A stretch of 64,000 nucleotides of DNA from Pseudomonas lopnurensis (GTDB lineage: Bacteria > Pseudomonadota > Gammaproteobacteria > Pseudomonadales > Pseudomonadaceae): assembly GCF_015070855.1 (NCBI RefSeq), contig NZ_JADDIX010000018.1, positions 37,993 through 101,992 on the forward strand. The letters are read 5' to 3'. Below the pieces are notes generated by a model. It was not told where the DNA came from and made no database searches. It worked only from the letters and a program-made list of their open reading frames with translations. Each line of letters opens with the position of its first letter. Positions within the stretch are counted from its first letter, which is position 1. This document shows, piece by piece, positions 1 through 64,000 of the stretch. The position numbers and the translations under genes were made by a program.

Positions 1-286
1 TCGGCCGCAACGCCGATGATCGCCGGCAAAGACTCGGCGTCCCCCCGGTCTCCTACGGGCGCGGTGTGCACAGGCGGCTTCCTCGGGGCTGCACCCTGTT
101 TGCTGCGCGACAGCGCTGCGGCGAAGACGCGCAGGCGTCTGCTACAACATGATGCCCGCTGAGTTAACAAACTAACCAGACATGACACCAGGCGGCCCAC
201 CCAACCTGCTGCAGCTTTTCAGCGCCGCGCCACCCGACCGACTACCAATGCCATTCGAGCCGTACTGTAACGCCAGTCTTCTTCCA
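1..286. other. Intergenic stretch at window edge with REP-like remnant
   Basis: No coding frame with a credible start or ribosome binding site is visible. Around 31-56 the sequence has the ACTCGGCGTCCCC...CTCCTAC pattern that recurs at about 63,560-63,590 in a clear REP palindrome, so this looks like a decayed REP half. The rest shows nothing I can name. Confidence 0.4.
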
Positions 287-1378
287 TCAGTCTTCGGTCG
301 CCAGCGGCGGCGCCCAGCTGCCGGGTTCGTTGATGTAGTCGGTGAGCTCGCGCAGCCGTCCATGGTCACGGCCATTGAAGACGAAGCTCAGCCGTGGCAG
401 GCGCTGCAGTTCGGGCTCGTCCAGTTCCGACTCGCAGCAGGCTTGCTGCTCGAATGCGCCACTCAGACAGAGGTCGGCGAACTCCTCGTTCAGGTATTCC
501 ATGGCCGGATCGTTCAATGGATGGTTCATGCGCAGGACGAAACGATTCTTCAGCCAGCGGCTGGAGTGGAAATTGCGGTAGAAGTTGGCGATCTCCTTCG
601 CGGCTTCCTCGGCGTTGTCCACCAGCCGCATCAGGCGCATGTCGCTGGGCAGGATGTAGCGGTTTTCCTCCAGTTGGCCGCGCATGAACTGCAGCGCATC
701 CTTCCAGTACGAACCGCCCGGTTCGTCGAGCAGCACCACCGGCACCAGCGGGCTCTTGCCGGTCTGGATCAGCGTGAGCACTTCCAGCGCCTCGTCGAGC
801 GTGCCGAAACCACCGGGGCAGAGCACCAGCGCGTCGGCCTCCTTGATGAAGAACAGCTTGCGCACGAAGAAGAAGTGGAACGACAGCAGGTTGTCGGTCC
901 CGTCCACCGTCGGGTTGGCGTGTTGTTCGAAGGGCAGCGTGATGTTGAGCCCCAGGCTGTTATCGCGCCCCGCGCCCTCGTGGGCGGCCGCCATGATGCC
1001 GCCGCCGGCACCGGTGATGACCATGAAGTCGTAATGCGCCAGGGTTTTGCCCAACTGGCGGGCCAGGGCGTACAGGGGGTGTTCGACCGGCGTGCGGGCG
1101 GAGCCGAACACCGTGACCTTGCGGCGCCGCTTGAACTGGTCGAGGCGGCTGAAGGCGTGCTCCATTTCGCGCATCGTCTGCAGCAGGATCTTGGCATCCC
1201 AGCGGCTGCGATCGGCCTGGGCCATGCGCATGACGGTGACCAGCATCTCCCGGTACAGCGGCAGGTTGGGGCTGGTTTCGGCTACGACCATGCCGACCAG
1301 TTCGTCGATCTTGCTCGCGAGATCGGCGCCGCTGGTCTTGAAGTGTCGCGACAGGTAATCGTCCGGATCGAAGGACAT
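287..1378 (-). CDS. LOG-family (TIGR00730-like) nucleotide phosphoribohydrolase-type protein
   Basis: A 363-residue protein with the LOG/lysine-decarboxylase-like Rossmann fold. Visible motifs are FGSART near residues 91-96, GAGGGIM near 123-129, and the family signature PGGFGTLDE at about 188-196, which in characterised LOG proteins binds the nucleotide 5'-monophosphate and holds the catalytic Arg/Glu. Family members hydrolyse nucleoside 5'-monophosphates to the base and ribose 5-phosphate; in plants and some bacteria the substrate is a cytokinin riboside monophosphate. This version has about 85 extra N-terminal residues and a long C-terminal tail (about residues 255-363) beyond the short LOG core, as in the larger proteobacterial members. 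It is a single gene transcribed toward the left edge. The substrate cannot be told from sequence. Confidence 0.85.
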   Translation of the reverse strand: MSFDPDDYLSRHFKTSGADLASKIDELVGMVVAETSPNLPLYREMLVTVMRMAQADRSRWDAKILLQTMREMEHAFSRLDQFKRRRKVTVFGSARTPVEHPLYALARQLGKTLAHYDFMVITGAGGGIMAAAHEGAGRDNSLGLNITLPFEQHANPTVDGTDNLLSFHFFFVRKLFFIKEADALVLCPGGFGTLDEALEVLTLIQTGKSPLVPVVLLDEPGGSYWKDALQFMRGQLEENRYILPSDMRLMRLVDNAEEAAKEIANFYRNFHSSRWLKNRFVLRMNHPLNDPAMEYLNEEFADLCLSGAFEQQACCESELDEPELQRLPRLSFVFNGRDHGRLRELTDYINEPGSWAPPLATED

Positions 1379-1501
1379 ACAACGTCTCCATGTATGAGTG
1401 CGCTCAGGCTAAAGGCGGCAGACGACGGCTTTCAAGCCAGGGCCGCCCTGGTCCCGGAGCGCAGGGGCTCCGGTTAGCTTGGGCGGGCAGTTCGCTTGCA
1501 C

Positions 1502-2911
1502 TCAGAGCGCGATTCGATCGCCGGGTTCCGGTATCCGGGCTTCCCAGTCGAGGCGGTCGCGAATGGCCTGTTGCAGGGTCTGCATCTTTTCCAGTTCACC
1601 GTGGACCAGATAGAGCTCCGGGCGGTTCTCGAAGTGGCTGACCCAGTCGATCAACTGCGACTGACCGGCGTGGGCGGAAAAACCGCCGAGCGTGTGGACC
1701 TTGGCGTTCACGGCGATGCGCTGATGCAACAGCTTGACGCTTTTGGCCCCGTCGACGATGGCGCGCCCGAGGGTGCCGCGGGCCTGGAAGCCTGGAATCA
1801 CCAGATGGCATTCCTTGCGCCAGAGGTTGTGCTTGAAGTGATGCAGGATGCGCCCGCCGGTGCACATGCCGCTGCCGGCGATGATGATCGCCCCGCTCTT
1901 GAAGCGGTTGATCATCATGGATTCCTCGGGCGTCGGCGTGGATTTGAGGATCGGCAGCCAGCGTTCGGCGTAGAGCTTGCTGCTGGTTGTGCTCAATGCC
2001 GGATCGATGCCGTTGAGGTCCAACTGATCCTTGTAGTGCGAGTAGATGGCGTTGGCGCCGATTGCCATGGGGCTGTCGAGGAATACCGCCTGCTGCGGCA
2101 GGCGGCCTTCGCGATGGAAACGACCGAGGTAGTAGATCAGGTCCTGGGTGCGCCCGACGGCGAAGGAGGGCATCAGCACGTTGCCGCCATCGTGGTGCGC
2201 CTGTTGCAGGATGTCGGCCAGCTCCTCGATCGTGGCGTCGTGGCTGCGGTGGTCGCGATCGCCGTAGGTCGACTCCATCAGCACCACGTCGGCTTCCTTG
2301 AGCACGGTCGGTGCATGCATCAGCGGCGAGCAGGTGTTGCCCAGGTCGCCGGAGAACACCAGGCGGCGCGTCCTGCCGAGGTCCTGCACGTCCATCTGCA
2401 CGATGGAAGAACCGAGGATATGGCCGGCATCGTGGAAGGTCACACTGACCCCGGCTGCGACTTCCACCGTTTCGCCATATCGATGCGGCGCGCGCTGGGC
2501 GAGCATGCGCTCGGCATCGACCCGGGTGTAGAGCGGCTGGATCGTCGGCTTGCCGATACGCGCACGCCACTTGTTCTCCCATTCGGCGTCCTTTTCCTGG
2601 ATCTGCGCCGAATCCAGCAGCATCAGTTCGAGCAGTTCGGCGGTGGCGTCGGTGCAATGCACCGGACCGCGGTAGCCGAGCGCGACCAGGCGCGGCAACA
2701 GGCCGCTGTGATCGATATGGGCATGGGAGATCACGACCGCATCGAGGGTCTTGGGGTCAAAGGCGAAGGACGCACGGTTGCCGCTTTCCTCCTGGCGCCG
2801 CCCCTGGTGCATGCCGCACTCGAGCAGAACCCTTACGCCGCTGTGAGTCTCTATGAGATAGCAGGAGCCGGTAACCTGTTGGATAGCGCCGAGAAAACTG
2901 AGCAAAGCCAT
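1502..2911 (-). CDS. Beta-CASP metallo-beta-lactamase-fold RNA nuclease
   Basis: A 469-residue protein of the metallo-beta-lactamase/beta-CASP (YSH1/CPSF-like, COG1236) family, predicted to be a zinc-dependent RNase. The HxHxDH zinc motif HAHIDH lies at about residues 63-68; GDLGN and ESTYGDRDH follow, and the C-terminal SAHAGQ supplies the last histidine motif of the RNA-processing group. The start at 2911 is chosen because AGGAAGG sits just upstream and the fold begins at once (MALLSFLGAIQQVTGS); an upstream in-frame extension to 3073 lacks family character. It is divergent from the phosphoketolase-like gene, an arrangement I recall from other Pseudomonas genomes. The cellular RNA target is unknown. 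Confidence 0.88.
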   Translation of the reverse strand: MALLSFLGAIQQVTGSCYLIETHSGVRVLLECGMHQGRRQEESGNRASFAFDPKTLDAVVISHAHIDHSGLLPRLVALGYRGPVHCTDATAELLELMLLDSAQIQEKDAEWENKWRARIGKPTIQPLYTRVDAERMLAQRAPHRYGETVEVAAGVSVTFHDAGHILGSSIVQMDVQDLGRTRRLVFSGDLGNTCSPLMHAPTVLKEADVVLMESTYGDRDHRSHDATIEELADILQQAHHDGGNVLMPSFAVGRTQDLIYYLGRFHREGRLPQQAVFLDSPMAIGANAIYSHYKDQLDLNGIDPALSTTSSKLYAERWLPILKSTPTPEESMMINRFKSGAIIIAGSGMCTGGRILHHFKHNLWRKECHLVIPGFQARGTLGRAIVDGAKSVKLLHQRIAVNAKVHTLGGFSAHAGQSQLIDWVSHFENRPELYLVHGELEKMQTLQQAIRDRLDWEARIPEPGDRIAL

Positions 2912-3152
2912 GTTGCCTTCCTGTCTGTACGATGATGTCCACGTTGCCCGTTCGGGCGCACTGGCGTCTTGATACATATCAGAGAGCCTGTAGCGGGCTC
3001 TGCCTAGACTAGGGTTTGTTGATATTGCGCCACAAGCCGCGCGCCTATGCCAGAGGGTGCCGCTTCCGGGCAACCCGGACTGTCCATGCGAAGGGCCGGG
3101 GCGGAATCTCAGCGGCCCTTCAGCACAACCTGCCTACCGACGGAGTGATCCC
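2912..3152. promoter_or_regulatory. Divergent intergenic region, nuclease gene / phosphoketolase-like gene
   Basis: About 240 bases separate the two divergent starts and must carry both promoters. The plus-strand gene has GGAG about 9 bases before its ATG at 3153. Near 3009-3020 is CTAGGGTTTGTT, one base different from the terminus of the MITE-like element at 30,855. No confident -35/-10 pair is visible. Confidence 0.45.
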
Positions 3153-5570
3153 ATGAGTCAGCTACTGCCCAGCCTCAACGAGCTGGATCAACATGCCCAA
3201 GCCGAGCCGGAATTCGCCGCTTGGCGGGGCGGCTTCGGTCCGTTCGAGCATGCGCTGGAGACCCAGGCGGCCGTGTTCCGCCTGGCCCACCAACTGGTGC
3301 AGGCAGGGCATCAGTCGGATTTGGCCAGCGTCTATCGGGTGCTGCAGGCCGTCGATCGCATCGCCAGTGCCGGCCTGTGGCTGGTGGTGCACATGACCTA
3401 TGCACGTCAGGTGCATCTGGATGGGGCGCCACTGGAGGTCGAGGATTTCAAGCGCAATCCCGAAGGGCATACCGGCGGTGCTCTGAACATGGTGCCGGCC
3501 TACGCCGGCTATCTGGCGCTCAACGCCCTGACCGGCCGCACGCGCGCCTGGCTGATGGGGCAGGGGCACTGCGTGGCGGCGGTCGATGCGCTCAACCTGC
3601 TGACCGGCAACCTGCATCCCGAACAGGCGCAGGCCTACGGTGGCGGCGAACAGGGCATCAATCGCCTGCTGCAGGATTTCTACGGTTACCGCCTGGCCGC
3701 CGACGGCAGCCCGCTGGCGCCGCTGGGCAGCCATGTCAATCCGCATACCGCGGGCGGCATCGCCGAAGGGGGCTATCTCGGCTTCGCCGAGTTGCAGTAC
3801 GCGCACATGCCGTTGCCGGGCGAGACGCTGGTGGCGTTCCTCTCCGATGGCGCTGCCGAGGAACAGCGCGGCAGCGACTGGATTCCACGCTGGTGGCGGG
3901 CCGAGGACTGTGGCGTGGCGCTGCCGGTGATGATCGCCAATGGTCGCCGGATCGAGCAACGCACGTCCCTGGGGACCGAAAAGGGGCTGGAGGATTTCCG
4001 CCAGCACCTGAGCCAGTGCGGTTTCGATCCGATTCCGTTCGACGGCCGCGACCCCGCCGCATTCGTCGCCAGCCTCTGGGAGATGGAGCTGCGCCTGGAG
4101 CGTCGGGTCGAAGAGAAGGAGCGCGGCATCCTCAACTACCCGCTGCCGGTTCCCTATGGCATCGCCGAGACGGTCAAGGGCTTCGGCTTCCATGGCGCGG
4201 GGACCAACGCCGCGCACAACCTGCCGTTGCCGGGCAATCCGCACCTGGACGCCGAGTCCCGCGAGCTGTTCAACGAGCATGCGGCGCGGCTGTTCGTACC
4301 GCAGGACGAACTGGACGCCGCGCTGGAGCTGTTCGCCCGCCATCGCCAGGGGCGCCCGCTCGAGCGCGACAATCCGCTGGTGGTGCGCCGGCCCGCGGAG
4401 CCGCGCATGCCGAAGCTGAATTACCGTGACGATGCCTGCTCGCCGATGGCAGCGGTCGACCGCTTCTTCGTCGAACTGACCCAGGCCAACCCGTCGCTGC
4501 GCCCACGCGTGGGTAACCCGGACGAACTGGCGAGCAATCGCCTGGGCGGTGTGCTCGAGGCGCTCAAGCACCGGGTGATCGATCCGGAAAGCGAACTCGA
4601 AGCGGTCGATGGCGCGGTCATCACGGCGCTCAACGAGGAAGCCGTGGTGTCCGCCTGCCTCGCCAACCAGGGCGGCCTGAACCTGGTTGCCAGCTACGAG
4701 GCGTTCTGCGTGAAGATGCTCGGCGTGGTGCGGCAGAGCATCATCTTCTCCCGGCAGCAGAAGGAAGTCGGCAGGCCTGCCGGTTGGCTCGGCTGGCCGC
4801 TGATCGCGACGTCCCACACCTGGGAAAACGGCAAGAACCAGCAGTCGCACCAGGACACCACCTTCTGCGAAGCCCTGCTCGGGGAAATGAGCGACATGGT
4901 GCGCGTGTTGTTCCCGGCCGACCACAACAGCGCCCTGGCGCTGCTGCCGTCGATCTACCGGGCGCGTGGCGAGCTGGCCTGCCTGGTGATGCCCAAGCGC
5001 GATCGCCCATGCTACTTCGACCAGGCCCAGGCCGAGCAACTGGCGCGCGATGGGGCGATCATCGTCGATGAATACCCGGGCGATGGGGCGCTACTGCTGA
5101 TCGCCAACGGCAGCTATCAGCTGGGCGAGATGCTGCGCGCGGCGCAACGGCTCAAGGAAGCCGAATGCGCCTACCGGCTGGTCTACCTGCAGGAGCCGGG
5201 GCGTTTCAGGGCGCCGCGTGACTACTGGGAGGTCGAGGCACGGGCGAGCGATGGGGTGGCGGAGCGGCTCTTCCCCGACCAGATGGAAATGCGCGTGTTG
5301 CTCACCCACATGCGCCCCGAGGTGGCGCGTGGGCACCTCTGGCCGATCCTGCCGGATGCGCGCAAAAGCTCGGCGCTCGGCTACCGCAACCGTGGCGGCA
5401 CCCTGGACGAGTTCGGCATGCAGTTCGCCAACCGCGCCAACTGGGCCAATGTGCTGGCTGCCTGCGCGCGGTTGCGCAACGTGCCACGCACCGCCTTGCT
5501 CACCCGTGAAGAAGCGGCGGCGGTGGCCGGCAAGGGCGATCCCGAGGTGCTGCGCAACCCCGAGTCCTGA
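3153..5570 (+). CDS. Phosphoketolase-family protein, divergent (annotated in relatives as xylulose-5-phosphate 3-epimerase)
   Basis: An 805-residue thiamine-diphosphate-type protein with full-length phosphoketolase (XFP) architecture. The N-terminal histidine region aligns as EGHTGGALN (His about 106), the ThDP motif as SDGAAEE (about 231-237), and the C-terminal HQD as NQQSHQDTTF (about 560-570). Canonical phosphoketolases read GHWGT, GDGEAET and GPKGWTGP at the equivalent places, so several active-site motifs differ. Canonical enzymes split xylulose 5-phosphate or fructose 6-phosphate with phosphate to acetyl phosphate. This subgroup is often labelled xylulose 5-phosphate 3-epimerase; activity should be treated as unproven. 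ATG at 3153 is preceded by GGAG. The gene stands alone and ends against a hairpin at 5584-5602. Confidence 0.75.
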   Translation: MSQLLPSLNELDQHAQAEPEFAAWRGGFGPFEHALETQAAVFRLAHQLVQAGHQSDLASVYRVLQAVDRIASAGLWLVVHMTYARQVHLDGAPLEVEDFKRNPEGHTGGALNMVPAYAGYLALNALTGRTRAWLMGQGHCVAAVDALNLLTGNLHPEQAQAYGGGEQGINRLLQDFYGYRLAADGSPLAPLGSHVNPHTAGGIAEGGYLGFAELQYAHMPLPGETLVAFLSDGAAEEQRGSDWIPRWWRAEDCGVALPVMIANGRRIEQRTSLGTEKGLEDFRQHLSQCGFDPIPFDGRDPAAFVASLWEMELRLERRVEEKERGILNYPLPVPYGIAETVKGFGFHGAGTNAAHNLPLPGNPHLDAESRELFNEHAARLFVPQDELDAALELFARHRQGRPLERDNPLVVRRPAEPRMPKLNYRDDACSPMAAVDRFFVELTQANPSLRPRVGNPDELASNRLGGVLEALKHRVIDPESELEAVDGAVITALNEEAVVSACLANQGGLNLVASYEAFCVKMLGVVRQSIIFSRQQKEVGRPAGWLGWPLIATSHTWENGKNQQSHQDTTFCEALLGEMSDMVRVLFPADHNSALALLPSIYRARGELACLVMPKRDRPCYFDQAQAEQLARDGAIIVDEYPGDGALLLIANGSYQLGEMLRAAQRLKEAECAYRLVYLQEPGRFRAPRDYWEVEARASDGVAERLFPDQMEMRVLLTHMRPEVARGHLWPILPDARKSSALGYRNRGGTLDEFGMQFANRANWANVLAACARLRNVPRTALLTREEAAAVAGKGDPEVLRNPES

Positions 5571-5583
5571 GATGGCCGGTGCC

Positions 5584-5602
5584 GCGGGAGCCGCGCTCCC
5601 GC
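5584..5602. terminator. Hairpin between convergent genes
   Basis: GCGGGAG and CTCCCGC form a 7-bp GC-rich stem with a 5-base loop, 13 bases after the stop of the phosphoketolase-like gene and just before the stop of the convergent gene. There is no T-run, so it may be a REP remnant or a stabilising hairpin rather than an intrinsic terminator. Confidence 0.4.
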
Positions 5603-5618
5603 GCCCGGCTCGGGCGCG

Positions 5619-6017
5619 TTACAGGCCGCAATCGGCGGCGTTGTAGCGCTCGGTGGCGATCGGCTTGTTGGATTTGTACTCGCTGAACTCGTAGCGCAGC
5701 ACGGCGCCCTGGCTCATCAACGTGCGCAGGCCCTGGTTGCCGCAGACGCTGACGCCGAGCTGGCTGCGCACATCTGCCGGGTTGTCGCGCATCTGGGCGG
5801 CATGCCGGGGCTGCACGCTGAGGTGGTTGACCAGCTCATGGCCGTCGACGGTATAGCCCTGGTCGAGGATGTCTTCATTGATCGCCCGTGGCGTGCCGAC
5901 GCTGCTTTCCCGGGCGACCTGGTCGAGTAGCTGGCCCAACTGCTGCTCTTGTAGCGAGGCGGCATGGGCGACGGGAAGGGCGAGGCTCAGAGCGAGCAGG
6001 GTGGTCAGGCGGTACAT
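5619..6017 (-). CDS. Small secreted protein resembling PA3611 of P. aeruginosa
   Basis: A 132-residue protein with a signal peptide: a short charged start (MYR), a hydrophobic stretch ending in PVAHA at about residues 15-19, and likely cleavage before ASLQEQQ. The mature part is soluble, with two conserved-looking cysteines (SVCGNQG near the middle and AADCGL at the end) that could form a disulfide in the periplasm. ATG at 6017 is chosen because AAGGAGAG precedes it and the signal peptide starts there. From memory it resembles the quorum-responsive secreted protein PA3611; this is recognition by pattern, not a search. Function unknown. It stands alone. Confidence 0.7.
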   Translation of the reverse strand: MYRLTTLLALSLALPVAHAASLQEQQLGQLLDQVARESSVGTPRAINEDILDQGYTVDGHELVNHLSVQPRHAAQMRDNPADVRSQLGVSVCGNQGLRTLMSQGAVLRYEFSEYKSNKPIATERYNAADCGL

Positions 6018-6259
6018 GGCGCTCTCCTTATGACTGCGCTTGTTCGACCGGCAGGGTGGGGCACGGTTCATTTGCCATTTTCGCCGCGGGCCGGTAGCGT
6101 GGGCCGAGTCCCCACGACGCCCAACGAGCGGAGTGCCGGGCGCCGCCTCGGTATCAGCGGGCAGCGCTTTGCTGTGAGCCGGGCTTCGGCGCCATGCACC
6201 TCCGCGGAACGCCGCCCGACCCGACCTGCACCCTTCTTCCGAACGACCCGAGCCGATCC

Positions 6260-6976
6260 ATGCCCCATGCCGTAGCCCGCCTGCGTGACGAGCGCCTGGC
6301 GCGCAGCCTGAAACCCTTCATCGCCCGTGGGTCGCGCGCACCGCGTTGTACGCGTTGCCGTGTGCCGTTCAGCCATTGCCTGTGCCAGTGGTTGCCGACG
6401 ATTGAAAGCCACTGCGGCGTCTGTCTGCTGATGCACGACATCGAGCCGCTGAAGCCGAGCAATACCGGCTGGCTGATCGCCGACGTGGTGAGCGCTACCT
6501 TCGCCTTTACCTGGCAGCGTACCGGGGTGGACCCGCGGCTGCTGGAGCTGCTCGCCGATCCGCAATGGCAGCCGCTGGTGATCTTCCCGGGCGAATACGC
6601 CGCGCCGCAGCGCGTGGTCGAGCGGGTCGAAGCGGTGCCGGGCAAACGTCCACTGTTCATCCTGCTCGACGCGACCTGGACCGAGGCGCGCAAGATGTTT
6701 CGCAAGAGCCCTTATCTGGATGGCCTGCCGGTGCTCGGCCTGCAACCGGAGGCATTGTCGCGTTATCTCCTGCGGCGCTCGACCCGCAGCGACCACCTGT
6801 GCACCGCGGAGGTCGCGGCGCTCTGTCTCGATCTGGCCGGCGATACGGACGCGGCCAACACCCTGGATGCCTGGCTCGACGTGTTCACCGAGCATTACCT
6901 CGGCGCCAAGCACCATCGCCAGCCGGACGTGCACAACGCCGCACATCGGGCGCTGCAGGCGGCACTCGCGCCATAG
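6260..6976 (+). CDS. DTW-domain protein, tRNA-uridine aminocarboxypropyltransferase (TapT-like)
   Basis: A 238-residue DTW-domain protein. The N-terminal cysteine cluster CTRC...CLC (Cys30, Cys33, Cys40, Cys42) is a probable zinc site. The family-defining D-x-T-W appears as DATWTEARKM at about 137-146. E. coli members of this SPOUT-like family (TapT/TuaA) transfer the 3-amino-3-carboxypropyl group of S-adenosylmethionine to uridine in the tRNA variable loop or D-loop, making acp3U. The start is uncertain: ATG at 6260 fits the usual length but lacks a strong Shine-Dalgarno sequence; an in-frame ATG at 6194 is the alternative. Convergent with the EamA gene downstream, 9 bases apart. Confidence 0.83.
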   Translation: MPHAVARLRDERLARSLKPFIARGSRAPRCTRCRVPFSHCLCQWLPTIESHCGVCLLMHDIEPLKPSNTGWLIADVVSATFAFTWQRTGVDPRLLELLADPQWQPLVIFPGEYAAPQRVVERVEAVPGKRPLFILLDATWTEARKMFRKSPYLDGLPVLGLQPEALSRYLLRRSTRSDHLCTAEVAALCLDLAGDTDAANTLDAWLDVFTEHYLGAKHHRQPDVHNAAHRALQAALAP

Positions 6977-6985
6977 GCGGGTGAC

Positions 6986-7894
6986 TCACGCCTTGGCGGC
7001 TTCGACGGCCCGCGGTTCCGGTTTGCGTGGCCACAGTTGGGCGGCCAACATGCCGACGAACATGAGCACGCAGCCCAGGTAGCCGCGCGGGGTGAGGCTC
7101 TCGTCGAGGAACAGCGCGCCGGCGATGGCCGCGAACACCGCCTCGAGGGAAAGGATGATCGCCGCATGGGAGGCGATCGCATGCTTCTGCGCCACCACCT
7201 GCAGCGTGTAGCCGACCGCGACCGCGAACAGCCCGCCATAGATCAGCGCCGGCCCGGCAAGCCAGATGCTGGCCGGATCGGTTTGCTCGAAGACCAGCGC
7301 GAGCAGCAGGCTCACCACCGCACAGGTGGCGAACTGCAGGAAGGCCAGGCGGATCGCATCGTGGCGGCTGACGAAGAAGCTCACCAGCAGCACGTGCAGG
7401 CCCCAGACGAAGGCGCCGGCCAACTGGATCCAGTCCCCGGAGGCCACCTGAAAGCCTTCGCCGATGCTCAGCAGCGCCATGCCGGCGACCGCGAGGAAGG
7501 CGCCGAGCCAGGTGCCCAGGCCGGTCCTGTGGCCGATGACGAGCCCCAGCAGTGGCACGACGATTACGTACAGGCCGGTGATGAAGCCGGAGTTGGTCAC
7601 GCTGGTGAACAGCAGGCCGACCTGCTGCAGGTTGATGCCCAGGGTCAGCGCCAGCCCCATGGCCAGGCCGCCGAGCAGCAAGCCGCGCTGCAGGAAGGGT
7701 TCGTGGCGGGCGGCGGTGCGGCCGCGGTAGATCACCAAGGGCAGCAGGGCCAGCGCGCCGAGGGTGAAGCGCAGGCCGGTGAAGAGAAAGGGACCGATAT
7801 TGTCCATGCCGATGCGCTGGGCCACGAAGGCGGTACCCCAGATCATCGCGGTGATCAGCATCAGGAAGTCGGCGCGGAGGGCTTGGCTACGCAT
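6986..7894 (-). CDS. EamA/DMT-superfamily transporter
   Basis: A 302-residue integral inner-membrane protein with about ten hydrophobic segments arranged as two EamA repeats (about 5-140 and 150-285). The N-terminal repeat begins DFLMLITAMIWGTAFVAQR and the second ends at the family-typical SLEAVFAAIAGALFLDESL followed by GCVLMFVGMLAAQLW. Drug/metabolite-transporter proteins export or exchange small metabolites; the substrate is not predictable. ATG at 7894 is the last methionine before the first membrane segment; an upstream open frame to 8116 has no membrane or family character. Divergent from the response-regulator gene, about 240 bases apart. Confidence 0.87.
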   Translation of the reverse strand: MRSQALRADFLMLITAMIWGTAFVAQRIGMDNIGPFLFTGLRFTLGALALLPLVIYRGRTAARHEPFLQRGLLLGGLAMGLALTLGINLQQVGLLFTSVTNSGFITGLYVIVVPLLGLVIGHRTGLGTWLGAFLAVAGMALLSIGEGFQVASGDWIQLAGAFVWGLHVLLVSFFVSRHDAIRLAFLQFATCAVVSLLLALVFEQTDPASIWLAGPALIYGGLFAVAVGYTLQVVAQKHAIASHAAIILSLEAVFAAIAGALFLDESLTPRGYLGCVLMFVGMLAAQLWPRKPEPRAVEAAKA

Positions 7895-8136
7895 CTTTCG
7901 GCTCGTCAGGGAAAAGGCGCAGACTTTGCTACAAAGCTTCGCGCTTGACCACTTATTCGTGGGTGGGCATGCTTGCGCCGCTTGATTTGTTGTGGCCGGC
8001 AGTCGATATTCCTGTTTGCCGACCGAAACGTCACATCGGACATTCCCGACGTAATTCGTCGGGTTTCTGCCGTCATCTTGTCGGCATCGGCTGCTCAAGC
8101 CGATGAAAAGCGCCAATAAAAACTACAGGTCTGCCA
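7895..8136. promoter_or_regulatory. Divergent intergenic region, EamA gene / response regulator
   Basis: About 240 bases with lower GC than the neighbours. It contains TTTCTGCC/GGCAGTC-type short repeats but no element I can assign. Promoters for both divergent genes must lie here. Confidence 0.35.
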
Positions 8137-8793
8137 ATGGCTGCTTACGAAATAATCATTGCCGATGATCATCCGCTGTTTCGCAGTGCGCTGCAGCAGG
8201 CACTCACCATGGGGCTGGGGGACAACGTCCGGCTGGTGGAGGCGGCCAGTATCGCCGAGCTGGAAAGCTTTCTGAATCAGGGCGCCGACTGGGATCTGGT
8301 ACTGCTGGATCTGAACATGCCCGGCGCCTACGGCTTTTCCGGCCTGGTGCTGCTGCGTGGCCAGTACCCCCAGTTGCCGGTCGTGATGATCTCGGCGCAG
8401 GAAGATGCAGCGGTCGTCGCGCGCTCGCGCGAGTTCGGCGCCAGCGGCTTCATTCCCAAATCGAGCTCGCTGGAAACCATCCAGGAGGCCGTGCGGGCGG
8501 TCCTCGACGGCGACGTCTGGTGGCCGAGCAATATTCAGGACGTGGCCAATGTCAGCGATGAAGCCAGGGCCGCGAGTGCCGGGCTTGCCAGCCTGACGCC
8601 GCAACAGTTCCGGGTGCTGACGATGGTCTGCGATGGTCTGCTGAACAAGCAGATCGCCTACGAGCTGAATGTTTCCGAAGCGACCATCAAGGCGCACGTC
8701 ACCGCCATCTTCCGCAAGCTTGGCGTGCGCACCCGGACCCAGGCGGCGCTGCTGCTGCAGCAGATGGGCTCCATACCCGCACCCGCCAGTTGA
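8137..8793 (+). CDS. NarL/LuxR-type response regulator (ErdR-like)
   Basis: A 218-residue two-domain response regulator. The receiver domain (about 1-125) has the acidic pair Asp10-Asp11, the phospho-acceptor Asp58 in LLDLNMP, and the conserved Lys in FIPKSS near 107. The C-terminal LuxR helix-turn-helix spans about 148-205 (LTPQQFRVL ... NKQIAYELNVSEATIKAHV). It resembles the Pseudomonas regulator ErdR/AgmR group, which controls ethanol oxidation or acetate assimilation genes; that assignment is inference from general similarity. No histidine kinase is adjacent, so the partner must be elsewhere. Convergent with finR. Confidence 0.85.
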   Translation: MAAYEIIIADDHPLFRSALQQALTMGLGDNVRLVEAASIAELESFLNQGADWDLVLLDLNMPGAYGFSGLVLLRGQYPQLPVVMISAQEDAAVVARSREFGASGFIPKSSSLETIQEAVRAVLDGDVWWPSNIQDVANVSDEARAASAGLASLTPQQFRVLTMVCDGLLNKQIAYELNVSEATIKAHVTAIFRKLGVRTRTQAALLLQQMGSIPAPAS

Positions 8794-8799
8794 CGGCGC

Positions 8800-9726
8800 T
8801 CAGGCGATCGGCGGCAGCATGATCTCGTCGCTGCGCCGAACGCCGGAAGTCATTGCCCGGCATTGCTCGACGAATTCGCGCATGGCCGCGGTCTGATATT
8901 TGTGCGAATGCCAGATGAAATAGAACTGCCGGCGCAGATCCAGCGCCGGCGTCGCCACCGGTACCAGGCTGCCGCGGCGGAAGGCGTCACGCAGCGCCAG
9001 CCTTGAAATGCAGCCGATACCCAACCCCGACTCCACGGCGCGCTTGATCGCTTCGGTGTGTTCCAGTTCCAGACGCACATTGAGCTTGCCCGGCCGATGG
9101 CGCATGGCCTGCTCGAAGGTCATGCGGGTGCCGGAACCCTGTTCGCGCAGGATCCAGGCCTCGCGCGCAAGCTCGTCCAGATCCACGGAATCGCGCTGGG
9201 CCAGCGGATGCTGCGGCGCGCAGAACACCACCAGCTCGTCCTCGACCCAGGGCTGGACCTCCAGATCCGGATGCTGGCATTCGCCTTCGATCAAACCCAG
9301 ATCAAGTTCATGCTGAGCGACTTGCTGCACGATATGCGCGGTGTTCTGTACATGCAGCGTTACCCGGCATTCCGGATGGCGCTGCATGAAGCTGCCGATC
9401 AGCAGGGTGGCGAGGTAGTTGCCGATGGTCAGCGTCGCGCCGACCGCCAGCGAGCCGAAGCCGCTCTTGCCGTTGAGCAGGTCCTCGATGGCCCGCGCCT
9501 GATCGAGCAGGGCGACCGCCTGCGGCAGTAATTGTCGCCCCAGAGCGTTCAGGCACAGGCGTTTGCCGGCACGGTCGAACAACAGGCAGCCGGACTGGCG
9601 CTCCAGTTCGGCCAGCGAGGTGCTGGTGGCCGACTGCGAAAGGGAGAGGCTTTCGGCCGCGCGCGATACGCTTTCCTGGCGAGCTATCGCGGCGAATACT
9701 TCGAGCTGGCGAAGAGTGAAATGCAT
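8800..9726 (-). CDS. finR: LysR-type regulator FinR
   Basis: A 308-residue LysR-family regulator: winged helix-turn-helix at about 1-60 (LRQLEVFAAIARQESVSRAA, SLSQSATSTSLAELE) and a periplasmic-binding-like effector domain at about 90-295. It is transcribed divergently from fpr with 114 bases between starts, the arrangement of finR-fpr in Pseudomonas, where FinR activates fpr under superoxide or iron-related stress. The name rests on this context plus family; the effector site was not examined residue by residue. Confidence 0.85.
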   Translation of the reverse strand: MHFTLRQLEVFAAIARQESVSRAAESLSLSQSATSTSLAELERQSGCLLFDRAGKRLCLNALGRQLLPQAVALLDQARAIEDLLNGKSGFGSLAVGATLTIGNYLATLLIGSFMQRHPECRVTLHVQNTAHIVQQVAQHELDLGLIEGECQHPDLEVQPWVEDELVVFCAPQHPLAQRDSVDLDELAREAWILREQGSGTRMTFEQAMRHRPGKLNVRLELEHTEAIKRAVESGLGIGCISRLALRDAFRRGSLVPVATPALDLRRQFYFIWHSHKYQTAAMREFVEQCRAMTSGVRRSDEIMLPPIA

Positions 9727-9840
9727 ATCTATATAACCGATAACCTATATCTTTATTATTCGATTAACGAATATGGTTGGCGTCGATAAACTGCCGGCTA
9801 CGTAACGACGCCCGCCGCGACTCAATGAGGAATCCGCAGC
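9727..9840. promoter_or_regulatory. finR-fpr divergent promoter with palindrome
   Basis: AT-rich for this genome. TATTCG-N5-CGAATA (9757-9773) is a perfect 6-bp inverted repeat. Just beside it, read on the minus strand, GGTTAT occurs twice in tandem (within 9734-9747). Either could be the FinR site; LysR regulators typically bind such dyads in divergent promoters. Confidence 0.55.
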
Positions 9841-10617
9841 ATGAGTAACCTGAACGTTGAGCGTGTCCTCAGTGTGCACCATTGGAACGATACGCTGTTC
9901 AGCTTCAAGACTACCCGCAATCCCGGTTTGCGCTTCGAGAATGGCCAGTTCGTCATGATCGGTCTGGAAGTCGAAGGCCGCCCGCTGATGCGCGCCTACA
10001 GTATCGCCAGCCCGAACTACGAAGAACATCTCGAATTCTTCAGCATCAAGGTGCAGGACGGTCCGCTCACCTCGCGCCTGCAGCACCTGCAGGAAGGCGA
10101 TCAACTGATGGTCAGCCGCAAGCCGACCGGAACCCTGGTGCTCGACGACCTGCTGCCCGGCAAGCATCTGTATCTGCTCAGCACCGGCACCGGGCTGGCG
10201 CCGTTCATGAGCGTGATCCAGGATCCGGAGACTTACGAGCGATTCGAGAAGGTCGTGCTGGTGCACGGCGTTCGTTACGTCAACGAGGTTGCCTATCGCC
10301 AGTTCATCACCGAACACCTGCCGCAGAACGAGTTCTTCGGCGAGGCGGTGAAGGAAAAGCTGATCTATTACCCCACGGTGACCCGCGAGCCGTTCGAGAA
10401 CCAGGGGCGCCTGACCGATCTGATGCGCAGCGGCAAACTGTTCCGCGACATCGGCCTGCCGCCGATCAACCCGCAGGACGACCGCGCGATGATCTGCGGC
10501 AGCCCGAGCATGCTCGACGAAACCAGCCAGGTGCTGGACAGCTTCGGCCTGTCGGTATCGCCGCGCATGGGCGATCCGGGGCACTACCTGATCGAGCGCG
10601 CCTTCGTCGAGAAGTAA
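9841..10617 (+). CDS. fpr: Ferredoxin--NADP+ reductase
   Basis: A 258-residue flavoprotein of the ferredoxin-NADP+ reductase family, which moves electrons between NADPH and ferredoxin or flavodoxin through FAD. The FAD motif RAYSIAS lies at residues 51-57 and the NADP-binding STGTGLAPFMSV at about 115-126. The protein ends FVEK, as in the bacterial subclass that binds FAD in an extended form. Length matches Pseudomonas Fpr (258-259). ATG at 9841 follows a GAGGAA sequence. Control by the divergent FinR is likely. Confidence 0.95.
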   Translation: MSNLNVERVLSVHHWNDTLFSFKTTRNPGLRFENGQFVMIGLEVEGRPLMRAYSIASPNYEEHLEFFSIKVQDGPLTSRLQHLQEGDQLMVSRKPTGTLVLDDLLPGKHLYLLSTGTGLAPFMSVIQDPETYERFEKVVLVHGVRYVNEVAYRQFITEHLPQNEFFGEAVKEKLIYYPTVTREPFENQGRLTDLMRSGKLFRDIGLPPINPQDDRAMICGSPSMLDETSQVLDSFGLSVSPRMGDPGHYLIERAFVEK

Positions 10618-10669
10618 GGGCGGCGGCCATGCGGCCCTCCGGCCTGCGTCTCGACGCAGACCAGGGGGC

Positions 10670-11155
10670 TCAGACGTAGGCGGCGCAACATTTCTTGAAT
10701 TTCTGACCGCTGCCGCAAGGGCAGGGGTCGTTGCGCCCGGCCTTCAGGGGCACGGTCGGGTCGATGAAGTACCAGTGTCCGTCGTTCTGCACGAAGGCCG
10801 AGCGCTCCTGATGCACGTGCTCGCCGCTCTGGTCGTGCCAACGGGCGGTGAAGCTCACCAGGGCATGCTCGGGCTTGCCCCCCAGTACCGTGCTTTCGCC
10901 CACTTCCAATCCCAGCCAGGTGCTTTCCAGGCTCCAGTGCCGCATGCCGTCAAGATCCAGCGCGGCTTGCTGCGCCGGCAGCGTGGTGGCTTGCAGGTAA
11001 TCGATCAGCCCCAGCACATAAGCGCTGTAGCGCGAGCGCATCAGCAACTCGGCGCTGGGTGCCGCGGTTCCGGCGTGATAACGGCCGCAGCACTGGCCGA
11101 GGGAATCGCCGCTGCCGCAAGGGCAGTTGGTTTCGTGCGCTTGCCGATCGGTCAT
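10670..11155 (-). CDS. YchJ-like UPF0225 protein with two SEC-C motifs
   Basis: A 161-residue protein with the SEC-C zinc motif at both ends: [13 protein letters not shown] near residues 9-21 and [13 protein letters not shown] near the C-terminus, with a YchJ middle domain ([21 protein letters not shown]). The same motif in SecA binds zinc and SecB; the role of YchJ proteins is not established. ATG at 11155 is chosen; GTG at 11164 is possible because it overlaps the upstream stop. The gene overlaps or abuts the upstream DUF6231-like gene, so the two are probably translationally coupled. Confidence 0.88.
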
Positions 11156-11157
11156 GT

Positions 11158-11655
11158 TCACCACCAGTATTTGCCGAACATCTCGGGATTGGCCCAGAAC
11201 CTGGCGTTCAGCCAGTCCGGAACCTGCTTGTATTGGAGCAGGTCGTAGGTGAATAGCGTCAAGGTCTGTCCGTCGCGCTGGAAGCGTTCGCTGATCTGCA
11301 GGGCCAGCGCATAGAAGTCGGTGGCCTGCCAGTCGCAGGCGTCCAGGTCGACGAGCACGGCCATGCGGCTGGCGTTCAGGTTGCGAATGCCTCCGAGCAG
11401 TTCCAGGCCGCTGCGCTTGGGCAAGTGTTCGAGGCAGTCGACGATGATCGCCAGGTCATAGCGCTGTTGGGCCAGGTCTTCCGGAAGCGGCGCCGTTCGT
11501 GCGCGATCGATACCGCTTTCCGGATGGCATTGGGCGTATGCGGCGAGTGCCGGTTGCTCGCTGTGTCCGACGTGCAGGAGGCGTGACGGCGCATGGTGTT
11601 CGAGCAGGGCTGCCAAGGCTTGCTGGGGCGTGCGCGCTACAGGGTTTTCAGTCAA
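11158..11655 (-). CDS. DUF6231-like protein, methyltransferase-fold appearance
   Basis: A 165-residue protein upstream of and coupled to the YchJ-like gene. It begins with a Rossmann-like [15 protein letters not shown] and has [18 protein letters not shown], which recalls the post-I/motif IV region of class I SAM methyltransferases, but the glycine-rich SAM loop is not clear. I recall this type of protein beside YchJ in many Pseudomonas genomes under DUF6231. The C-terminus is rich in aromatic residues ([14 protein letters not shown]). Function unknown. Confidence 0.65.
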
Positions 11656-11787
11656 TCGAGAATCCTCGTTTCAAGCGTAAAGACTAGCGTGGTGCCGTTT
11701 GTCGGCCTAGTCTGAAAATAACCGGAGCCGCCCGGAGTTCTCGTGCGGGGCGATTCTGGCTGAATTCCACACTGGAGGTTTTAACCG

Positions 11788-12420
11788 ATGAGTACTTTAC
11801 GGACAGCAGTACCCGTGATTGTCATGACCACGTTCCTGGCAGGTTGCGCAGGCGTGCAGAAACAGGATTGGCCTACCTGTGCCGCCGTTGGTGGAGTGAC
11901 CGGTGCCGCATTGGGGGCCATCGAAAGCAGCACCTATACCGGTTGGGGGGCGCTGATCGGCGGCGGCGTCGCGGCGGCCTATTGTTGGGCAAACGGCATG
12001 GAAGAGGAAACCGTTGCGGTCGTGGAGACGGTGCAGCCGGTGCCTGAGCCTGAGCCGGAGCCTGCTGCCGCGCCGGTGCGGGTCGAGCTGGACGTCAAGT
12101 TCGACTTCGATCGCGCCGTGGTCAAGCCCGACAGCTACGCCGACATCCAGAACCTCGCCGACTTCATGAAGGAGTACGGGCAGACCTCCACCGTGCTGGA
12201 AGGCCATACCGACTCGATCGGTACCGATGCCTATAACCAGCGCCTCTCCGAACGTCGCGCCAACGCGGTACGTGAAGTGCTGGTCGATCAGTATGGCGTG
12301 GAAGGCAGCCGGGTGAATGCGGTCGGTTACGGTGAATCCCGTCCCGTCGCCGATAACGCGACCGAGGAAGGGCGTGCGATCAACCGTCGTGTAGAAGCCG
12401 AAGTCGAAGCCCGTCCCTGA
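11788..12420 (+). CDS. OmpA-family peptidoglycan-binding lipoprotein
   Basis: A 210-residue predicted lipoprotein. The signal peptide ends in the lipobox LAGC (Cys about 21). A glycine-rich zone (about 30-70) resembles glycine-zipper segments, then a Pro-Glu-rich linker (PEPEPEPAAAP), then a C-terminal OmpA-like domain (about 100-208) with FDFDRAVVKPDS, GHTDSIG and the peptidoglycan-contact motif NQRLSERRANAV. It is expected to anchor in the outer membrane and bind meso-diaminopimelate of the cell wall. It stands alone, with a strong terminator right after it. Confidence 0.9.
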   Translation: MSTLRTAVPVIVMTTFLAGCAGVQKQDWPTCAAVGGVTGAALGAIESSTYTGWGALIGGGVAAAYCWANGMEEETVAVVETVQPVPEPEPEPAAAPVRVELDVKFDFDRAVVKPDSYADIQNLADFMKEYGQTSTVLEGHTDSIGTDAYNQRLSERRANAVREVLVDQYGVEGSRVNAVGYGESRPVADNATEEGRAINRRVEAEVEARP

Positions 12421-12440
12421 TCCCGGGTCGGTTCACTTCC

Positions 12441-12463
12441 AAGCCGGGCCACGAGCCCGGCTT
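12441..12463 (+). terminator. Intrinsic terminator after OmpA-family gene
   Basis: AAGCCGGGC and GCCCGGCTT form a perfect 9-bp stem with a 5-base loop, followed by TT and a T-rich stretch. It lies 20 bases after the stop and can also serve the convergent gene at 12,474. Confidence 0.9.
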
Positions 12464-12473
12464 TTCATTGCTT

Positions 12474-12938
12474 TCACAATGCGGGGCGGGCACTGGCGAG
12501 GGCGATGATGGCCAGCCCCAGTACAAGGTTGATGCCCACCAGCCGGCGAATCACGCCGAGCACCGCACCGCCCGCCGGCCAGTCTTCGGCGGCGATCGCG
12601 CGCTTGAGCGCCGGCAGCTGCAGCAGTTGGATACGCAGGAACAGTGCCAGCATGATCAGGTACAGGCCGGCCATGATGTGCACGTAGCGCGGCGCGCTTG
12701 CCATGGCGCCGAAGCGCATGTGCCACAGGCCGATCCCGCTGATGGGCAATACCAGCACCGTCACCCAGACCCAGTGGAAGAAGCGACGGAATACATCGGC
12801 CCAGAGCTTCAATCGCTCTGGCGCCTGCAGCATGGCTACCGCGGCCGGGCGCAGCACCATCCAGGCGAAGAACATGCCGCCAACCCAGATCGTTGCGGCG
12901 AGGACGTGAAGTGCGTAGAGCAGGGCGAAGGGCGTCAA
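12474..12938 (-). CDS. CopD-like small integral membrane protein
   Basis: About 154 residues with four membrane segments. The first holds LYALHVLAATIWVGGMFFAW, and a histidine-bearing RYVHIMAGLYLIM occurs mid-protein, the pattern of CopD/cytochrome-b561-like putative copper or haem membrane proteins. The start is a choice: TTG at 12,938 has GGAG seven to eight bases upstream and gives a protein that begins at the first membrane helix; ATG at 12,980 would add 14 residues lacking family character and would place the start nearly on top of the divergent dinG promoter. No copper resistance genes are nearby. Function uncertain. Confidence 0.7.
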   Translation of the reverse strand: MTPFALLYALHVLAATIWVGGMFFAWMVLRPAAVAMLQAPERLKLWADVFRRFFHWVWVTVLVLPISGIGLWHMRFGAMASAPRYVHIMAGLYLIMLALFLRIQLLQLPALKRAIAAEDWPAGGAVLGVIRRLVGINLVLGLAIIALASARPAL

Positions 12939-13024
12939 GGGCAAATCTCCGGTGGCGGTTGGGCGATCGCGCGCTATCATAGCCGCCCCATCGAGACACT
13001 GAAAATATATACAGCTACGCGCCC

Positions 13025-15169
13025 ATGCTCAGTACCGAACTCAAGTCCCAGATCCAGGGCGCCTATTCCCGCTTTCTCGAGGCCAAGGGGCTCAAGCCCC
13101 GTTACGGCCAGCGCCTGATGATCGCCGAGGTGGCCAAGGTGCTGGGCGCGATCAAGGCCGACGACGAAGGCCGCCGCGACGGCGAGCCGGCGGTGGTCGC
13201 GGTCGAGGCCGGTACCGGTACCGGCAAGACGGTCGCCTACAGCCTGGCGGTCATTCCCACCGCCAAGGCCGCCGGCAAGCGGCTGGTCATCGCCACGGCC
13301 ACCGTGGCGCTGCAGGAACAGATCGTGCACAAGGACCTGCCGGACCTGATGCGCAACAGCGGGCTCAGCTTCAGCTTCGCCCTGGCCAAGGGGCGTGGGC
13401 GCTACCTGTGCCTGTCCAAGCTGGACATGCTGCTGCAGGAAGGTCAGGCGCAGAACGCCACTGCGCAGTTGTTCGAGGAGGAAGGCTTTCGCCTCGAGGT
13501 CGACGAGCGCAGCCAGAAGCTGTTCACCGGCATGATCGAGAAGCTGGCCGGCAATCGCTGGGATGGCGATCGCGACAGCTGGCCGGAAGAACTGGGCGAT
13601 GCCGACTGGGCGCAGCTGACCACCGACCACAGCCAGTGTACCGGCCGGCACTGCCCCAACTTCCAGCAATGCGCCTTCTACAAGGCGCGCGAGGGCATGA
13701 CCAAGGTCGATGTGATCGTGACCAACCACGACATGGTCCTGGCCGACCTGGCGCTCGGTGGCGGCGCGGTGCTGCCCGATCCGCGCGAGACGATCTACGT
13801 CTTCGACGAAGGACACCACCTGCCGGACAAGGCCATCGGCCACTTCGCCCATTTCACCCGTCTGCGCTCGACGGCCGACTGGCTGGGGCAGGTGGAAAAG
13901 AACCTGACCAAGCTGCTCGCCCAGCATCCCTTGCCCGGCGAACTCGGCCGGCTGGTCGAAGGCGTTCCGGAACTCGCCCGCGAGCTGCGTACTCAGCAGC
14001 AGTTCATGTTCAGCGCCTGCGAACAGCTCGCCGACTTCAAGGCCGGCGAGGACATGGAGGGCCGCGAGCGGCCGCGCCATCGTTTCGTTGGCGGCGTGGT
14101 GCCGGAGCACCTGGTCGAGCTCGGCACCGAGTTGAAGAAGGGCTTTTCCAAGCTGACCGATGTGTTCAGCCGCCTCGCCGAACTGCTCAAGGAGGCGATG
14201 GATGGCGAAACGGGCGCCGGGATCGCCAGCCACCAGGCCGAAGAGTGGTATCCGCTGTTCGGCAGCCTGCTGACGCGCGCGCAGGGCAACTGGGAGCTGT
14301 GGACCGCCTTCACCATCGAGGATCCCGAGGACAGCCCGCCGATGGCGCGCTGGCTGACCCTGGCCGACAGCGGCGCGCTGTTCGATATCGAGGTCAACGC
14401 CAGCCCGATCCTCGCCGCCGAAACGCTGCGGCGCAACCTCTGGAACGTGGCCTACGGCGCGCTGGTGACCTCGGCGACGCTCACCGCGCTGAACAGCTTC
14501 GATCGCTACCGCATGCGCGCCGGGCTGCCGAAGGCGGCGGTTACCGCCGTGGTGCCGAGCCCCTTCCATCATGCCGATGCCGGGGTGCTCAGGGTTCCGG
14601 ACCTGAAGGCCGACCCGCGCGATGCCGCGGCGCACACCGCAGCCATCGTGCGCGAGCTGCCGCAACTTGTGGAAGGGTCGCGCGGCACCCTGGTGCTGTT
14701 CTCGTCGCGCCGGCAGATGCAGGACGTGTTCGACGGCCTCGAGCGCGACTGGCGCCGGCGGGTGCTGATCCAGGGCAACCTGTCCAAGCAGGAGACGCTG
14801 AACAAGCACAAGGCGCGGGTCGACGATGGCGAGGCCAGCGTGCTGTTCGGCCTGGCCAGCTTCGCCGAAGGCGTCGACCTGCCGGGGGCCTACTGCGAGC
14901 ACGTGGTCATCGCCAAGATTCCCTTCGCCGTGCCGGACGACCCGGTGGAGGCGGCGCTGGCGGAGTGGATCGAAGCGCGAGGCGGCAATCCATTCATGGA
15001 GATCGCCGTGCCGGATGCCTCGCTGCGGCTGGTCCAGGCCTGCGGCCGGTTGCTGCGTACCGAAGCGGACCGGGGGACGATCACGCTGCTCGATCGGCGG
15101 GTGGTCACCCAGCGCTACGGCAAGGCGATTCTCAATGCGCTGCCGCCGTTCCGCCGCGAAATCGGCTAG
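13025..15169 (+). CDS. dinG: ATP-dependent DNA helicase DinG
   Basis: A 714-residue superfamily 2, XPD-like 5'-3' helicase. Walker A is AGTGTGKT (about 62-69); the iron-sulfur cluster cysteines appear as YLC near 128 and the CTGRHC...CAF group near 203-216; the Walker B/DEAH box reads DEGHH near 260; and the C-terminal motif VI region is QACGRLLRTEADRG. DinG unwinds DNA, RNA:DNA hybrids and R-loops and is SOS-linked in E. coli. Length matches Pseudomonas DinG. The start ATG has no strong Shine-Dalgarno sequence. Divergent from the CopD-like gene. Confidence 0.95.
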   Translation: MLSTELKSQIQGAYSRFLEAKGLKPRYGQRLMIAEVAKVLGAIKADDEGRRDGEPAVVAVEAGTGTGKTVAYSLAVIPTAKAAGKRLVIATATVALQEQIVHKDLPDLMRNSGLSFSFALAKGRGRYLCLSKLDMLLQEGQAQNATAQLFEEEGFRLEVDERSQKLFTGMIEKLAGNRWDGDRDSWPEELGDADWAQLTTDHSQCTGRHCPNFQQCAFYKAREGMTKVDVIVTNHDMVLADLALGGGAVLPDPRETIYVFDEGHHLPDKAIGHFAHFTRLRSTADWLGQVEKNLTKLLAQHPLPGELGRLVEGVPELARELRTQQQFMFSACEQLADFKAGEDMEGRERPRHRFVGGVVPEHLVELGTELKKGFSKLTDVFSRLAELLKEAMDGETGAGIASHQAEEWYPLFGSLLTRAQGNWELWTAFTIEDPEDSPPMARWLTLADSGALFDIEVNASPILAAETLRRNLWNVAYGALVTSATLTALNSFDRYRMRAGLPKAAVTAVVPSPFHHADAGVLRVPDLKADPRDAAAHTAAIVRELPQLVEGSRGTLVLFSSRRQMQDVFDGLERDWRRRVLIQGNLSKQETLNKHKARVDDGEASVLFGLASFAEGVDLPGAYCEHVVIAKIPFAVPDDPVEAALAEWIEARGGNPFMEIAVPDASLRLVQACGRLLRTEADRGTITLLDRRVVTQRYGKAILNALPPFRREIG

Positions 15170-15260
15170 CCGGACGGCAATCATCGGGCGCGATAAGCCG
15201 TCATCAGCGGGCCGTGCGGCCGTTCCCTTGCGTGGCCGCGATTGCCAGAATGAGGCCGCG

Positions 15261-16433
15261 ATGAAATTCGATACGAGGTGCAACGTGCAGATTCAGGGCT
15301 ATTTCGATCTTCGCTTCGAGGCGGTCAAGGATGCGTTCGGCGCGCTGTTCGAACGTACCGGGCAACGCGGTGCCGCAATGTGCGTGCAGATCGGCGGCGA
15401 GACGGTCGTCGATCTCTGGGCCGGCGTCGCCGACAACGCGGGCGAGGAGGCCTGGCACGGCGATACCCTGGTGAACCTGTTTTCCTGTACCAAGGCGTTC
15501 ACCGCCGTGGCCGCCTTGCAACTGGTCGCGCAAGGCAAGCTGGAGCTCGACGAGCCGGTCGCGCGGGTCTGGCCGGAATTCGCCGCGAACGGCAAGCAGG
15601 CCGTCACCCTGCGCCAGCTGCTTTGCCATCGCGCCGGGCTGCCGGCGGTACGCCAGCCATTGCCGGCCGAGGCACTGTACGACTGGACGAGCATGACCGC
15701 TGCGCTGGCGGCCGAGCAGCCCTGGTGGGTGCCGGGCGAGGGTCAAGGCTATGCCGCCATGACCTATGGCTGGCTGGTCGGCGAGTTGTTGCGGCGTGTC
15801 GACGGGCGCGGACCTGGCGAGTCGATCGTCGCGCGCACCGCCGCGCCGCTCGGCCTGGACTTTCACATCGGGCTGGCCGACAGCGAATTTCACCGTGTCG
15901 CCCACCTGACCCGCGGCAGGAACGATTTCGGCGATGCCGCGGCGCAGCGCCTGCTCCAGGCCCTGGTCGGCGAGCCGACTTCGCTCGTCGCCCGGGCGTT
16001 CAACAACCCGCCATCGATCATGAGCAGCGGCAACAAGCCCGAATGGCGGCGCATGGCGCAGCCGGCCGCCAATGGCCACGGCAACGCCCGCGCGCTGGCG
16101 GGCTTCTACATGGGGCTGCTGCAGGGGCGGCTGCTCGATGATGCGTTGTTGGCCGAGATGACACGCGAGCACAGTATCGGCGAAGATCGCACGCTGCTGG
16201 CCCGGACGCGCTTCGGCCTGGGTTGCTGGCTCGATCAACCCGAGGTCGCCAATGCCACCTTCGCCATGGGGCCACGTGCGTTCGGCCACCCCGGCGCGGG
16301 CGGAAGCATCGGTTTTGCCGATCCGGAACGGGAGCTGGCGTTCGGTTTCGTGACCAATACACTCGGTCCCTACGTACTGATGGACCCACGGGCCCAGGCG
16401 CTGGCGCGCAGTGTCGTCGCTTGCCTGGGGTGA
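15261..16433 (+). CDS. Serine hydrolase, class C beta-lactamase/esterase family (EstB-like)
   Basis: A 390-residue member of the beta-lactamase-related family. The nucleophile motif SxxK is SCTK at Ser75-Lys78 (in NLFSCTKAF), a Tyr motif follows as MTYGWLVGE near 170, and the C-terminal HPGAGGSIGFADPE takes the place of the KTG triad (as HxG). These features fit esterases such as EstB better than true beta-lactamases, and no signal peptide is seen, so the protein is probably cytoplasmic. The start at 15,261 is tentative; a GTG slightly downstream would also work. It follows dinG by 91 bases. The substrate is unknown. Confidence 0.85.
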   Translation: MKFDTRCNVQIQGYFDLRFEAVKDAFGALFERTGQRGAAMCVQIGGETVVDLWAGVADNAGEEAWHGDTLVNLFSCTKAFTAVAALQLVAQGKLELDEPVARVWPEFAANGKQAVTLRQLLCHRAGLPAVRQPLPAEALYDWTSMTAALAAEQPWWVPGEGQGYAAMTYGWLVGELLRRVDGRGPGESIVARTAAPLGLDFHIGLADSEFHRVAHLTRGRNDFGDAAAQRLLQALVGEPTSLVARAFNNPPSIMSSGNKPEWRRMAQPAANGHGNARALAGFYMGLLQGRLLDDALLAEMTREHSIGEDRTLLARTRFGLGCWLDQPEVANATFAMGPRAFGHPGAGGSIGFADPERELAFGFVTNTLGPYVLMDPRAQALARSVVACLG

Positions 16434-16571
16434 GCCACTCGTCAGTTCTGCATGGTGAAGCTTTTCAGATGAAGGACTTGCGTCCACAATTTCAACCCAT
16501 ACTTCACTAACCGCCCGACCTGGATGGGTCGCGCCTTTCCCCTGAACGTTTCTGGTTGCGGAACCTTGCAC

Positions 16572-17192
16572 ATGAACCTGCTGAAGAGCGCCTCCCTGAT
16601 TCTTTGCATGATCGTTACCGGCTGTAGCTCCAATAGTGAAAAACCTGCCGATGTCGCGGCAGTCGCACCGAAGCCCGATACAGCCTGGCTCGACGATTAC
16701 GAGGCGCGTCTTCGCGAAGCCCTCAAGGACAGCCGTTTCGAACTGGAGCGCCGTGACAGCGTGCTGGTTGTCACCGCGCCGGTGGACTCTTCGTTCAATC
16801 CCGATCGTCCGGGCATGCTGCTGCCGGTCACGCTGGGGCCGATCACGCGCGTGGCCAAGCTGGTCGAGTCGGACGACAAGACGGCGGTGGTCGTGCTCGG
16901 GCATGCCGACAGCACCGGCTCCGATGAAATCAACCGCACCATCAGCCGTGAGCGTGCCGGCGCGGTCGCGGCGATCTTCCGCCTGAGCGGTCTCAAGCAT
17001 GACCGGCTGCGTATTCGCGGCCTGGGCTCGGATATGCCGCGGGCCGCCAACGACAGCCAGGAGGGGCGTGCGTTGAATCGCCGGGTCGAGATGGTGCTGG
17101 CGCCGCAGACCACGCTGCTGGCCCTGATCGCCCAGTACAACCAGCCCGCCCCGAGCCCGACCCAGGTGGCGGCGGCCGAGGTTGCCAAGTAA
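16572..17192 (+). CDS. OmpA-family lipoprotein
   Basis: A 206-residue predicted lipoprotein: signal peptide with lipobox VTGC (Cys about 17), then an N-terminal domain of about 60 residues, then an OmpA-like domain (about 85-180) with GHADSTG and INRTISRERAGAV, ending in ALNRRVEMVL. It is the second OmpA-type lipoprotein in 5 kb but is not a close copy of the first. ATG at 16,572 is chosen for the signal peptide. It lies next to pdxH, as in P. aeruginosa (PA1048-PA1049). Confidence 0.88.
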   Translation: MNLLKSASLILCMIVTGCSSNSEKPADVAAVAPKPDTAWLDDYEARLREALKDSRFELERRDSVLVVTAPVDSSFNPDRPGMLLPVTLGPITRVAKLVESDDKTAVVVLGHADSTGSDEINRTISRERAGAVAAIFRLSGLKHDRLRIRGLGSDMPRAANDSQEGRALNRRVEMVLAPQTTLLALIAQYNQPAPSPTQVAAAEVAK

Positions 17193-17222
17193 GGCGCCTC
17201 GCGACGGCGTGACGCTCCGAGC

Positions 17223-17246
17223 AACAGGCCCGCATGCGGGCCTGTT
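17223..17246 (+). terminator. Intrinsic terminator after OmpA-family lipoprotein
   Basis: AACAGGCCCGC paired with GCGGGCCTGTT gives a stem of about 11 bp with a minimal loop, followed by TTCG. It lies 30 bases after the stop. Confidence 0.88.
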
Positions 17247-17398
17247 TTCGTTGGGATGGTTTGCCTTGAATCAAGCGGGTTCCGGGGAAAAGCGGATAAG
17301 CTTGTTTCCTGCAGATCGACCCGGTTCGTTGCTCACCGTCTGGTCGTGAACCGCCCGGCACGCCGAGGCCTGTCTACCCAATAACAAGGAGTCACGCG

Positions 17399-18046
17399 AT
17401 GATCCAGACCCTGGCCGATATGCGCCGCGACTACACCCGTGACGGACTCGGCGAGGCCAATGCGCCGGCCGAGCCCTTCGGTCTGTTCCGTCAGTGGTTC
17501 ACCGAGGCGATGAAAACCGAGCAGGCTCCGGTGGAGCCCAATGCGATGACCCTGGCAACGGTCGATGCCGAAGGGCGGCCGCATTGCAGGGTCCTGCTGC
17601 TCAAGGCGCTGGACGAGCGCGGCTTCACGTTCTTCACCAACTACGACAGCGCCAAGGGGCAACAGCTGCAGGCGACGCCTTACGCGGCCATGACCTTCTT
17701 CTGGCCGACGCTCGAGCGCCAGGTGCGTATCGAGGGGCGGGTGGAGAAGGTGAGTCAGGAGGAGTCGGATGCCTATTTCCATGTGCGTCCGCTGGGCAGC
17801 CGGCTGGGCGCTTGGGCGTCGCCGCAGAGTCAGGTGATCCGTGATCGGGCGGAGCTGGAGCGGCTGCTCGCCGAGACCGAGCAGCGCTTCCTCGACAAGG
17901 CGCCGCATTGTCCGCCGCACTGGGGCGGTTACCGCCTGTTGCCGGAGCGCATCGAGTTCTGGCAGGGGCGTCCGAGTCGTCTGCACGACCGACTCGATTA
18001 TCGGCTGATCGCCAAGGGTTGGCAGCGTGAGCGTCTGGCGCCCTGA
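17399..18046 (+). CDS. pdxH: Pyridoxamine/pyridoxine 5'-phosphate oxidase
   Basis: A 215-residue FMN enzyme that oxidises pyridoxine or pyridoxamine 5'-phosphate to pyridoxal 5'-phosphate, the last step of vitamin B6 synthesis and salvage. Typical stretches are [22 protein letters not shown] (FMN contacts), [13 protein letters not shown], the [17 protein letters not shown] segment, and the C-terminal [16 protein letters not shown] with the substrate-binding arginine and histidine, ending RLAP. ATG at 17,399 follows AAGGAG. Single gene. Confidence 0.97.
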
Positions 18047-18278
18047 TTGGGCTCAGTGAAGTCCTGGGTGGGGTGTCCTTTCTTGCGTGTTGCAAGGGCG
18101 CGTATGCCGTAGGCCGGGGCGCAGCCTGAGGAACGCAGCGACGAAGCCCGGCGCATTATGCCGTGTCTGTTGGGTTTCGCTGCGCTCAGCGCCAGCCTGC
18201 CCGCGAACGTCCGATTGCGCGAACATCGGCTCTTCTTTTCATGAGCGAATCGGCACAGGATGCACGCCTTGCAGCGCC
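18047..18278. other. Intergenic region with degenerate inverted repeat
   Basis: About 230 bases without a credible gene. The segment near 18,110-18,190 carries GGCCGGGGCGCAGCC...GGAACGCAGCGACGAAGCCC and, further on, TTGGGTTTCGCTGCGCTCAGC, which looks like the dispersed cgaagccc/gggtttcg repeat common between convergent Pseudomonas genes. Confidence 0.35.
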
Positions 18279-18515
18279 TCAAACGCCCGGGTAATGCTTC
18301 ACCTCATGCTCGAGCCATTCCTGCAGTCCCCGCCTCTTGACCTTCCGCGTCTTGGCCTCGGCGAGCCGCTGCAGCATCCAGGCACGCTTGTCCGGGTCGC
18401 TGCCGGCGATCGACAGCGCCAGGTCGCGGTCGGCCCAGCGGCGGAAGCGGACGATCAGCCAGGCATGAAAACCCAGGCCGGCCACGGTGGTGATGGCTAT
18501 GATGAAGTAATCCAT
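18279..18515 (-). CDS. Small single-pass membrane protein, unknown function
   Basis: A 78-residue protein: an N-terminal membrane segment (about 2-24, YFIIAITTVAGLGFHAWLIV) followed by a basic, charged cytoplasmic part (RFRRWADRD ... KTRKVKRRG). AAGAGA stands about 8 bases before ATG 18,515; an upstream TTG at 18,521 is less likely. It sits between pdxH and slyB, a place where P. aeruginosa also has small uncharacterised genes. I do not recognise a named family. Confidence 0.7.
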   Translation of the reverse strand: MDYFIIAITTVAGLGFHAWLIVRFRRWADRDLALSIAGSDPDKRAWMLQRLAEAKTRKVKRRGLQEWLEHEVKHYPGV

Positions 18516-18680
18516 GGGCAATCTCTTTTGAACCTGGCGAGGTAAGATCGACTCGCATTAAGTATGCTTCGCAAGGGGCGAATGCTGAGTCAGGATGGGT
18601 GAAGTTGCCAAGCGCTTTTTCACCGCAACCGCCCGTTGCAGTCCATCGGAGTGAAACAGTTGTTTCCCAGGAGAATCCAA

Positions 18681-19142
18681 ATGCGCAAGTCCATTTTCGT
18701 CGCCTCCTTCACAGCCCTGGCTTTGGCTCTGGGTGGCTGCGCGTCCAGCCTGACCGGAGATACCTATTCCCGGGACGAGGCGCGTGCCGTTCAGACCGTG
18801 CGCTATGGCACCATCGAATCCCTGCGTCCGGTCCAGATCGAGGGCACCAAGACGCCCATCGGCTCCGGCGCCGGTGCGGTCGTCGGCGGGGTTGCCGGTA
18901 GTGGCGTCGGCGGTGGGCGTGGCAGCGCGGTCGCCGCGGTCATCGGTGCGGTGGCCGGTGGCATGCTGGGTGCCGCCGCGGAGGAGGGGATCACGCGTAC
19001 CCAGGGCGTCGAGATCGCCGTGCGCGAAGATGATGGCAACGTCCGTGCCTATGTCCAGGCGGTGGAGCCCAACCAGGTGTTCCGCGTCGGTCAGCGGGTT
19101 CGCATCCTGACCGTCAGCGGCACCAGCCGCGTGACGCCCTGA
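18681..19142 (+). CDS. slyB: Outer-membrane lipoprotein SlyB
   Basis: A 153-residue lipoprotein of the SlyB/PcpY family. The signal peptide ends in LGGC (Cys about 20). The middle is a glycine-zipper domain (GSGAGAVVGGVAGSGVGGG ... GAVAGGMLGAAAEEG, about 60-110), and the C-terminal part (VEIAVREDDGNVRAYVQ ... FRVGQRVRILT) is an SH3-like domain. In enterobacteria SlyB is PhoP-controlled and stabilises outer-membrane proteins under stress. A GGAG lies 7 bases before ATG 18,681. It lies just ahead of the mnh/sha operon, as in P. aeruginosa PA1053-PA1054. Confidence 0.92.
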   Translation: MRKSIFVASFTALALALGGCASSLTGDTYSRDEARAVQTVRYGTIESLRPVQIEGTKTPIGSGAGAVVGGVAGSGVGGGRGSAVAAVIGAVAGGMLGAAAEEGITRTQGVEIAVREDDGNVRAYVQAVEPNQVFRVGQRVRILTVSGTSRVTP

Positions 19143-19400
19143 TGCGGCTTGTCGATTTCGCCGCGGTCCTGATACCGGCGTTGCCGTCCGTGATCTGACG
19201 CGGGCCTCGTCAGACAAGGCGTTGCCAGCCGTTCGAGGGGGCGGCGGTGACGCCTTTCGTTTTTCGAAATACATGAAACCATGACGCCGGCATCATCCGT
19301 ATGGATAATCGGGCGCACATTTGTGTGCCGCTTCAGGCAGTTGCTTTGCCTGCCCAAGGACAAGAATGCCTCCGGCTCGGTGGCTTAAGGGGTTTCATTC
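19143..19400 (+). promoter_or_regulatory. Upstream region of the mnh antiporter operon
   Basis: 258 bases. TCTGACG and CGTCAGA form a 7-bp stem at 19,194-19,214 without a T-run, possibly the end of slyB transcription. The remainder should hold the mnh promoter; the ATG at 19,401 has AAGGGG about 10 bases before it. I do not see a known ion riboswitch. Confidence 0.4.
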
Positions 19401-22192
<2,792 letters not shown>

Positions 22193-22193
<1 letters not shown>

Positions 22194-22522
22194 TGGAGGC
22201 GCTGTTCGCGATCACCCTGGGGATCATGACGGCAAGCGGGGTCTACCTGTTGCTGCGCGCGCGGATCTTTCCCGTGGTCATGGGGCTGACGCTGATCTCC
22301 TATGCGGTCAATCTGTTCATCTTTTCCATGGGCCGACTCGCTACCGGCGTGCCGGCGGTGATCGGCAGGAGCGAGGCGTATGGCGATCCGCTGCCGCAAG
22401 CGCTGGTGCTGACGGCCATCGTCATCGGCTTCGCCATGACCGCCTTCGTGGTGGTGCTGGCGCTGCGCAGCATCGGTGAATTGCGTACCGATCACGTGGA
22501 TGGCCAGGAGCCAAGCAAATGA
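22193..22522 (+). CDS. mnhC: Mrp-type antiporter subunit C
   Basis: A 109-residue NuoK-like subunit with three membrane segments and the conserved MGLTLISYAVNLFIFSMGRL and DPLPQALVLTAIVIGFAMTA stretches. ATG at 22,193 overlaps the mnhA stop and has AAGGAGG 7 bases upstream, so GTG at 22,190 is less likely. Translational coupling with mnhA is expected. Confidence 0.94.
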
Positions 22523-24018
22523 ATCACGCATTGATCCTGCCGGTCCTGCTGCCGCTGTTCATGGGGGCGTTGCTGCTGCTCGCCCATGGCATGGGCAAGC
22601 CCACCAAACGTCTGCTTTCGCTGGCCGCCACCTGGGCCCTGGTGCCGCTGGCCGTCTGGCTGCTGCTGCTCGCCGATGATGGCCAATTGCGCATCTATGC
22701 GCTGGGCAACTGGCAACCACCGTTCGGCATCATTCTGATGCTCGACCGCCTGAGCGCGCTGATGCTGCTGGTCACTGCGGTGCTGGCCGGTTTCGCTGCG
22801 TTGTATGCCAGTCGCGGCGACGACGAGCGCGGACCGAACTTCCATGCGCTGTACCAGTTCCAGTTGCTCGGCATCAACGGCGCCTTCCTCACCGGCGATC
22901 TGTTCAACCTCTTCGTGTTCTTCGAGATCCTGCTGATCTCGTCCTATGCGCTGCTGCTGCATGGTCATGGGCCGCAGCGGGTGCGTTCCGGGATGCACTA
23001 CGTGGTGCTGAACCTGCTGGGCTCGGCGCTGTTCCTGATCGGCGTGAGCATGCTCTATGGCCTGCTCGGCACCCTGAACATGGCCGATCTGGCCGTGCGG
23101 GTGAGCCTCGCCGATCCCGCCGAGGCGCCGCTGCTGGCGGCCGCAGGGTTCATCCTCCTGGTGGTTTTCGCTCTCAAAGGAGCGATCCTGCCGCTGTATT
23201 TCTGGCTACCGCGCGCCTATGCCGCCGCGACCGCGCCGGTTGCGGCCCTGTTCGCGATCATGACCAAGGTCGGGCTGTATGCCATCGTGCGGGTATTCAC
23301 GCTGATCTTCGGCAGCGAGGCCGGCGAGTTGAGCAACATGGTTCTGGTCTGGCTCTGGCCTCTGGCCCTGCTCACCCTGGGCGCGGCCGTGGTCGGCGCA
23401 TTGGCCGCGCGCAATCTGCAGGTGCTGCTGGCCTACCTGGTGGTCGCTTCGGTCGGCACCCTGCTGGCAGGTATCGCCATCGGCAGCGAGCAGAGTCTCG
23501 CCGCAGCCCTGTATTACCTGATCCACAGTACGTTCATAGCCGGTGCGTTGTTCCTGTTGGCCGATCTCATCGCCCGCCAGCGCGGCGAGTACGGCACCGA
23601 CCTGGTCACCGCGCCGGCCTTGCAGCAACCGTTGCTGTTGGGCGCGATGTTCTTCGTCGGGGCGATTTCGGTGGCTGGTTTGCCGCCCTTCTCGGGTTTT
23701 CTCGGCAAGCTGATGCTGCTGCGTTCCGTCGCCCCGGGGCCGGAAGCGGTGGCGCTGTGGGCCGTGGTGCTGGTCGGCGGGCTGGGCATGCTGATCGCGC
23801 TCAGTCGTTCCGGCAGCCTGGTGTTCTGGCGTTCCAGCGAAGAGGCGATCGGCCTGGCTGCCGATCCGGTCCGCGTGCTGGCCACGCTCGGGCTGCTGCT
23901 CGGCAGCCTGCTGCTGGTGATCGCGGCGCAACCGCTGCAGGCCTATGTTCAGGCCACCGCCGCGCAACTGCTGGATCTGGCGCCCTATCTGCACATCGTT
24001 CGCGGAGGTGAGGCATGA
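22519..24018 (+). CDS. mnhD: Mrp-type antiporter subunit D
   Basis: A 499-residue NuoM/N-like subunit with about 14 membrane segments. Typical stretches are FFEILLISSYALLLHG, the lysine-containing FALKGAILPLYFWLPRAYA, and APVAALFAIMTKVGLYAIVRV, which form the proton path in related complex I subunits. The start overlaps the mnhC stop by ATGA. Confidence 0.95.
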   Translation: MNHALILPVLLPLFMGALLLLAHGMGKPTKRLLSLAATWALVPLAVWLLLLADDGQLRIYALGNWQPPFGIILMLDRLSALMLLVTAVLAGFAALYASRGDDERGPNFHALYQFQLLGINGAFLTGDLFNLFVFFEILLISSYALLLHGHGPQRVRSGMHYVVLNLLGSALFLIGVSMLYGLLGTLNMADLAVRVSLADPAEAPLLAAAGFILLVVFALKGAILPLYFWLPRAYAAATAPVAALFAIMTKVGLYAIVRVFTLIFGSEAGELSNMVLVWLWPLALLTLGAAVVGALAARNLQVLLAYLVVASVGTLLAGIAIGSEQSLAAALYYLIHSTFIAGALFLLADLIARQRGEYGTDLVTAPALQQPLLLGAMFFVGAISVAGLPPFSGFLGKLMLLRSVAPGPEAVALWAVVLVGGLGMLIALSRSGSLVFWRSSEEAIGLAADPVRVLATLGLLLGSLLLVIAAQPLQAYVQATAAQLLDLAPYLHIVRGGEA

Positions 24019-24515
24019 AGGCCCGCTGGTTACCCCATCCAGCCTTGACGCTGCTGCTCACGCTGATCTGGCTGCTGCTGAACAATACGCTGAGCTTCGC
24101 CCATCTGGTGCTGGGGCTGTTTCTCGGCTGGGCCATCCCGCTGCTGGTGCGTGGCTTTCTGATCGAGGTGCCGCGGGTGCGCAAGCCGCTCAAGCTGTGC
24201 CTGTTCATGCTCAAGGTGTTCTACGACATCGTGGTCGCCAACGTGCACGTGGCCAAGCTGGTCCTCGGACCGAAAAGCCGCCTGCAACCGGCGTTCATCG
24301 TGGTCCCCATGGAGATCGAGAACGAGTTCGTCCTCGCCACGCTGACCAGCATCGTTTCGCTGACCCCGGGGACGGTGTCCGCCGGGCTCAGCGCGGACCA
24401 CAAGCTGCTGATCCTGCATGCGCTGGATGCGCCGGATGCCGACGAGGTCGCGGCCGGTGTGAAGCGCAACTACGAAGCGCCGCTACTGGAGATTTTCGAA
24501 TGCTCGCGTACGTGA
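24015..24515 (+). CDS. mnhE: Mrp-type antiporter subunit E
   Basis: A 166-residue subunit: two or three N-terminal membrane segments (LTLLLTLIWLLLNN, FAHLVLGLFLGWAIPLL) followed by a cytoplasmic domain with VPMEIENEFVLATLTSIVSLTPGTVS, the hallmark of MnhE. ATGA overlap with mnhD. Confidence 0.94.
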   Translation: MKARWLPHPALTLLLTLIWLLLNNTLSFAHLVLGLFLGWAIPLLVRGFLIEVPRVRKPLKLCLFMLKVFYDIVVANVHVAKLVLGPKSRLQPAFIVVPMEIENEFVLATLTSIVSLTPGTVSAGLSADHKLLILHALDAPDADEVAAGVKRNYEAPLLEIFECSRT

Positions 24516-24769
24516 TCCCTTTCTGCCTGGCGCTGCTGGGCCTGGCTGCGGTGCTCAGCGTCGTGCGCCTGGTCAAGGGCCCGGACATGCCCGACCGGGT
24601 GCTGGCGCTGGATACGCTGTACATCAACGCGCTGGCCCTGATCGTGCTGTTCGGCATCTGGCTCGCATCCGACCTGTTCTTCGAGGCGGCACTGCTGATC
24701 GCGGTGATGGGCTTCGTCGGTACCGTGGCGGTGGGCAAGCACCTGCTGCACGGCGATATCATCGATTGA
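24500..24769 (+). CDS. mnhF: Mrp-type antiporter subunit F
   Basis: An 89-residue subunit with three membrane segments and the family signature RLVKGPDMPDRVLALDTL at about residues 24-41. It starts inside the end of mnhE (16-base overlap), in keeping with coupled translation. Confidence 0.94.
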   Translation: MLAYVIPFCLALLGLAAVLSVVRLVKGPDMPDRVLALDTLYINALALIVLFGIWLASDLFFEAALLIAVMGFVGTVAVGKHLLHGDIID

Positions 24770-24779
24770 GGAAAACGCT

Positions 24780-25109
24780 ATGCCTTTCTGGATTGAACTG
24801 CTGGTCAGCGTGTTCCTGGTTCTCGGAAGCGTCTTCGCGCTGATCGGTGCGATCGGCCTGTATCGCCTGCCGGATTTCTACACCCGCCTGCACGGGCCGA
24901 CCAAGGCCACCACGCTGGGCGTCGGTGGAATCGTCATCGCCTCGATGATCTTCTTCAGCAGCCGCAACGATGGCCTGAGCCTGCACGAGTTGCTGATCAC
25001 CCTGTTCCTGTTCATTACCGCCCCGGTCAGCGCGCACATGCTGGCCAAGGCGGCGATGCAGCAGAAACTGCCCACCGTCGAGCAGACCCACGGCAAACCC
25101 TGGGACTGA
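24780..25109 (+). CDS. mnhG: Mrp-type antiporter subunit G
   Basis: A 109-residue subunit with three membrane segments and the conserved IGLYRLPDFYTRLHGPTKATTLG near residues 25-45. It is the last gene of the operon and is convergent with glnD. Confidence 0.94.
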   Translation: MPFWIELLVSVFLVLGSVFALIGAIGLYRLPDFYTRLHGPTKATTLGVGGIVIASMIFFSSRNDGLSLHELLITLFLFITAPVSAHMLAKAAMQQKLPTVEQTHGKPWD

Positions 25110-25148
25110 CGCCTGGCGCTGATCCGCAGCGGGGCTCTGTAGGAGAAA

Positions 25149-25167
25149 CGGCGCCGCAGCGGCGCCG
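25149..25167. terminator. Hairpin between convergent mnhG and glnD
   Basis: CGGCGCCG-CAG-CGGCGCCG is an 8-bp GC-only stem. It has no T-run on either side. CTGTAGGAG just upstream resembles a REP edge, so this may be a REP remnant that also limits transcription. Confidence 0.4.
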
Positions 25168-25174
25168 GCGGGTA

Positions 25175-27877
25175 TCAGATCGCGAAGCTGCTCGGCGAGG
25201 GCTGCTGCTCGTTTTCCTGCTGTAACTCCTTGACCAGCGCCTGCTGCAGGCGCGCGCAGAGTTGCGGGTCGGATAGCGGCTGATTGTCGGCGTTGGTGAC
25301 GAAGAACACGTCCTCCACGCGCTCGCCCAGGGTGGCGATCTTGGCGTTCTGCACCGACAGGTCGAAGGCCAGGAACAGCTGGCCGACACGTGCCAGCAGG
25401 CCGGGGCGGTCCGGCGCGACGATTTCGATGATGGTCTGCGGCCGCTGTGTGTCGTTGTGGATGGTGACCTGCGGCGGGAAGGCGAAGTGCTTGAGCTGGC
25501 GCGGCACGCGGCGCTGGATGATGGCCGGGTACTCGTCCGGATTGCGCAGGGTGTCGATCAGGCCCTGGCGAATCTCCTCGATGCGTTCGGGGTTGTTGCC
25601 GATCGGGCTGCCATCGGCATCCAGCACGATATAGGTGTCGAGCGTGAACTGGCTGCTCGAGGTCAGGATGCGCGCGTCATGGATGTTCAGGTTCAACTGG
25701 CCCATGGCGGCCACGGTCACGGCGAAGAAGTCGTGCTGGTCGGGCGCGTAGATGAAGATCTGCGTGCCGCCCTCGAATTCGCGCTGGGTGGTCTCCTTGA
25801 TCAGCACCAGCGGCCCGCCATCGTCCGGATGCTCGATGATCGCCTCGGTATGCCAGGCGACGTCCGTCGCGGTATGGCGCAGGAAATAGTCGTCGCCCAG
25901 TTGCGTCCAGAGCTGCTCGGCATCGTCCGGGTCGGTGCCGTTGCGCACCAGGTGGTCGAGCGCCGCCCGCTGCGTCTGGCGAATCTGCTCCTCGCGCTCC
26001 AGCGGGTTCTCCAGGCCGCGCTTCAAGGCGCGTTTGGTCTCGGTGTAGAGTTGGCGCAGCAGGCTGGCGCGCCAGGAATTCCACAGTGTCGGGTTGGTGG
26101 CGTTGATGTCGGCCACGGTCAGTACGTAGAGGTAATCCAGGTGCGTCTCGTCGCCCACCCGCTGGGCGAAGTCGTTGATGACCTGCGGGTCGGACAGGTC
26201 CTTGCGCTGCGCGGTGGTCGACATCACCAGATGGTTTTCGACCAGCCAGACGACCAGGCGGGTATCCCAGGCCGGCAGCTTGTGGCGGTTGCAGAACTGT
26301 TCGGCATCCACCGCGCCCAGCTCCGAGTGGTCGCCACCGCGACCCTTGGCAATGTCGTGATACAGCCCGGCGATATAGATCAGTTCCGGTTTGGGCAGCC
26401 GCTCGACCAGCTTGCTGGCGAGCGGGTATTTTTCCGCGACGCCCGGCTTGGTCAGCTTGCGCAGGTACTTGATGACGTTCAGCGTGTGCGCGTCGACCGT
26501 GTAGATGTGGAACAGGTCATGCTGCATCTGCCCGACGATATGGCCGAACTCCGGCAGGTAGCGCCCGAGAATGCCGTAGCGGTTCATGCGCCGCAGGTTG
26601 CGGTGGATGCCTTCCTTGCACTTGAACAGCTCGATGAACAGGCTGGTGTTGCGCAGGTCCTGGCGGAAGGCGTCGTCGATCAGGTAGCGATGGTCGCGCA
26701 GCAGGCGGATGGTGTCGGAGCGCACGCCCTGGATGTCCGGGTGCTGGGCGAGCAGCACGAAGGTTTCCAGGAGGGCGAACGGCGTGCGCTTGAAGATCGC
26801 CGGATGGGTCGCTTCGAGATAGCCCTCGCGCACCTGGAAGCGGCTGTTGAGCGGCTGCGCCGGGCCCGAGTCGCCCTCCCAGAGGATCACTTCGGCGAAA
26901 TGCTGGCCGACCAGATCGCTGAGTTCGGCGATGCTCATGACGACCCGGTAGTACTTCTGCATGAAGCGCTCGATGGCCAGCTTGGCATCGTTGTCTTCGT
27001 AGCCGAGCAGGGCTGCGAGGCTGCGCTGGTGATCGAACAGCAGGCGGTCCTCGGCGCGGCCGGCGAGCATGTGCAGGCCATAGCGGACCTTCCAGAGGAA
27101 TTCCTGGGCAGCCGTCAGCAGGCTGTGCTCGCCTTCGGTGAGAAAGCCCTGATCGACCATGGCCTGCAGATTCAGCGTGCCGAACTCGCGGCGGGCGATC
27201 CAGAGGATGGTCTGGATGTCGCGCAGGCCACCGGGCGAGCCCTTCACATTGGGCTCGAGGTTGTATTCGGTGTTGTTGTACTTGGAATGGCGCGCGCGCT
27301 GCTCGTTGCGCTTGGCCAGGAAGAACTCCTTGCTCGGCCACATCTGCTGCGCGCTGGTGACCTTCTGCATGGCCTGGCGCAAGTGTTCGGGACCGGCGAT
27401 GGTACGGCTTTCCATCAGGTTGGTGATGACGGTCAGGTCGGCGCGCGCCTGCTCGGCGCATTCGGCGACCGAGCGCACGGCCTGGCCGACTTCCAGGCCG
27501 ATGTCCCAGAGCAGGGTGAGAAAGCCTTCGATGGAGTCGCGGAAGACCTCCTGGTCGTTGTCGTCGAGCAGGATCAGCAGGTCGATGTCGGAGTAGGGGT
27601 GCAGCTCGCCGCGGCCATAGCCGCCAACCGCCACCAGGGCGATGTCGGCATTCTTGTCCCAGTCGAAGCGGTTCCAGGCCGAGCGCAGGATCTGGTCGAC
27701 GAACCAGGCCCGGTCCTCGATCAGGCGGCGGATGTCTCGGCCGTTCCTGAAGCGCTCGTCCAGCACCTGGCGAGCCTGGCGGATGGCCTTCTTGTACGCG
27801 GCAATGGGGCTTGCCTTGAGCGCCAGCTCCGCCTGGAACTGGCTGTGGTCGAACAACTCCGGATCAACCTGGGGCAT
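25175..27877 (-). CDS. glnD: [Protein-PII] uridylyltransferase / uridylyl-removing enzyme
   Basis: A 900-residue nitrogen sensor that uridylylates PII proteins when glutamine is low and deuridylylates them when it is high. Domain order: nucleotidyltransferase ([20 protein letters not shown], catalytic GG at 85-86 and SDID at 96-99), PII-uridylyl helical domain, HD hydrolase ([16 protein letters not shown] near 460), and two C-terminal ACT domains (about 705-790 and 815-890) that bind glutamine. ATG at 27,877 follows GGAGG and gives the usual 900 residues. It lies 41 bases after map, in the same direction. Confidence 0.96.
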
Positions 27878-27918
27878 GCGAAAAACCTCCCGTGGTACCG
27901 CGATCGATGGGGCCTGGC

Positions 27919-28701
27919 TCAGGCTGAGGTGCGCGCGATGGTGTCGTCGCTGCGCAGGGTGAAGATCTCGTAACCGTCGGCAGTGACCAGAATGGTGTGT
28001 TCCCACTGCGCCGACAGCTTGCGGTCCTTGGTGATGGCGGTCCAGCCATCACCGAGCAGGCGGGTTTCGGCCCGGCCCTGGTTGATCATCGGCTCGATGG
28101 TGAAGGTCATGCCTTCCTTGAGTTCCAGGCCGGTGCCGGCGCGGCCGTAATGCAGGACCTGCGGCTCCTCGTGGAAGACCTTGCCGATGCCGTGGCCGCA
28201 ATATTCGCGTACCACCGAGAAACCGTTCTTCTCGGCGTGCTTCTGGATCACTTCGCCGATATCGCCCAGGCGGGCGCCCGGGCGCACCAGTTCGATGCCT
28301 TTATATAGGCATTCCTGAGTGACCTGGCAGAGCCTTTGCGCCCATTCCGGCACCTTGCCGACCAGGAACATCTTGCTGGTATCGCCGTGGTAGCCGTCCT
28401 TGATGACGGTGATGTCGATGTTGAGGATGTCGCCATCCTTCAGCGGCTTGTCGTTGGGAATGCCGTGGCAGACCACGTGATTGATCGAGGTGCAGATCGA
28501 CTTGGGAAAGCCCTTGTAGTTGAGGGGCGCCGGGATCGCCTGCTGGACGTTGACGATATGGTCGTGGCAAAGACGGTCCAGCTCCTCGGTGGTGACGCCA
28601 GGCTTGACGTGCTCGCCGATCATTTCGAGCACCTCGGCGGCGAGCCGCCCGGCGATGCGCATTTTCTCGATATCTTCGGGCGTCTTGATGGTGACAGTCA
28701 T
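27919..28701 (-). CDS. map: Methionine aminopeptidase, type I
   Basis: A 260-residue metalloenzyme that removes the initiator methionine from nascent proteins. The metal ligands fall in [19 protein letters not shown] (two Asp), [13 protein letters not shown] (His), FTIEPMI (Glu) and the late glutamate in WEHTILVT. No N-terminal extension, so class Ia. The head of a map-glnD operon that diverges from rpsB, the standard Pseudomonas arrangement. Confidence 0.96.
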
Positions 28702-28738
28702 TGGGAGCTCTCGGGCACGAAAGGAAAGGGCAGTATGT

Positions 28739-28967
28739 TAGCAGCTTGAAGCTGGAAGCCTGAAGCTGGAAGCGTCCGGCGGATATTGGCAGGAGCCATG
28801 CCCGCGACGCTCTTGCGTGGCCAGTGTTCGCGAGCATGGCTCGCTCCTACAGCCCGCCGCCCCGATAAGGCTTGACGGCCTTTGTGCCGTTCCGAAACCT
28901 TTCCAGCTTCCAGCTTCCAGCTTCCAGCTTCCAGCTTCCAGCTTCCAGCTTGTAGCTTGTAGCTTGT
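28739..28967. repeat. Composite repeat: heptamer array with inverted partner
   Basis: From 28,905 to 28,967 there are nine exact 7-base units: six AGCTTCC then three AGCTTGT. The left side (28,740-28,773) carries the inverted partner GAAGCTGGAAGCCTGAAGCTGGAAGC, so the two sides can pair across about 130 bases. In between lies a REP palindrome. The array ends 15 bases before the putative rpsB -10 element. Confidence 0.85.
28789..28851. repeat. REP-type palindrome
   Basis: GCAGGAGCCATGCCCGCGA near the left and CGCGAGCATGGCTCGCTCCTAC near the right form an imperfect palindrome typical of Pseudomonas REP elements. It is nested between the arms of the composite repeat upstream of rpsB. Confidence 0.75.
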
Positions 28968-28979
28968 AGCCGCTTTCTA

Positions 28980-29118
28980 TGCTATAAAACGCGCCGCTCG
29001 ACGGGACTACCCGTTGCGCTTGAACCCCACACACGTGTCGACACGGTATCCTGGGTGCTCGAAAGAGTTGGATATCGGGACGCGTGGAGGCCTAACCCGA
29101 CTTATTCGAGGACTCGTC
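28980..29118 (+). promoter_or_regulatory. rpsB promoter and structured 5' leader
   Basis: TGCTATAAA at 28,980-28,988 is an extended -10 element; no matching -35 at a standard distance is obvious. The leader that follows contains ACGGG-ACTA-CCCGT (29,001-29,014), the palindrome CGTGTCGACACG (29,034-29,045) and GGTATCC...GGATATC (about 29,045-29,074). In E. coli S2 represses rpsB-tsf through its leader; a similar role here is inference from position and structure. Confidence 0.55.
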
Positions 29119-29859
29119 ATGTCTCAAGTCACCATGCGCGATATGCTGAAGGCCGGTGTGCACTTCGGCCACCAGACCCGTTACTGGAACCCGAAAATGG
29201 ACAAGTACATTTTCGGCGCGCGCAACAAGATCCACATCATCAACCTGGAAAAGACCCTGCCGATGTTCAACGACGCCCTGCGTTTCGTTGAAAAGCTGGC
29301 TGCGGGCAAGAACAAGATTCTGTTCGTCGGCACCAAGCGTTCCGCTGGCAAGATCGTTCGCGAAGAAGCCGCTCGTTGCGGTTCGCCGTATGTCGATCAT
29401 CGCTGGCTGGGCGGCATGCTGACCAACTACAAGACCATTCGCGCGTCCATCAAGCGTCTGCGTGAGCTGGAAGGCCAGTCGCAGGATGGCACTTTCGAGA
29501 AGCTGACCAAGAAAGAAGCGCTGATGCGCACCCGTGACCTCGAGAAGCTCGAGCGCAGCCTGGGTGGCATCAAGGACATGGGCGGTCTGCCGGATGCCAT
29601 GTTCGTCGTCGACGTCGATCACGAGCGCATTGCCATCTCCGAAGCCAACAAGCTGGGTATTCCGGTCATCGGCATCGTCGATACCAACAGCAGCCCGGAA
29701 GGCGTCGACTACATCATTCCCGGTAACGACGACGCCATCCGCGCCGTTCAGCTCTACTTGGGTTCGATGGCCGATGCCGTCCTGCGCGGTCGCCAGAACG
29801 GCGCCGGCGGTGCCGACGAGTTCGTCGAGGAAGTGGCTTCCGAAGCGGCTCAGGGCTGA
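29119..29859 (+). CDS. rpsB: Ribosomal protein S2
   Basis: A 246-residue small-subunit protein. It starts [20 protein letters not shown] and has the signatures [16 protein letters not shown] and [20 protein letters not shown]2 binds late to the 30S subunit near the Shine-Dalgarno exit cleft with S1. ATG at 29,119 follows a GAGGA. The usual partner tsf follows after an attenuator-like terminator. Confidence 0.98.
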
Positions 29860-29894
29860 GTGCGACGCACCGCAGCGTGACACCCGATAAACGA

Positions 29895-29917
29895 AAAGGG
29901 GGCTAGGCCCCCTTTTT
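29895..29917 (+). terminator. Intrinsic terminator/attenuator between rpsB and tsf
   Basis: AAAAGGGGGC-TAG-GCCCCCTTTTT: a 10-bp stem, triloop and T-run, 36 bases after the rpsB stop. It probably lowers read-through to tsf and sets the S2:EF-Ts ratio. Confidence 0.93.
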
Positions 29918-29985
29918 GTCTCTTGCGAATTGATCACCCGAGTCAGTGGGTGAATGGTTAGAAACCAATCGAGAGGATTCCCAAC

Positions 29986-30849
29986 ATGGCAGAAATCACT
30001 GCAGCCTTGGTCAAAGAACTGCGCGAACGTACCGGCCAGGGCATGATGGAGTGCAAGAAGGCACTGGTTGCCGCAAACGGCGACATCGAGAAGGCCATCG
30101 ACGACATGCGTGCTTCCGGCGCCATCAAGGCGGCCAAGAAGTCCGGCAACATCGCCGCCGAAGGTTCGATCGCCGTTCGCGTCGAAGGCGGCCGTGGCCT
30201 GATCATCGAAGTGAATTCGCAGACCGACTTCCTGGCTCTGCAGGACGATTTCAAGGCCTTCGTCAAGGAAAGCCTGGATGAAGCCTTCGAGCAGAAGCTG
30301 GCCGACGTGGCTCCGCTGATCGCTTCCCGTGAATCCGCGCGCGAAGCGCTGGTCGCCAAGTGCGGCGAGAACGTCAACATCCGTCGCCTGACCGCCGTCG
30401 AAGGCGAGGTGGTGGGTGCCTACCTGCATGGCCATCGCATCGGTGTTCTGGTCACCCTGAAAGGTGGCGATGCCGAGCTGGCGAAGGACATCGCCATGCA
30501 CGTAGCGGCGAGCAACCCGGCCGTGCTGAGCCCCTCCGACGTGTCCGAAGAGCTGGTCGCCAAAGAGAAGGAAATCTTCCTGCAGCTCAATGCCGACAAG
30601 ATCGCCGGCAAGCCGGAGAACATCGTCGAGAACATGGTCAAGGGCCGTATCAACAAGTTCCTCGCCGAAGCCAGTCTGGTCGAGCAGGCGTTCGTCAAGA
30701 ACCCGGAAGTCAAGGTTGGCGAACTGGCGAAGAAGGCCGGTGCCGAAATCGTTTCCTTCGTTCGCTACGAAGTGGGTGAGGGCATCGAGAAGGCAGAGGT
30801 CGATTTCGCTGCCGAGGTAGCTGCCCAGGTGGCCGCCACCAAGAAGTAA
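29986..30849 (+). CDS. tsf: Elongation factor Ts
   Basis: A 287-residue nucleotide-exchange factor for EF-Tu. The N-terminal UBA-like domain has [16 protein letters not shown] and the core has the TDFLA motif ([13 protein letters not shown], about 80-90) that displaces Mg2+ in EF-Tu. GAGAGGA precedes the ATG. The 3' flank is unusual: a MITE-like element begins 5 bases after the stop. Confidence 0.97.
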
Positions 30850-30854
30850 GGTCA

Positions 30855-30996
30855 CTAGGGTCTGTTACGCCATGCGGCGTTGCGGAACTTGGCAAGGGAT
30901 CAGCATTGCCTGCGTCCCGCGCCTGCGGAGCGCCGACCGGCCTGGCGCCATTTGGCGCAGCAACGCGGTTCGCGACGAAACGGCAACAGACCCTAG
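30855..30996. mobile_element. MITE-like element with 12-bp terminal inverted repeats
   Basis: CTAGGGTCTGTT (30,855-30,866) and AACAGACCCTAG (30,985-30,996) are perfect 12-bp inverted repeats bounding 142 bases with no gene. The outer CTAG is itself a palindrome, so it could be a target-site duplication rather than part of the repeat. It sits between the tsf stop and the hairpin that probably terminates tsf. Partial relatives occur at 35,410-35,440 (right end) and possibly 3,009-3,020 (left end). Confidence 0.7.
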
Positions 30997-31008
30997 GTCG
31001 TCCTGATG

Positions 31009-31042
31009 AAGAGGCTGCCCGCTTACGCGCGCGGCCTCTTTG
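31009..31042 (+). terminator. Candidate terminator of tsf
   Basis: AAGAGGC and GCCTCTT pair over an 18-base inner segment that can fold further (CGC-TTAC-GCG), followed by TTG. It is separated from tsf by the MITE-like element, suggesting the element inserted between gene and terminator. Confidence 0.6.
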
Positions 31043-31188
31043 TCGAATGGGGCGGCGGAATTGTTTTTTCTGTCACGTTATAGTCGTCGCTTGGCACCAA
31101 CTCATCGTCGAGTTGTCAAAGCGCAGATATTTTTTTGTCTGATCAATCCAGATTTCAGTCATAGCACGCCGCAGGAGATAACACGCCA

Positions 31189-31932
31189 ATGGCTCAGCAG
31201 ATGAGTGCACGCAATCCTCGCTATAAACGCATTCTGCTCAAATTAAGCGGCGAAGCCCTGATGGGCTCCGAAGACTTCGGCATCGATCCCAAGGTGCTCG
31301 ACCGCATGGCGCTGGAGGTCGGGCAACTGGTGGGGATTGGCGTCGAGGTCGGTCTGGTGATCGGTGGTGGTAATCTGTTCCGTGGTGCGGCGCTTTCTGC
31401 CGCTGGCATGGACCGGGTGACCGGCGATCATATGGGGATGCTGGCCACCGTGATGAATGCCCTGGCGATGCGTGATGCCCTGGAACGCTCGAATATCCCC
31501 GCGCTGGTGATGTCGGCCATCTCCATGGTCGGTGTGACCGATCACTACGATCGCCGCAAGGCCATGCGCCATCTCAAGTCCGGCGAGGTGGTGATTTTCT
31601 CTGCGGGTACGGGTAATCCATTTTTCACCACCGATTCGGCTGCCTGTCTGCGCGCCATCGAAATCCAGGCGGATGTGGTCCTCAAGGCGACCAAGGTCGA
31701 CGGCGTCTATACCGCCGACCCGTTCAAGGACCCCAATGCGGAGAAGTTCGCGCAACTGACCTATGACGAGGTGCTCGATCGCAAGCTCGGCGTGATGGAC
31801 CTGACCGCCATCTGCCTGTGCCGCGATCACACCATGCCGTTGCGCGTTTTCAATATGAACAAGCCTGGCGCCCTGCTGAACATCGTGCTCGGTGGCGCCG
31901 AAGGAACACTGATCGAGGAAGCGAACGAATGA
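31189..31932 (+). CDS. pyrH: UMP kinase
   Basis: A 247-residue bacterial UMP kinase of the amino-acid-kinase fold, making UDP from UMP. Typical stretches: [13 protein letters not shown] near the N-terminus, [10 protein letters not shown] (phosphate loop), [12 protein letters not shown] (substrate site) and [16 protein letters not shown]. The start at 31,189 is used; GGAG is about 12 bases upstream and an inner ATG at 31,201 is possible. Overlaps frr. Confidence 0.97.
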
Positions 31933-32486
31933 TCAACGAGATCAAGCAAGACGCGCAGGAGCGCATGAAGAAAACCCTGGAGTCGCTGGACCATGCATTC
32001 GCCAAGATCCGTACCGGCCGTGCGCATCCCAGCATCCTCGACAGCGTGATGGTGTCCTACTACGGCGCCGATACGCCGCTGCGCCAGGTGGCCAACGTGG
32101 TGGCGGAGGATTCGCGTACCCTGGCATTGACCGTGTTCGACAAGAGCATGATCCAGGCGGTCGAGAAGGCCATCATGACCTCCGACCTGGGGCTGAATCC
32201 GGCGACTGCCGGCACCACCATCCGCGTGCCGATGCCGGCACTCACCGAAGAAACGCGCAAGGGCTATACCAAGCAGGCTCGTGCCGAGGCGGAAAACGCC
32301 CGGGTGGCGGTGCGCAACATTCGTCGTGATGCGCTGGCGCAGTTGAAGGACCTGGTCAAGGAAAAGGAAATCAGCGAGGACGAGGAACGTCGCGGCCAGG
32401 ATGACGTCCAGAAGCTAACCGACAAGTTCGTTGCCGAAATCGACAAGGCCCTGGAAGCCAAAGAAGCCGACCTGATGGCTGTGTAG
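31929..32486 (+). CDS. frr: Ribosome recycling factor
   Basis: A 185-residue tRNA-mimic that splits post-termination ribosomes with EF-G. Contains [15 protein letters not shown] and the C-terminal long helices ([15 protein letters not shown]-like and [18 protein letters not shown]). ATGA overlap with pyrH shows coupling. Confidence 0.97.
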
Positions 32487-32634
32487 GGCCCGCATCGGAT
32501 CGCCTCCACGACGTCTCCATCGAGTCCGGCTCAGCCGGAAGCGCGGCGCGACGGGGAGGCGGGATGCCCTGAGAGCTGTCGCTTGCAGCTTTTTCTTTTG
32601 TTTGCAGCGTGTTCTAGCGCAAGTAGAGTTGTTC

Positions 32635-33396
32635 ATGGAAAAGGTCAGGCAGATTGCCGGACGGAATCTCCCCCGTCACGTAGCGATCATCATGGATGGC
32701 AACAATCGCTGGGCGAAAAGACGTCTGCTTCCCGGTGTGGCGGGACATAAAGCCGGTGTCGACGCGGTACGCGCCGTGATCGAGGTCTGTGCCGACTCCG
32801 GTGTCGAGGTGCTGACGCTCTTCGCGTTTTCCAGTGAGAACTGGCAGCGCCCGGCCGATGAGGTGGGTGCCCTGATGGAGCTGTTCCTCTCGGCGCTGCG
32901 GCGCGAGGCGCGCAAGCTCGACGAGAACGGCATTCGTCTGCGCATCATCGGCGATCGCTCGCGCTTCCATCCCGAGCTGCAGACGGCCATGCGCGAGGTC
33001 GAGGAAATGACCGCCGCCAACCATCGCTTCGTGCTGCAGGTCGCCGCCAACTATGGCGGGCAGTGGGACATTCTCCAGGCGGCGCAGCATCTGGCCGCGG
33101 AAGCCCAGGCGGGCCGCCTCAATCCGGCCGAGATCACCCCCGCATTGTTCCAGAGCTACCTGGCGACCGGTGACATGCCATTGCCGGACCTGTGCATTCG
33201 CACCGGCGGCGAGCGGCGTATCAGCAATTTCCTGCTCTGGCAGCTCGCCTACGCCGAGCTGTATTTTTCCGATCTGTACTGGCCTGACTTCAAGCATGTC
33301 GCCATGCGCAAGGCCCTGGCCGATTTCGCCACGCGGCAGCGGCGCTTCGGCAAGACCGGCGAACAGGTCGAAAGCGAGGTCAAGGCCGAATGCTGA
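32635..33396 (+). CDS. uppS: Undecaprenyl diphosphate synthase
   Basis: A 253-residue cis-prenyltransferase that adds isopentenyl units to farnesyl diphosphate to make the C55 carrier for cell wall and lipopolysaccharide. The catalytic aspartate is Asp21 in AIIMDGNNRWAKRR; further signatures are LFAFSSENWQRP and the C-terminal DLCIRTGGERRISNFLLWQ. 148 bases separate it from frr, so it may have its own promoter. Overlaps cdsA by 7 bases. Confidence 0.97.
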   Translation: MEKVRQIAGRNLPRHVAIIMDGNNRWAKRRLLPGVAGHKAGVDAVRAVIEVCADSGVEVLTLFAFSSENWQRPADEVGALMELFLSALRREARKLDENGIRLRIIGDRSRFHPELQTAMREVEEMTAANHRFVLQVAANYGGQWDILQAAQHLAAEAQAGRLNPAEITPALFQSYLATGDMPLPDLCIRTGGERRISNFLLWQLAYAELYFSDLYWPDFKHVAMRKALADFATRQRRFGKTGEQVESEVKAEC

Positions 33397-34205
33397 AGCA
33401 GCGAATTATCACGGCAGCGATCCTCCTGCCTGTTGCGATCGTGGGTTTCTTCCTGCTCCACGGACTCGCCTTTGCCTTGTTCATCGGCCTGGTCGTGGCG
33501 TTGGGCGCCTGGGAATGGGCGCGCCTGGCCGGGTTCGCCAGCCAGCCGGTGCGGGTCGGCTACGCAGTGCTGGTGGTGCTGCTGCTGGGCGTGCTCTATC
33601 AGCTTCCGGCGCTGGCGCCCTGGTTGCTGGCATTGGCGGTGCTCTGGTGGCTCGCCGCCACGTACCTGGTGCTCACTTATCCGCACAGCAGTCGGCTCTG
33701 GGGCGGCTCGGCCGGTAGCCTGCTGATCGGGCTGCTGATCCTGCTGCCGGCCTGGCAGGCGCTGGTGCTGCTCAAGCAGTGGGAGCTGGGCAACTGGCTG
33801 ATCCTGGCGGTGATGGTTCTGGTATGGGTCGCCGATATCGGCGCCTACTTTTCCGGCAAGACCTTCGGCCGGCGCAAGCTGGCGCCCCAGGTCAGCCCCG
33901 GCAAGAGCTGGGAAGGCTTGATCGGCGGTCTGCTGACCAGTCTGCTGGTCACGCTGGCGGTGGGTGTCTACCGCGGCTGGTCCGTCCGCGAGCTGATCCT
34001 TGCACTGCTGGGGGCGGCGCTGGTGGTACTGATTTCGGTCATCGGCGATCTGACCGAGAGCATGTTCAAGCGCAGCTCCGGCATCAAGGACAGCAGCCAG
34101 TTGCTTCCCGGGCATGGCGGCGTCATGGATCGCATCGATAGCCTCACTGCGGCGATTCCACTGTTCGTCGTGCTGCTGTGGCTGGCGGGATGGGGTGTGC
34201 TGTGA
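33390..34205 (+). CDS. cdsA: Phosphatidate cytidylyltransferase
   Basis: A 271-residue integral membrane enzyme making CDP-diacylglycerol, precursor of all phospholipids. About eight membrane segments and the C-terminal CDS signature [21 protein letters not shown]...[12 protein letters not shown]. Overlaps both uppS and dxr. Confidence 0.96.
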
Positions 34206-35392
34206 CCCGACCCTTGCAGATAACCGTGCTGGGCGCCACCGGGTCGGTCGGGCTCAGCACGCTGGATGTCATTGCCCGCCATCCGCAGCGCTATGGCGTT
34301 TTCGCGCTGACCGGCTTCAGCCGGATTGTCGAGCTGCGCGCCCTTTGCCTGGCGCATCGGCCGCGCTATGCGGTCGTGGGTGACGAGGAGCAGGCGCGTG
34401 TCCTGCAGGACCAGTTGCTCGGGGACGGCCTGGATACGCGGGTGCTCAGTGGTGAGGGTGGCTTGAGCGAGGTGGCCGGGCATCCGGACGTCGATGTGGT
34501 GATGGCCGCCATCGTCGGCGCGGCGGGCTTGCGACCCACGCTTGCCGCGGTTCAGGCCGGCAAGCGTGTGCTGCTGGCGAACAAGGAGGCCCTGGTGATG
34601 TCGGGCGGGCTGTTCATGCAGGCGCTGCGTGACAGCGCCGCGGTGCTGTTGCCCATCGACAGCGAACACAACGCCATTTTCCAGTGTTTGCCGGCCGATT
34701 ATTCCCGGGGACTGCCGGTCGTCGGCGTGCGGCGGATACTGCTGACCGCCTCCGGCGGGCCGTTCCGCGGGCTCTCGGCGCCCGAGCTCGAACATGTGAC
34801 CCCGGAGCAGGCTTGCGCCCATCCCAATTGGTCGATGGGGCGCAAGATCTCCGTGGATTCGGCGAGCATGATGAACAAGGGGCTCGAGCTGATCGAGGCC
34901 TGCTGGTTGTTCGATGCGCGGCCCGATCAGGTCGAGGTGGTGATCCATCCGCAGAGCGTGATCCATTCCATGGTTGATTACGTGGATGGCTCGGTGCTCG
35001 CGCAGCTGGGCAATCCGGACATGCGTACGCCCATCGCCCATGCGCTGGCCTGGCCCGAGCGGATCGATTCCGGCGTTTCGGCGCTGGATCTGCTGCGGAT
35101 CGGTCGGCTCGACTTCCAGGCGCCGGACGACCAGCGCTTTCCTTGCCTGCGGCACGCCCGCTCGGCGGCGCAGGCGGGCGGCACGTCGCCGGCGATGCTC
35201 AATGCGGCGAACGAAGTGGCGGTGGAGGCGTTTCTCAATCGACGCATCCGCTTCACCGAGATCGCGAGTATCATCGACGACGTATTGAATCGTGAGGCGT
35301 CGGTTCCGACCCACTGCCTCGAGGATGTGTTGACGGCGGACAGCAGGGCCCGGGAGCTTGCCGGGCATTGGCTGAGTCGCCACGGGCGATAG
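34202..35392 (+). CDS. dxr: 1-deoxy-D-xylulose 5-phosphate reductoisomerase
   Basis: A 396-residue enzyme of the MEP isoprenoid pathway. N-terminal NADPH motif [15 protein letters not shown], metal/substrate region [13 protein letters not shown], and [21 protein letters not shown] are all present. GTG at 34,202 is chosen over ATG 34,178 because it overlaps the cdsA stop (GTGA) and places the Rossmann motif correctly near residue 10. Confidence 0.96.
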
Positions 35393-35409
35393 GTCCGCTG
35401 ATGATTCGT

Positions 35410-35440
35410 CGCGGCTCGCGACGAAATGGTAACGGGCCCT
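35410..35440. repeat. Relic of the right end of the MITE-like element
   Basis: About 26 of 31 bases match the right end of the element at 30,964-30,994, including CGCGACGAAA and the terminal GCCCT. No left end is seen here; dxr coding sequence lies directly upstream. It precedes rseP by 15 bases. Confidence 0.55.
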
Positions 35441-35455
35441 GGGCCGGAGGAATGA

Positions 35456-36808
35456 ATGGGCGCGCTTTATATGATCGTCGGCACCCTGATCGCACTCGGG
35501 GTGCTGGTCACTTTTCACGAGTTCGGCCACTTCTGGGTGGCGCGCCGGTGCGGGGTGAAGGTGCTGCGCTTCTCCGTGGGTTTCGGCAGCCCGCTGGTGC
35601 GCTGGCACGATCGTCATGGCACCGAGTTCGTGATCGCTGCGATTCCCCTGGGTGGTTACGTGAAGATGCTCGACGAGCGCGAGGGCGAGGTGCCGCCTGC
35701 GCTGCTCGACAGCGCCTTCAACCGCAAGACGGTGCGTCAGCGCTTCGCCATCGTCTCTGCCGGACCATTGGCCAATTTCCTGCTCGCCCTGGTGTTCTTC
35801 TGGCTGCTGGCGATGCTCGGCAGCGAGCAGGTGCGCCCGGTCATCGGTGCGGTGGAATCCGGCAGTCTCGCCGCACAGGCCGGGCTGGTCGCCGAGCAGG
35901 AAATCATCACGGTCAACGGCAAGCCGGTCAATGGCTGGTCCGACGTCAACCTGCAACTGGTTCGCCGCCTCGGTGAAAGCGGCAATCTCGACCTCGCCGT
36001 GCGCGATCTCGGTAGCTCCAGCGAGCGGCATCTGCGGATTCCGTTGCAGAACTGGCTGAAAGGGGAGGCGGAGCCCGACCCGATTACATCGTTGGGCATC
36101 CGTCCGTGGCGGCCGCAGATCGCACCGGTCATCGCGCAGCTGGACCCGGATGGGCCCGCGCAGGCGGCCGGAGTTCGCCTCGGCGATCGCCTGCTCAGTC
36201 TGAACGAGCAGCCGCTGGAGGACTGGCAGCAGGTCATCGATGCGGTGAAGGTCCTGCCGGGCGAGGCCGCCTCGCTGTCGATCGAACGCGCTGGCCAGCG
36301 CCTGGAGGTGTCGCTGACGCTCGCTTCGCGCGGGGAAGGCGAGGAGCGGCGCGGTTACCTGGGGGCGGGCGTCGAGGCGGGCGAATGGCCGGCGCAGATG
36401 CTGCGCGAGGTCAGCTTCGGTCCGCTCGAGGCGGTCGTGGAAGGGCTGAGACGCACCTGGACCATGAGCCTGCTGACCCTGGATTCCCTGAAGAAAATGC
36501 TCTTCGGGGAGCTCTCGGTAAAAAACTTGAGCGGCCCGATAACCATTGCTAAAGTGGCGGGCGCTTCTGCCCAGTCCGGCCTCGGGGATTTCCTGAATTT
36601 CCTCGCCTACCTGAGCATAAGCCTGGGGGTTCTCAATCTACTGCCTATCCCGGTGCTTGATGGGGGGCACCTGCTCTTCTATCTGGTCGAGTGGGTCCGC
36701 GGGCGCCCTCTGTCGGAGAGGGTTCAGGGGTGGGGGGTACAGATCGGCATCAGCCTGGTAGTAGGGGTGATGCTGCTTGCGCTGGTCAATGATCTTGGCC
36801 GCCTGTAA
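35456..36808 (+). CDS. rseP: Site-2 intramembrane protease RseP
   Basis: A 450-residue inner-membrane zinc metalloprotease that makes the second cut in the anti-sigma factor (MucA/RseA), releasing AlgU/sigma-E. HEFGH at residues 21-25 is the HExxH site; NLLPIPVLDGGHL near 400 carries the third ligand. Two PDZ domains occupy about 110-190 and 200-290 of the periplasmic part. Co-located with bamA, whose clients the pathway monitors. Confidence 0.96.
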   Translation: MGALYMIVGTLIALGVLVTFHEFGHFWVARRCGVKVLRFSVGFGSPLVRWHDRHGTEFVIAAIPLGGYVKMLDEREGEVPPALLDSAFNRKTVRQRFAIVSAGPLANFLLALVFFWLLAMLGSEQVRPVIGAVESGSLAAQAGLVAEQEIITVNGKPVNGWSDVNLQLVRRLGESGNLDLAVRDLGSSSERHLRIPLQNWLKGEAEPDPITSLGIRPWRPQIAPVIAQLDPDGPAQAAGVRLGDRLLSLNEQPLEDWQQVIDAVKVLPGEAASLSIERAGQRLEVSLTLASRGEGEERRGYLGAGVEAGEWPAQMLREVSFGPLEAVVEGLRRTWTMSLLTLDSLKKMLFGELSVKNLSGPITIAKVAGASAQSGLGDFLNFLAYLSISLGVLNLLPIPVLDGGHLLFYLVEWVRGRPLSERVQGWGVQIGISLVVGVMLLALVNDLGRL

Positions 36809-36877
36809 CGCTGAATTCCGTAATGTCGCCGCTCCGGGCGCCGGCTCATTTATCAGGTTTGAACAAGAAAGGACTTC

Positions 36878-39229
36878 ATGAAACGTCTGCTGCTACCTGC
36901 GGTTATTTCCGCATTGATGATTGCCGAAGTTCACGCTGAGTCCTTCACTATTTCAGATATCCGGGTCAACGGCCTGCAGCGGGTCTCCGCCGGCAGCGTG
37001 TTCGGCGCACTGCCGCTGAACGTTGGCGAGCCGGCCGATGACAACCGCCTGGTCGATGCCACTCGCGCCCTGTTCAGAACCGGTTTCTTCCAGGACATTC
37101 AGCTCGGCCGCGAAGGCAACGTGCTGGTCATCAGCGTAGTCGAGCGTCCTTCTATTTCCGCGATCGAAATCGAAGGCAACAAGGCGATCAAGACCGAGGA
37201 CCTGCTGTCCGGCCTGCAACAGTCGGGCCTGGCTGAAGGCGAAATCTTTCAGCGCGCCACGCTCGAAGGGGTGCGCAACGAACTGCAGCGCCAATACGTG
37301 GCCCAGGGGCGCTACTCCGCCACCATCGAAACCGAAGTGGTCGCGCAGCCGCGCAACCGGGTGGCGTTGAAGATCAAGATCAACGAAGGCTCGGTCGCCG
37401 CCATCAAGCACATCAACGTGGTGGGCAACTCGGTGTTCCCGGACGAGGATCTGGTCGGCCTGTTCGAACTCAAGACCACCAACTGGCTTTCGTTCTTCCG
37501 CAACGACGACAAGTACGCGCGCGAGAAGCTCTCCGGCGACCTGGAGCGCCTGCGTTCCTATTACCTGGATCGCGGCTACATCAACATGGATATCACCTCG
37601 ACCCAGGTATCCATCACGCCGGACAAGAAAGACGTCTATGTGACCGTCAACATCGACGAAGGCGAGCGCTACACCGTTCGCGACGTCAAGCTCAGCGGCG
37701 ACCTCAAGGTGCCGCAGGAAGAGATCGAAGCGCTGCTGCTGGCCAAGCAAGGGCAGGTCTTCTCGCGCAAGGTGATGACCACCACCTCCGAGCTGATCAC
37801 CCGCCGCCTGGGTAACGAGGGCTACACCTTCGCCAACGTCAACGGTGTGCCCGAGGCCCATGACGAGGACAACACGGTATCCATCACCTTCGTGGTGGAT
37901 CCGGGCAAGCGCGCCTACGTCAACCGCATCAATTTCCGCGGCAACACCAAGACCGAGGACGAAGTGCTGCGCCGCGAGATGCGCCAGATGGAAGGAGGCT
38001 GGGCGTCGACCTACCTGATCGACCAGTCCAAGGTCCGCCTCGAGCGCCTCGGCTTCTTCAAGGAGGTCAACGTCGAGACCCCGCAGGTGCCAGGCACCGA
38101 CGACCAGATCGACGTCAACTACAGCGTCGAGGAGCAACCCTCCGGCTCGATCATGGCGAGCATCGGTTTCGCCCAGAACGCCGGTCTGATCCTCGGCGGC
38201 TCGATCAGCCAGAACAACTTCCTCGGCACCGGTAACCGGGTGTCGCTCGGCCTGACCCGCAGCGAATACCAGTCGCGCTACAACTTCGGCTTCGTCGATC
38301 CCTACTGGACCGAGGACGGCGTCAGCCTCGGCTACAACGCCTTCTACCGCACCACCGACTACGACGAGCTGGACTACGACGTCTCCAGCTACTCGGTGGA
38401 CAGCCTGGGCGCGGGCGTGAACATCGGCTATCCGATCAGCGAGACCTCGCGTTTGTCCTTCGGCCTGTCGATACAGCAGGACGAGCTGGACACCGGTCGC
38501 TACACCGTCGACGAGATCTTCGACTTCATGGAGGAGGAGGGCGACAGCTTCCTCAACTTCAAGGCCTCGGTGGGCTGGTCCGAATCGACCCTGAACCGCG
38601 GCGTGCTGGCCACCCGCGGGCATTCGCAGAGCCTGGTGCTGGAAACCACCGTCCCGGGCAGCGACCTGTCGTTCTACAAGCTCGACTACAACGGCCAGCT
38701 GTTCGTGCCGATGACCAGCGACTACACCCTGCGCATGCATACGCGCCTGGGCTATGGCGACGCCTACGGCTCGACCTCGCGACTGCCGTTCTACGAGCAT
38801 TACTACGCCGGTGGCTTCAACTCGGTGCGGGGCTTCGAGGACAGCAGCCTGGGTCCGCGCAGTACGCCCAGCGACGGTTCGCGTCCGGGCACCATTGCCG
38901 ACCCCGATCGCGACCCGCTGCCGTTCGGCGGCAACGTACTGATCCAGGGTGGCCTGGAAGTGCTGTTCCCGATGCCGTTCGTCAAGGACCAGCGCTCGTT
39001 GCGCACCTCGGTGTTCTGGGATGTTGGTAATGTATTCGATACCAATTGCCCGTCCGGCTCGGCGAACTGCAGCGACATCGATTTCGGCGACATGGCCAGT
39101 TCGGTCGGTGTCGGCCTGACCTGGATCACCGCGATGGGGCCGCTGAGCTTCAGCCTGGCGATGCCGGTGGTGAAGCCGGACGATGCCGATACCCAGGTCT
39201 TCCAGTTCTCGCTGGGACAAACGTTCTAA
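36878..39229 (+). CDS. bamA: Outer-membrane protein assembly factor BamA
   Basis: A 783-residue Omp85 protein. Signal peptide ends at HAESFT (about residue 20-21), five POTRA domains follow (about 22-425) and a C-terminal 16-strand barrel ends in phenylalanine (FQFSLGQTF). The barrel has the conserved loop 6 region VRGFEDSSLGPR, whose VRGF motif is essential in the family. Essential for folding outer-membrane proteins. Confidence 0.97.
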   Translation: MKRLLLPAVISALMIAEVHAESFTISDIRVNGLQRVSAGSVFGALPLNVGEPADDNRLVDATRALFRTGFFQDIQLGREGNVLVISVVERPSISAIEIEGNKAIKTEDLLSGLQQSGLAEGEIFQRATLEGVRNELQRQYVAQGRYSATIETEVVAQPRNRVALKIKINEGSVAAIKHINVVGNSVFPDEDLVGLFELKTTNWLSFFRNDDKYAREKLSGDLERLRSYYLDRGYINMDITSTQVSITPDKKDVYVTVNIDEGERYTVRDVKLSGDLKVPQEEIEALLLAKQGQVFSRKVMTTTSELITRRLGNEGYTFANVNGVPEAHDEDNTVSITFVVDPGKRAYVNRINFRGNTKTEDEVLRREMRQMEGGWASTYLIDQSKVRLERLGFFKEVNVETPQVPGTDDQIDVNYSVEEQPSGSIMASIGFAQNAGLILGGSISQNNFLGTGNRVSLGLTRSEYQSRYNFGFVDPYWTEDGVSLGYNAFYRTTDYDELDYDVSSYSVDSLGAGVNIGYPISETSRLSFGLSIQQDELDTGRYTVDEIFDFMEEEGDSFLNFKASVGWSESTLNRGVLATRGHSQSLVLETTVPGSDLSFYKLDYNGQLFVPMTSDYTLRMHTRLGYGDAYGSTSRLPFYEHYYAGGFNSVRGFEDSSLGPRSTPSDGSRPGTIADPDRDPLPFGGNVLIQGGLEVLFPMPFVKDQRSLRTSVFWDVGNVFDTNCPSGSANCSDIDFGDMASSVGVGLTWITAMGPLSFSLAMPVVKPDDADTQVFQFSLGQTF

Positions 39230-39277
39230 CACTGCAGCGCCATGCTTCAGTGCTTTCATTCAGGAGTGGTGTATACC

Positions 39278-39781
39278 GTGCGTAAGTTGACTCAACTGTT
39301 CCTTATCGTTGCCGCACTGGTGGCGACCCCCGCGTTCGCCGAGATGAAGATCGCGGTCATGAACTACCAGATGGCGCTGCTCGAATCCGATGCCGCCAAG
39401 CGTTACGCGGTCGATGCCGAGAAGAAGTTCGGCCCCCAGCTGAGCAAGCTGCAGACGCTGGAAAGCGACGCCAAGCGCATCCAGGATCGTCTGGTCAAGG
39501 ATGGCGACAAGATGCAGCAGGCCGAACGCGAGCGCCTCGAACTCGAGTTCAAGCAGAAGGCGCGTGACTTCCAGTTCCAATCCAAGGAGCTGAACGAATC
39601 CAAGGCCGTCGCCGATCGGGAGATGCTCAAGCAGCTCAAGCCCAAGCTGGACCAGGCGGTGGAAGAGGTCATCAAGAAAGGCAACTATGACCTGGTGTTC
39701 GAGCGCGGTGCCGTGGTCGATGTCAAGCCTCAGTACGACATCACCCGCCAGGTCATCGAGCGCATGAACCAGCTGCGCTGA
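39278..39781 (+). CDS. skp: Periplasmic chaperone Skp/OmpH
   Basis: A 167-residue secreted chaperone for unfolded outer-membrane proteins. Signal peptide [18 protein letters not shown], then the coiled-coil tentacle region (about 45-125, rich in Lys, Glu, Gln). GTG at 39,278 is taken as start because GGAG lies upstream and the signal peptide follows at once; ATG 39,242 would add residues ahead of it. It sits between bamA and lpxD as usual. Confidence 0.94.
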
Positions 39782-39782
39782 T

Positions 39783-40841
39783 ATGTCCGGCGCAACCTTC
39801 ACGCTCGGCCAACTGGCCGACGAACTGGGCGGCAGTCTTCGCGGCGATGCCGCCCAGCCTGTCGACGGCCTGGCAACCTTGCAGGAAGCCGGCCCCACCC
39901 AGCTGAGCTTTCTCGCCAATGCCCAGTATCGCAAGTACCTCGCGACCACCCGGGCGGCGGCGGTCCTGCTGTCGCCTGCCGATGCGCAGGGCCACGAAGG
40001 TGCGGCGATCGTCGTGGCCGACCCTTATCTCGCCTACGCCCGTGCCTCGCACCTGTTCGAGACCCGTCCCGCGGTGTCCAGCGGGATCCATCCCACCGCG
40101 GTAGTGGCGGCAGACGCCGAGATCCATCCTTCGGCCAGCATCGGCGCCTACGCGGTCATCGAGTCGGGCGCGACCATCGGCGCGGACGTGGTGGTCGGCG
40201 CGCAGTCGTTCATCGGTGCGCGCAGCCGGATCGGCGAAGGAGGGCGCCTGGCGCCGCGGGTCACGCTGTACCATGACGTGGTGATCGGCAAGCGCGTGGT
40301 GATCCAGTCGGGGGCGGTGATCGGCGGTGAAGGCTTCGGCTTCGCGAAGGAAAAGGGCGTGTGGCAGAAGATCGCCCAGATCGGCGGCGTGCGAATCGGC
40401 GATGACGTCGAGATCGGTTCCAACACCACGATCGACCGTGGTGCGCTGTCGGATACCCTGATCGGCAACGGGGTGAAGCTGGACAACCAGATCATGATCG
40501 CGCACAACGTGCAGGTCGGCGACAACACTGCGATGGCAGGATGTGCGGGTATTTCGGGCAGCACCAAGATCGGGCGCAACTGCATGATCGCGGGTGGGGT
40601 CGGCATGGTTGGCCATATCGAGGTCTGTGACAACGTATTCGTGACCGGGATGACCATGGTCACGCGCTCCATCAGTGAACCAGGCAGCTATTCCTCGGGA
40701 ACGGCGATGCAGACCGCTGCCGACTGGAGGAAGAGCGCCGCGCGCATTCGCCAGCTGGACGACATGGCGCGGCGGCTGCAGCAGCTGGAAAAAAGCCTGG
40801 CGGCCGTGACCCAGGGCCAGAATCCGGCTTCTGATGCCTGA
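39783..40841 (+). CDS. lpxD: UDP-3-O-(3-hydroxyacyl)glucosamine N-acyltransferase
   Basis: A 352-residue left-handed beta-helix acyltransferase, third step of lipid A synthesis. N-terminal uridine-binding domain (about 1-100) then hexapeptide repeats (about 105-310) with the catalytic-His region in [20 protein letters not shown]-terminal helix completes it. Starts 2 bases after the skp stop. Confidence 0.96.
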
Positions 40842-40939
40842 ACTCACGGTCTGATCCGGTTTTTCGGTAACTGCCTGACGATGCTGGCGCGAGCTCCGGC
40901 GCAGGCGGTCCCATACTTTTTTACAGGCTCTTTCCTGAC

Positions 40940-41380
40940 ATGATGGATATCAACGAGATTCGCGAATACCTGCCTCACCGCTACCCGTTCCTGCTGGTCG
41001 ACCGGGTAGTCGAGCTGGATACCGAGGCCAAGCGCATTCGCGCCTACAAGAACGTAACCATCAATGAGCCGTTCTTCAACGGGCACTTCCCGCAGCATCC
41101 GATCATGCCGGGCGTCCTGATCATCGAGGCGATGGCGCAGGCGGCCGGGTTGCTCGGCTTCAAGATGATGGGCGTCACGCCTTCCGATGGCACCCTGTAT
41201 TACTTCGTGGGTTCCGACAAGCTGCGCTTCCGCCAGCCGGTGCGCCCTGGTGACCAACTGGTTCTCGAGGCAACCTTCCTCAGCGTCAAACGTGGCATCT
41301 GGAAGTTCGATTGCCGGGCCAGCGTCGATGGCAAGCCGGTCTGCTCGGCCGAGATCATCTGCGCGGAACAGGAAATATGA
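40940..41380 (+). CDS. fabZ: 3-hydroxyacyl-[ACP] dehydratase FabZ
   Basis: A 146-residue hot-dog-fold dehydratase of fatty acid synthesis. Active-site His in [14 protein letters not shown] and Glu in [15 protein letters not shown]. Two consecutive ATGs at 40,940 and 40,943. Overlaps lpxA, tying fatty acid and lipid A synthesis, which compete for the same 3-hydroxyacyl-ACP. Confidence 0.97.
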
Positions 41381-42153
41381 GTTTGATCGACCCTCGCGCC
41401 ATCGTCGATCCTGCGACCCGTCTGGCGGATGACGTCCAGATCGGGCCCTGGTCGATCATCGGGCCGGATGTCGAAATTGGCGAGGGAACGGTGATCGCGT
41501 CCCACGTGATCATCAAGGGGCCGACCCGTATCGGCCGGCACAACCGCATCTATCAGTTCTCCTCGGTCGGCGAGGATACCCCCGACCTGAAATACAAGGG
41601 GGAACCGACCCGGCTGGTGATCGGCGATCACAACGTGATTCGCGAGGGGGTCACCATCCATCGCGGCACGGTCCAGGATCGTTCCGAAACCACCATCGGC
41701 AATCACAACCTGATCATGGCCTATGCGCATATCGGCCACGACAGCGTGATCGCCGACCATTGCATCCTGGTCAACAACACCGCCCTGGCCGGACACGTGC
41801 ACGTCGGTGACTGGGCGATCCTCTCCGGCTACACGCTGGTACACCAGTTCTGCCATATCGGTGCCCATAGCTTTTCCGGCATGGGAACGGCCATCGGCAA
41901 GGACGTGCCGGCATTCGTGACGGTTTTCGGAAATCCGGCAGAAGCCCGCAGCATGAACTTCGAAGGCATGCGTCGGCGGGGCTTCAGCAACGAAGCCGTA
42001 CATGCCTTGCGCAGCGCCTACAAGACCGTTTACCGCAAGGGTTTGACGGTGGAAGCGGCGCTCGCCGAACTCGCCGAAAGCGCCCTGGCGTTCCCCGAAG
42101 TCGCGATGTTCCGTGATTCCATCCAGGCTTCCACCCGTGGCATCACCCGCTGA
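41377..42153 (+). CDS. lpxA: UDP-N-acetylglucosamine O-acyltransferase
   Basis: A 258-residue hexapeptide-repeat acyltransferase, first step of lipid A synthesis. Repeat region about 5-190, catalytic His in [17 protein letters not shown]-terminal helical part from about 195. ATGA overlap with fabZ; one base before lpxB. Confidence 0.97.
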
Positions 42154-42154
42154 G

Positions 42155-43288
42155 ATGAGCCGGCCGCTGAGGGTGGCACTGGCTGCCGGCGAATCCTCCG
42201 GCGATATCCTCGGTGCCGGGCTCATGCAGGCGCTCAAGGCCCAGCATGGGAATGTCGAATTCGTTGGCGTCGGCGGCCCGCGGATGCAGGCCGAGGGGCT
42301 GGTGCCCTATTTCCCGCTCGAGCGCCTGGCAGTGATGGGGCTGGTCGAGGTGCTCGGGCGCTTGCCCGAGTTGCTGGCCCGGCGCAGGAGGCTGGTGGAA
42401 ACCCTGATCGAAATCCGTCCTGACGTGTTCATCGGCATCGATGCGCCGGATTTCAACCTGGGCCTGGAACTGAAGCTGAGGCGTGCCGGCATCAAGACCG
42501 TGCACTACGTCAGCCCCTCGGTCTGGGCCTGGCGGCAGAAGCGCGTGCTGAAGATCCGCGAAGCCTGCGACCTGATGCTCACGCTGTTTCCCTTCGAAGC
42601 GAAATTCTACGACGCCCATCAGGTGCCGGTGCGCTTCGTCGGGCACCCGCTGGCCGACGCCATTCCGCTGTGCGCCGACCGTGCGGCGGCCCGGGAGGCG
42701 CTCGGGCTGCCGCGGGACGGGTCGATCGTGGCGTTGATGCCCGGCAGCCGTGGCGGGGAAGTGGCGCGCCTGGGCGATCTGTTCCTCAGCGCCGCCGAGC
42801 GGCTGCGGGCCATGCGCCCCGGCATCCGTTTCGTGATGCCCTGCGCCAGTCCGGAGCGTCGGCTGCAGCTGGAGCAGATGCTGGCGACGCGGGATCTGCC
42901 GCTCACCCTGCTCGATGGCCGTTCCCACGAGGCGCTGGCCGCCTGCGATGCGGTGCTGATCGCCTCCGGCACGGCGACGCTGGAGGCGCTGCTGTTCAAG
43001 CGGCCGATGGTGGTGGCCTACAGTGTGGCGCCGCTGACCTATCGCATTCTCCGGCGCCTGGTGAAGAGCCCCTACGTGGCGTTGCCCAACCTGCTGGCCC
43101 AGCGCCTGCTGGTCCCCGAGTTGCTGCAGGATGCGGCGACGCCGGAGGCGTTGGCCCAGGCCCTGTCGCCGCTACTGGACGATGGCGAGGTGCAGACCGA
43201 GGGTTTCGACAGTATCCATCGCACGCTGCGCTGCGACGCCTCGAGCCAGGCGGCCGACGCCGTGCTGCGCCTGGTCGGAGCGCGCTGA
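42155..43288 (+). CDS. lpxB: Lipid A disaccharide synthase
   Basis: A 377-residue GT-B glycosyltransferase that joins UDP-diacylglucosamine to lipid [15 protein letters not shown] at the N-terminus, [13 protein letters not shown], and the donor-site region [12 protein letters not shown] are family hallmarks. Its stop overlaps the rnhB start. Confidence 0.96.
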
Positions 43289-43926
43289 TGCAGTTCGGGC
43301 TCGATTTCAACCTGGTCGAAGAACTCGTCGCGGGCGTCGATGAGGTCGGCCGCGGGCCGCTCTGCGGCCCGGTGGTCACCGCGGCGGTGATTCTCGATCC
43401 GGCGCGGCCGATCCTGGGCCTGAACGACTCGAAGAAACTCAGCGAGGCGCGCCGCGAAGCGCTGTTCGACGCAATCCGCGAGAAGGCCCTGGCCTGGTGC
43501 GTGGCGCGCGCCGAGGTGGAGGAAATCGATCGGCTGAATATCCTGCATGCGACCATGCTGGCGATGCAGCGCGCCGTGGAAGGCTTGAGCGTCACCCCGC
43601 GGCTGGCGCTGATCGATGGCAACCGCTGCCCCCAGCTGAACGTTCCCAGCGCGCCGGTGATCCAGGGCGATGGCCAGGTCCCGGCAATCGCCGCGGCCTC
43701 GATCCTGGCGAAGGTCAGCCGCGACCGTGAGATGCAGGCGCTGGATCTCTGTTATCCGGGCTATGGCCTGGCCGGGCACAAGGGCTATCCAACCGCCTTC
43801 CATCTCGAGGCGCTGCAGCGCCTCGGCCCGACGCCGATCCATCGGCGCTCCTTCGCGCCGGTACGGATGCTGCTCGAGCAAGCGGTCTTCGCGGTGGATG
43901 CCCCGGCCGGCCTGCCGTTGCTCTAG
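43288..43926 (+). CDS. rnhB: Ribonuclease HII
   Basis: A 212-residue nuclease removing ribonucleotides from DNA. Metal ligands Asp-Glu in [20 protein letters not shown], then Asp in LIDGN and in KVSRDREM. Overlaps lpxB; dnaE follows after 111 bases, the usual lpxB-rnhB-dnaE order. Confidence 0.96.
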
Positions 43927-44037
43927 CCGACGCAATTCTCCCAGCTCCGGGCCCGCCCGCCCCAGCTTCACGGCTTCCTTGCGGTCCATTTCCGGTACAA
44001 TCCCGCGCTTGTCGTTTTTCCAGCCCAGGGTCCGTCC

Positions 44038-47559
<3,522 letters not shown>

Positions 47560-47637
47560 AGGGTCGACGTCCGGGAGGCGCTAATACACTCCCAGGCCAA
47601 GGCCCGAACGGCCCGGTGTTGACCGGGTCATGGTTCA

Positions 47638-47652
47638 GAACAATTTTTGTTC
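47638..47652. promoter_or_regulatory. Perfect dyad upstream of accA
   Basis: GAACAA-TTT-TTGTTC is a 15-base inverted repeat in the 180-base gap between dnaE and accA, in an AT-rich patch. It could be an operator or part of a weak terminator of dnaE. No known regulator is assigned. Confidence 0.4.
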
Positions 47653-47739
47653 GACCTGAATGCGCCGGTCCCGTAAGGTAAGGCGCAAAAAACGGAACAG
47701 CCTCCCGGCCGCCTGGCCGTCGACGCATGACGGATGCCT

Positions 47740-48690
47740 ATGAACCCGAATTTCCTGGATTTCGAACAGCCGATCGCCGACCTGCAAGCCAAGATCGAAG
47801 AGTTGCGCCTGGTCGGCAACGACAACTCGCTGAACATCGGCGATGAGATTGCCCGCCTGCAGGACAAGAGCGAGTCGCTCACCGAAAGCATCTTCGGCAA
47901 TCTGACCAGCTGGCAGATCGCCCGCCTGGCCCGCCACCCGCAGCGGCCCTATACCCTCGACTACATCAACCACCTGTTCACCGAGTTCGAAGAACTGCAC
48001 GGTGATCGCCACTTCTCCGATGATGCCGCCATCGTCGGTGGCACCGCCCGCCTGGACGGCCAGCCGGTGATGATCATCGGCCACCAGAAGGGCCGCGAGG
48101 TGCGTGAGAAGGTGCGCCGCAACTTCGGCATGCCGCGCCCGGAAGGCTATCGCAAGGCCTGCCGCCTGATGGAGATGGCCGAGCGCTTCAGGATGCCGAT
48201 CCTGACCTTCATCGACACCCCCGGCGCCTACCCGGGCATCGATGCCGAGGAGCGCAACCAGAGCGAGGCCATCGCCTGGAACCTGCGTGTGATGGCGCGG
48301 CTGAAGACCCCGATCATCGCCACCGTGATCGGCGAGGGCGGTTCCGGCGGCGCGCTGGCCATCGGCGTCTGCGACCAGCTGAACATGCTGCAGTATTCCA
48401 CCTATGCGGTGATCTCGCCGGAAGGCTGCGCCTCGATCCTCTGGCGTACCGCCGAGAAGGCGCCGGAAGCGGCCGAGGCGATGGGCGTCACTGCCGAGCG
48501 CCTGAAGGACCTGGGTATCGTCGACAAGGTGATCCCCGAGCCGCTGGGCGGCGCGCACCGCAACCCGGCCGTCATGGCCGCCGCCCTGCGCGAGCAGCTG
48601 AACAGCCAGTTGCACATGCTCAAGTCGCTGGATACCGATGCACTGCTCGCGCGTCGCTACGAACGCCTGATGAGCTACGGCATCGCCTGA
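47740..48690 (+). CDS. accA: Acetyl-CoA carboxylase carboxyltransferase alpha subunit
   Basis: A 316-residue crotonase-fold subunit that, with AccD, transfers CO2 from biotin to acetyl-CoA. Contains [26 protein letters not shown], and the [12 protein letters not shown] oxyanion region. The ATG at 47,740 is chosen (MNPNFLDF); ATG 47,734 is two codons upstream. In P. aeruginosa tilS follows; here the next genes are an unrelated block on the other strand. Confidence 0.96.
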
Positions 48691-48699
48691 TCGCTCGCC

Positions 48700-48750
48700 G
48701 GGGGACGGCAAGCGGGGCGAAACCCGCTGGCTGCCGTTCCCCGTCCGGCC
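48700..48750. terminator. Imperfect hairpin after accA
   Basis: GGGGACGGCAAGCGGG and CCCGCTGGCTGCCGTTCCCC can form a long imperfect stem about 10 bases after the accA stop. No T-run follows. It lies in the 130-base gap between convergent accA and the GNAT gene. Confidence 0.45.
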
Positions 48751-48819
48751 GTGCCGGGTTTGCCCCGACCCGCGCCCTTCCTCCTTTCTATCCCCGTCTC
48801 GAAAACCGTCGGCTGTCGG

Positions 48820-49293
48820 TCACGGTAGCGCCAGACGCAACGCGATCATCGGTGACTGGCCGAAGCCGTGGCGCGCATAGAAGCGTTGCGCCGCCCGGTT
48901 GTCCTGGTCGGTGAGCAGCGTGATGCGCCGGCAGTCCTGCTCGCGGGCGAAATCGATGGCGTGCCGCAGCAGTACGGAGCCGATACCGCTGCCGCGGTAC
49001 GCCGCGTCGACCACCATGTCCTCCAGCAGCGCGACCCTGGCCCCCAGCGCCGTGGAGACGCTGTAGAGCAGGCTGACCATGGCGACGATGCGTCCGCCCT
49101 GGCAGGCCACCAGGATCTGCCCTTTCTGCGCATCGCCGATGATCGCGCGCAGGCCGCGCTGTTGCGCGGCCGGGTCCGGGGTGAATTCGACTTCCTGCGC
49201 GAACAACTGGCCGAGCAGGCTGCAGAGCGCAGGGATGTCGTCTTCGCCCGCGCAGCGGATGATCAATGCGTCGGTTTTCGGATGATGCATCAT
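48820..49293 (-). CDS. GNAT-family N-acetyltransferase
   Basis: A 157-residue acetyltransferase with the GNAT fold; the acetyl-CoA loop appears as AAYRGSGIGSVLLRHA (about 98-113) and the later NRAAQRFYARHGF is the conserved C-terminal motif. It is the last gene of the purU-folD-sox-like run; its ATG overlaps the IclR stop (ATGA), so co-expression is likely. The substrate is unknown. A product of the pathway or an amine toxic to the cell could be acetylated, but nothing in the sequence shows this. Confidence 0.85.
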   Translation of the reverse strand: MMHHPKTDALIIRCAGEDDIPALCSLLGQLFAQEVEFTPDPAAQQRGLRAIIGDAQKGQILVACQGGRIVAMVSLLYSVSTALGARVALLEDMVVDAAYRGSGIGSVLLRHAIDFAREQDCRRITLLTDQDNRAAQRFYARHGFGQSPMIALRLALP

Positions 49294-50072
49294 GCTGCGC
49301 CCAACTCCCGGGAAATCGCCTGCGCGGTGTGCTGCAACTCGTGCAAAAAACGCTCCTGGGCCTGCGGGCTGTCCATGACCGCCTCGGGACCGGAGAGGTT
49401 GATGGCCGCGACGACGTCAGCGAGGTGGTTACGGATGCCACAGGCGATGGCAGTGGAATAGTCGGAGCGATGCAGCACCCAGCCTCGCCCGCGGTCTTCC
49501 TCGATGGTTTGCTGCAGCTCCGGCAGGGTCTTCGGGGCCGGCGGCGGGTAGTCGTCGAGGCGCACGTGCAGGTAGAGGCTGTCCAGCGCCATCGGCGACA
49601 GGCCGGTCAGCAGGATGCGCCCCATGGCGGTGCAGTGGCAGGGGATGCGCGTGCCGATGGGGATGTTCACCGACAGGCGCTGGGCGGCGAAGGCGCGGTA
49701 GATGTAGAGGCTGTCGGTCTGTTCGCGAATGCTCAGGTGGCAGGACAGCGAGGTGCGGTCGCGCAGCGCGTTGAGGTGGGGCTGGGCAATGTCCACCAGG
49801 TCGCGGCTGGCCAGGTAGGCGAAGCCGTCGGAGACCACCTGCGGCCCCAGCTCGTAGGTGTTCTTGGCGACTTTTCGCAGGTAACCCATCTCGTTCAGGG
49901 TGTACACGATGCGATAGATCGCCGACACGCTGACGCCGAGGCGCTCGGCGATCTCCTGGCTGCCGAGGGTGCGCTGGCGGGCGCCGAACATCTGCAGGAT
50001 GCTCAGGCCGCGCTGCAGGGCGGGGACCCGGTAGTCGGTGTCGCGCTCCGCGGTTTCGTCATGCTGGTTCAT
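49290..50072 (-). CDS. IclR-family transcriptional regulator
   Basis: A 260-residue regulator: winged helix-turn-helix at about 17-78 (ALQRGLSILQMF, SQEIAERLGVSVSAIYRIVYTL) and an IclR effector domain at about 90-255 with VNIPIGTRIPCHCTAMGRILL. ATG at 50,072 follows GGAG-like sequence. It lies 116 bases downstream of the gamma-subunit gene, in the same direction, with an 18-bp inverted repeat between them, and is a natural candidate regulator of the purU...soxG-like operon. IclR effectors are often the small carbon compounds the neighbouring pathway handles. Confidence 0.9.
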   Translation of the reverse strand: MNQHDETAERDTDYRVPALQRGLSILQMFGARQRTLGSQEIAERLGVSVSAIYRIVYTLNEMGYLRKVAKNTYELGPQVVSDGFAYLASRDLVDIAQPHLNALRDRTSLSCHLSIREQTDSLYIYRAFAAQRLSVNIPIGTRIPCHCTAMGRILLTGLSPMALDSLYLHVRLDDYPPPAPKTLPELQQTIEEDRGRGWVLHRSDYSTAIACGIRNHLADVVAAINLSGPEAVMDSPQAQERFLHELQHTAQAISRELGAA

Positions 50073-50091
50073 TGGCGCTCTCCGAGGAAAA

Positions 50092-50178
50092 GCAGCTTCA
50101 AGCTTCAAGCTGCAAGTTAGAGCAGCTATTGCGTGGTGCCTGCGCTCGTTGCTTTGAAGCTTGAAGCTTGAAGCTGGC
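50092..50178. repeat. Long inverted repeat, AGCTTCAA family
   Basis: AGCTTCAAGCTTCAAGCT at 50,094-50,111 is the exact reverse complement of 50,158-50,175, an 18-bp perfect stem with a 46-base loop. It lies between the gamma-subunit and iclR genes inside an apparent operon. Related elements lie at 61,776-61,875 and 28,739-28,967. Confidence 0.9.
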
Positions 50179-50188
50179 TTGTGGCCGC

Positions 50189-50875
50189 TCAGAGCAGGGC
50201 ATCGATACCCGCCGCTCGACCGTCGAACTCGGCCATGGCGTCGAGCAGCGCGTCCCAGAAATAGCTGGCCGACGCCCGGTCGCAGAGAATCTGCAGGCAC
50301 GGCAGCTCGCCCTGGGGCGCGTTGATGACGATCACGTTGATCCGCGCCGCCGAGGTCTGCGCCACCGAACCGGGCGGGAAGGCCTCGGCGCGCAGGTCGA
50401 CGCCGCAGAGCTTGGCCATCACCTCGCTGGCCTGTTCGCCGGTCAGCAGCAGCCAGGCGTGGCTGTCCTGGCGGGGCAGCAGGTAGTTGGCGCTGTCGCC
50501 GAGCTGCCACCCGGCCTCTTCCTGCTGGATGCGGCTGCCCGCGTCGCGCAGGCTGCCGAGCAGCAGGTATTCGCTCTGCGACAGGCGTGCGACCAGGCAG
50601 CCATCGTCCTGTGGTTGTGCCTGGTTGGGCCGTTCCGGCAGGCGGTAGCCCCTGGCACGCAGGTATTCGGCCGCGTCGCTGCCGCGAAAGCCGACTCGCG
50701 CCAGGTTGCTCTGATCGATCAGTGCGCAGCGTTGCAGTTGCGCGCTTTCGTCCTCGTCGCCATAGCCGGCGACCACCGCGGCATTGCCCAACTGGCCGAG
50801 CCGCGCGCCGACATGCCGGGGGTACAGCGGGCTGCGCTCGCTGAAGTCTTGTGCTTGCAAAATGGCCATGTTCAC
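50189..50875 (-). CDS. mgdD: Sarcosine oxidase-family gamma subunit; probable N-methylglutamate dehydrogenase subunit D
   Basis: A 228-residue protein of the SoxG family, which resembles the folate-binding GcvT fold and packs against the alpha subunit. Visible features include a start that reads through NMAILQAQDFSERSPLY and the middle WLLLTGEQASEVMAKLCGVDLR. GTG at 50,875 overlaps the alpha-subunit stop; ATG at 50,869 is an alternative. Last structural gene of the beta-delta-alpha-gamma block. In the methylamine pathway this is MgdD; in sarcosine catabolism, SoxG. The naming follows the neighbourhood, not this protein alone. Confidence 0.72.
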   Translation of the reverse strand: MNMAILQAQDFSERSPLYPRHVGARLGQLGNAAVVAGYGDEDESAQLQRCALIDQSNLARVGFRGSDAAEYLRARGYRLPERPNQAQPQDDGCLVARLSQSEYLLLGSLRDAGSRIQQEEAGWQLGDSANYLLPRQDSHAWLLLTGEQASEVMAKLCGVDLRAEAFPPGSVAQTSAARINVIVINAPQGELPCLQILCDRASASYFWDALLDAMAEFDGRAAGIDALL

Positions 50876-53775
50876 AGCTCCTGGCGTTGGTTGTGCGGGT
50901 CGAAGAAGGGCAGCTCGACGACCGTGGCCTGTACCACTTCGCCGCCCTCGACCCGGATCGGGATGTGGCTGCCCGGGGCACTCTGCCCGCTGCCCACGTA
51001 GGCCAGGCCGATGATCCGCTCGAGCGTGCGCGAGTATTCGCAGGAGGTGACGCTGCCGCTGATGGCGTCACCGTCGAGCACCAGGTGGCCTTCCAGCGGC
51101 TTGCTCGCACCCTTCGGCAGGCTGAAGCCGACCAGCTTGCGCGCGAGCGGCTGGGCTTCGAGGATCTGCACCGAGCGCTTGCCGACGAAGAACGGCTTGC
51201 TGCGGGCGATGGCCCAGCCCATGTCGATTTCGGCGGGATGGGTCATGCCGTCGGTGTCCTGGCCGATGATCACGTGGCCCTTTTCCAGGCGCAGCAGGCG
51301 CTGGCTCTCGACGCCGAAGGGGCGGATGTCGAACGCACGCCCGGCTGCCATCAGCGCATCCCACAGCGCCTCGCCGTAGCGCGCCGGGACATGGATCTCG
51401 TAGCCCAGTTCGCCGACGAAACCGACCCGCAACAGCCGCGCCGGGATGCCGACCACCGTGCCCTGGCGCACGCCGAGATAGGGGAAGGCCTCGGCCGACA
51501 GGTCGAGGTCGTTGCACAGCGTCTGCAGCACCTTGCGTGAATCCGGCCCGGCCAGGTTGACCGCGGCCAGGGCGGCGGTGACGTTGGTGACGTCGACGTC
51601 CAGGCGCCACTGTGCGTTCCACTTGAGCATTTGCTGGTAGAGGCGATCGACCCCGCTGGTGGTGGCGGTGACGTAGAAGTGGTTCGGCGCGAAGCGTGCG
51701 CAGACGCCGTCGTCGATCACCACGCCGTGCTCGTTGGTCATCAGCGCGTAGCGCGAGCGGCCCACCGGCTGCTTGGCGAAGGCGAAGGTGTAGAGGCGCT
51801 CGAGCAGCTCGGCGGCGTCCGGGCCGCGTACGTCGAGGCCGCCGAGGGTGGAGACGTCGATCAGGCCGACCTTTTGCCGCACGTGCAACGCTTCTTCCTG
51901 CATGCAGCGTTCGCGCTCCTCGGCCTTGCCGTAGTAGGCCGGGCGCTGCCAGACGCCGGCGGGCATCATCTTCGCGCCGGCTTCCAGGTGCCGCTGGTGC
52001 ATGGGCGTCTGCCGGTAGGGATCGAAGCCGCGCCCGGCGACATGGGCGAGTTTTTCCGCGACGAACGGCGGCCGTGCGGTGGTCACCCCGGTTTCGCTGA
52101 CGCTGCGGCCGGTGGCCCTGGCCACCAGGCGCGCGGTGGGCAGCGCCGAATGGCGGCCCTGGGACGGGCCCATGCCGACGGTGGAGAAGCGCTTGACCAG
52201 TTGTACGTCGCGATAGCCGTGGCGGGTGGCGTTGACGATGTCGCGTACCTGCAGGTCCTCGTCGAAATCGACGAAGTCCTTGCCGTCCGGATGGGGGAAG
52301 ATCGGCCAGTCGAAATTGACCCTCGGCTCGGCGGCGAAGATCGCCTCCGCGCTGCCGCCCAGGCCCAGACGTCCGGTGGCGCCGCCAGCGGCCCGGGCGC
52401 CATCGAGCAGCACGTTGTCCAGTGCGTACCGGCCGTTCACCGAGCCGGCGACGTCCAACCGCCGGGGCAGGCCGCTGAGGCTGAAGGCGGCCTGGTCGTC
52501 ATCGTAGGCCAGCTTGCCGCCGGCCTGGCACAGCAACTGATAGACCGGCATGTAGCCGGCGGACATGCACAGCAGGTCGCAGTCGATGCGCTGGGCGTCA
52601 CTGGCGACCTGGCCTTCGCCGACGATGCGGCGCACGTCGACGCCGCTGACGTGGCGCATGCCCTTGGCGTGCAGCGCCTCGTAGACGGTATGCCCCGGCA
52701 GGTGCGGAATGCCGCGGGTCTGCAGGGCGGTGACCAGCAGGCCGTCAGCGGGTGCGTCGCGCAGGTCGATGACCGCGGCGACGGCCACCCCGGCCTCGTG
52801 CAGGTCGAGCGCGGCGAGGTAGCCGTCGTCGTTGCCGGTCAGCACCACCGCGCGGTTGCCCGGTTTCACCGCGTAGAGCTTCATCAGCCGCTGGGCGGCG
52901 CTGGTGAGCATGATGCCGGGCAGGTCGTTGTTGCGGAACACCACCGGCTGGTCGAAGGCGCCGGTGGCCACGATGCACTCCCTGGCGCGCACCTTGTACA
53001 GCCGCGTGCCCTGGATCACCGGCAGGAAGTTGTCGACGAACCAGGCGTTGCAGGTGGCTTCCTTGAGGATGCGGATGTTCGGGTGTTGTTCCACGGCCTC
53101 CACCAGCCGCTCGCGCAGCGCCCCGGCGCGTACGCCTTCGAGGTCGAAGCGCGCCCAGGCCAGGGCGCCGCCGAGGTAGGGCTGCTGCTCGACGAGCAGC
53201 ACCTTGGCACCGGTGTTGGCGGCATGCAGCGCGGCGCTGAGCCCGGCCGGCCCGGCGCCGACCACCGCGACGTCGACGAAGAGAAAGGCCTTGTCGTGGT
53301 ACTCCGGCTGGAATTTCAGGTTCAGCACGCCGAGGCCGGCCTTCTTGCGGATGATCGGTTCCCAGACCTTCCAGATGCCTTGGGGCTTGTAGAAGGAACG
53401 GTAATAGAAGCCGACCGGCATGAAGCGCGAGAAATGCCCGAGCAGGGCATCGCGGTCGCTGTCCAGGGAGCCGGCGAAGTTCTGCCCGCCGACCTCGAGC
53501 CCTTCGGCGAGCGCCTGCATGTCGGCCAGCGCGTTGGGCTCATCGGGCAACTGCACCAGGGTGTTGGCGTCCTGCCCGGCGAGGCTGAGCGGGCCGCGCG
53601 GACGGTGGTACTTGAACGAGCGCGACATCAGCCAGCGGCCGTTGGCGAGCAGCGCGCTGGCGATGCTGTCGCCCTGCAGGCCCTGGTAGGCCTTGCCGTC
53701 GAAGCTGAAGGCGAGCGGTCGATCGCGGTCGATCAGCAGGCCCATGGGCGCGGGCAGGCGGTTGAAGGCCGTCAT
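50872..53775 (-). CDS. mgdC: Sarcosine oxidase-family alpha subunit; probable N-methylglutamate dehydrogenase subunit C
   Basis: A 967-residue protein. Domain order: N-terminal ferredoxin-fold-like segment (about 15-90, with YQGLQGDSIASALLANG), NAD-binding Rossmann domain (VVGAGPAGLSAALHAANTGA, GxGxxG at 173-178), then a C-terminal GcvT/aminomethyltransferase-like domain (about 580-960) that in the family binds tetrahydrofolate and turns the released formaldehyde into 5,10-methylene-THF. The start overlaps the delta-subunit stop (ATGA). Family length is 950-1010. Sarcosine oxidase alpha and N-methylglutamate dehydrogenase MgdC are homologous; the nearby gmaS/mgs-like genes and absence of glyA or betaine genes favour the latter. 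Confidence 0.75.
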   Translation of the reverse strand: MTAFNRLPAPMGLLIDRDRPLAFSFDGKAYQGLQGDSIASALLANGRWLMSRSFKYHRPRGPLSLAGQDANTLVQLPDEPNALADMQALAEGLEVGGQNFAGSLDSDRDALLGHFSRFMPVGFYYRSFYKPQGIWKVWEPIIRKKAGLGVLNLKFQPEYHDKAFLFVDVAVVGAGPAGLSAALHAANTGAKVLLVEQQPYLGGALAWARFDLEGVRAGALRERLVEAVEQHPNIRILKEATCNAWFVDNFLPVIQGTRLYKVRARECIVATGAFDQPVVFRNNDLPGIMLTSAAQRLMKLYAVKPGNRAVVLTGNDDGYLAALDLHEAGVAVAAVIDLRDAPADGLLVTALQTRGIPHLPGHTVYEALHAKGMRHVSGVDVRRIVGEGQVASDAQRIDCDLLCMSAGYMPVYQLLCQAGGKLAYDDDQAAFSLSGLPRRLDVAGSVNGRYALDNVLLDGARAAGGATGRLGLGGSAEAIFAAEPRVNFDWPIFPHPDGKDFVDFDEDLQVRDIVNATRHGYRDVQLVKRFSTVGMGPSQGRHSALPTARLVARATGRSVSETGVTTARPPFVAEKLAHVAGRGFDPYRQTPMHQRHLEAGAKMMPAGVWQRPAYYGKAEERERCMQEEALHVRQKVGLIDVSTLGGLDVRGPDAAELLERLYTFAFAKQPVGRSRYALMTNEHGVVIDDGVCARFAPNHFYVTATTSGVDRLYQQMLKWNAQWRLDVDVTNVTAALAAVNLAGPDSRKVLQTLCNDLDLSAEAFPYLGVRQGTVVGIPARLLRVGFVGELGYEIHVPARYGEALWDALMAAGRAFDIRPFGVESQRLLRLEKGHVIIGQDTDGMTHPAEIDMGWAIARSKPFFVGKRSVQILEAQPLARKLVGFSLPKGASKPLEGHLVLDGDAISGSVTSCEYSRTLERIIGLAYVGSGQSAPGSHIPIRVEGGEVVQATVVELPFFDPHNQRQEL

Positions 53776-54080
53776 GCGACCACCTCCTGGCGTGCCGCTG
53801 GCTGGGCGAAGTCGACGCGACGGTCGAAGAGCTCCTTCGGGTCGAAGGTGCGGATGATCTCGTCGCTGACGGTATGGCGCTCGGCGAGGAACCAGTAGCT
53901 GGAGGCGTTGTGCAGCCACCATTCGGTGACTACGCCGGCGTGGTTGTCGCAATTGAAGACGTAATCGGCCCACTCGTCATCGCTGCAGGCCTGCGGGTCG
54001 GGCATCTGCTTGAGCTCGCCGCCGTAGGTGAATTCGCTGATGTTGCGCGGGCCGTTCAGGGGGCAGGGCATGATCTTCAT
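53772..54080 (-). CDS. mgdB: Sarcosine oxidase-family delta subunit lacking most zinc ligands; probable MgdB
   Basis: A 102-residue subunit. In heterotetrameric sarcosine oxidase the delta subunit binds zinc through CxxC near the N-terminus, a His and a later Cys. Here the start reads MKIMPCPLNGPRN, with only one Cys of the pair, and the later region reads WLHNASSYWFLAERH with no Cys. The rest (EFTYGGE, DEWADYVF, AERHTVSDEI) aligns well. Loss of the zinc site fits an N-methylglutamate-dehydrogenase-type subunit. ATG at 54,080 has GGAG 9 bases upstream. Confidence 0.78.
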   Translation of the reverse strand: MKIMPCPLNGPRNISEFTYGGELKQMPDPQACSDDEWADYVFNCDNHAGVVTEWWLHNASSYWFLAERHTVSDEIIRTFDPKELFDRRVDFAQPAARQEVVA

Positions 54081-54110
54081 GGTTGACTCCTTGGCAAGCA
54101 AGGCTGGGGG

Positions 54111-54150
54111 TCGTTCGCGTCGGCGCGATCGCCAGCAAGCTGGCTCCTAC
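54111..54150. repeat. REP half-palindrome between beta and delta subunit genes
   Basis: CGCGATCGCCAGCAAGCTGGCTCCTAC has the CTCCTAC terminus of Pseudomonas REPs and an internal CCAGCAAGCTGG dyad. It interrupts an otherwise overlapping gene run. Confidence 0.65.
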
Positions 54151-54170
54151 TTGAAAATTGCGATTGGTTG

Positions 54171-55412
54171 TCAGTGGCTTGCCGCCGTGGCGCCCATTTC
54201 GTTGACCTGCCGGAAGCGCGAGAAGCGTTCCAGGGCGAAGGGACGGATGAGTTCCGGGACCTTGCCGCCGCTGGCGACCAGTTCGGCCATGGTCTTGCCG
54301 CAGATCGGCGTGGCCTTGAAGCCCCAGGTGCCCCAGCCGGCGTCCAGGTAGTAGTTCTCCAGCGGCGACAGGCCCATGATCGGGCTGTAGTCGGGCGTCA
54401 TGTCGGTGATGCCGGCCCACTGGCGCATCAATTTGGCGTTGGCCAGGAACGGGAACATCTCGATGGCATGGGCCAGCAGGCCCTCCTTGAGCTCCAGGGT
54501 CGAGCGCGTGTTGTACAGCGGGTAAGGGTCCGAGCCACCGCCGATCACTACCTCGCCACGGCCGGTCTGCTGCACGTAGCAATGCAGCGCCGAGGAGCTC
54601 ACCAGCGGATCGAGGAAGGGCTTGAACGGTTGGGTCACCATGGCCTGCAGCGGATAGCTGTGGATCGGTGCGCGGATGCCCAGCTTGTTCATCAGCAGCG
54701 AGCTGTACCCGGCGATGGCCTGCACCGCGCAGCCGCACTTCACGGTGCCGCGGTTGGTCTTCACCGCCGTGACCCTGCCGTGCTCTACCACGAAGTCCTG
54801 CACCTCGGTCAGCTGGTGGATTTCCACCCCGCGCTTGGCCGCCTGCTTGGCATAGCCCCAGGCCACGGCATCGTGGCGCGCAGTGGCGCCGTCGATGTGC
54901 CAGAGCCCGGCGAGCACCGGCAGGTGGCCGGGGTCGAGGTTGAGCGTCGGCACCAGTTCGCGGATCTGCTGGCGGTCGATCATCTCGGTGCGGCCACCGA
55001 AGTGCTTGTTCACCTCGGCGCGCTGGCGGAAGGCGCGCACCGTCGCGTCGGTGTGCGCCAGGGTCAGCTGGCCGCGCTCGGAATACATGATGTTGAAGTC
55101 GAACTCGTTGGAGAGCGCCTTGAACAGTTTCACCGACTCGGTATAGAAGCGCACACCTTCGCTGGTGAGGTAGTTCGAGCGGATCACCGCGGTGTTGCGG
55201 GCGGTGTTGCCGCCACCGAGATACGCCTTCTCCAGCACCGCGACGTTGGTCACGCCGTGGTACTTGGCCAGATAGTAGGCGGTGGCCAGGCCGTGGCCGC
55301 CACCGCCGATGATCACCACGTCGTAGCTGTCCTTGAGTTCCTTCGGCGCCGGCAGGTCGACTTCGGCCGGGTACTCCGAGGACAGGCCGTACTTCAGCAG
55401 GCTGAACGGCAT
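54171..55412 (-). CDS. mgdA: Sarcosine oxidase-family beta subunit; probable N-methylglutamate dehydrogenase subunit A
   Basis: A 413-residue FAD enzyme of the DAO superfamily. FAD motif [20 protein letters not shown] (about 31-50), [18 protein letters not shown], and [11 protein letters not shown], whose His180 matches the histidine that carries covalent FMN in sarcosine oxidase beta. C-terminal [19 protein letters not shown] closes the FAD site. Family members oxidise an N-methyl group to an imine. ATG at 55,412 overlaps the folD end by 19 bases. Whether the substrate is sarcosine or N-methylglutamate rests on context. Confidence 0.78.
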
Positions 55413-56317
55413 GCTGCCTCCTCCGCGGCCGTGACGGCCGACGCGTGCGATCGTTGCTGGCGGGCAGCGGTCAGGGTGTTCTGCATCAGCATGGCGATGG
55501 TCATCGGACCCACGCCGCCCGGCACCGGGGTGATTGCCGAGGCCACGGGCAGGGCGCTGGCGTAGTCGACGTCGCCGACCAGCCGGGTGCGGCCATCCTC
55601 CTCGATGCGGTTGATACCGACGTCGATCACCACCGCGCCGGGCTTCAGCCAGCTGGCGTCGATCATGCGGGGCCGACCGACCGCGGCGACGACGATGTCG
55701 GCCTGGCGGCACAGGCTCTGCGGATCGCGGCTGCGCGAATGCAGCACGGTCACCGTGCAGTCCGCCTGCAGCAGCAGCGCCGCCATCGGCTTGCCGACGA
55801 TGTTCGAGCGGCCGATCACCACCGCGTGCTTGCCGCGCAGGTCGCCGAGGGTGTCGCGCAGCAGGCGCATGCAGCCGGCCGGGGTGCACGGGGTGAGCAC
55901 TGGGCGGCCCTGGCTGAGGCCGCCGACGTTCTCGCTGTGGAAACCGTCGACGTCCTTGGCCGGGTCGATGGCCTGCAAGACGCGGGTTTCGTCGATGTGC
56001 GCCGGCAGTGGCAATTGCACGAGGATGCCATGCAGCGCCGGGTCGGCGTTCAGTTCGGCGATCAGCGCCAGCACCTGTTCGGCACTGGCGTCGGCCGGCA
56101 GCCGGTGTTCCAGCGAGCGGATGCCCACTTCCCCGGCGCGCAGTACCTTGTTGCGCACGTAGACGTGGCTGGCCGGGTCGTCGCCGACCAGCACAACCGC
56201 GAGCGCCGGCAGGGTGCCCTCGGCGGCGAGCAGGGCGACGTCGGCCGCCACTTCGGCGAGGACCTTCGCCGAGACGGCCTTGCCGTCGATGACTTTTTCG
56301 CAGGTCGGGCTGTTCAC
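55394..56317 (-). CDS. folD: Bifunctional methylene-THF dehydrogenase/methenyl-THF cyclohydrolase
   Basis: A 307-residue enzyme that oxidises 5,10-methylene-THF to 10-formyl-THF with NADP+. Signatures: [17 protein letters not shown] (catalytic Lys of YxxxK), [11 protein letters not shown], and the cofactor region [20 protein letters not shown] at 56,317 overlaps the purU stop (GTGA). It probably processes the methylene-THF made by the neighbouring oxidase; an additional housekeeping folD elsewhere in the genome is expected. About 20 residues longer at the C-terminus than typical FolD. Confidence 0.93.
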
Positions 56318-57180
56318 CGGAAGATCACCGTCTTGTCGTGGTTGAGGAAGACGCGGTGCTGCAGGTGGTACTTGACCGCCTTGGAGAGCGCCACGGTTTC
56401 GGTGTCGCGGCCGATGTTCACCAGGTCGTCGGGCTTGTAGGCATGGTCGACGCGCTGCACCTCCTGCTCGATGATCGGGCCTTCGTCGAGGTCGGAAGTG
56501 ACGTAGTGGGCGGTGGCGCCGATCAGCTTGACGCCGCGGTCGAAGGCCTGGTGGTATGGCTTGGCGCCCTTGAAACCGGGCAGGAACGAGTGGTGGATGT
56601 TGATCGCGCGGCCCGACAGTTGCTTGCACAGGTCGTCGGAGAGGATTTGCATGTAGCGCGCCAGAACCACCAGTTCGGTCTCGGTCTCGTCGATGACCTT
56701 CATCAGCTCGGCTTCCTGGCGGGCCTTGGTTTCCTTGGTCACCGGCAGGTAGATGAAGCGGATGCCTTCACGCTCGGCCATCGGCCGCAGGTCCAGGTGG
56801 TTGGAGACGATGGCGGTGATCTGCATGTCCATCTCGCCCTTGTGGTAGCGATACAGCAGGTCGTTCAGGCAATGGTCGAACTTGCTCACCATCAGCAGCA
56901 CTCGCATGGGGCGGGCCGTGCTGTGCAGCTCCCAGGTCATGTCGAAGTCATTGGCGACGGCGACGAAACCCTGCTCGAGGGTGGTGATGTCGCCTTCCAG
57001 GCCGGCATTGAAGCGAAACACCGCGCGCATGAAGAACCGACCGCTGAATTCATCGTCGAATTGCGCCATTTCACTGATGTAGCAACCGTTCGCGGAGAGG
57101 AAGGAAGTCACCGCGGCGACGATGCCCGAAGTGGCCGGGCAGCTGATCTTGATGATGAAGTGGTCCTGTGCGTGTTGCAT
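56314..57180 (-). CDS. purU: Formyltetrahydrofolate deformylase
   Basis: A 288-residue enzyme hydrolysing 10-formyl-THF to formate and THF. N-terminal ACT domain (about 5-90), then a formyltransferase-like catalytic domain with [23 protein letters not shown] and [19 protein letters not shown] (catalytic Asn-His-Asp). First gene of the run; GAGGA lies 6 bases before the ATG. It frees THF for the oxidase and lets C1 units leave as formate. Confidence 0.95.
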
Positions 57181-57360
57181 GTCTAGTCCTCAAGGGGGTG
57201 GAGGCAGAAGGCGCAAATGCAAATTTGATAAGTGAATGCTTTGTTTGTATGCGAATATTTTTAACTGCCAAGAATATATTATTCGCTTGGGTGTTTTTAT
57301 AAGCGAACGGAACGCATCGGTCCATAGGTTTGTGAAAAAAAATATCCCTGCAGGAAACTC
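57181..57360 (-). promoter_or_regulatory. AT-rich promoter region of the purU-folD-mgd-like operon
   Basis: 180 bases much richer in A+T than the neighbours. GCGAATA (57,251-57,257) and TATTCGC (57,280-57,286) form an inverted repeat with 22-base spacing; another GCGAA occurs near 57,303. TGCAAATTTG at 57,218-57,227 contains the perfect palindrome CAAATTTG and resembles TGCAATTTGCA in the divergent region at 58,722. These are candidate operators for IclR or XRE regulators. Confidence 0.55.
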
Positions 57361-58668
57361 TTACCGGGCACGCGAAAAACGCTCGAAGCGAAAGGGGTAC
57401 GGGCTGACCACCGGGACCTGGCCGCTGATCAGATCGGCCATCAGGGCGCCGGCACCCGGTGCGATGCCGAAGCCGTGCCCCGAATAGCCGGTGGACAGGA
57501 ACAGACCCGGCAGTTCGGCCACCGGGCCGATCACCGGCAGAGCGTCGGGCGTGGCATCCATGGCACCCGCCCAGGTCTGGCTGACCTGCAGCCCCTCGAA
57601 GAACGGAAAGTGCCGGCACAGCGCCCGGCGCGCCTCGGCGAGGATCGCGCGGTCGGGTTGCGGATCGAGCACCCGCAGCGCTTCGAACGGGCCGGGCCGG
57701 TCCGGCGACCAGTGCGTCGGCAGGCGCCACTCGTCGATGAACTGCCGGCCCAGGCGCACCCGCAGCTCCCGGTACTGCCTGGCGAGGGCCGGCAGGAAAT
57801 CCGCCAGATAGCGGAAGCTGTCCGGAGTGATCGGAGCGATGTTGGCGCTGCGCTGGGCGATGGTGTAGCCACCGTCGCGACGTTTGCGGAAGGCGAAGTC
57901 ATGGGCCCCTACGGCCAGTTCCGGCCCGCCCGGCATCGGCGCGGTGCGCAGCACGGAGGCGATCACCTTGAGCTGCGGCAGGCGGATGCCGAGGGGGCGA
58001 CAGAACAGCGACGACCAAGCGCCGCCGGCGAGCACCACGCTGGCGCAGCGCAGTTCGCCGTGTTCGGTCACCACGCCGCTTACGCGGCCCGCTTCGCGGA
58101 TCAGCCCGCGTACCGCGCATTGCTCGTGGAAGCGCGCGCCCAGGCGCTGCGCGGCACGGGCGATCGCCGCTGTGGCCATATGCGGTTCGGCCCGGCCATC
58201 CTCGGGGGCGTGCAGCGCGCCGAGCCAGTGGTGGCGGGCCGCCTGCGGCAGCAGCTGGCGCAACTGGACCGGATCGAGCTCACGGGCCACAACCCCCTGC
58301 GCGCTGGCCGCGCGCAGCCAGTGCGCCTGTTCCGCCTGCTGCCGGGCGCTTTCGCAGACATAGAGAATGCCGCTGCGCTGAAAGCCGGTGTCCTCGCCCA
58401 GCGTCGTTTGCCAGTCATCCCAGATCTTCAGGCTGGCCATGGCCAGCGGGATTTCCGCCAGGTCGCGGCCCAGGGTGCGGCACCAGCCCCAGTTGCGCGA
58501 GGACTGTTCCGCTGCGAGCCGGCCCTTTTCCAGCACCACTGCGGAAACCCCGCGGGCGGCCAGGAAATAGGCGGTGCAGACGCCGATGATGCCGCCGCCG
58601 ATGATGGCGACGTCGACATGAGTGGGAAGGTGTGTGTCGCTGTTGATCATCTGGATGTGCGGGTACAT
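57361..58668 (-). CDS. DAO-family FAD-dependent oxidoreductase
   Basis: A 435-residue FAD protein. GGGIIG at 24-29 starts the dinucleotide fold, LEKGRLAAEQSSRNWGWCR follows, and the C-terminal STGYSGHGFGIAPGAGALMADL closes the FAD site, as in glycine oxidases, D-amino acid dehydrogenases (DadA) and related enzymes. The SSRNWGWCR motif is common in oxidases acting on N-alkyl amino acids and related amines. The start at 58,668 has a GAGG about 12 bases upstream; ATG 58,650 is possible. Divergent from an IclR gene. Its substrate is unknown, though an N-methyl or secondary amine would fit the place. Confidence 0.83.
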   Translation of the reverse strand: MYPHIQMINSDTHLPTHVDVAIIGGGIIGVCTAYFLAARGVSAVVLEKGRLAAEQSSRNWGWCRTLGRDLAEIPLAMASLKIWDDWQTTLGEDTGFQRSGILYVCESARQQAEQAHWLRAASAQGVVARELDPVQLRQLLPQAARHHWLGALHAPEDGRAEPHMATAAIARAAQRLGARFHEQCAVRGLIREAGRVSGVVTEHGELRCASVVLAGGAWSSLFCRPLGIRLPQLKVIASVLRTAPMPGGPELAVGAHDFAFRKRRDGGYTIAQRSANIAPITPDSFRYLADFLPALARQYRELRVRLGRQFIDEWRLPTHWSPDRPGPFEALRVLDPQPDRAILAEARRALCRHFPFFEGLQVSQTWAGAMDATPDALPVIGPVAELPGLFLSTGYSGHGFGIAPGAGALMADLISGQVPVVSPYPFRFERFSRAR

Positions 58669-58774
58669 GAAGAGCGCCTCGGTTCGGGAGATGGCGCGAG
58701 ATTGTCGTGTCCGGCGCGGTGTGCAATTTGCATCGCCTTTCGCATCGGCGTTTTTATCAACATGTGAGAAAGCG
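58669..58774. promoter_or_regulatory. Divergent promoter, FAD oxidoreductase / IclR
   Basis: 106 bases containing the palindrome TGCAA-T-TTGCA (58,722-58,732), similar to the element upstream of purU. Centred between the two starts, it is a likely operator for the IclR protein encoded at 58,775. Confidence 0.55.
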
Positions 58775-59584
58775 ATGGGGGAATCGAGGCGGCATGGCGA
58801 GGTGACCGGCAGCCAGACGCTGGAGCGCGGCCTGGGGTTGTTGCGCGAGATCGCCGCGGCGGGCGAAGCCGGTGCCGATCTGCAGCGGCTGTGCGCCAGC
58901 AGCGGCTGTTCGAAGGCGACGACCTACCGTCTGTTGCAGGCGCTGCGCCGGCAGGGGTTCGTTGGCAACGGCAGGCAGCGTGGCCGCTTCGTGCTGGGCT
59001 ACGGCCTGTTCGCGCTCGCTGCGCAGGCGGGCAATGCCCATGGCCTGCGGGATCTGGCCAGGCCTGCGCTGTGGCGATTGGCCAGGCGCTTCGGCGACAG
59101 CTTCTTCCTGCTGGTGCCGGACGGTCATCATGTCCTGTGCCTGGAGATGCAGGATGGCGAGCAGCCCGTGCGCTGCTACAGCCACGCCGTGGGCGGGCGC
59201 ATCCCCATGGGGGTGGGGCAGGGCTCGCAGGTGCTGTTGGCCCAGCTGGGCCGGGCCGAGCGTAGCGCCATTCTCGAGCACAACGCGGCGGTGCTGCGTG
59301 TCGATTACGGGCTGGACGCGCAGGTCATAGCCGGCACGCTGGACAGCGTGCGGCGCCTGGGTTTCGCCTGTGGCGTGCCGGATCGTCGTCTGCCGGGCTA
59401 TACCGGCCTCGCAGTGCCCATCGTCGATGTCGGCGGGCAGGTGCTCGGCGCCCTCAGTTGCGCGCTGTCGCGGCCGCGAATGACCCAGCAAAGGCGCCTG
59501 GCGCTGGCCGCTGCGATGGCCGAAGAGGTCCGCCGGATGCTGGAAAAGGCCCAGGGTCTGTTGCGTCTGGAAGCCTTGCCGTGA
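58775..59584 (+). CDS. IclR-family transcriptional regulator
   Basis: A 269-residue regulator with N-terminal winged helix (SQTLERGLGLLREIA; SKATTYRLLQALRRQGF, about 10-75) and an IclR effector domain (about 85-260; GGRIPMGVGQGSQVLLAQLG, YTGLAVPIVDVGGQVLGALS). ATG at 58,775 is preceded by GAGAAAG. Second IclR gene of the block and not a close copy of the first. Probably governs the divergent FAD oxidoreductase. Confidence 0.88.
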   Translation: MGESRRHGEVTGSQTLERGLGLLREIAAAGEAGADLQRLCASSGCSKATTYRLLQALRRQGFVGNGRQRGRFVLGYGLFALAAQAGNAHGLRDLARPALWRLARRFGDSFFLLVPDGHHVLCLEMQDGEQPVRCYSHAVGGRIPMGVGQGSQVLLAQLGRAERSAILEHNAAVLRVDYGLDAQVIAGTLDSVRRLGFACGVPDRRLPGYTGLAVPIVDVGGQVLGALSCALSRPRMTQQRRLALAAAMAEEVRRMLEKAQGLLRLEALP

Positions 59585-59590
59585 GCGTGC

Positions 59591-60190
59591 TCAGTCCTTG
59601 TCGTAGTTCATGATCGAGAGCAGGCGGATCGGTACTTCGACCAGCTTCTCCGGGCCATGCGGGACTTCACCGTCGAAGGTCAGGCTGTCGCCGGCGTGCA
59701 TCGGGTAGAGCAGGTTGCCGTGGCGATAGATCAGTTCGCCTTCGAGCAGGTGAATGAACTCGGTGCCCGGATGGGAGAAGGTGGGGAACTCCTCGCTGGC
59801 ATCGTCCATGGTGATCATGTAGGCCTCGAAGCTTTTCTTCGGCCCGCGGGTATGGTTCAGCAGATGGTAGGTATGGCCTTTTTCCGTCCCGCGGCGCACC
59901 ACTTCCATGCCTTCGCCCTGCTTGACCAGCAGGGCGCCGCTGCCTTGCTGGTCGTACTGGCTGAACAGCTTGGACATCGGCATGCCGAGCACGTCGCACA
60001 AGCGGCTGAGGGAATCCAGGCTGGTGGACACCTGGGCATTCTCGATCTTGCTCAGCATGCCCTGGCTGATGCCGGCGATGCGGGCCACGTCGGCGATCTT
60101 CAGGCCCTGGGCCTGGCGCTGGCGCTTGAGTTGGATACCGAGGTACTGCTCGAGTTTGAGGCGGGGCGGCGTATCGGTCGATTTGGTCAT
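59591..60190 (-). CDS. XRE-family regulator with C-terminal cupin domain
   Basis: A 199-residue protein: helix-turn-helix (about 14-72; GIQLKRQRQAQGLKIADVARIAGISQGMLSKIENAQ) and cupin (about 120-195; FSHPGTEFIHLLEGELIYRHGN, LTFDGEVPHGPE). Related XRE-cupin regulators sense amino acids or amines and control nearby catabolic genes. Divergent from the gmaS-like gene with 252 bases between. Start at ATG 60,190. Confidence 0.9.
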   Translation of the reverse strand: MTKSTDTPPRLKLEQYLGIQLKRQRQAQGLKIADVARIAGISQGMLSKIENAQVSTSLDSLSRLCDVLGMPMSKLFSQYDQQGSGALLVKQGEGMEVVRRGTEKGHTYHLLNHTRGPKKSFEAYMITMDDASEEFPTFSHPGTEFIHLLEGELIYRHGNLLYPMHAGDSLTFDGEVPHGPEKLVEVPIRLLSIMNYDKD

Positions 60191-60442
60191 TGGTCTGCGC
60201 GATTTTAGTTCCTGGAATATATATTTCGCACCAAGAATGAACAGGCTCCTGTGCCGCGACGAGGTTCCAGACGGTGCGAATTTTCGTCCTATGAAAACAT
60301 CTTTCCTCCTTATATAGAAGAAACGGGGTTTCACGGCGTGTTTCCGTTCCCTTGGGGCAGGTTGGCAAGCGCTTTGCATTTCCTAATGTGAAAATTAATT
60401 TCCCTTGCGGAATATGTGCGGCCTACCAAGGAGCGAATCACG
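60191..60442. promoter_or_regulatory. Intergenic control region, XRE-cupin / gmaS-like gene
   Basis: ATTTCGCACC (60,223-60,232) and GGTGCGAATT (60,273-60,282) are inverted near-copies 50 bases apart, about 160 and 110 bases upstream of the start site predicted from the sigma-54 element. They are candidate binding sites for the XRE-cupin protein or an enhancer-binding activator. Confidence 0.55.
60363..60378 (+). promoter_or_regulatory. Sigma-54 (RpoN) -24/-12 promoter
   Basis: TGGCAAG-CGCT-TTGCA matches the sigma-54 consensus TGGCAcG-N4-TTGCA at every conserved position but one, with GG (60,364) and GC (60,376) exactly 12 apart. It lies 65 bases before the gmaS-like ATG, so transcription should begin near 60,389. 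Sigma-54 promoters need an activator such as NtrC, consistent with nitrogen-limitation control. Confidence 0.85.
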
Positions 60443-61777
60443 ATGTTGCCCAGCGAAACACAGCGAATCATCGACCAGCACGGCATCAAGTACGTCCTGG
60501 CACAGTTTGTCGATATCCATGGCTCGGCCAAGACCAAATCGGTACCGGTGTGCGGCCTGGAGTCCGTCGCGGAAGTGGGCGCCGGGTTTGCCGGTTTCGC
60601 CATCTGCGGCATGGGCATGGAACCCCATGGGCCGGATTTCATGGCGCGTGGCGATCTTTCCACCCTGACGCCGGTGCCCTGGCAGCCGGGCTATGGCCGC
60701 GTGTTGTGCATCGGCCACGTCGACGGTAAACCCTGGCCCTACGACAGCCGCTACGTACTGCAGCAGCAGGTGCGGCGCCTGAGCGAACGGGGCTGGACCC
60801 TGAACACCGGCCTGGAGCCGGAGTTCAGCCTGTTCCGTCGCGACGGCGAAGGCCGCCTGCAACTGGTCGATGCCAGCGACAACCTGGACAAGCCCTGCTA
60901 CGACTACAAGGGCCTGTCGCGTTCGCGGGAATTCCTCGAGCGCCTGACCGAAGCCCTGCAGAAGGTCGACTTCGAGATCTACCAGATCGACCACGAGGAT
61001 GCCAACGGCCAGTTCGAGATCAACTACACCTACAGCGACGCCATGACCTCGGCGGATCGCTTCACCTTCTTCCGCATGGCCGCCGGCGAAATCGCCAACG
61101 AGCTGGGCATGATCTGCTCGTTCATGCCCAAGCCGGATCCGAAGCGCGCCGGCAATGGCATGCACTTCCACCTGTCGATCGGCAACGCGGAGAGCGGCAA
61201 TCTGTTCCACGATGCCAGCGATCCCAGTGGCATGGGCCTGTCGAAGATGGCCTATCACTTCGCCGCCGGCTTGCTGGCCCATGCCCCGGCGCTGTGCGCC
61301 TTCGCCGCGCCGACGGTCAATTCCTACAAGCGGCTGGTGGTGGGGCGCTCGCTGTCCGGCGCGACCTGGGCGCCGGCCTTCGTCGCCTACGGTTCCAACA
61401 ACCGCTCGGCGATGGTGCGCATTCCCTATGGGCGCATCGAGTTCCGCCTGCCGGATGCCGGCTGCAATCCCTACCTGGTCACCGCCGCGGTCATCGCCGC
61501 CGGGCTCGATGGCATCGACCGCCAGCTCGAGGCCGGGGCGCCGTGCAACGAGAACCTCTACGACCTGGGCCTGGAAAAGATCGCCGCACGCGGCATCCAG
61601 ACCCTGCCGCAATCGCTCAAGGAAGCCTGCGATGCGCTGGAGGCCGACCCGCTGTTCCGCGAGACGCTCGGCGCCGAGATCGTCGACGAGTTCCTCAAGC
61701 TCAAGCGCATGGAATGGGTGGAATACAGCCGTCACGTCTCCGATTGGGAAATCCAGCGGTATACCGAGTTTTTCTAG
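60443..61777 (+). CDS. gmaS: Type III glutamine synthetase-like (GlnT); probable gamma-glutamylmethylamide synthetase
   Basis: A 444-residue glutamine-synthetase-fold ATP-dependent ligase. Metal/ATP motifs: [21 protein letters not shown], and the C-terminal [15 protein letters not shown] then [13 protein letters not shown]. Length and sequence are those of the GlnT/GlnA-III group, to which gamma-glutamylmethylamide synthetase belongs: glutamate + methylamine + ATP. AAGGAG precedes ATG 60,443. The three next genes encode the GOGAT-like N-methylglutamate synthase, which supports gmaS rather than an ordinary glutamine synthetase. Strict discrimination by sequence alone is not possible. Confidence 0.8.
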
Positions 61778-61875
61778 CGGCAAGCCGCAAGCTTCAAGCT
61801 GCAAGAAAGAGCGGTTCGAAGCGTTGCACAACATCCGTATCAACTCGGTCAGCTTGCAGCTTGAGGCTTGCCGCT
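61776..61875. repeat. Long inverted repeat, AGCTTCAA family
   Basis: Left arm 61,776-61,801 and right arm 61,850-61,875 pair at 24 of 26 positions, with a 48-base loop. The left arm starts inside the last codons/stop of the gmaS-like gene and the right arm ends 25 bases before the next ATG. Same family as 50,092-50,178. Confidence 0.88.
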
Positions 61876-61900
61876 ACCGAACGAAGTGAGGACTGCTTTT

Positions 61901-62806
61901 ATGTGTGGAATCGTAGGGCTTTATCTGAAGAACCCCGCGCTGGAGTCCCGGCTCGGCGAGTTGTTCGAGCCGATGCTGCTGGCCATGACCGGGCGCGGGC
62001 CGGACAGTGCCGGTTTCGCCATCTATGGCGACGAGGTCAATGAGGGCTGGGTCAAGTTGACCCTGCAGAGCGGCGAAGTCGAATACGACTGGAAGACCCT
62101 GATGGGCGAACTGGAAGGCTGCCTCGGCTGCTCCCTGGACTGGTTCAGGAACGCCAGCGCCGCCGTGCTGAAAGTCAATGCCGATGAGGCCATGGTGCGT
62201 GCCGCGCTGAAGACGCTGGCGCCGGACGTGCGCGTGATGAGTGCGGGCCGGAGCATCGAGATTCTCAAGGGCATGGGGCTGCCGGCGGAGATCGCCGAGC
62301 GCTTCTCGCTGGCCGGCATGAAAGGCAGCCACATCATCGGCCACACCCGCATGGCGACCGAAAGCGCGGTCACCATGGAGGGCAGCCACCCGTTCTCCAC
62401 CGGTGACGATCTCTGTCTGGTGCACAACGGCTCGCTGTCCAACCATTTCCGCCTGCGCCAGGAACTCGAGCGCCACGGCATCGGCTTCGAAACCGAGAAC
62501 GACACCGAGGTTGCCGCCGGCTACCTGACCTGGCGCCTGCAGCAGGGCGACAGCCTGCAGCAGGCGCTGGATCACGCCCTGGAAGACCTCGACGGCTTCT
62601 TCACCTTCGCCATCGGCACCCGCGACGGCTTCGCCGTGATCCGCGACCCGATCGCCTGCAAGCCGGCGATCCTCGCCGAGACCGACGACTACGTGGCCAT
62701 GGCCTCGGAGTACCAGGCGCTGGCCAGCCTGCCGGGAATCGACAAGGCCAAGGTCTGGGAGCCGGAACCGGCCACCCTGTATGTCTGGGAAAAGAAGGCT
62801 GTTTGA
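61901..62806 (+). CDS. mgsA: Class II glutamine amidotransferase (GlxB); probable N-methylglutamate synthase subunit A
   Basis: A 301-residue Ntn hydrolase. Cys2 after the initiator Met (MCGIVGLY) is the nucleophile; GHTRMATESAV and VHNGSLSNHFRLR and the late ENDTEVAAGYLTWRL are class II amidotransferase signatures. In the pathway it would release methylamine from gamma-glutamylmethylamide and pass it to the synthase. It follows the gmaS-like gene across a 123-base gap filled by an inverted repeat. Confidence 0.85.
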   Translation: MCGIVGLYLKNPALESRLGELFEPMLLAMTGRGPDSAGFAIYGDEVNEGWVKLTLQSGEVEYDWKTLMGELEGCLGCSLDWFRNASAAVLKVNADEAMVRAALKTLAPDVRVMSAGRSIEILKGMGLPAEIAERFSLAGMKGSHIIGHTRMATESAVTMEGSHPFSTGDDLCLVHNGSLSNHFRLRQELERHGIGFETENDTEVAAGYLTWRLQQGDSLQQALDHALEDLDGFFTFAIGTRDGFAVIRDPIACKPAILAETDDYVAMASEYQALASLPGIDKAKVWEPEPATLYVWEKKAV

Positions 62807-62818
62807 GGAGCGCACCGA

Positions 62819-63502
62819 ATGAAAACCATCAATCTCACCGAATCCACCGTGCGTGATCTCAACCAGGCGCTGCATGACCAGGCCAGGGACCTGCGCGAGC
62901 GCGAGTGGCTGGTGACCCATCCGGACGGCAAGCACAACCTGGCCGTCGGCATCAACGAGGCGCTGTCCATCGATATCCAGGGGCATGCGGGCTACTACTG
63001 CGCGGGCATGAACCAGAAGGCCAGCGTCACCGTGCATGGCAATGTCGGCGTCGGCGTGGCCGAGAACATGATGAGCGGCATGGTGCGGGTCAAGGGCAGC
63101 GCCTCGCAGTCGGCGGGCGCCACTGCCCATGGCGGCCTGCTGGTGATCGAGGGCGACGCCGGCGCGCGCTGCGGCATCTCGATGAAGGGTGTCGACATCG
63201 TGGTCGGCGGCAGCATCGGCCACATGAGCTGCTTCATGGCCCAGGCCGGCCGCCTGGTGGTCTGCGGCGACGCCGGCGATGCCCTGGGCGATTCGCTCTA
63301 CGAGACGCGCATCTACGTGAAGGGTAGCGTCAAGTCGCTGGGTTCGGACTGCATCGAGAAGGAAATGCGCGCCGAGCACCTCGAGGAGCTGGCCGAACTG
63401 CTGAACCGCGCCGGCTTCGACGAGGACCCGGCCAGCTTCAAGCGCTACGGCTCGGCCCGCCAGCTCTACAACTTCAAGGTCGACAACGCCTCGGCGTACT
63501 GA
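62819..63502 (+). CDS. mgsB: GltB C-terminal-like protein (GlxC); probable N-methylglutamate synthase subunit B
   Basis: A 227-residue protein homologous to the GXGXG beta-helix domain of glutamate synthase. Repeats with G-x-x-G pattern run through VTVHGNVGVGVAENMMSG, VRVKGSASQSAGATAHGG, LVIEGDAGARCGISMKG and IVVGGSIGHMSCFMAQAG. Starts 12 bases after mgsA with GAGGAG upstream. Structural role in the three-subunit synthase. Confidence 0.85.
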   Translation: MKTINLTESTVRDLNQALHDQARDLREREWLVTHPDGKHNLAVGINEALSIDIQGHAGYYCAGMNQKASVTVHGNVGVGVAENMMSGMVRVKGSASQSAGATAHGGLLVIEGDAGARCGISMKGVDIVVGGSIGHMSCFMAQAGRLVVCGDAGDALGDSLYETRIYVKGSVKSLGSDCIEKEMRAEHLEELAELLNRAGFDEDPASFKRYGSARQLYNFKVDNASAY

Positions 63503-63521
63503 CTGAACCGATACCTGCCGC

Positions 63522-63591
63522 TGTAGGAGCGGGCCATGCCCGCGAAAAAGCATTCGCGGGCGTGGACTCGGCGTCCCCGCCCGCTCCTACC
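63522..63591. repeat. REP palindrome between mgsB- and mgsC-like genes
   Basis: GTAGGAGCGGGCCATGCCCGCGA at the left and GCGGGCGTGGACTCGGCGTCCCCGCCCGCTCCTAC at the right pair as a REP doublet ending in CTCCTAC. It sits between two genes expected to be co-transcribed. Confidence 0.85.
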
Positions 63592-63617
63592 GGATCATCC
63601 ATTTCGAGGAGCTCCCC

Positions 63618-64000
63618 ATGAGCAACGAATATTCACCGGTACTGCGCGAGTCCGCCACCTTCGACCGCCTGACCATCCAGGAAATCCAGCGCGCCGCCGA
63701 AACCGGCATCTACGACATTCGCGGTGGCGGCACCAAGCGCAAGGTGCCGCACTTCGACGACCTGCTGCTGCTCGGTGCCAGCATGTCGCGCTACCCGCTG
63801 GAGGGCTACCGCGAGAAGTGCGGCACCGACGTGGTGCTCGGCACCCGCTTCGCCAAGAAGCCGATCCACCTGAAGATCCCGGTGACCATCGCCGGCATGA
63901 GCTTCGGCGCGCTGTCCGCCCAGGCCAAGGAAGCCCTCGGCCGTGGCGCGAGCATCGCCGGTACCAGCACCACCACCGGCGACGGCGGTATGACCCCGGA
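63618..64000 (+). CDS. mgsC: FMN-binding glutamate synthase-family protein (GlxD), cut by window end; probable N-methylglutamate synthase subunit C
   Basis: The first 127 residues of a glutamate-synthase-like protein: MSNEYSPVLRESATFDRLTI at the start, a DIRGGGTKRKVPHFDDLL segment, and the start of the FMN barrel with KIPVTIAGMSFGALSAQAKEALGRGA. No stop is reached before 64,000; members are about 440 residues. GAGGAG precedes ATG 63,618. Expected to hold FMN and a 3Fe-4S cluster in the missing part and to reductively transfer methylamine to 2-oxoglutarate. Confidence 0.85.
   Translation, partial: MSNEYSPVLRESATFDRLTIQEIQRAAETGIYDIRGGGTKRKVPHFDDLLLLGASMSRYPLEGYREKCGTDVVLGTRFAKKPIHLKIPVTIAGMSFGALSAQAKEALGRGASIAGTSTTTGDGGMTP

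Follow-up and report, generated by a model that had tools for sequence, protein, structure and literature searches.

A probable complete N-methylglutamate pathway for methylamine within a methylated-amine island of Pseudomonas lopnurensis

The N-methylglutamate (NMG) pathway has been described in Pseudomonas sp. C5pp, for which excerpts of PMC8292978 (describing Kamini et al. 2018) give the layout gmas-mgsABC-amt plus purU-folD-mgdABCD, backed by enzyme activity and qPCR. According to these excerpts, the pathway and its two-operon arrangement are already known in Pseudomonas, and the pathway is not new. We analysed a 64,000-nucleotide stretch of Pseudomonas lopnurensis DNA (the window), for which the original prediction had proposed a complete NMG pathway in a Pseudomonas-like chromosome. 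The genes and their identity are supported, and gene content, gene order, family membership and phylogeny make it highly probable that the block encodes this complete pathway. The frame of the prediction was nonetheless too narrow, since the block is part of a larger methylated-amine island and its arrangement had already been published for Pseudomonas sp. C5pp. The Pseudomonas-like affiliation holds, the closest GmaS among named organisms being that of Stutzerimonas kunmingensis (96%).

As in the C5pp layout excerpted in PMC8292978, the same genes form the same two operons with purU-folD ahead of mgdABCD. Here gmaS-mgsABC lies on the plus strand and purU-folD-mgdABCD on the minus strand, and every named gene is an intact frame:

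48694-64000, no strand: island portion within the window (empty-site comparison, 6 genomes)
48820-49293, minus: GNAT acetyltransferase (PF00583)
49290-50072, minus: IclR-type regulator downstream of mgdD (PF01614, 117 bits)
50189-50869, minus: mgdD, predicted gamma-type subunit (GCV_T 44 bits, position, synteny)
50872-53775, minus: mgdC, predicted alpha-type subunit with GcvT-like folate domain (soxA family, trees)
53772-54080, minus: mgdB, predicted delta-type subunit (PF04267; sarcosine-oxidase Cys-Cys-His-Cys set not kept)
54171-55412, minus: mgdA, predicted beta-type subunit of N-methylglutamate dehydrogenase (soxB family, tree, residue differences)
55394-56317, minus: folD, methylene-THF dehydrogenase/cyclohydrolase (NF010790)
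56314-57180, minus: purU, formyltetrahydrofolate deformylase (TIGR00655)
57361-58668, minus: DAO-family FAD oxidoreductase (PF01266, 256 bits)
58775-59584, plus: IclR-type regulator adjoining the DAO gene (PF01614, PF09339)
59591-60190, minus: XRE/cupin (PuuR-like) regulator, divergent from gmaS (HTH_3 and Cupin_2)
60363-60377, plus: sigma-54-type -24/-12 element TGGCAAGCGCTTTGC, starting 80 nt upstream of gmaS
60443-61777, plus: gmaS, predicted gamma-glutamylmethylamide synthetase, 444 aa (TIGR03105, PDB 9qur, 10/10 RhGmaS residues)
61901-62806, plus: mgsA/glxB, predicted class II glutamine-amidotransferase subunit of N-methylglutamate synthase (NCBIfam GATase-type matches, sequence)
62819-63502, plus: mgsB/glxC, predicted GXGXG subunit (FwdC-like matches, mgs linkage to gmaS)
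63618-64940 (extended position), plus: mgsC/glxD, predicted FMN glutamate-synthase-domain subunit (PF01645)

The three GlxBCD/mgs-like genes and the four sarcosine-oxidase-family genes in the order beta-delta-alpha-gamma are thus present as originally read; mgsC crosses the window end at 64000 and is whole in the contig (locus L012:2611-3933). Likewise, folD and purU lie in the block, on the same strand as the oxidase genes and upstream of beta. Among the five junctions of purU-folD-mgdABCD, those of purU/folD, folD/beta and delta/alpha are overlaps, alpha and gamma nearly abut, and a gap of 90 bp separates beta from delta; this set therefore looks like a single operon. The annotated frames of the block contain no glyA or glycine betaine gene, as had been stated, and tblastn of the fetched loci matched glyA in sox loci only. 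Further genes of the block, left unnamed in the original prediction, are the GNAT acetyltransferase, the two IclR regulators, the DAO-family flavoprotein and the XRE/cupin regulator.

We infer the catalytic steps, their direction and their regulation entirely from named homologues. GmaS would form gamma-glutamylmethylamide from methylamine, glutamate and ATP, and MgsABC, which jointly correspond to the domains of a glutamate-synthase large subunit, would transfer the methylamino group to 2-oxoglutarate to form N-methylglutamate. MgdABCD, which is related to heterotetrameric sarcosine oxidase, would oxidise this back to glutamate and pass the methyl carbon to tetrahydrofolate, from which FolD and PurU would release formate and free tetrahydrofolate, while the methylamine nitrogen would enter cell nitrogen. 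The block would be the last stage of the 37-kb island.

The GlnT/gmaS-like ligase was recognised correctly: it scores 670 bits against TIGR03105 (cut-off 469.6; frame scanned from 60416) and shares 64.5% identity with PDB 9qur ("Glutamate--methylamine ligase"). All 10 RhGmaS residues checked are conserved, including those of the methylamine pocket and the catalytic Asp177, Glu186 and Arg312 (residues from PMC7948447), whereas the glutamine synthetase (GS) control 8s59 has only 3 of the 10; own-genome rows L001, L002 and L005, which were in a wrong reading frame, were left out of this comparison. Two of the 10 distinguish GmaS from glutamine synthetase: the window protein, like 9qur and 7cql, carries Ala at the ammonia-binding GS Asp50' and Trp at the Glu-flap GS Glu304, sites at which the control has Asp and Glu. 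In a small ligase tree it does not fall with glutamine synthetase but groups with PDB 9qur (support 91, below the mark of 95). This was the only group recovered, GmaS as a whole not separating from a C59-type paralogue; the RhGmaS type and that paralogue form further clades whose branching order is not settled, and two rows are very long branches.

Beside gmaS, the synthase genes encode the GATase, GXGXG and FMN glutamate-synthase domains expected of MgsABC. MgsA has an N-terminal Met-Cys and GATase-type NCBIfam matches, all below cut-off, MgsB has FwdC-like matches, also below cut-off, and MgsC matches PF01645 with 308 bits; of 80 named gmaS loci, 78 have all three genes next to gmaS. In the C1 branch, purU (TIGR00655, 335 bits) and folD (NF010790, 547 bits) both exceed their NCBIfam cut-offs. 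For the final conversion to CO2, a search for formate dehydrogenase gave a best match of 550 bits, under the cut-off of 666. Methylamine dehydrogenase (PF02975) had no match in the genome, a result made uninformative by a control that also found it in 0 of 14 genomes.

The oxidase shares with heterotetrameric sarcosine oxidase (PDB 2gag, 1vrq) a four-subunit architecture, the flavin-attachment residue (His173, kept here) and a folate domain, and its best solved relatives are sarcosine oxidases. It differs by a separate clade, eight beta positions and loss of the delta Cys-Cys-His-Cys set, whose members we take to be zinc ligands. Scores fall under the curated cut-offs for both the soxB family (beta, 458 bits against 529) and the soxA family (alpha, 898 bits against 1164). 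In trees of 54 hand-picked loci, MgdC (alpha) and MgdA (beta) group with gmaS-linked homologues, including that of Methylophaga aminisulfidivorans, and lie outside the proven sarcosine oxidases, set apart from PDB 2gag and eight glyA-linked Sox loci with a branch support of 100 for both subunits. At 80% coverage, the alpha tree had no row from L047, L060, L092 and L117, and the beta tree none from L047, L060 and L067; the Mgd/Sox trees were built without the studied Mgd of Methyloversatilis (mutant evidence), Methylocella and Ruegeria. The gamma subunit, MgdD, was assigned by GCV_T, position and synteny, not by tree. The 41 Mgd rows are told apart from the 9 Sox rows (L071, L066 and L205 omitted) by eight beta positions, seven without exception and one in 40 of 41. 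The delta set is present in 8/8 glyA-linked loci against 0/54 loci whose gmaS is at least 60% identical, some of these loci being repeats of one genome; at these sites, the window delta subunit reads C-N-H-gap. Annotations in the fetched records confuse N-methylglutamate dehydrogenase with sarcosine oxidase, and the beta and delta residue differences provide a sequence rule separating this N-methylglutamate dehydrogenase from it.

A further tree with rhizobial and Rhodobacteraceae rows (omitting L205 and L140 as long branches and L053, L057 and L100 as near copies) placed the oxidase beside gmaS in four such loci on the sarcosine-oxidase side, so gmaS linkage alone does not define the clade found here. 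At beta 356, all four members read of this second type have Gly, as Sox does, and the delta set is retained in the two rhizobial members; the Pseudomonas-type oxidase has Trp at beta 356 and has lost the set. The GmaS ligases of the two types split into the same two groups. N-methylglutamate dehydrogenase may conceivably have arisen at least twice from sarcosine-oxidase-like enzymes, once for each type, a reading we hold tentatively; a single origin is equally open because the Mgd/Sox tree is unrooted, with three clades, the available outgroups having been judged too distant.

An oxidase of identical subunit order and family, with its flavin His conserved and sarcosine oxidases as its best solved relatives, could also be a classical SoxBDAG lying by chance beside a GlnT/Glx cluster. 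We consider this very unlikely given the sub-cut-off scores, the separate clade and the missing glyA, and we rejected classical sarcosine oxidase on the failure to cluster with PDB 2gag or glyA-linked SoxA/SoxB and on the absent delta set. The genome itself has just one full-length soxA-like gene. A separate SoxA (40%) accompanies MgdC in 2 of the 8 genus genomes that have MgdC, and a separate SoxA does so in 24 of 33 family genomes among the matches listed (up to 15 and up to 5 candidates scored per genome, respectively), so the two are not substitutes.

A role in ammonia assimilation, in which GlnT would be a type III glutamine synthetase acting on ammonia and GlxBCD a split glutamate synthase, is extremely unlikely; it is suggested by the GS fold and by the NCBIfam name of TIGR03105, "type III glutamate--ammonia ligase". 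We rejected an ammonia-type GlnT because the GS ammonia-handling residues are absent; the 10/10 GmaS residues and the grouping with PDB 9qur also speak against it, as does co-occurrence within the genus, where the 8 genomes (of 56) with a gmaS of about 670 bits are also those with a full-length MgdC (74-100% identity), one further genome having an MgdC fragment without such a gmaS. Improbable, too, is a module dedicated to some other N-methylated compound, whether amino acid or amine, for which methylamine would be a side substrate. The DAO flavoprotein points that way, its gene and IclR regulator being conserved beside purU-folD-mgd in the P. aeruginosa RW109 plasmid (DAO homologue in the same place) and in some relatives, and so does A. 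vitis, in which mgd-like genes related to the window oxidase, with folD and purU, have no gmaS within about 10 kb, so a wider oxidase substrate range is possible. Yet the GmaS residues fit methylamine, and the DAO gene occurs in the examined flank of only 1 of the 47 named gmaS loci with mgdC (47 of 80 have mgdC within that flank; 33 do not). The NMG pathway for methylamine is our preferred reading.

A sigma-54-like element, TGGCAAGNNNNTTGC, lies ahead of gmaS in every one of the 37 distinct upstream regions from close relatives (GmaS identity of 83% or more); outside them it is patchy, and 55 of the 87 distinct regions overall carry it with no more than one mismatch. With up to two mismatches the motif was found 83 times across the window against 86 expected by chance, no more often than chance predicts, and the site at gmaS draws its credibility solely from position and conservation. 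The conserved promoter suggests that methylamine is used mainly as a nitrogen source. Of the 80 named gmaS loci, 72 have an xre homologue.

The island to which the block belongs measures 37.3 kb, with the block at one end. It lies between accA and tilS and runs to about 85950 in extended coordinates, immediately ahead of tilS; its bounds come from the six-genome comparison. The island also encodes Tmm and Tdm, both above their equivalog cut-offs, and dimethylamine monooxygenase (a DmmA-family domain and a match to a solved heme-dependent oxidative N-demethylase), which could let trimethylamine, its N-oxide and dimethylamine enter the route. Its genes make up a predicted set leading from trimethylamine to formate and ammonium, and the island seems able to break trimethylamine down completely. 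At the island ends, the compared stretches showed no flanking direct repeat 11 bp or longer. Relatives have clean empty sites as well as a decayed remnant, which makes this a single locus for studying how methylated-amine use is gained and lost.

The two operons are 37.7 kb apart in C5pp according to the excerpts of PMC8292978, whereas here they are divergent and about 3.3 kb apart, with the DAO, IclR and XRE genes between them, and a Na+/H+ antiporter occupies the slot after mgsC that amt holds in C5pp. Plasmid 1 of P. aeruginosa RW109 (LT969519) shares iclR-DAO-purU-folD-mgdABCD-iclR and XRE-gmaS-mgsABC, with ammonium transporter and dimethylamine monooxygenase genes after gmaS-mgsABC. It differs in its megaplasmid location and in the distance of about 21 kb between mgsC and mgdD, and the annotation of the two fetched stretches lists neither tmm nor tdm. 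In Ruegeria pomeroyi DSS-3, the AraC regulator TmaR controls the genes, as excerpted from PMC13390433, whereas the present contig showed no gene with an AraC-type HTH. The same excerpts describe a full trimethylamine route of tmm, tdm, dmm, gmaS-mgs and mgd, as here, where the whole predicted set from trimethylamine to formate and ammonium lies on a single chromosomal island in Stutzerimonas.

The block lies in the window G000:C11:37993-101992, on contig C11 of a 4.9-Mb draft genome. Judged by GmaS, the closest named organisms are Stutzerimonas kunmingensis (96%) and further members of the Pseudomonadaceae. The block is made up of two divergent gene groups, and every gene of the original prediction (a gmaS-like ligase, three glx/mgs-like genes, oxidase subunits in the order beta-delta-alpha-gamma, folD and purU) was located in it, as follows, with extended positions continuing the window numbering past 64000:

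60443-61777, plus strand: gmaS
61901-62806, plus strand: mgsA
62819-63502, plus strand: mgsB
63618 to extended position 64940, plus strand: mgsC, complete there
57180-56314, minus strand: purU
56317-55394, minus strand: folD
after folD, ending at 50189, minus strand: oxidase subunits beta, delta, alpha and gamma, in that order
between the two divergent groups: XRE/cupin regulator, IclR regulator and DAO-family flavoprotein
after the gamma subunit: second IclR gene and GNAT gene

Genes overlap at three of the five junctions of the purU-folD-oxidase group. The DAO-family flavoprotein (57361-58668, minus strand) has its own IclR regulator, and a homologue occupies the equivalent position in the P. 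aeruginosa RW109 plasmid. Elsewhere in the window, an Rfam t44 RNA match (29010-29096, plus strand) scores 74 bits versus a cut-off of 44.

All steps of the proposed pathway are deduced from homologues. GmaS would convert methylamine, glutamate and ATP to gamma-glutamylmethylamide, MgsABC would carry out the transfer onto 2-oxoglutarate that yields N-methylglutamate, MgdABCD would oxidise the latter to glutamate and methylene-tetrahydrofolate, and FolD with PurU would carry the C1 unit to formate.

The top solved relative of the window ligase is 9qur, titled 'Glutamate--methylamine ligase' (669 bits), followed by RhGmaS 7cql (324 bits), with aligned identities of 64.5% and 41.6%, respectively, and 35.5% to the glutamine synthetase 8s59. 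All ten residues checked, which come from the RhGmaS structure work (PMC7948447), are kept (Lys30, Ala48, Tyr147, Gln175, Asp177, Glu179, Glu186, Asn188, Trp300 and Arg312) versus three in 8s59, in support of GlnT being gmaS-like. A 25-ligase tree joins the window protein to 9qur and 14 more ligases with a support of 91, short of the 95 mark. The RhGmaS type, which takes in four alphaproteobacterial rows, and the type of a paralogue on contig C59 of the same genome form separate groups whose branching order is not settled. This paralogue is 44.8% identical, differs at three of the ten sites and is taken to lie outside the methylamine system; ligase genes scoring like it are common across the genus.

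By NCBIfam, the oxidase alpha and beta subunits fall in the sarcosine oxidase families, yet below the curated cut-offs (898 of 1164 bits and 458 of 529 bits, respectively). A position inside proven sarcosine oxidases was not recovered in either tree. In the alpha tree (52 rows), an SH-aLRT of 100 separates the window subunit, 38 gmaS-linked rows (linkage within a locus, a contig or a plasmid) and a single A. vitis row from PDB 2gag, all eight SoxA linked to glyA by adjacency, L067, L205 and the Rhodobacteraceae row L071; because L071 is itself gmaS-linked, that label spans both sides of the branch. The beta tree (53 rows, 42 on the window side) is split likewise with a support of 100, and eight beta positions tell 41 Mgd rows from nine Sox rows: seven hold throughout, and the eighth holds for 40 of the 41 Mgd rows. 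One of these is a Gly to Trp change at 2gag position 356, two residues ahead of a conserved Lys. The flavin residue His173 of beta is present in every row compared. The delta Cys-Cys-His-Cys set, presumably with a zinc role, occurs in 8/8 glyA-linked loci and both PDB chains, and in none of 54 loci with gmaS of at least 60% identity, some of which represent the same genome twice.

When three further alphaproteobacterial gmaS-linked oxidases were added to the alpha tree, the four such rows formed one clade on the Sox side (support 100), and the ligases of the same loci also form one group, with RhGmaS. Three clades in an unrooted tree are compatible with either one origin or two. On these plasmids (L071, L219, L220 and L222), the oxidase adjoining glnT/glxBCD is annotated as sarcosine oxidase and is Sox-side, unlike the window type. 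On the Agrobacterium vitis CG957 plasmid (L066), folD and purU accompany an mgd-like oxidase next to RidA and an aminotransferase, with gmaS and mgs absent within about 10 kb; the substrate of this oxidase may differ from that of the window enzyme.

Across 56 genus genomes, a gmaS of ~670 bits and full-length MgdC (74-100% identity) occur in the same eight, and a ninth (G022) has an MgdC fragment only. Classical SoxA-type genes (36-41%) occur in 14 by our count, two genomes carrying both SoxA and MgdC. In a family sample of 148 genomes, scored with up to five candidates each, 86 had any match; by our count, MgdC was present in 33, 24 of them also with SoxA. Among 80 named gmaS loci, all three mgs genes are present in 78, and mgdC lies within the examined flank in 47 and was not found there in 33. 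Plasmids of Aquabacterium (L016) and Cupriavidus (L070) have gmaS-mgsABC with no mgdABCD nearby, together with an FAD oxidoreductase, HutD and the N-formylglutamate deformylase HutG, and in Cupriavidus also ETF genes; this set could be an alternative way to oxidise N-methylglutamate. Both gmaS-mgs and mgd modules are present on an Acinetobacter seifertii plasmid (L015, with purU-folD) and an Acinetobacter contig (L100), and the ligase is on about 20 Acinetobacter plasmids among the matches listed. Such plasmid carriage indicates that the pathway is mobile.

In six genomes that lack the island at this site, the match to the window ends at 48690-48693 and resumes at extended position 85940-85956, the two matching flanks being about 120-140 bp apart, so the block is part of a 37.3-kb island separating accA and tilS. 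To the right of the window, the island encodes:

Tmm (NF058570, 834 of 675 bits)
Tdm (NF053776, 1180 of 1100 bits)
DmmA-family protein (104 of 60 bits)
reductase
protein whose match to 5lte, a solved heme-dependent oxidative N-demethylase, scores 657 bits
GcvT-like protein

Within extended positions 65161-83183 (C11; L012, L013), the genes of Tmm, Tdm, the dimethylamine monooxygenase and the GcvT-like protein are joined by those of SugE, a class I amidotransferase and chemoreceptor-like proteins; this stretch and the window block together form a trimethylamine island. Tmm of at least 89% is found in seven of the eight gmaS/MgdC genomes (missing in G028), and the remaining 48 hold one 66% relative. 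In G034 both flanks place the cluster at the accA-tilS site, as does the single flank seen in G039 and in G026; the cluster lies elsewhere in G047 and G028, though on the same contig as accA, and on a different contig in G009, with no accA seen adjoining. At this site G022 retains a decayed remnant (L208, G022:C1:1413000-1430000) with IclR, mgdD, sugE and rearranged mgdC and GcvT-like fragments. Our searches of open-licence papers turned up no account of an accA-tilS island of this kind from Stutzerimonas. In the window genome, mgsC is followed by a Na+/H+ antiporter, not by an ammonium transporter; the transporter protein in this slot is 100% identical between G034 and the RW109 plasmid (L056:2488-3813 and L014:24508-25833), despite GmaS likenesses to the window protein of 98% and 88%, respectively.

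A TGGCAAG-N4-TTGC element begins 80 nt upstream of gmaS. It recurs, at 77 to 179 nt upstream of the start codon, in 37/37 distinct upstream regions with GmaS at least 83% identical, which are kin rows rather than independent ones (Pseudomonas, Stutzerimonas or same-genus records and one labelled Pantoea), and it is constant while the four spacer bases vary. The consensus is found with at most one mismatch in 55 of all 87 distinct upstream regions; 0.6% of mononucleotide shuffles come within one mismatch. Since no AraC-type gene was found on contig C11 and the island yielded no gene for a sigma-54 activator, the simplest guess is that a general activator such as NtrC serves the element.

Among known systems, Pseudomonas sp. 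C5pp has operons gmas-mgsABC-amt and purU-folD-mgdABCD, for which enzyme activity and qPCR results are reported in connection with methylamine as a source of nitrogen (PMC8292978), and mutants of Methyloversatilis are given in PMC5023235. Complete trimethylamine pathways are described in several Gammaproteobacteria, one of them a Pseudomonas strain (PMC13390433).
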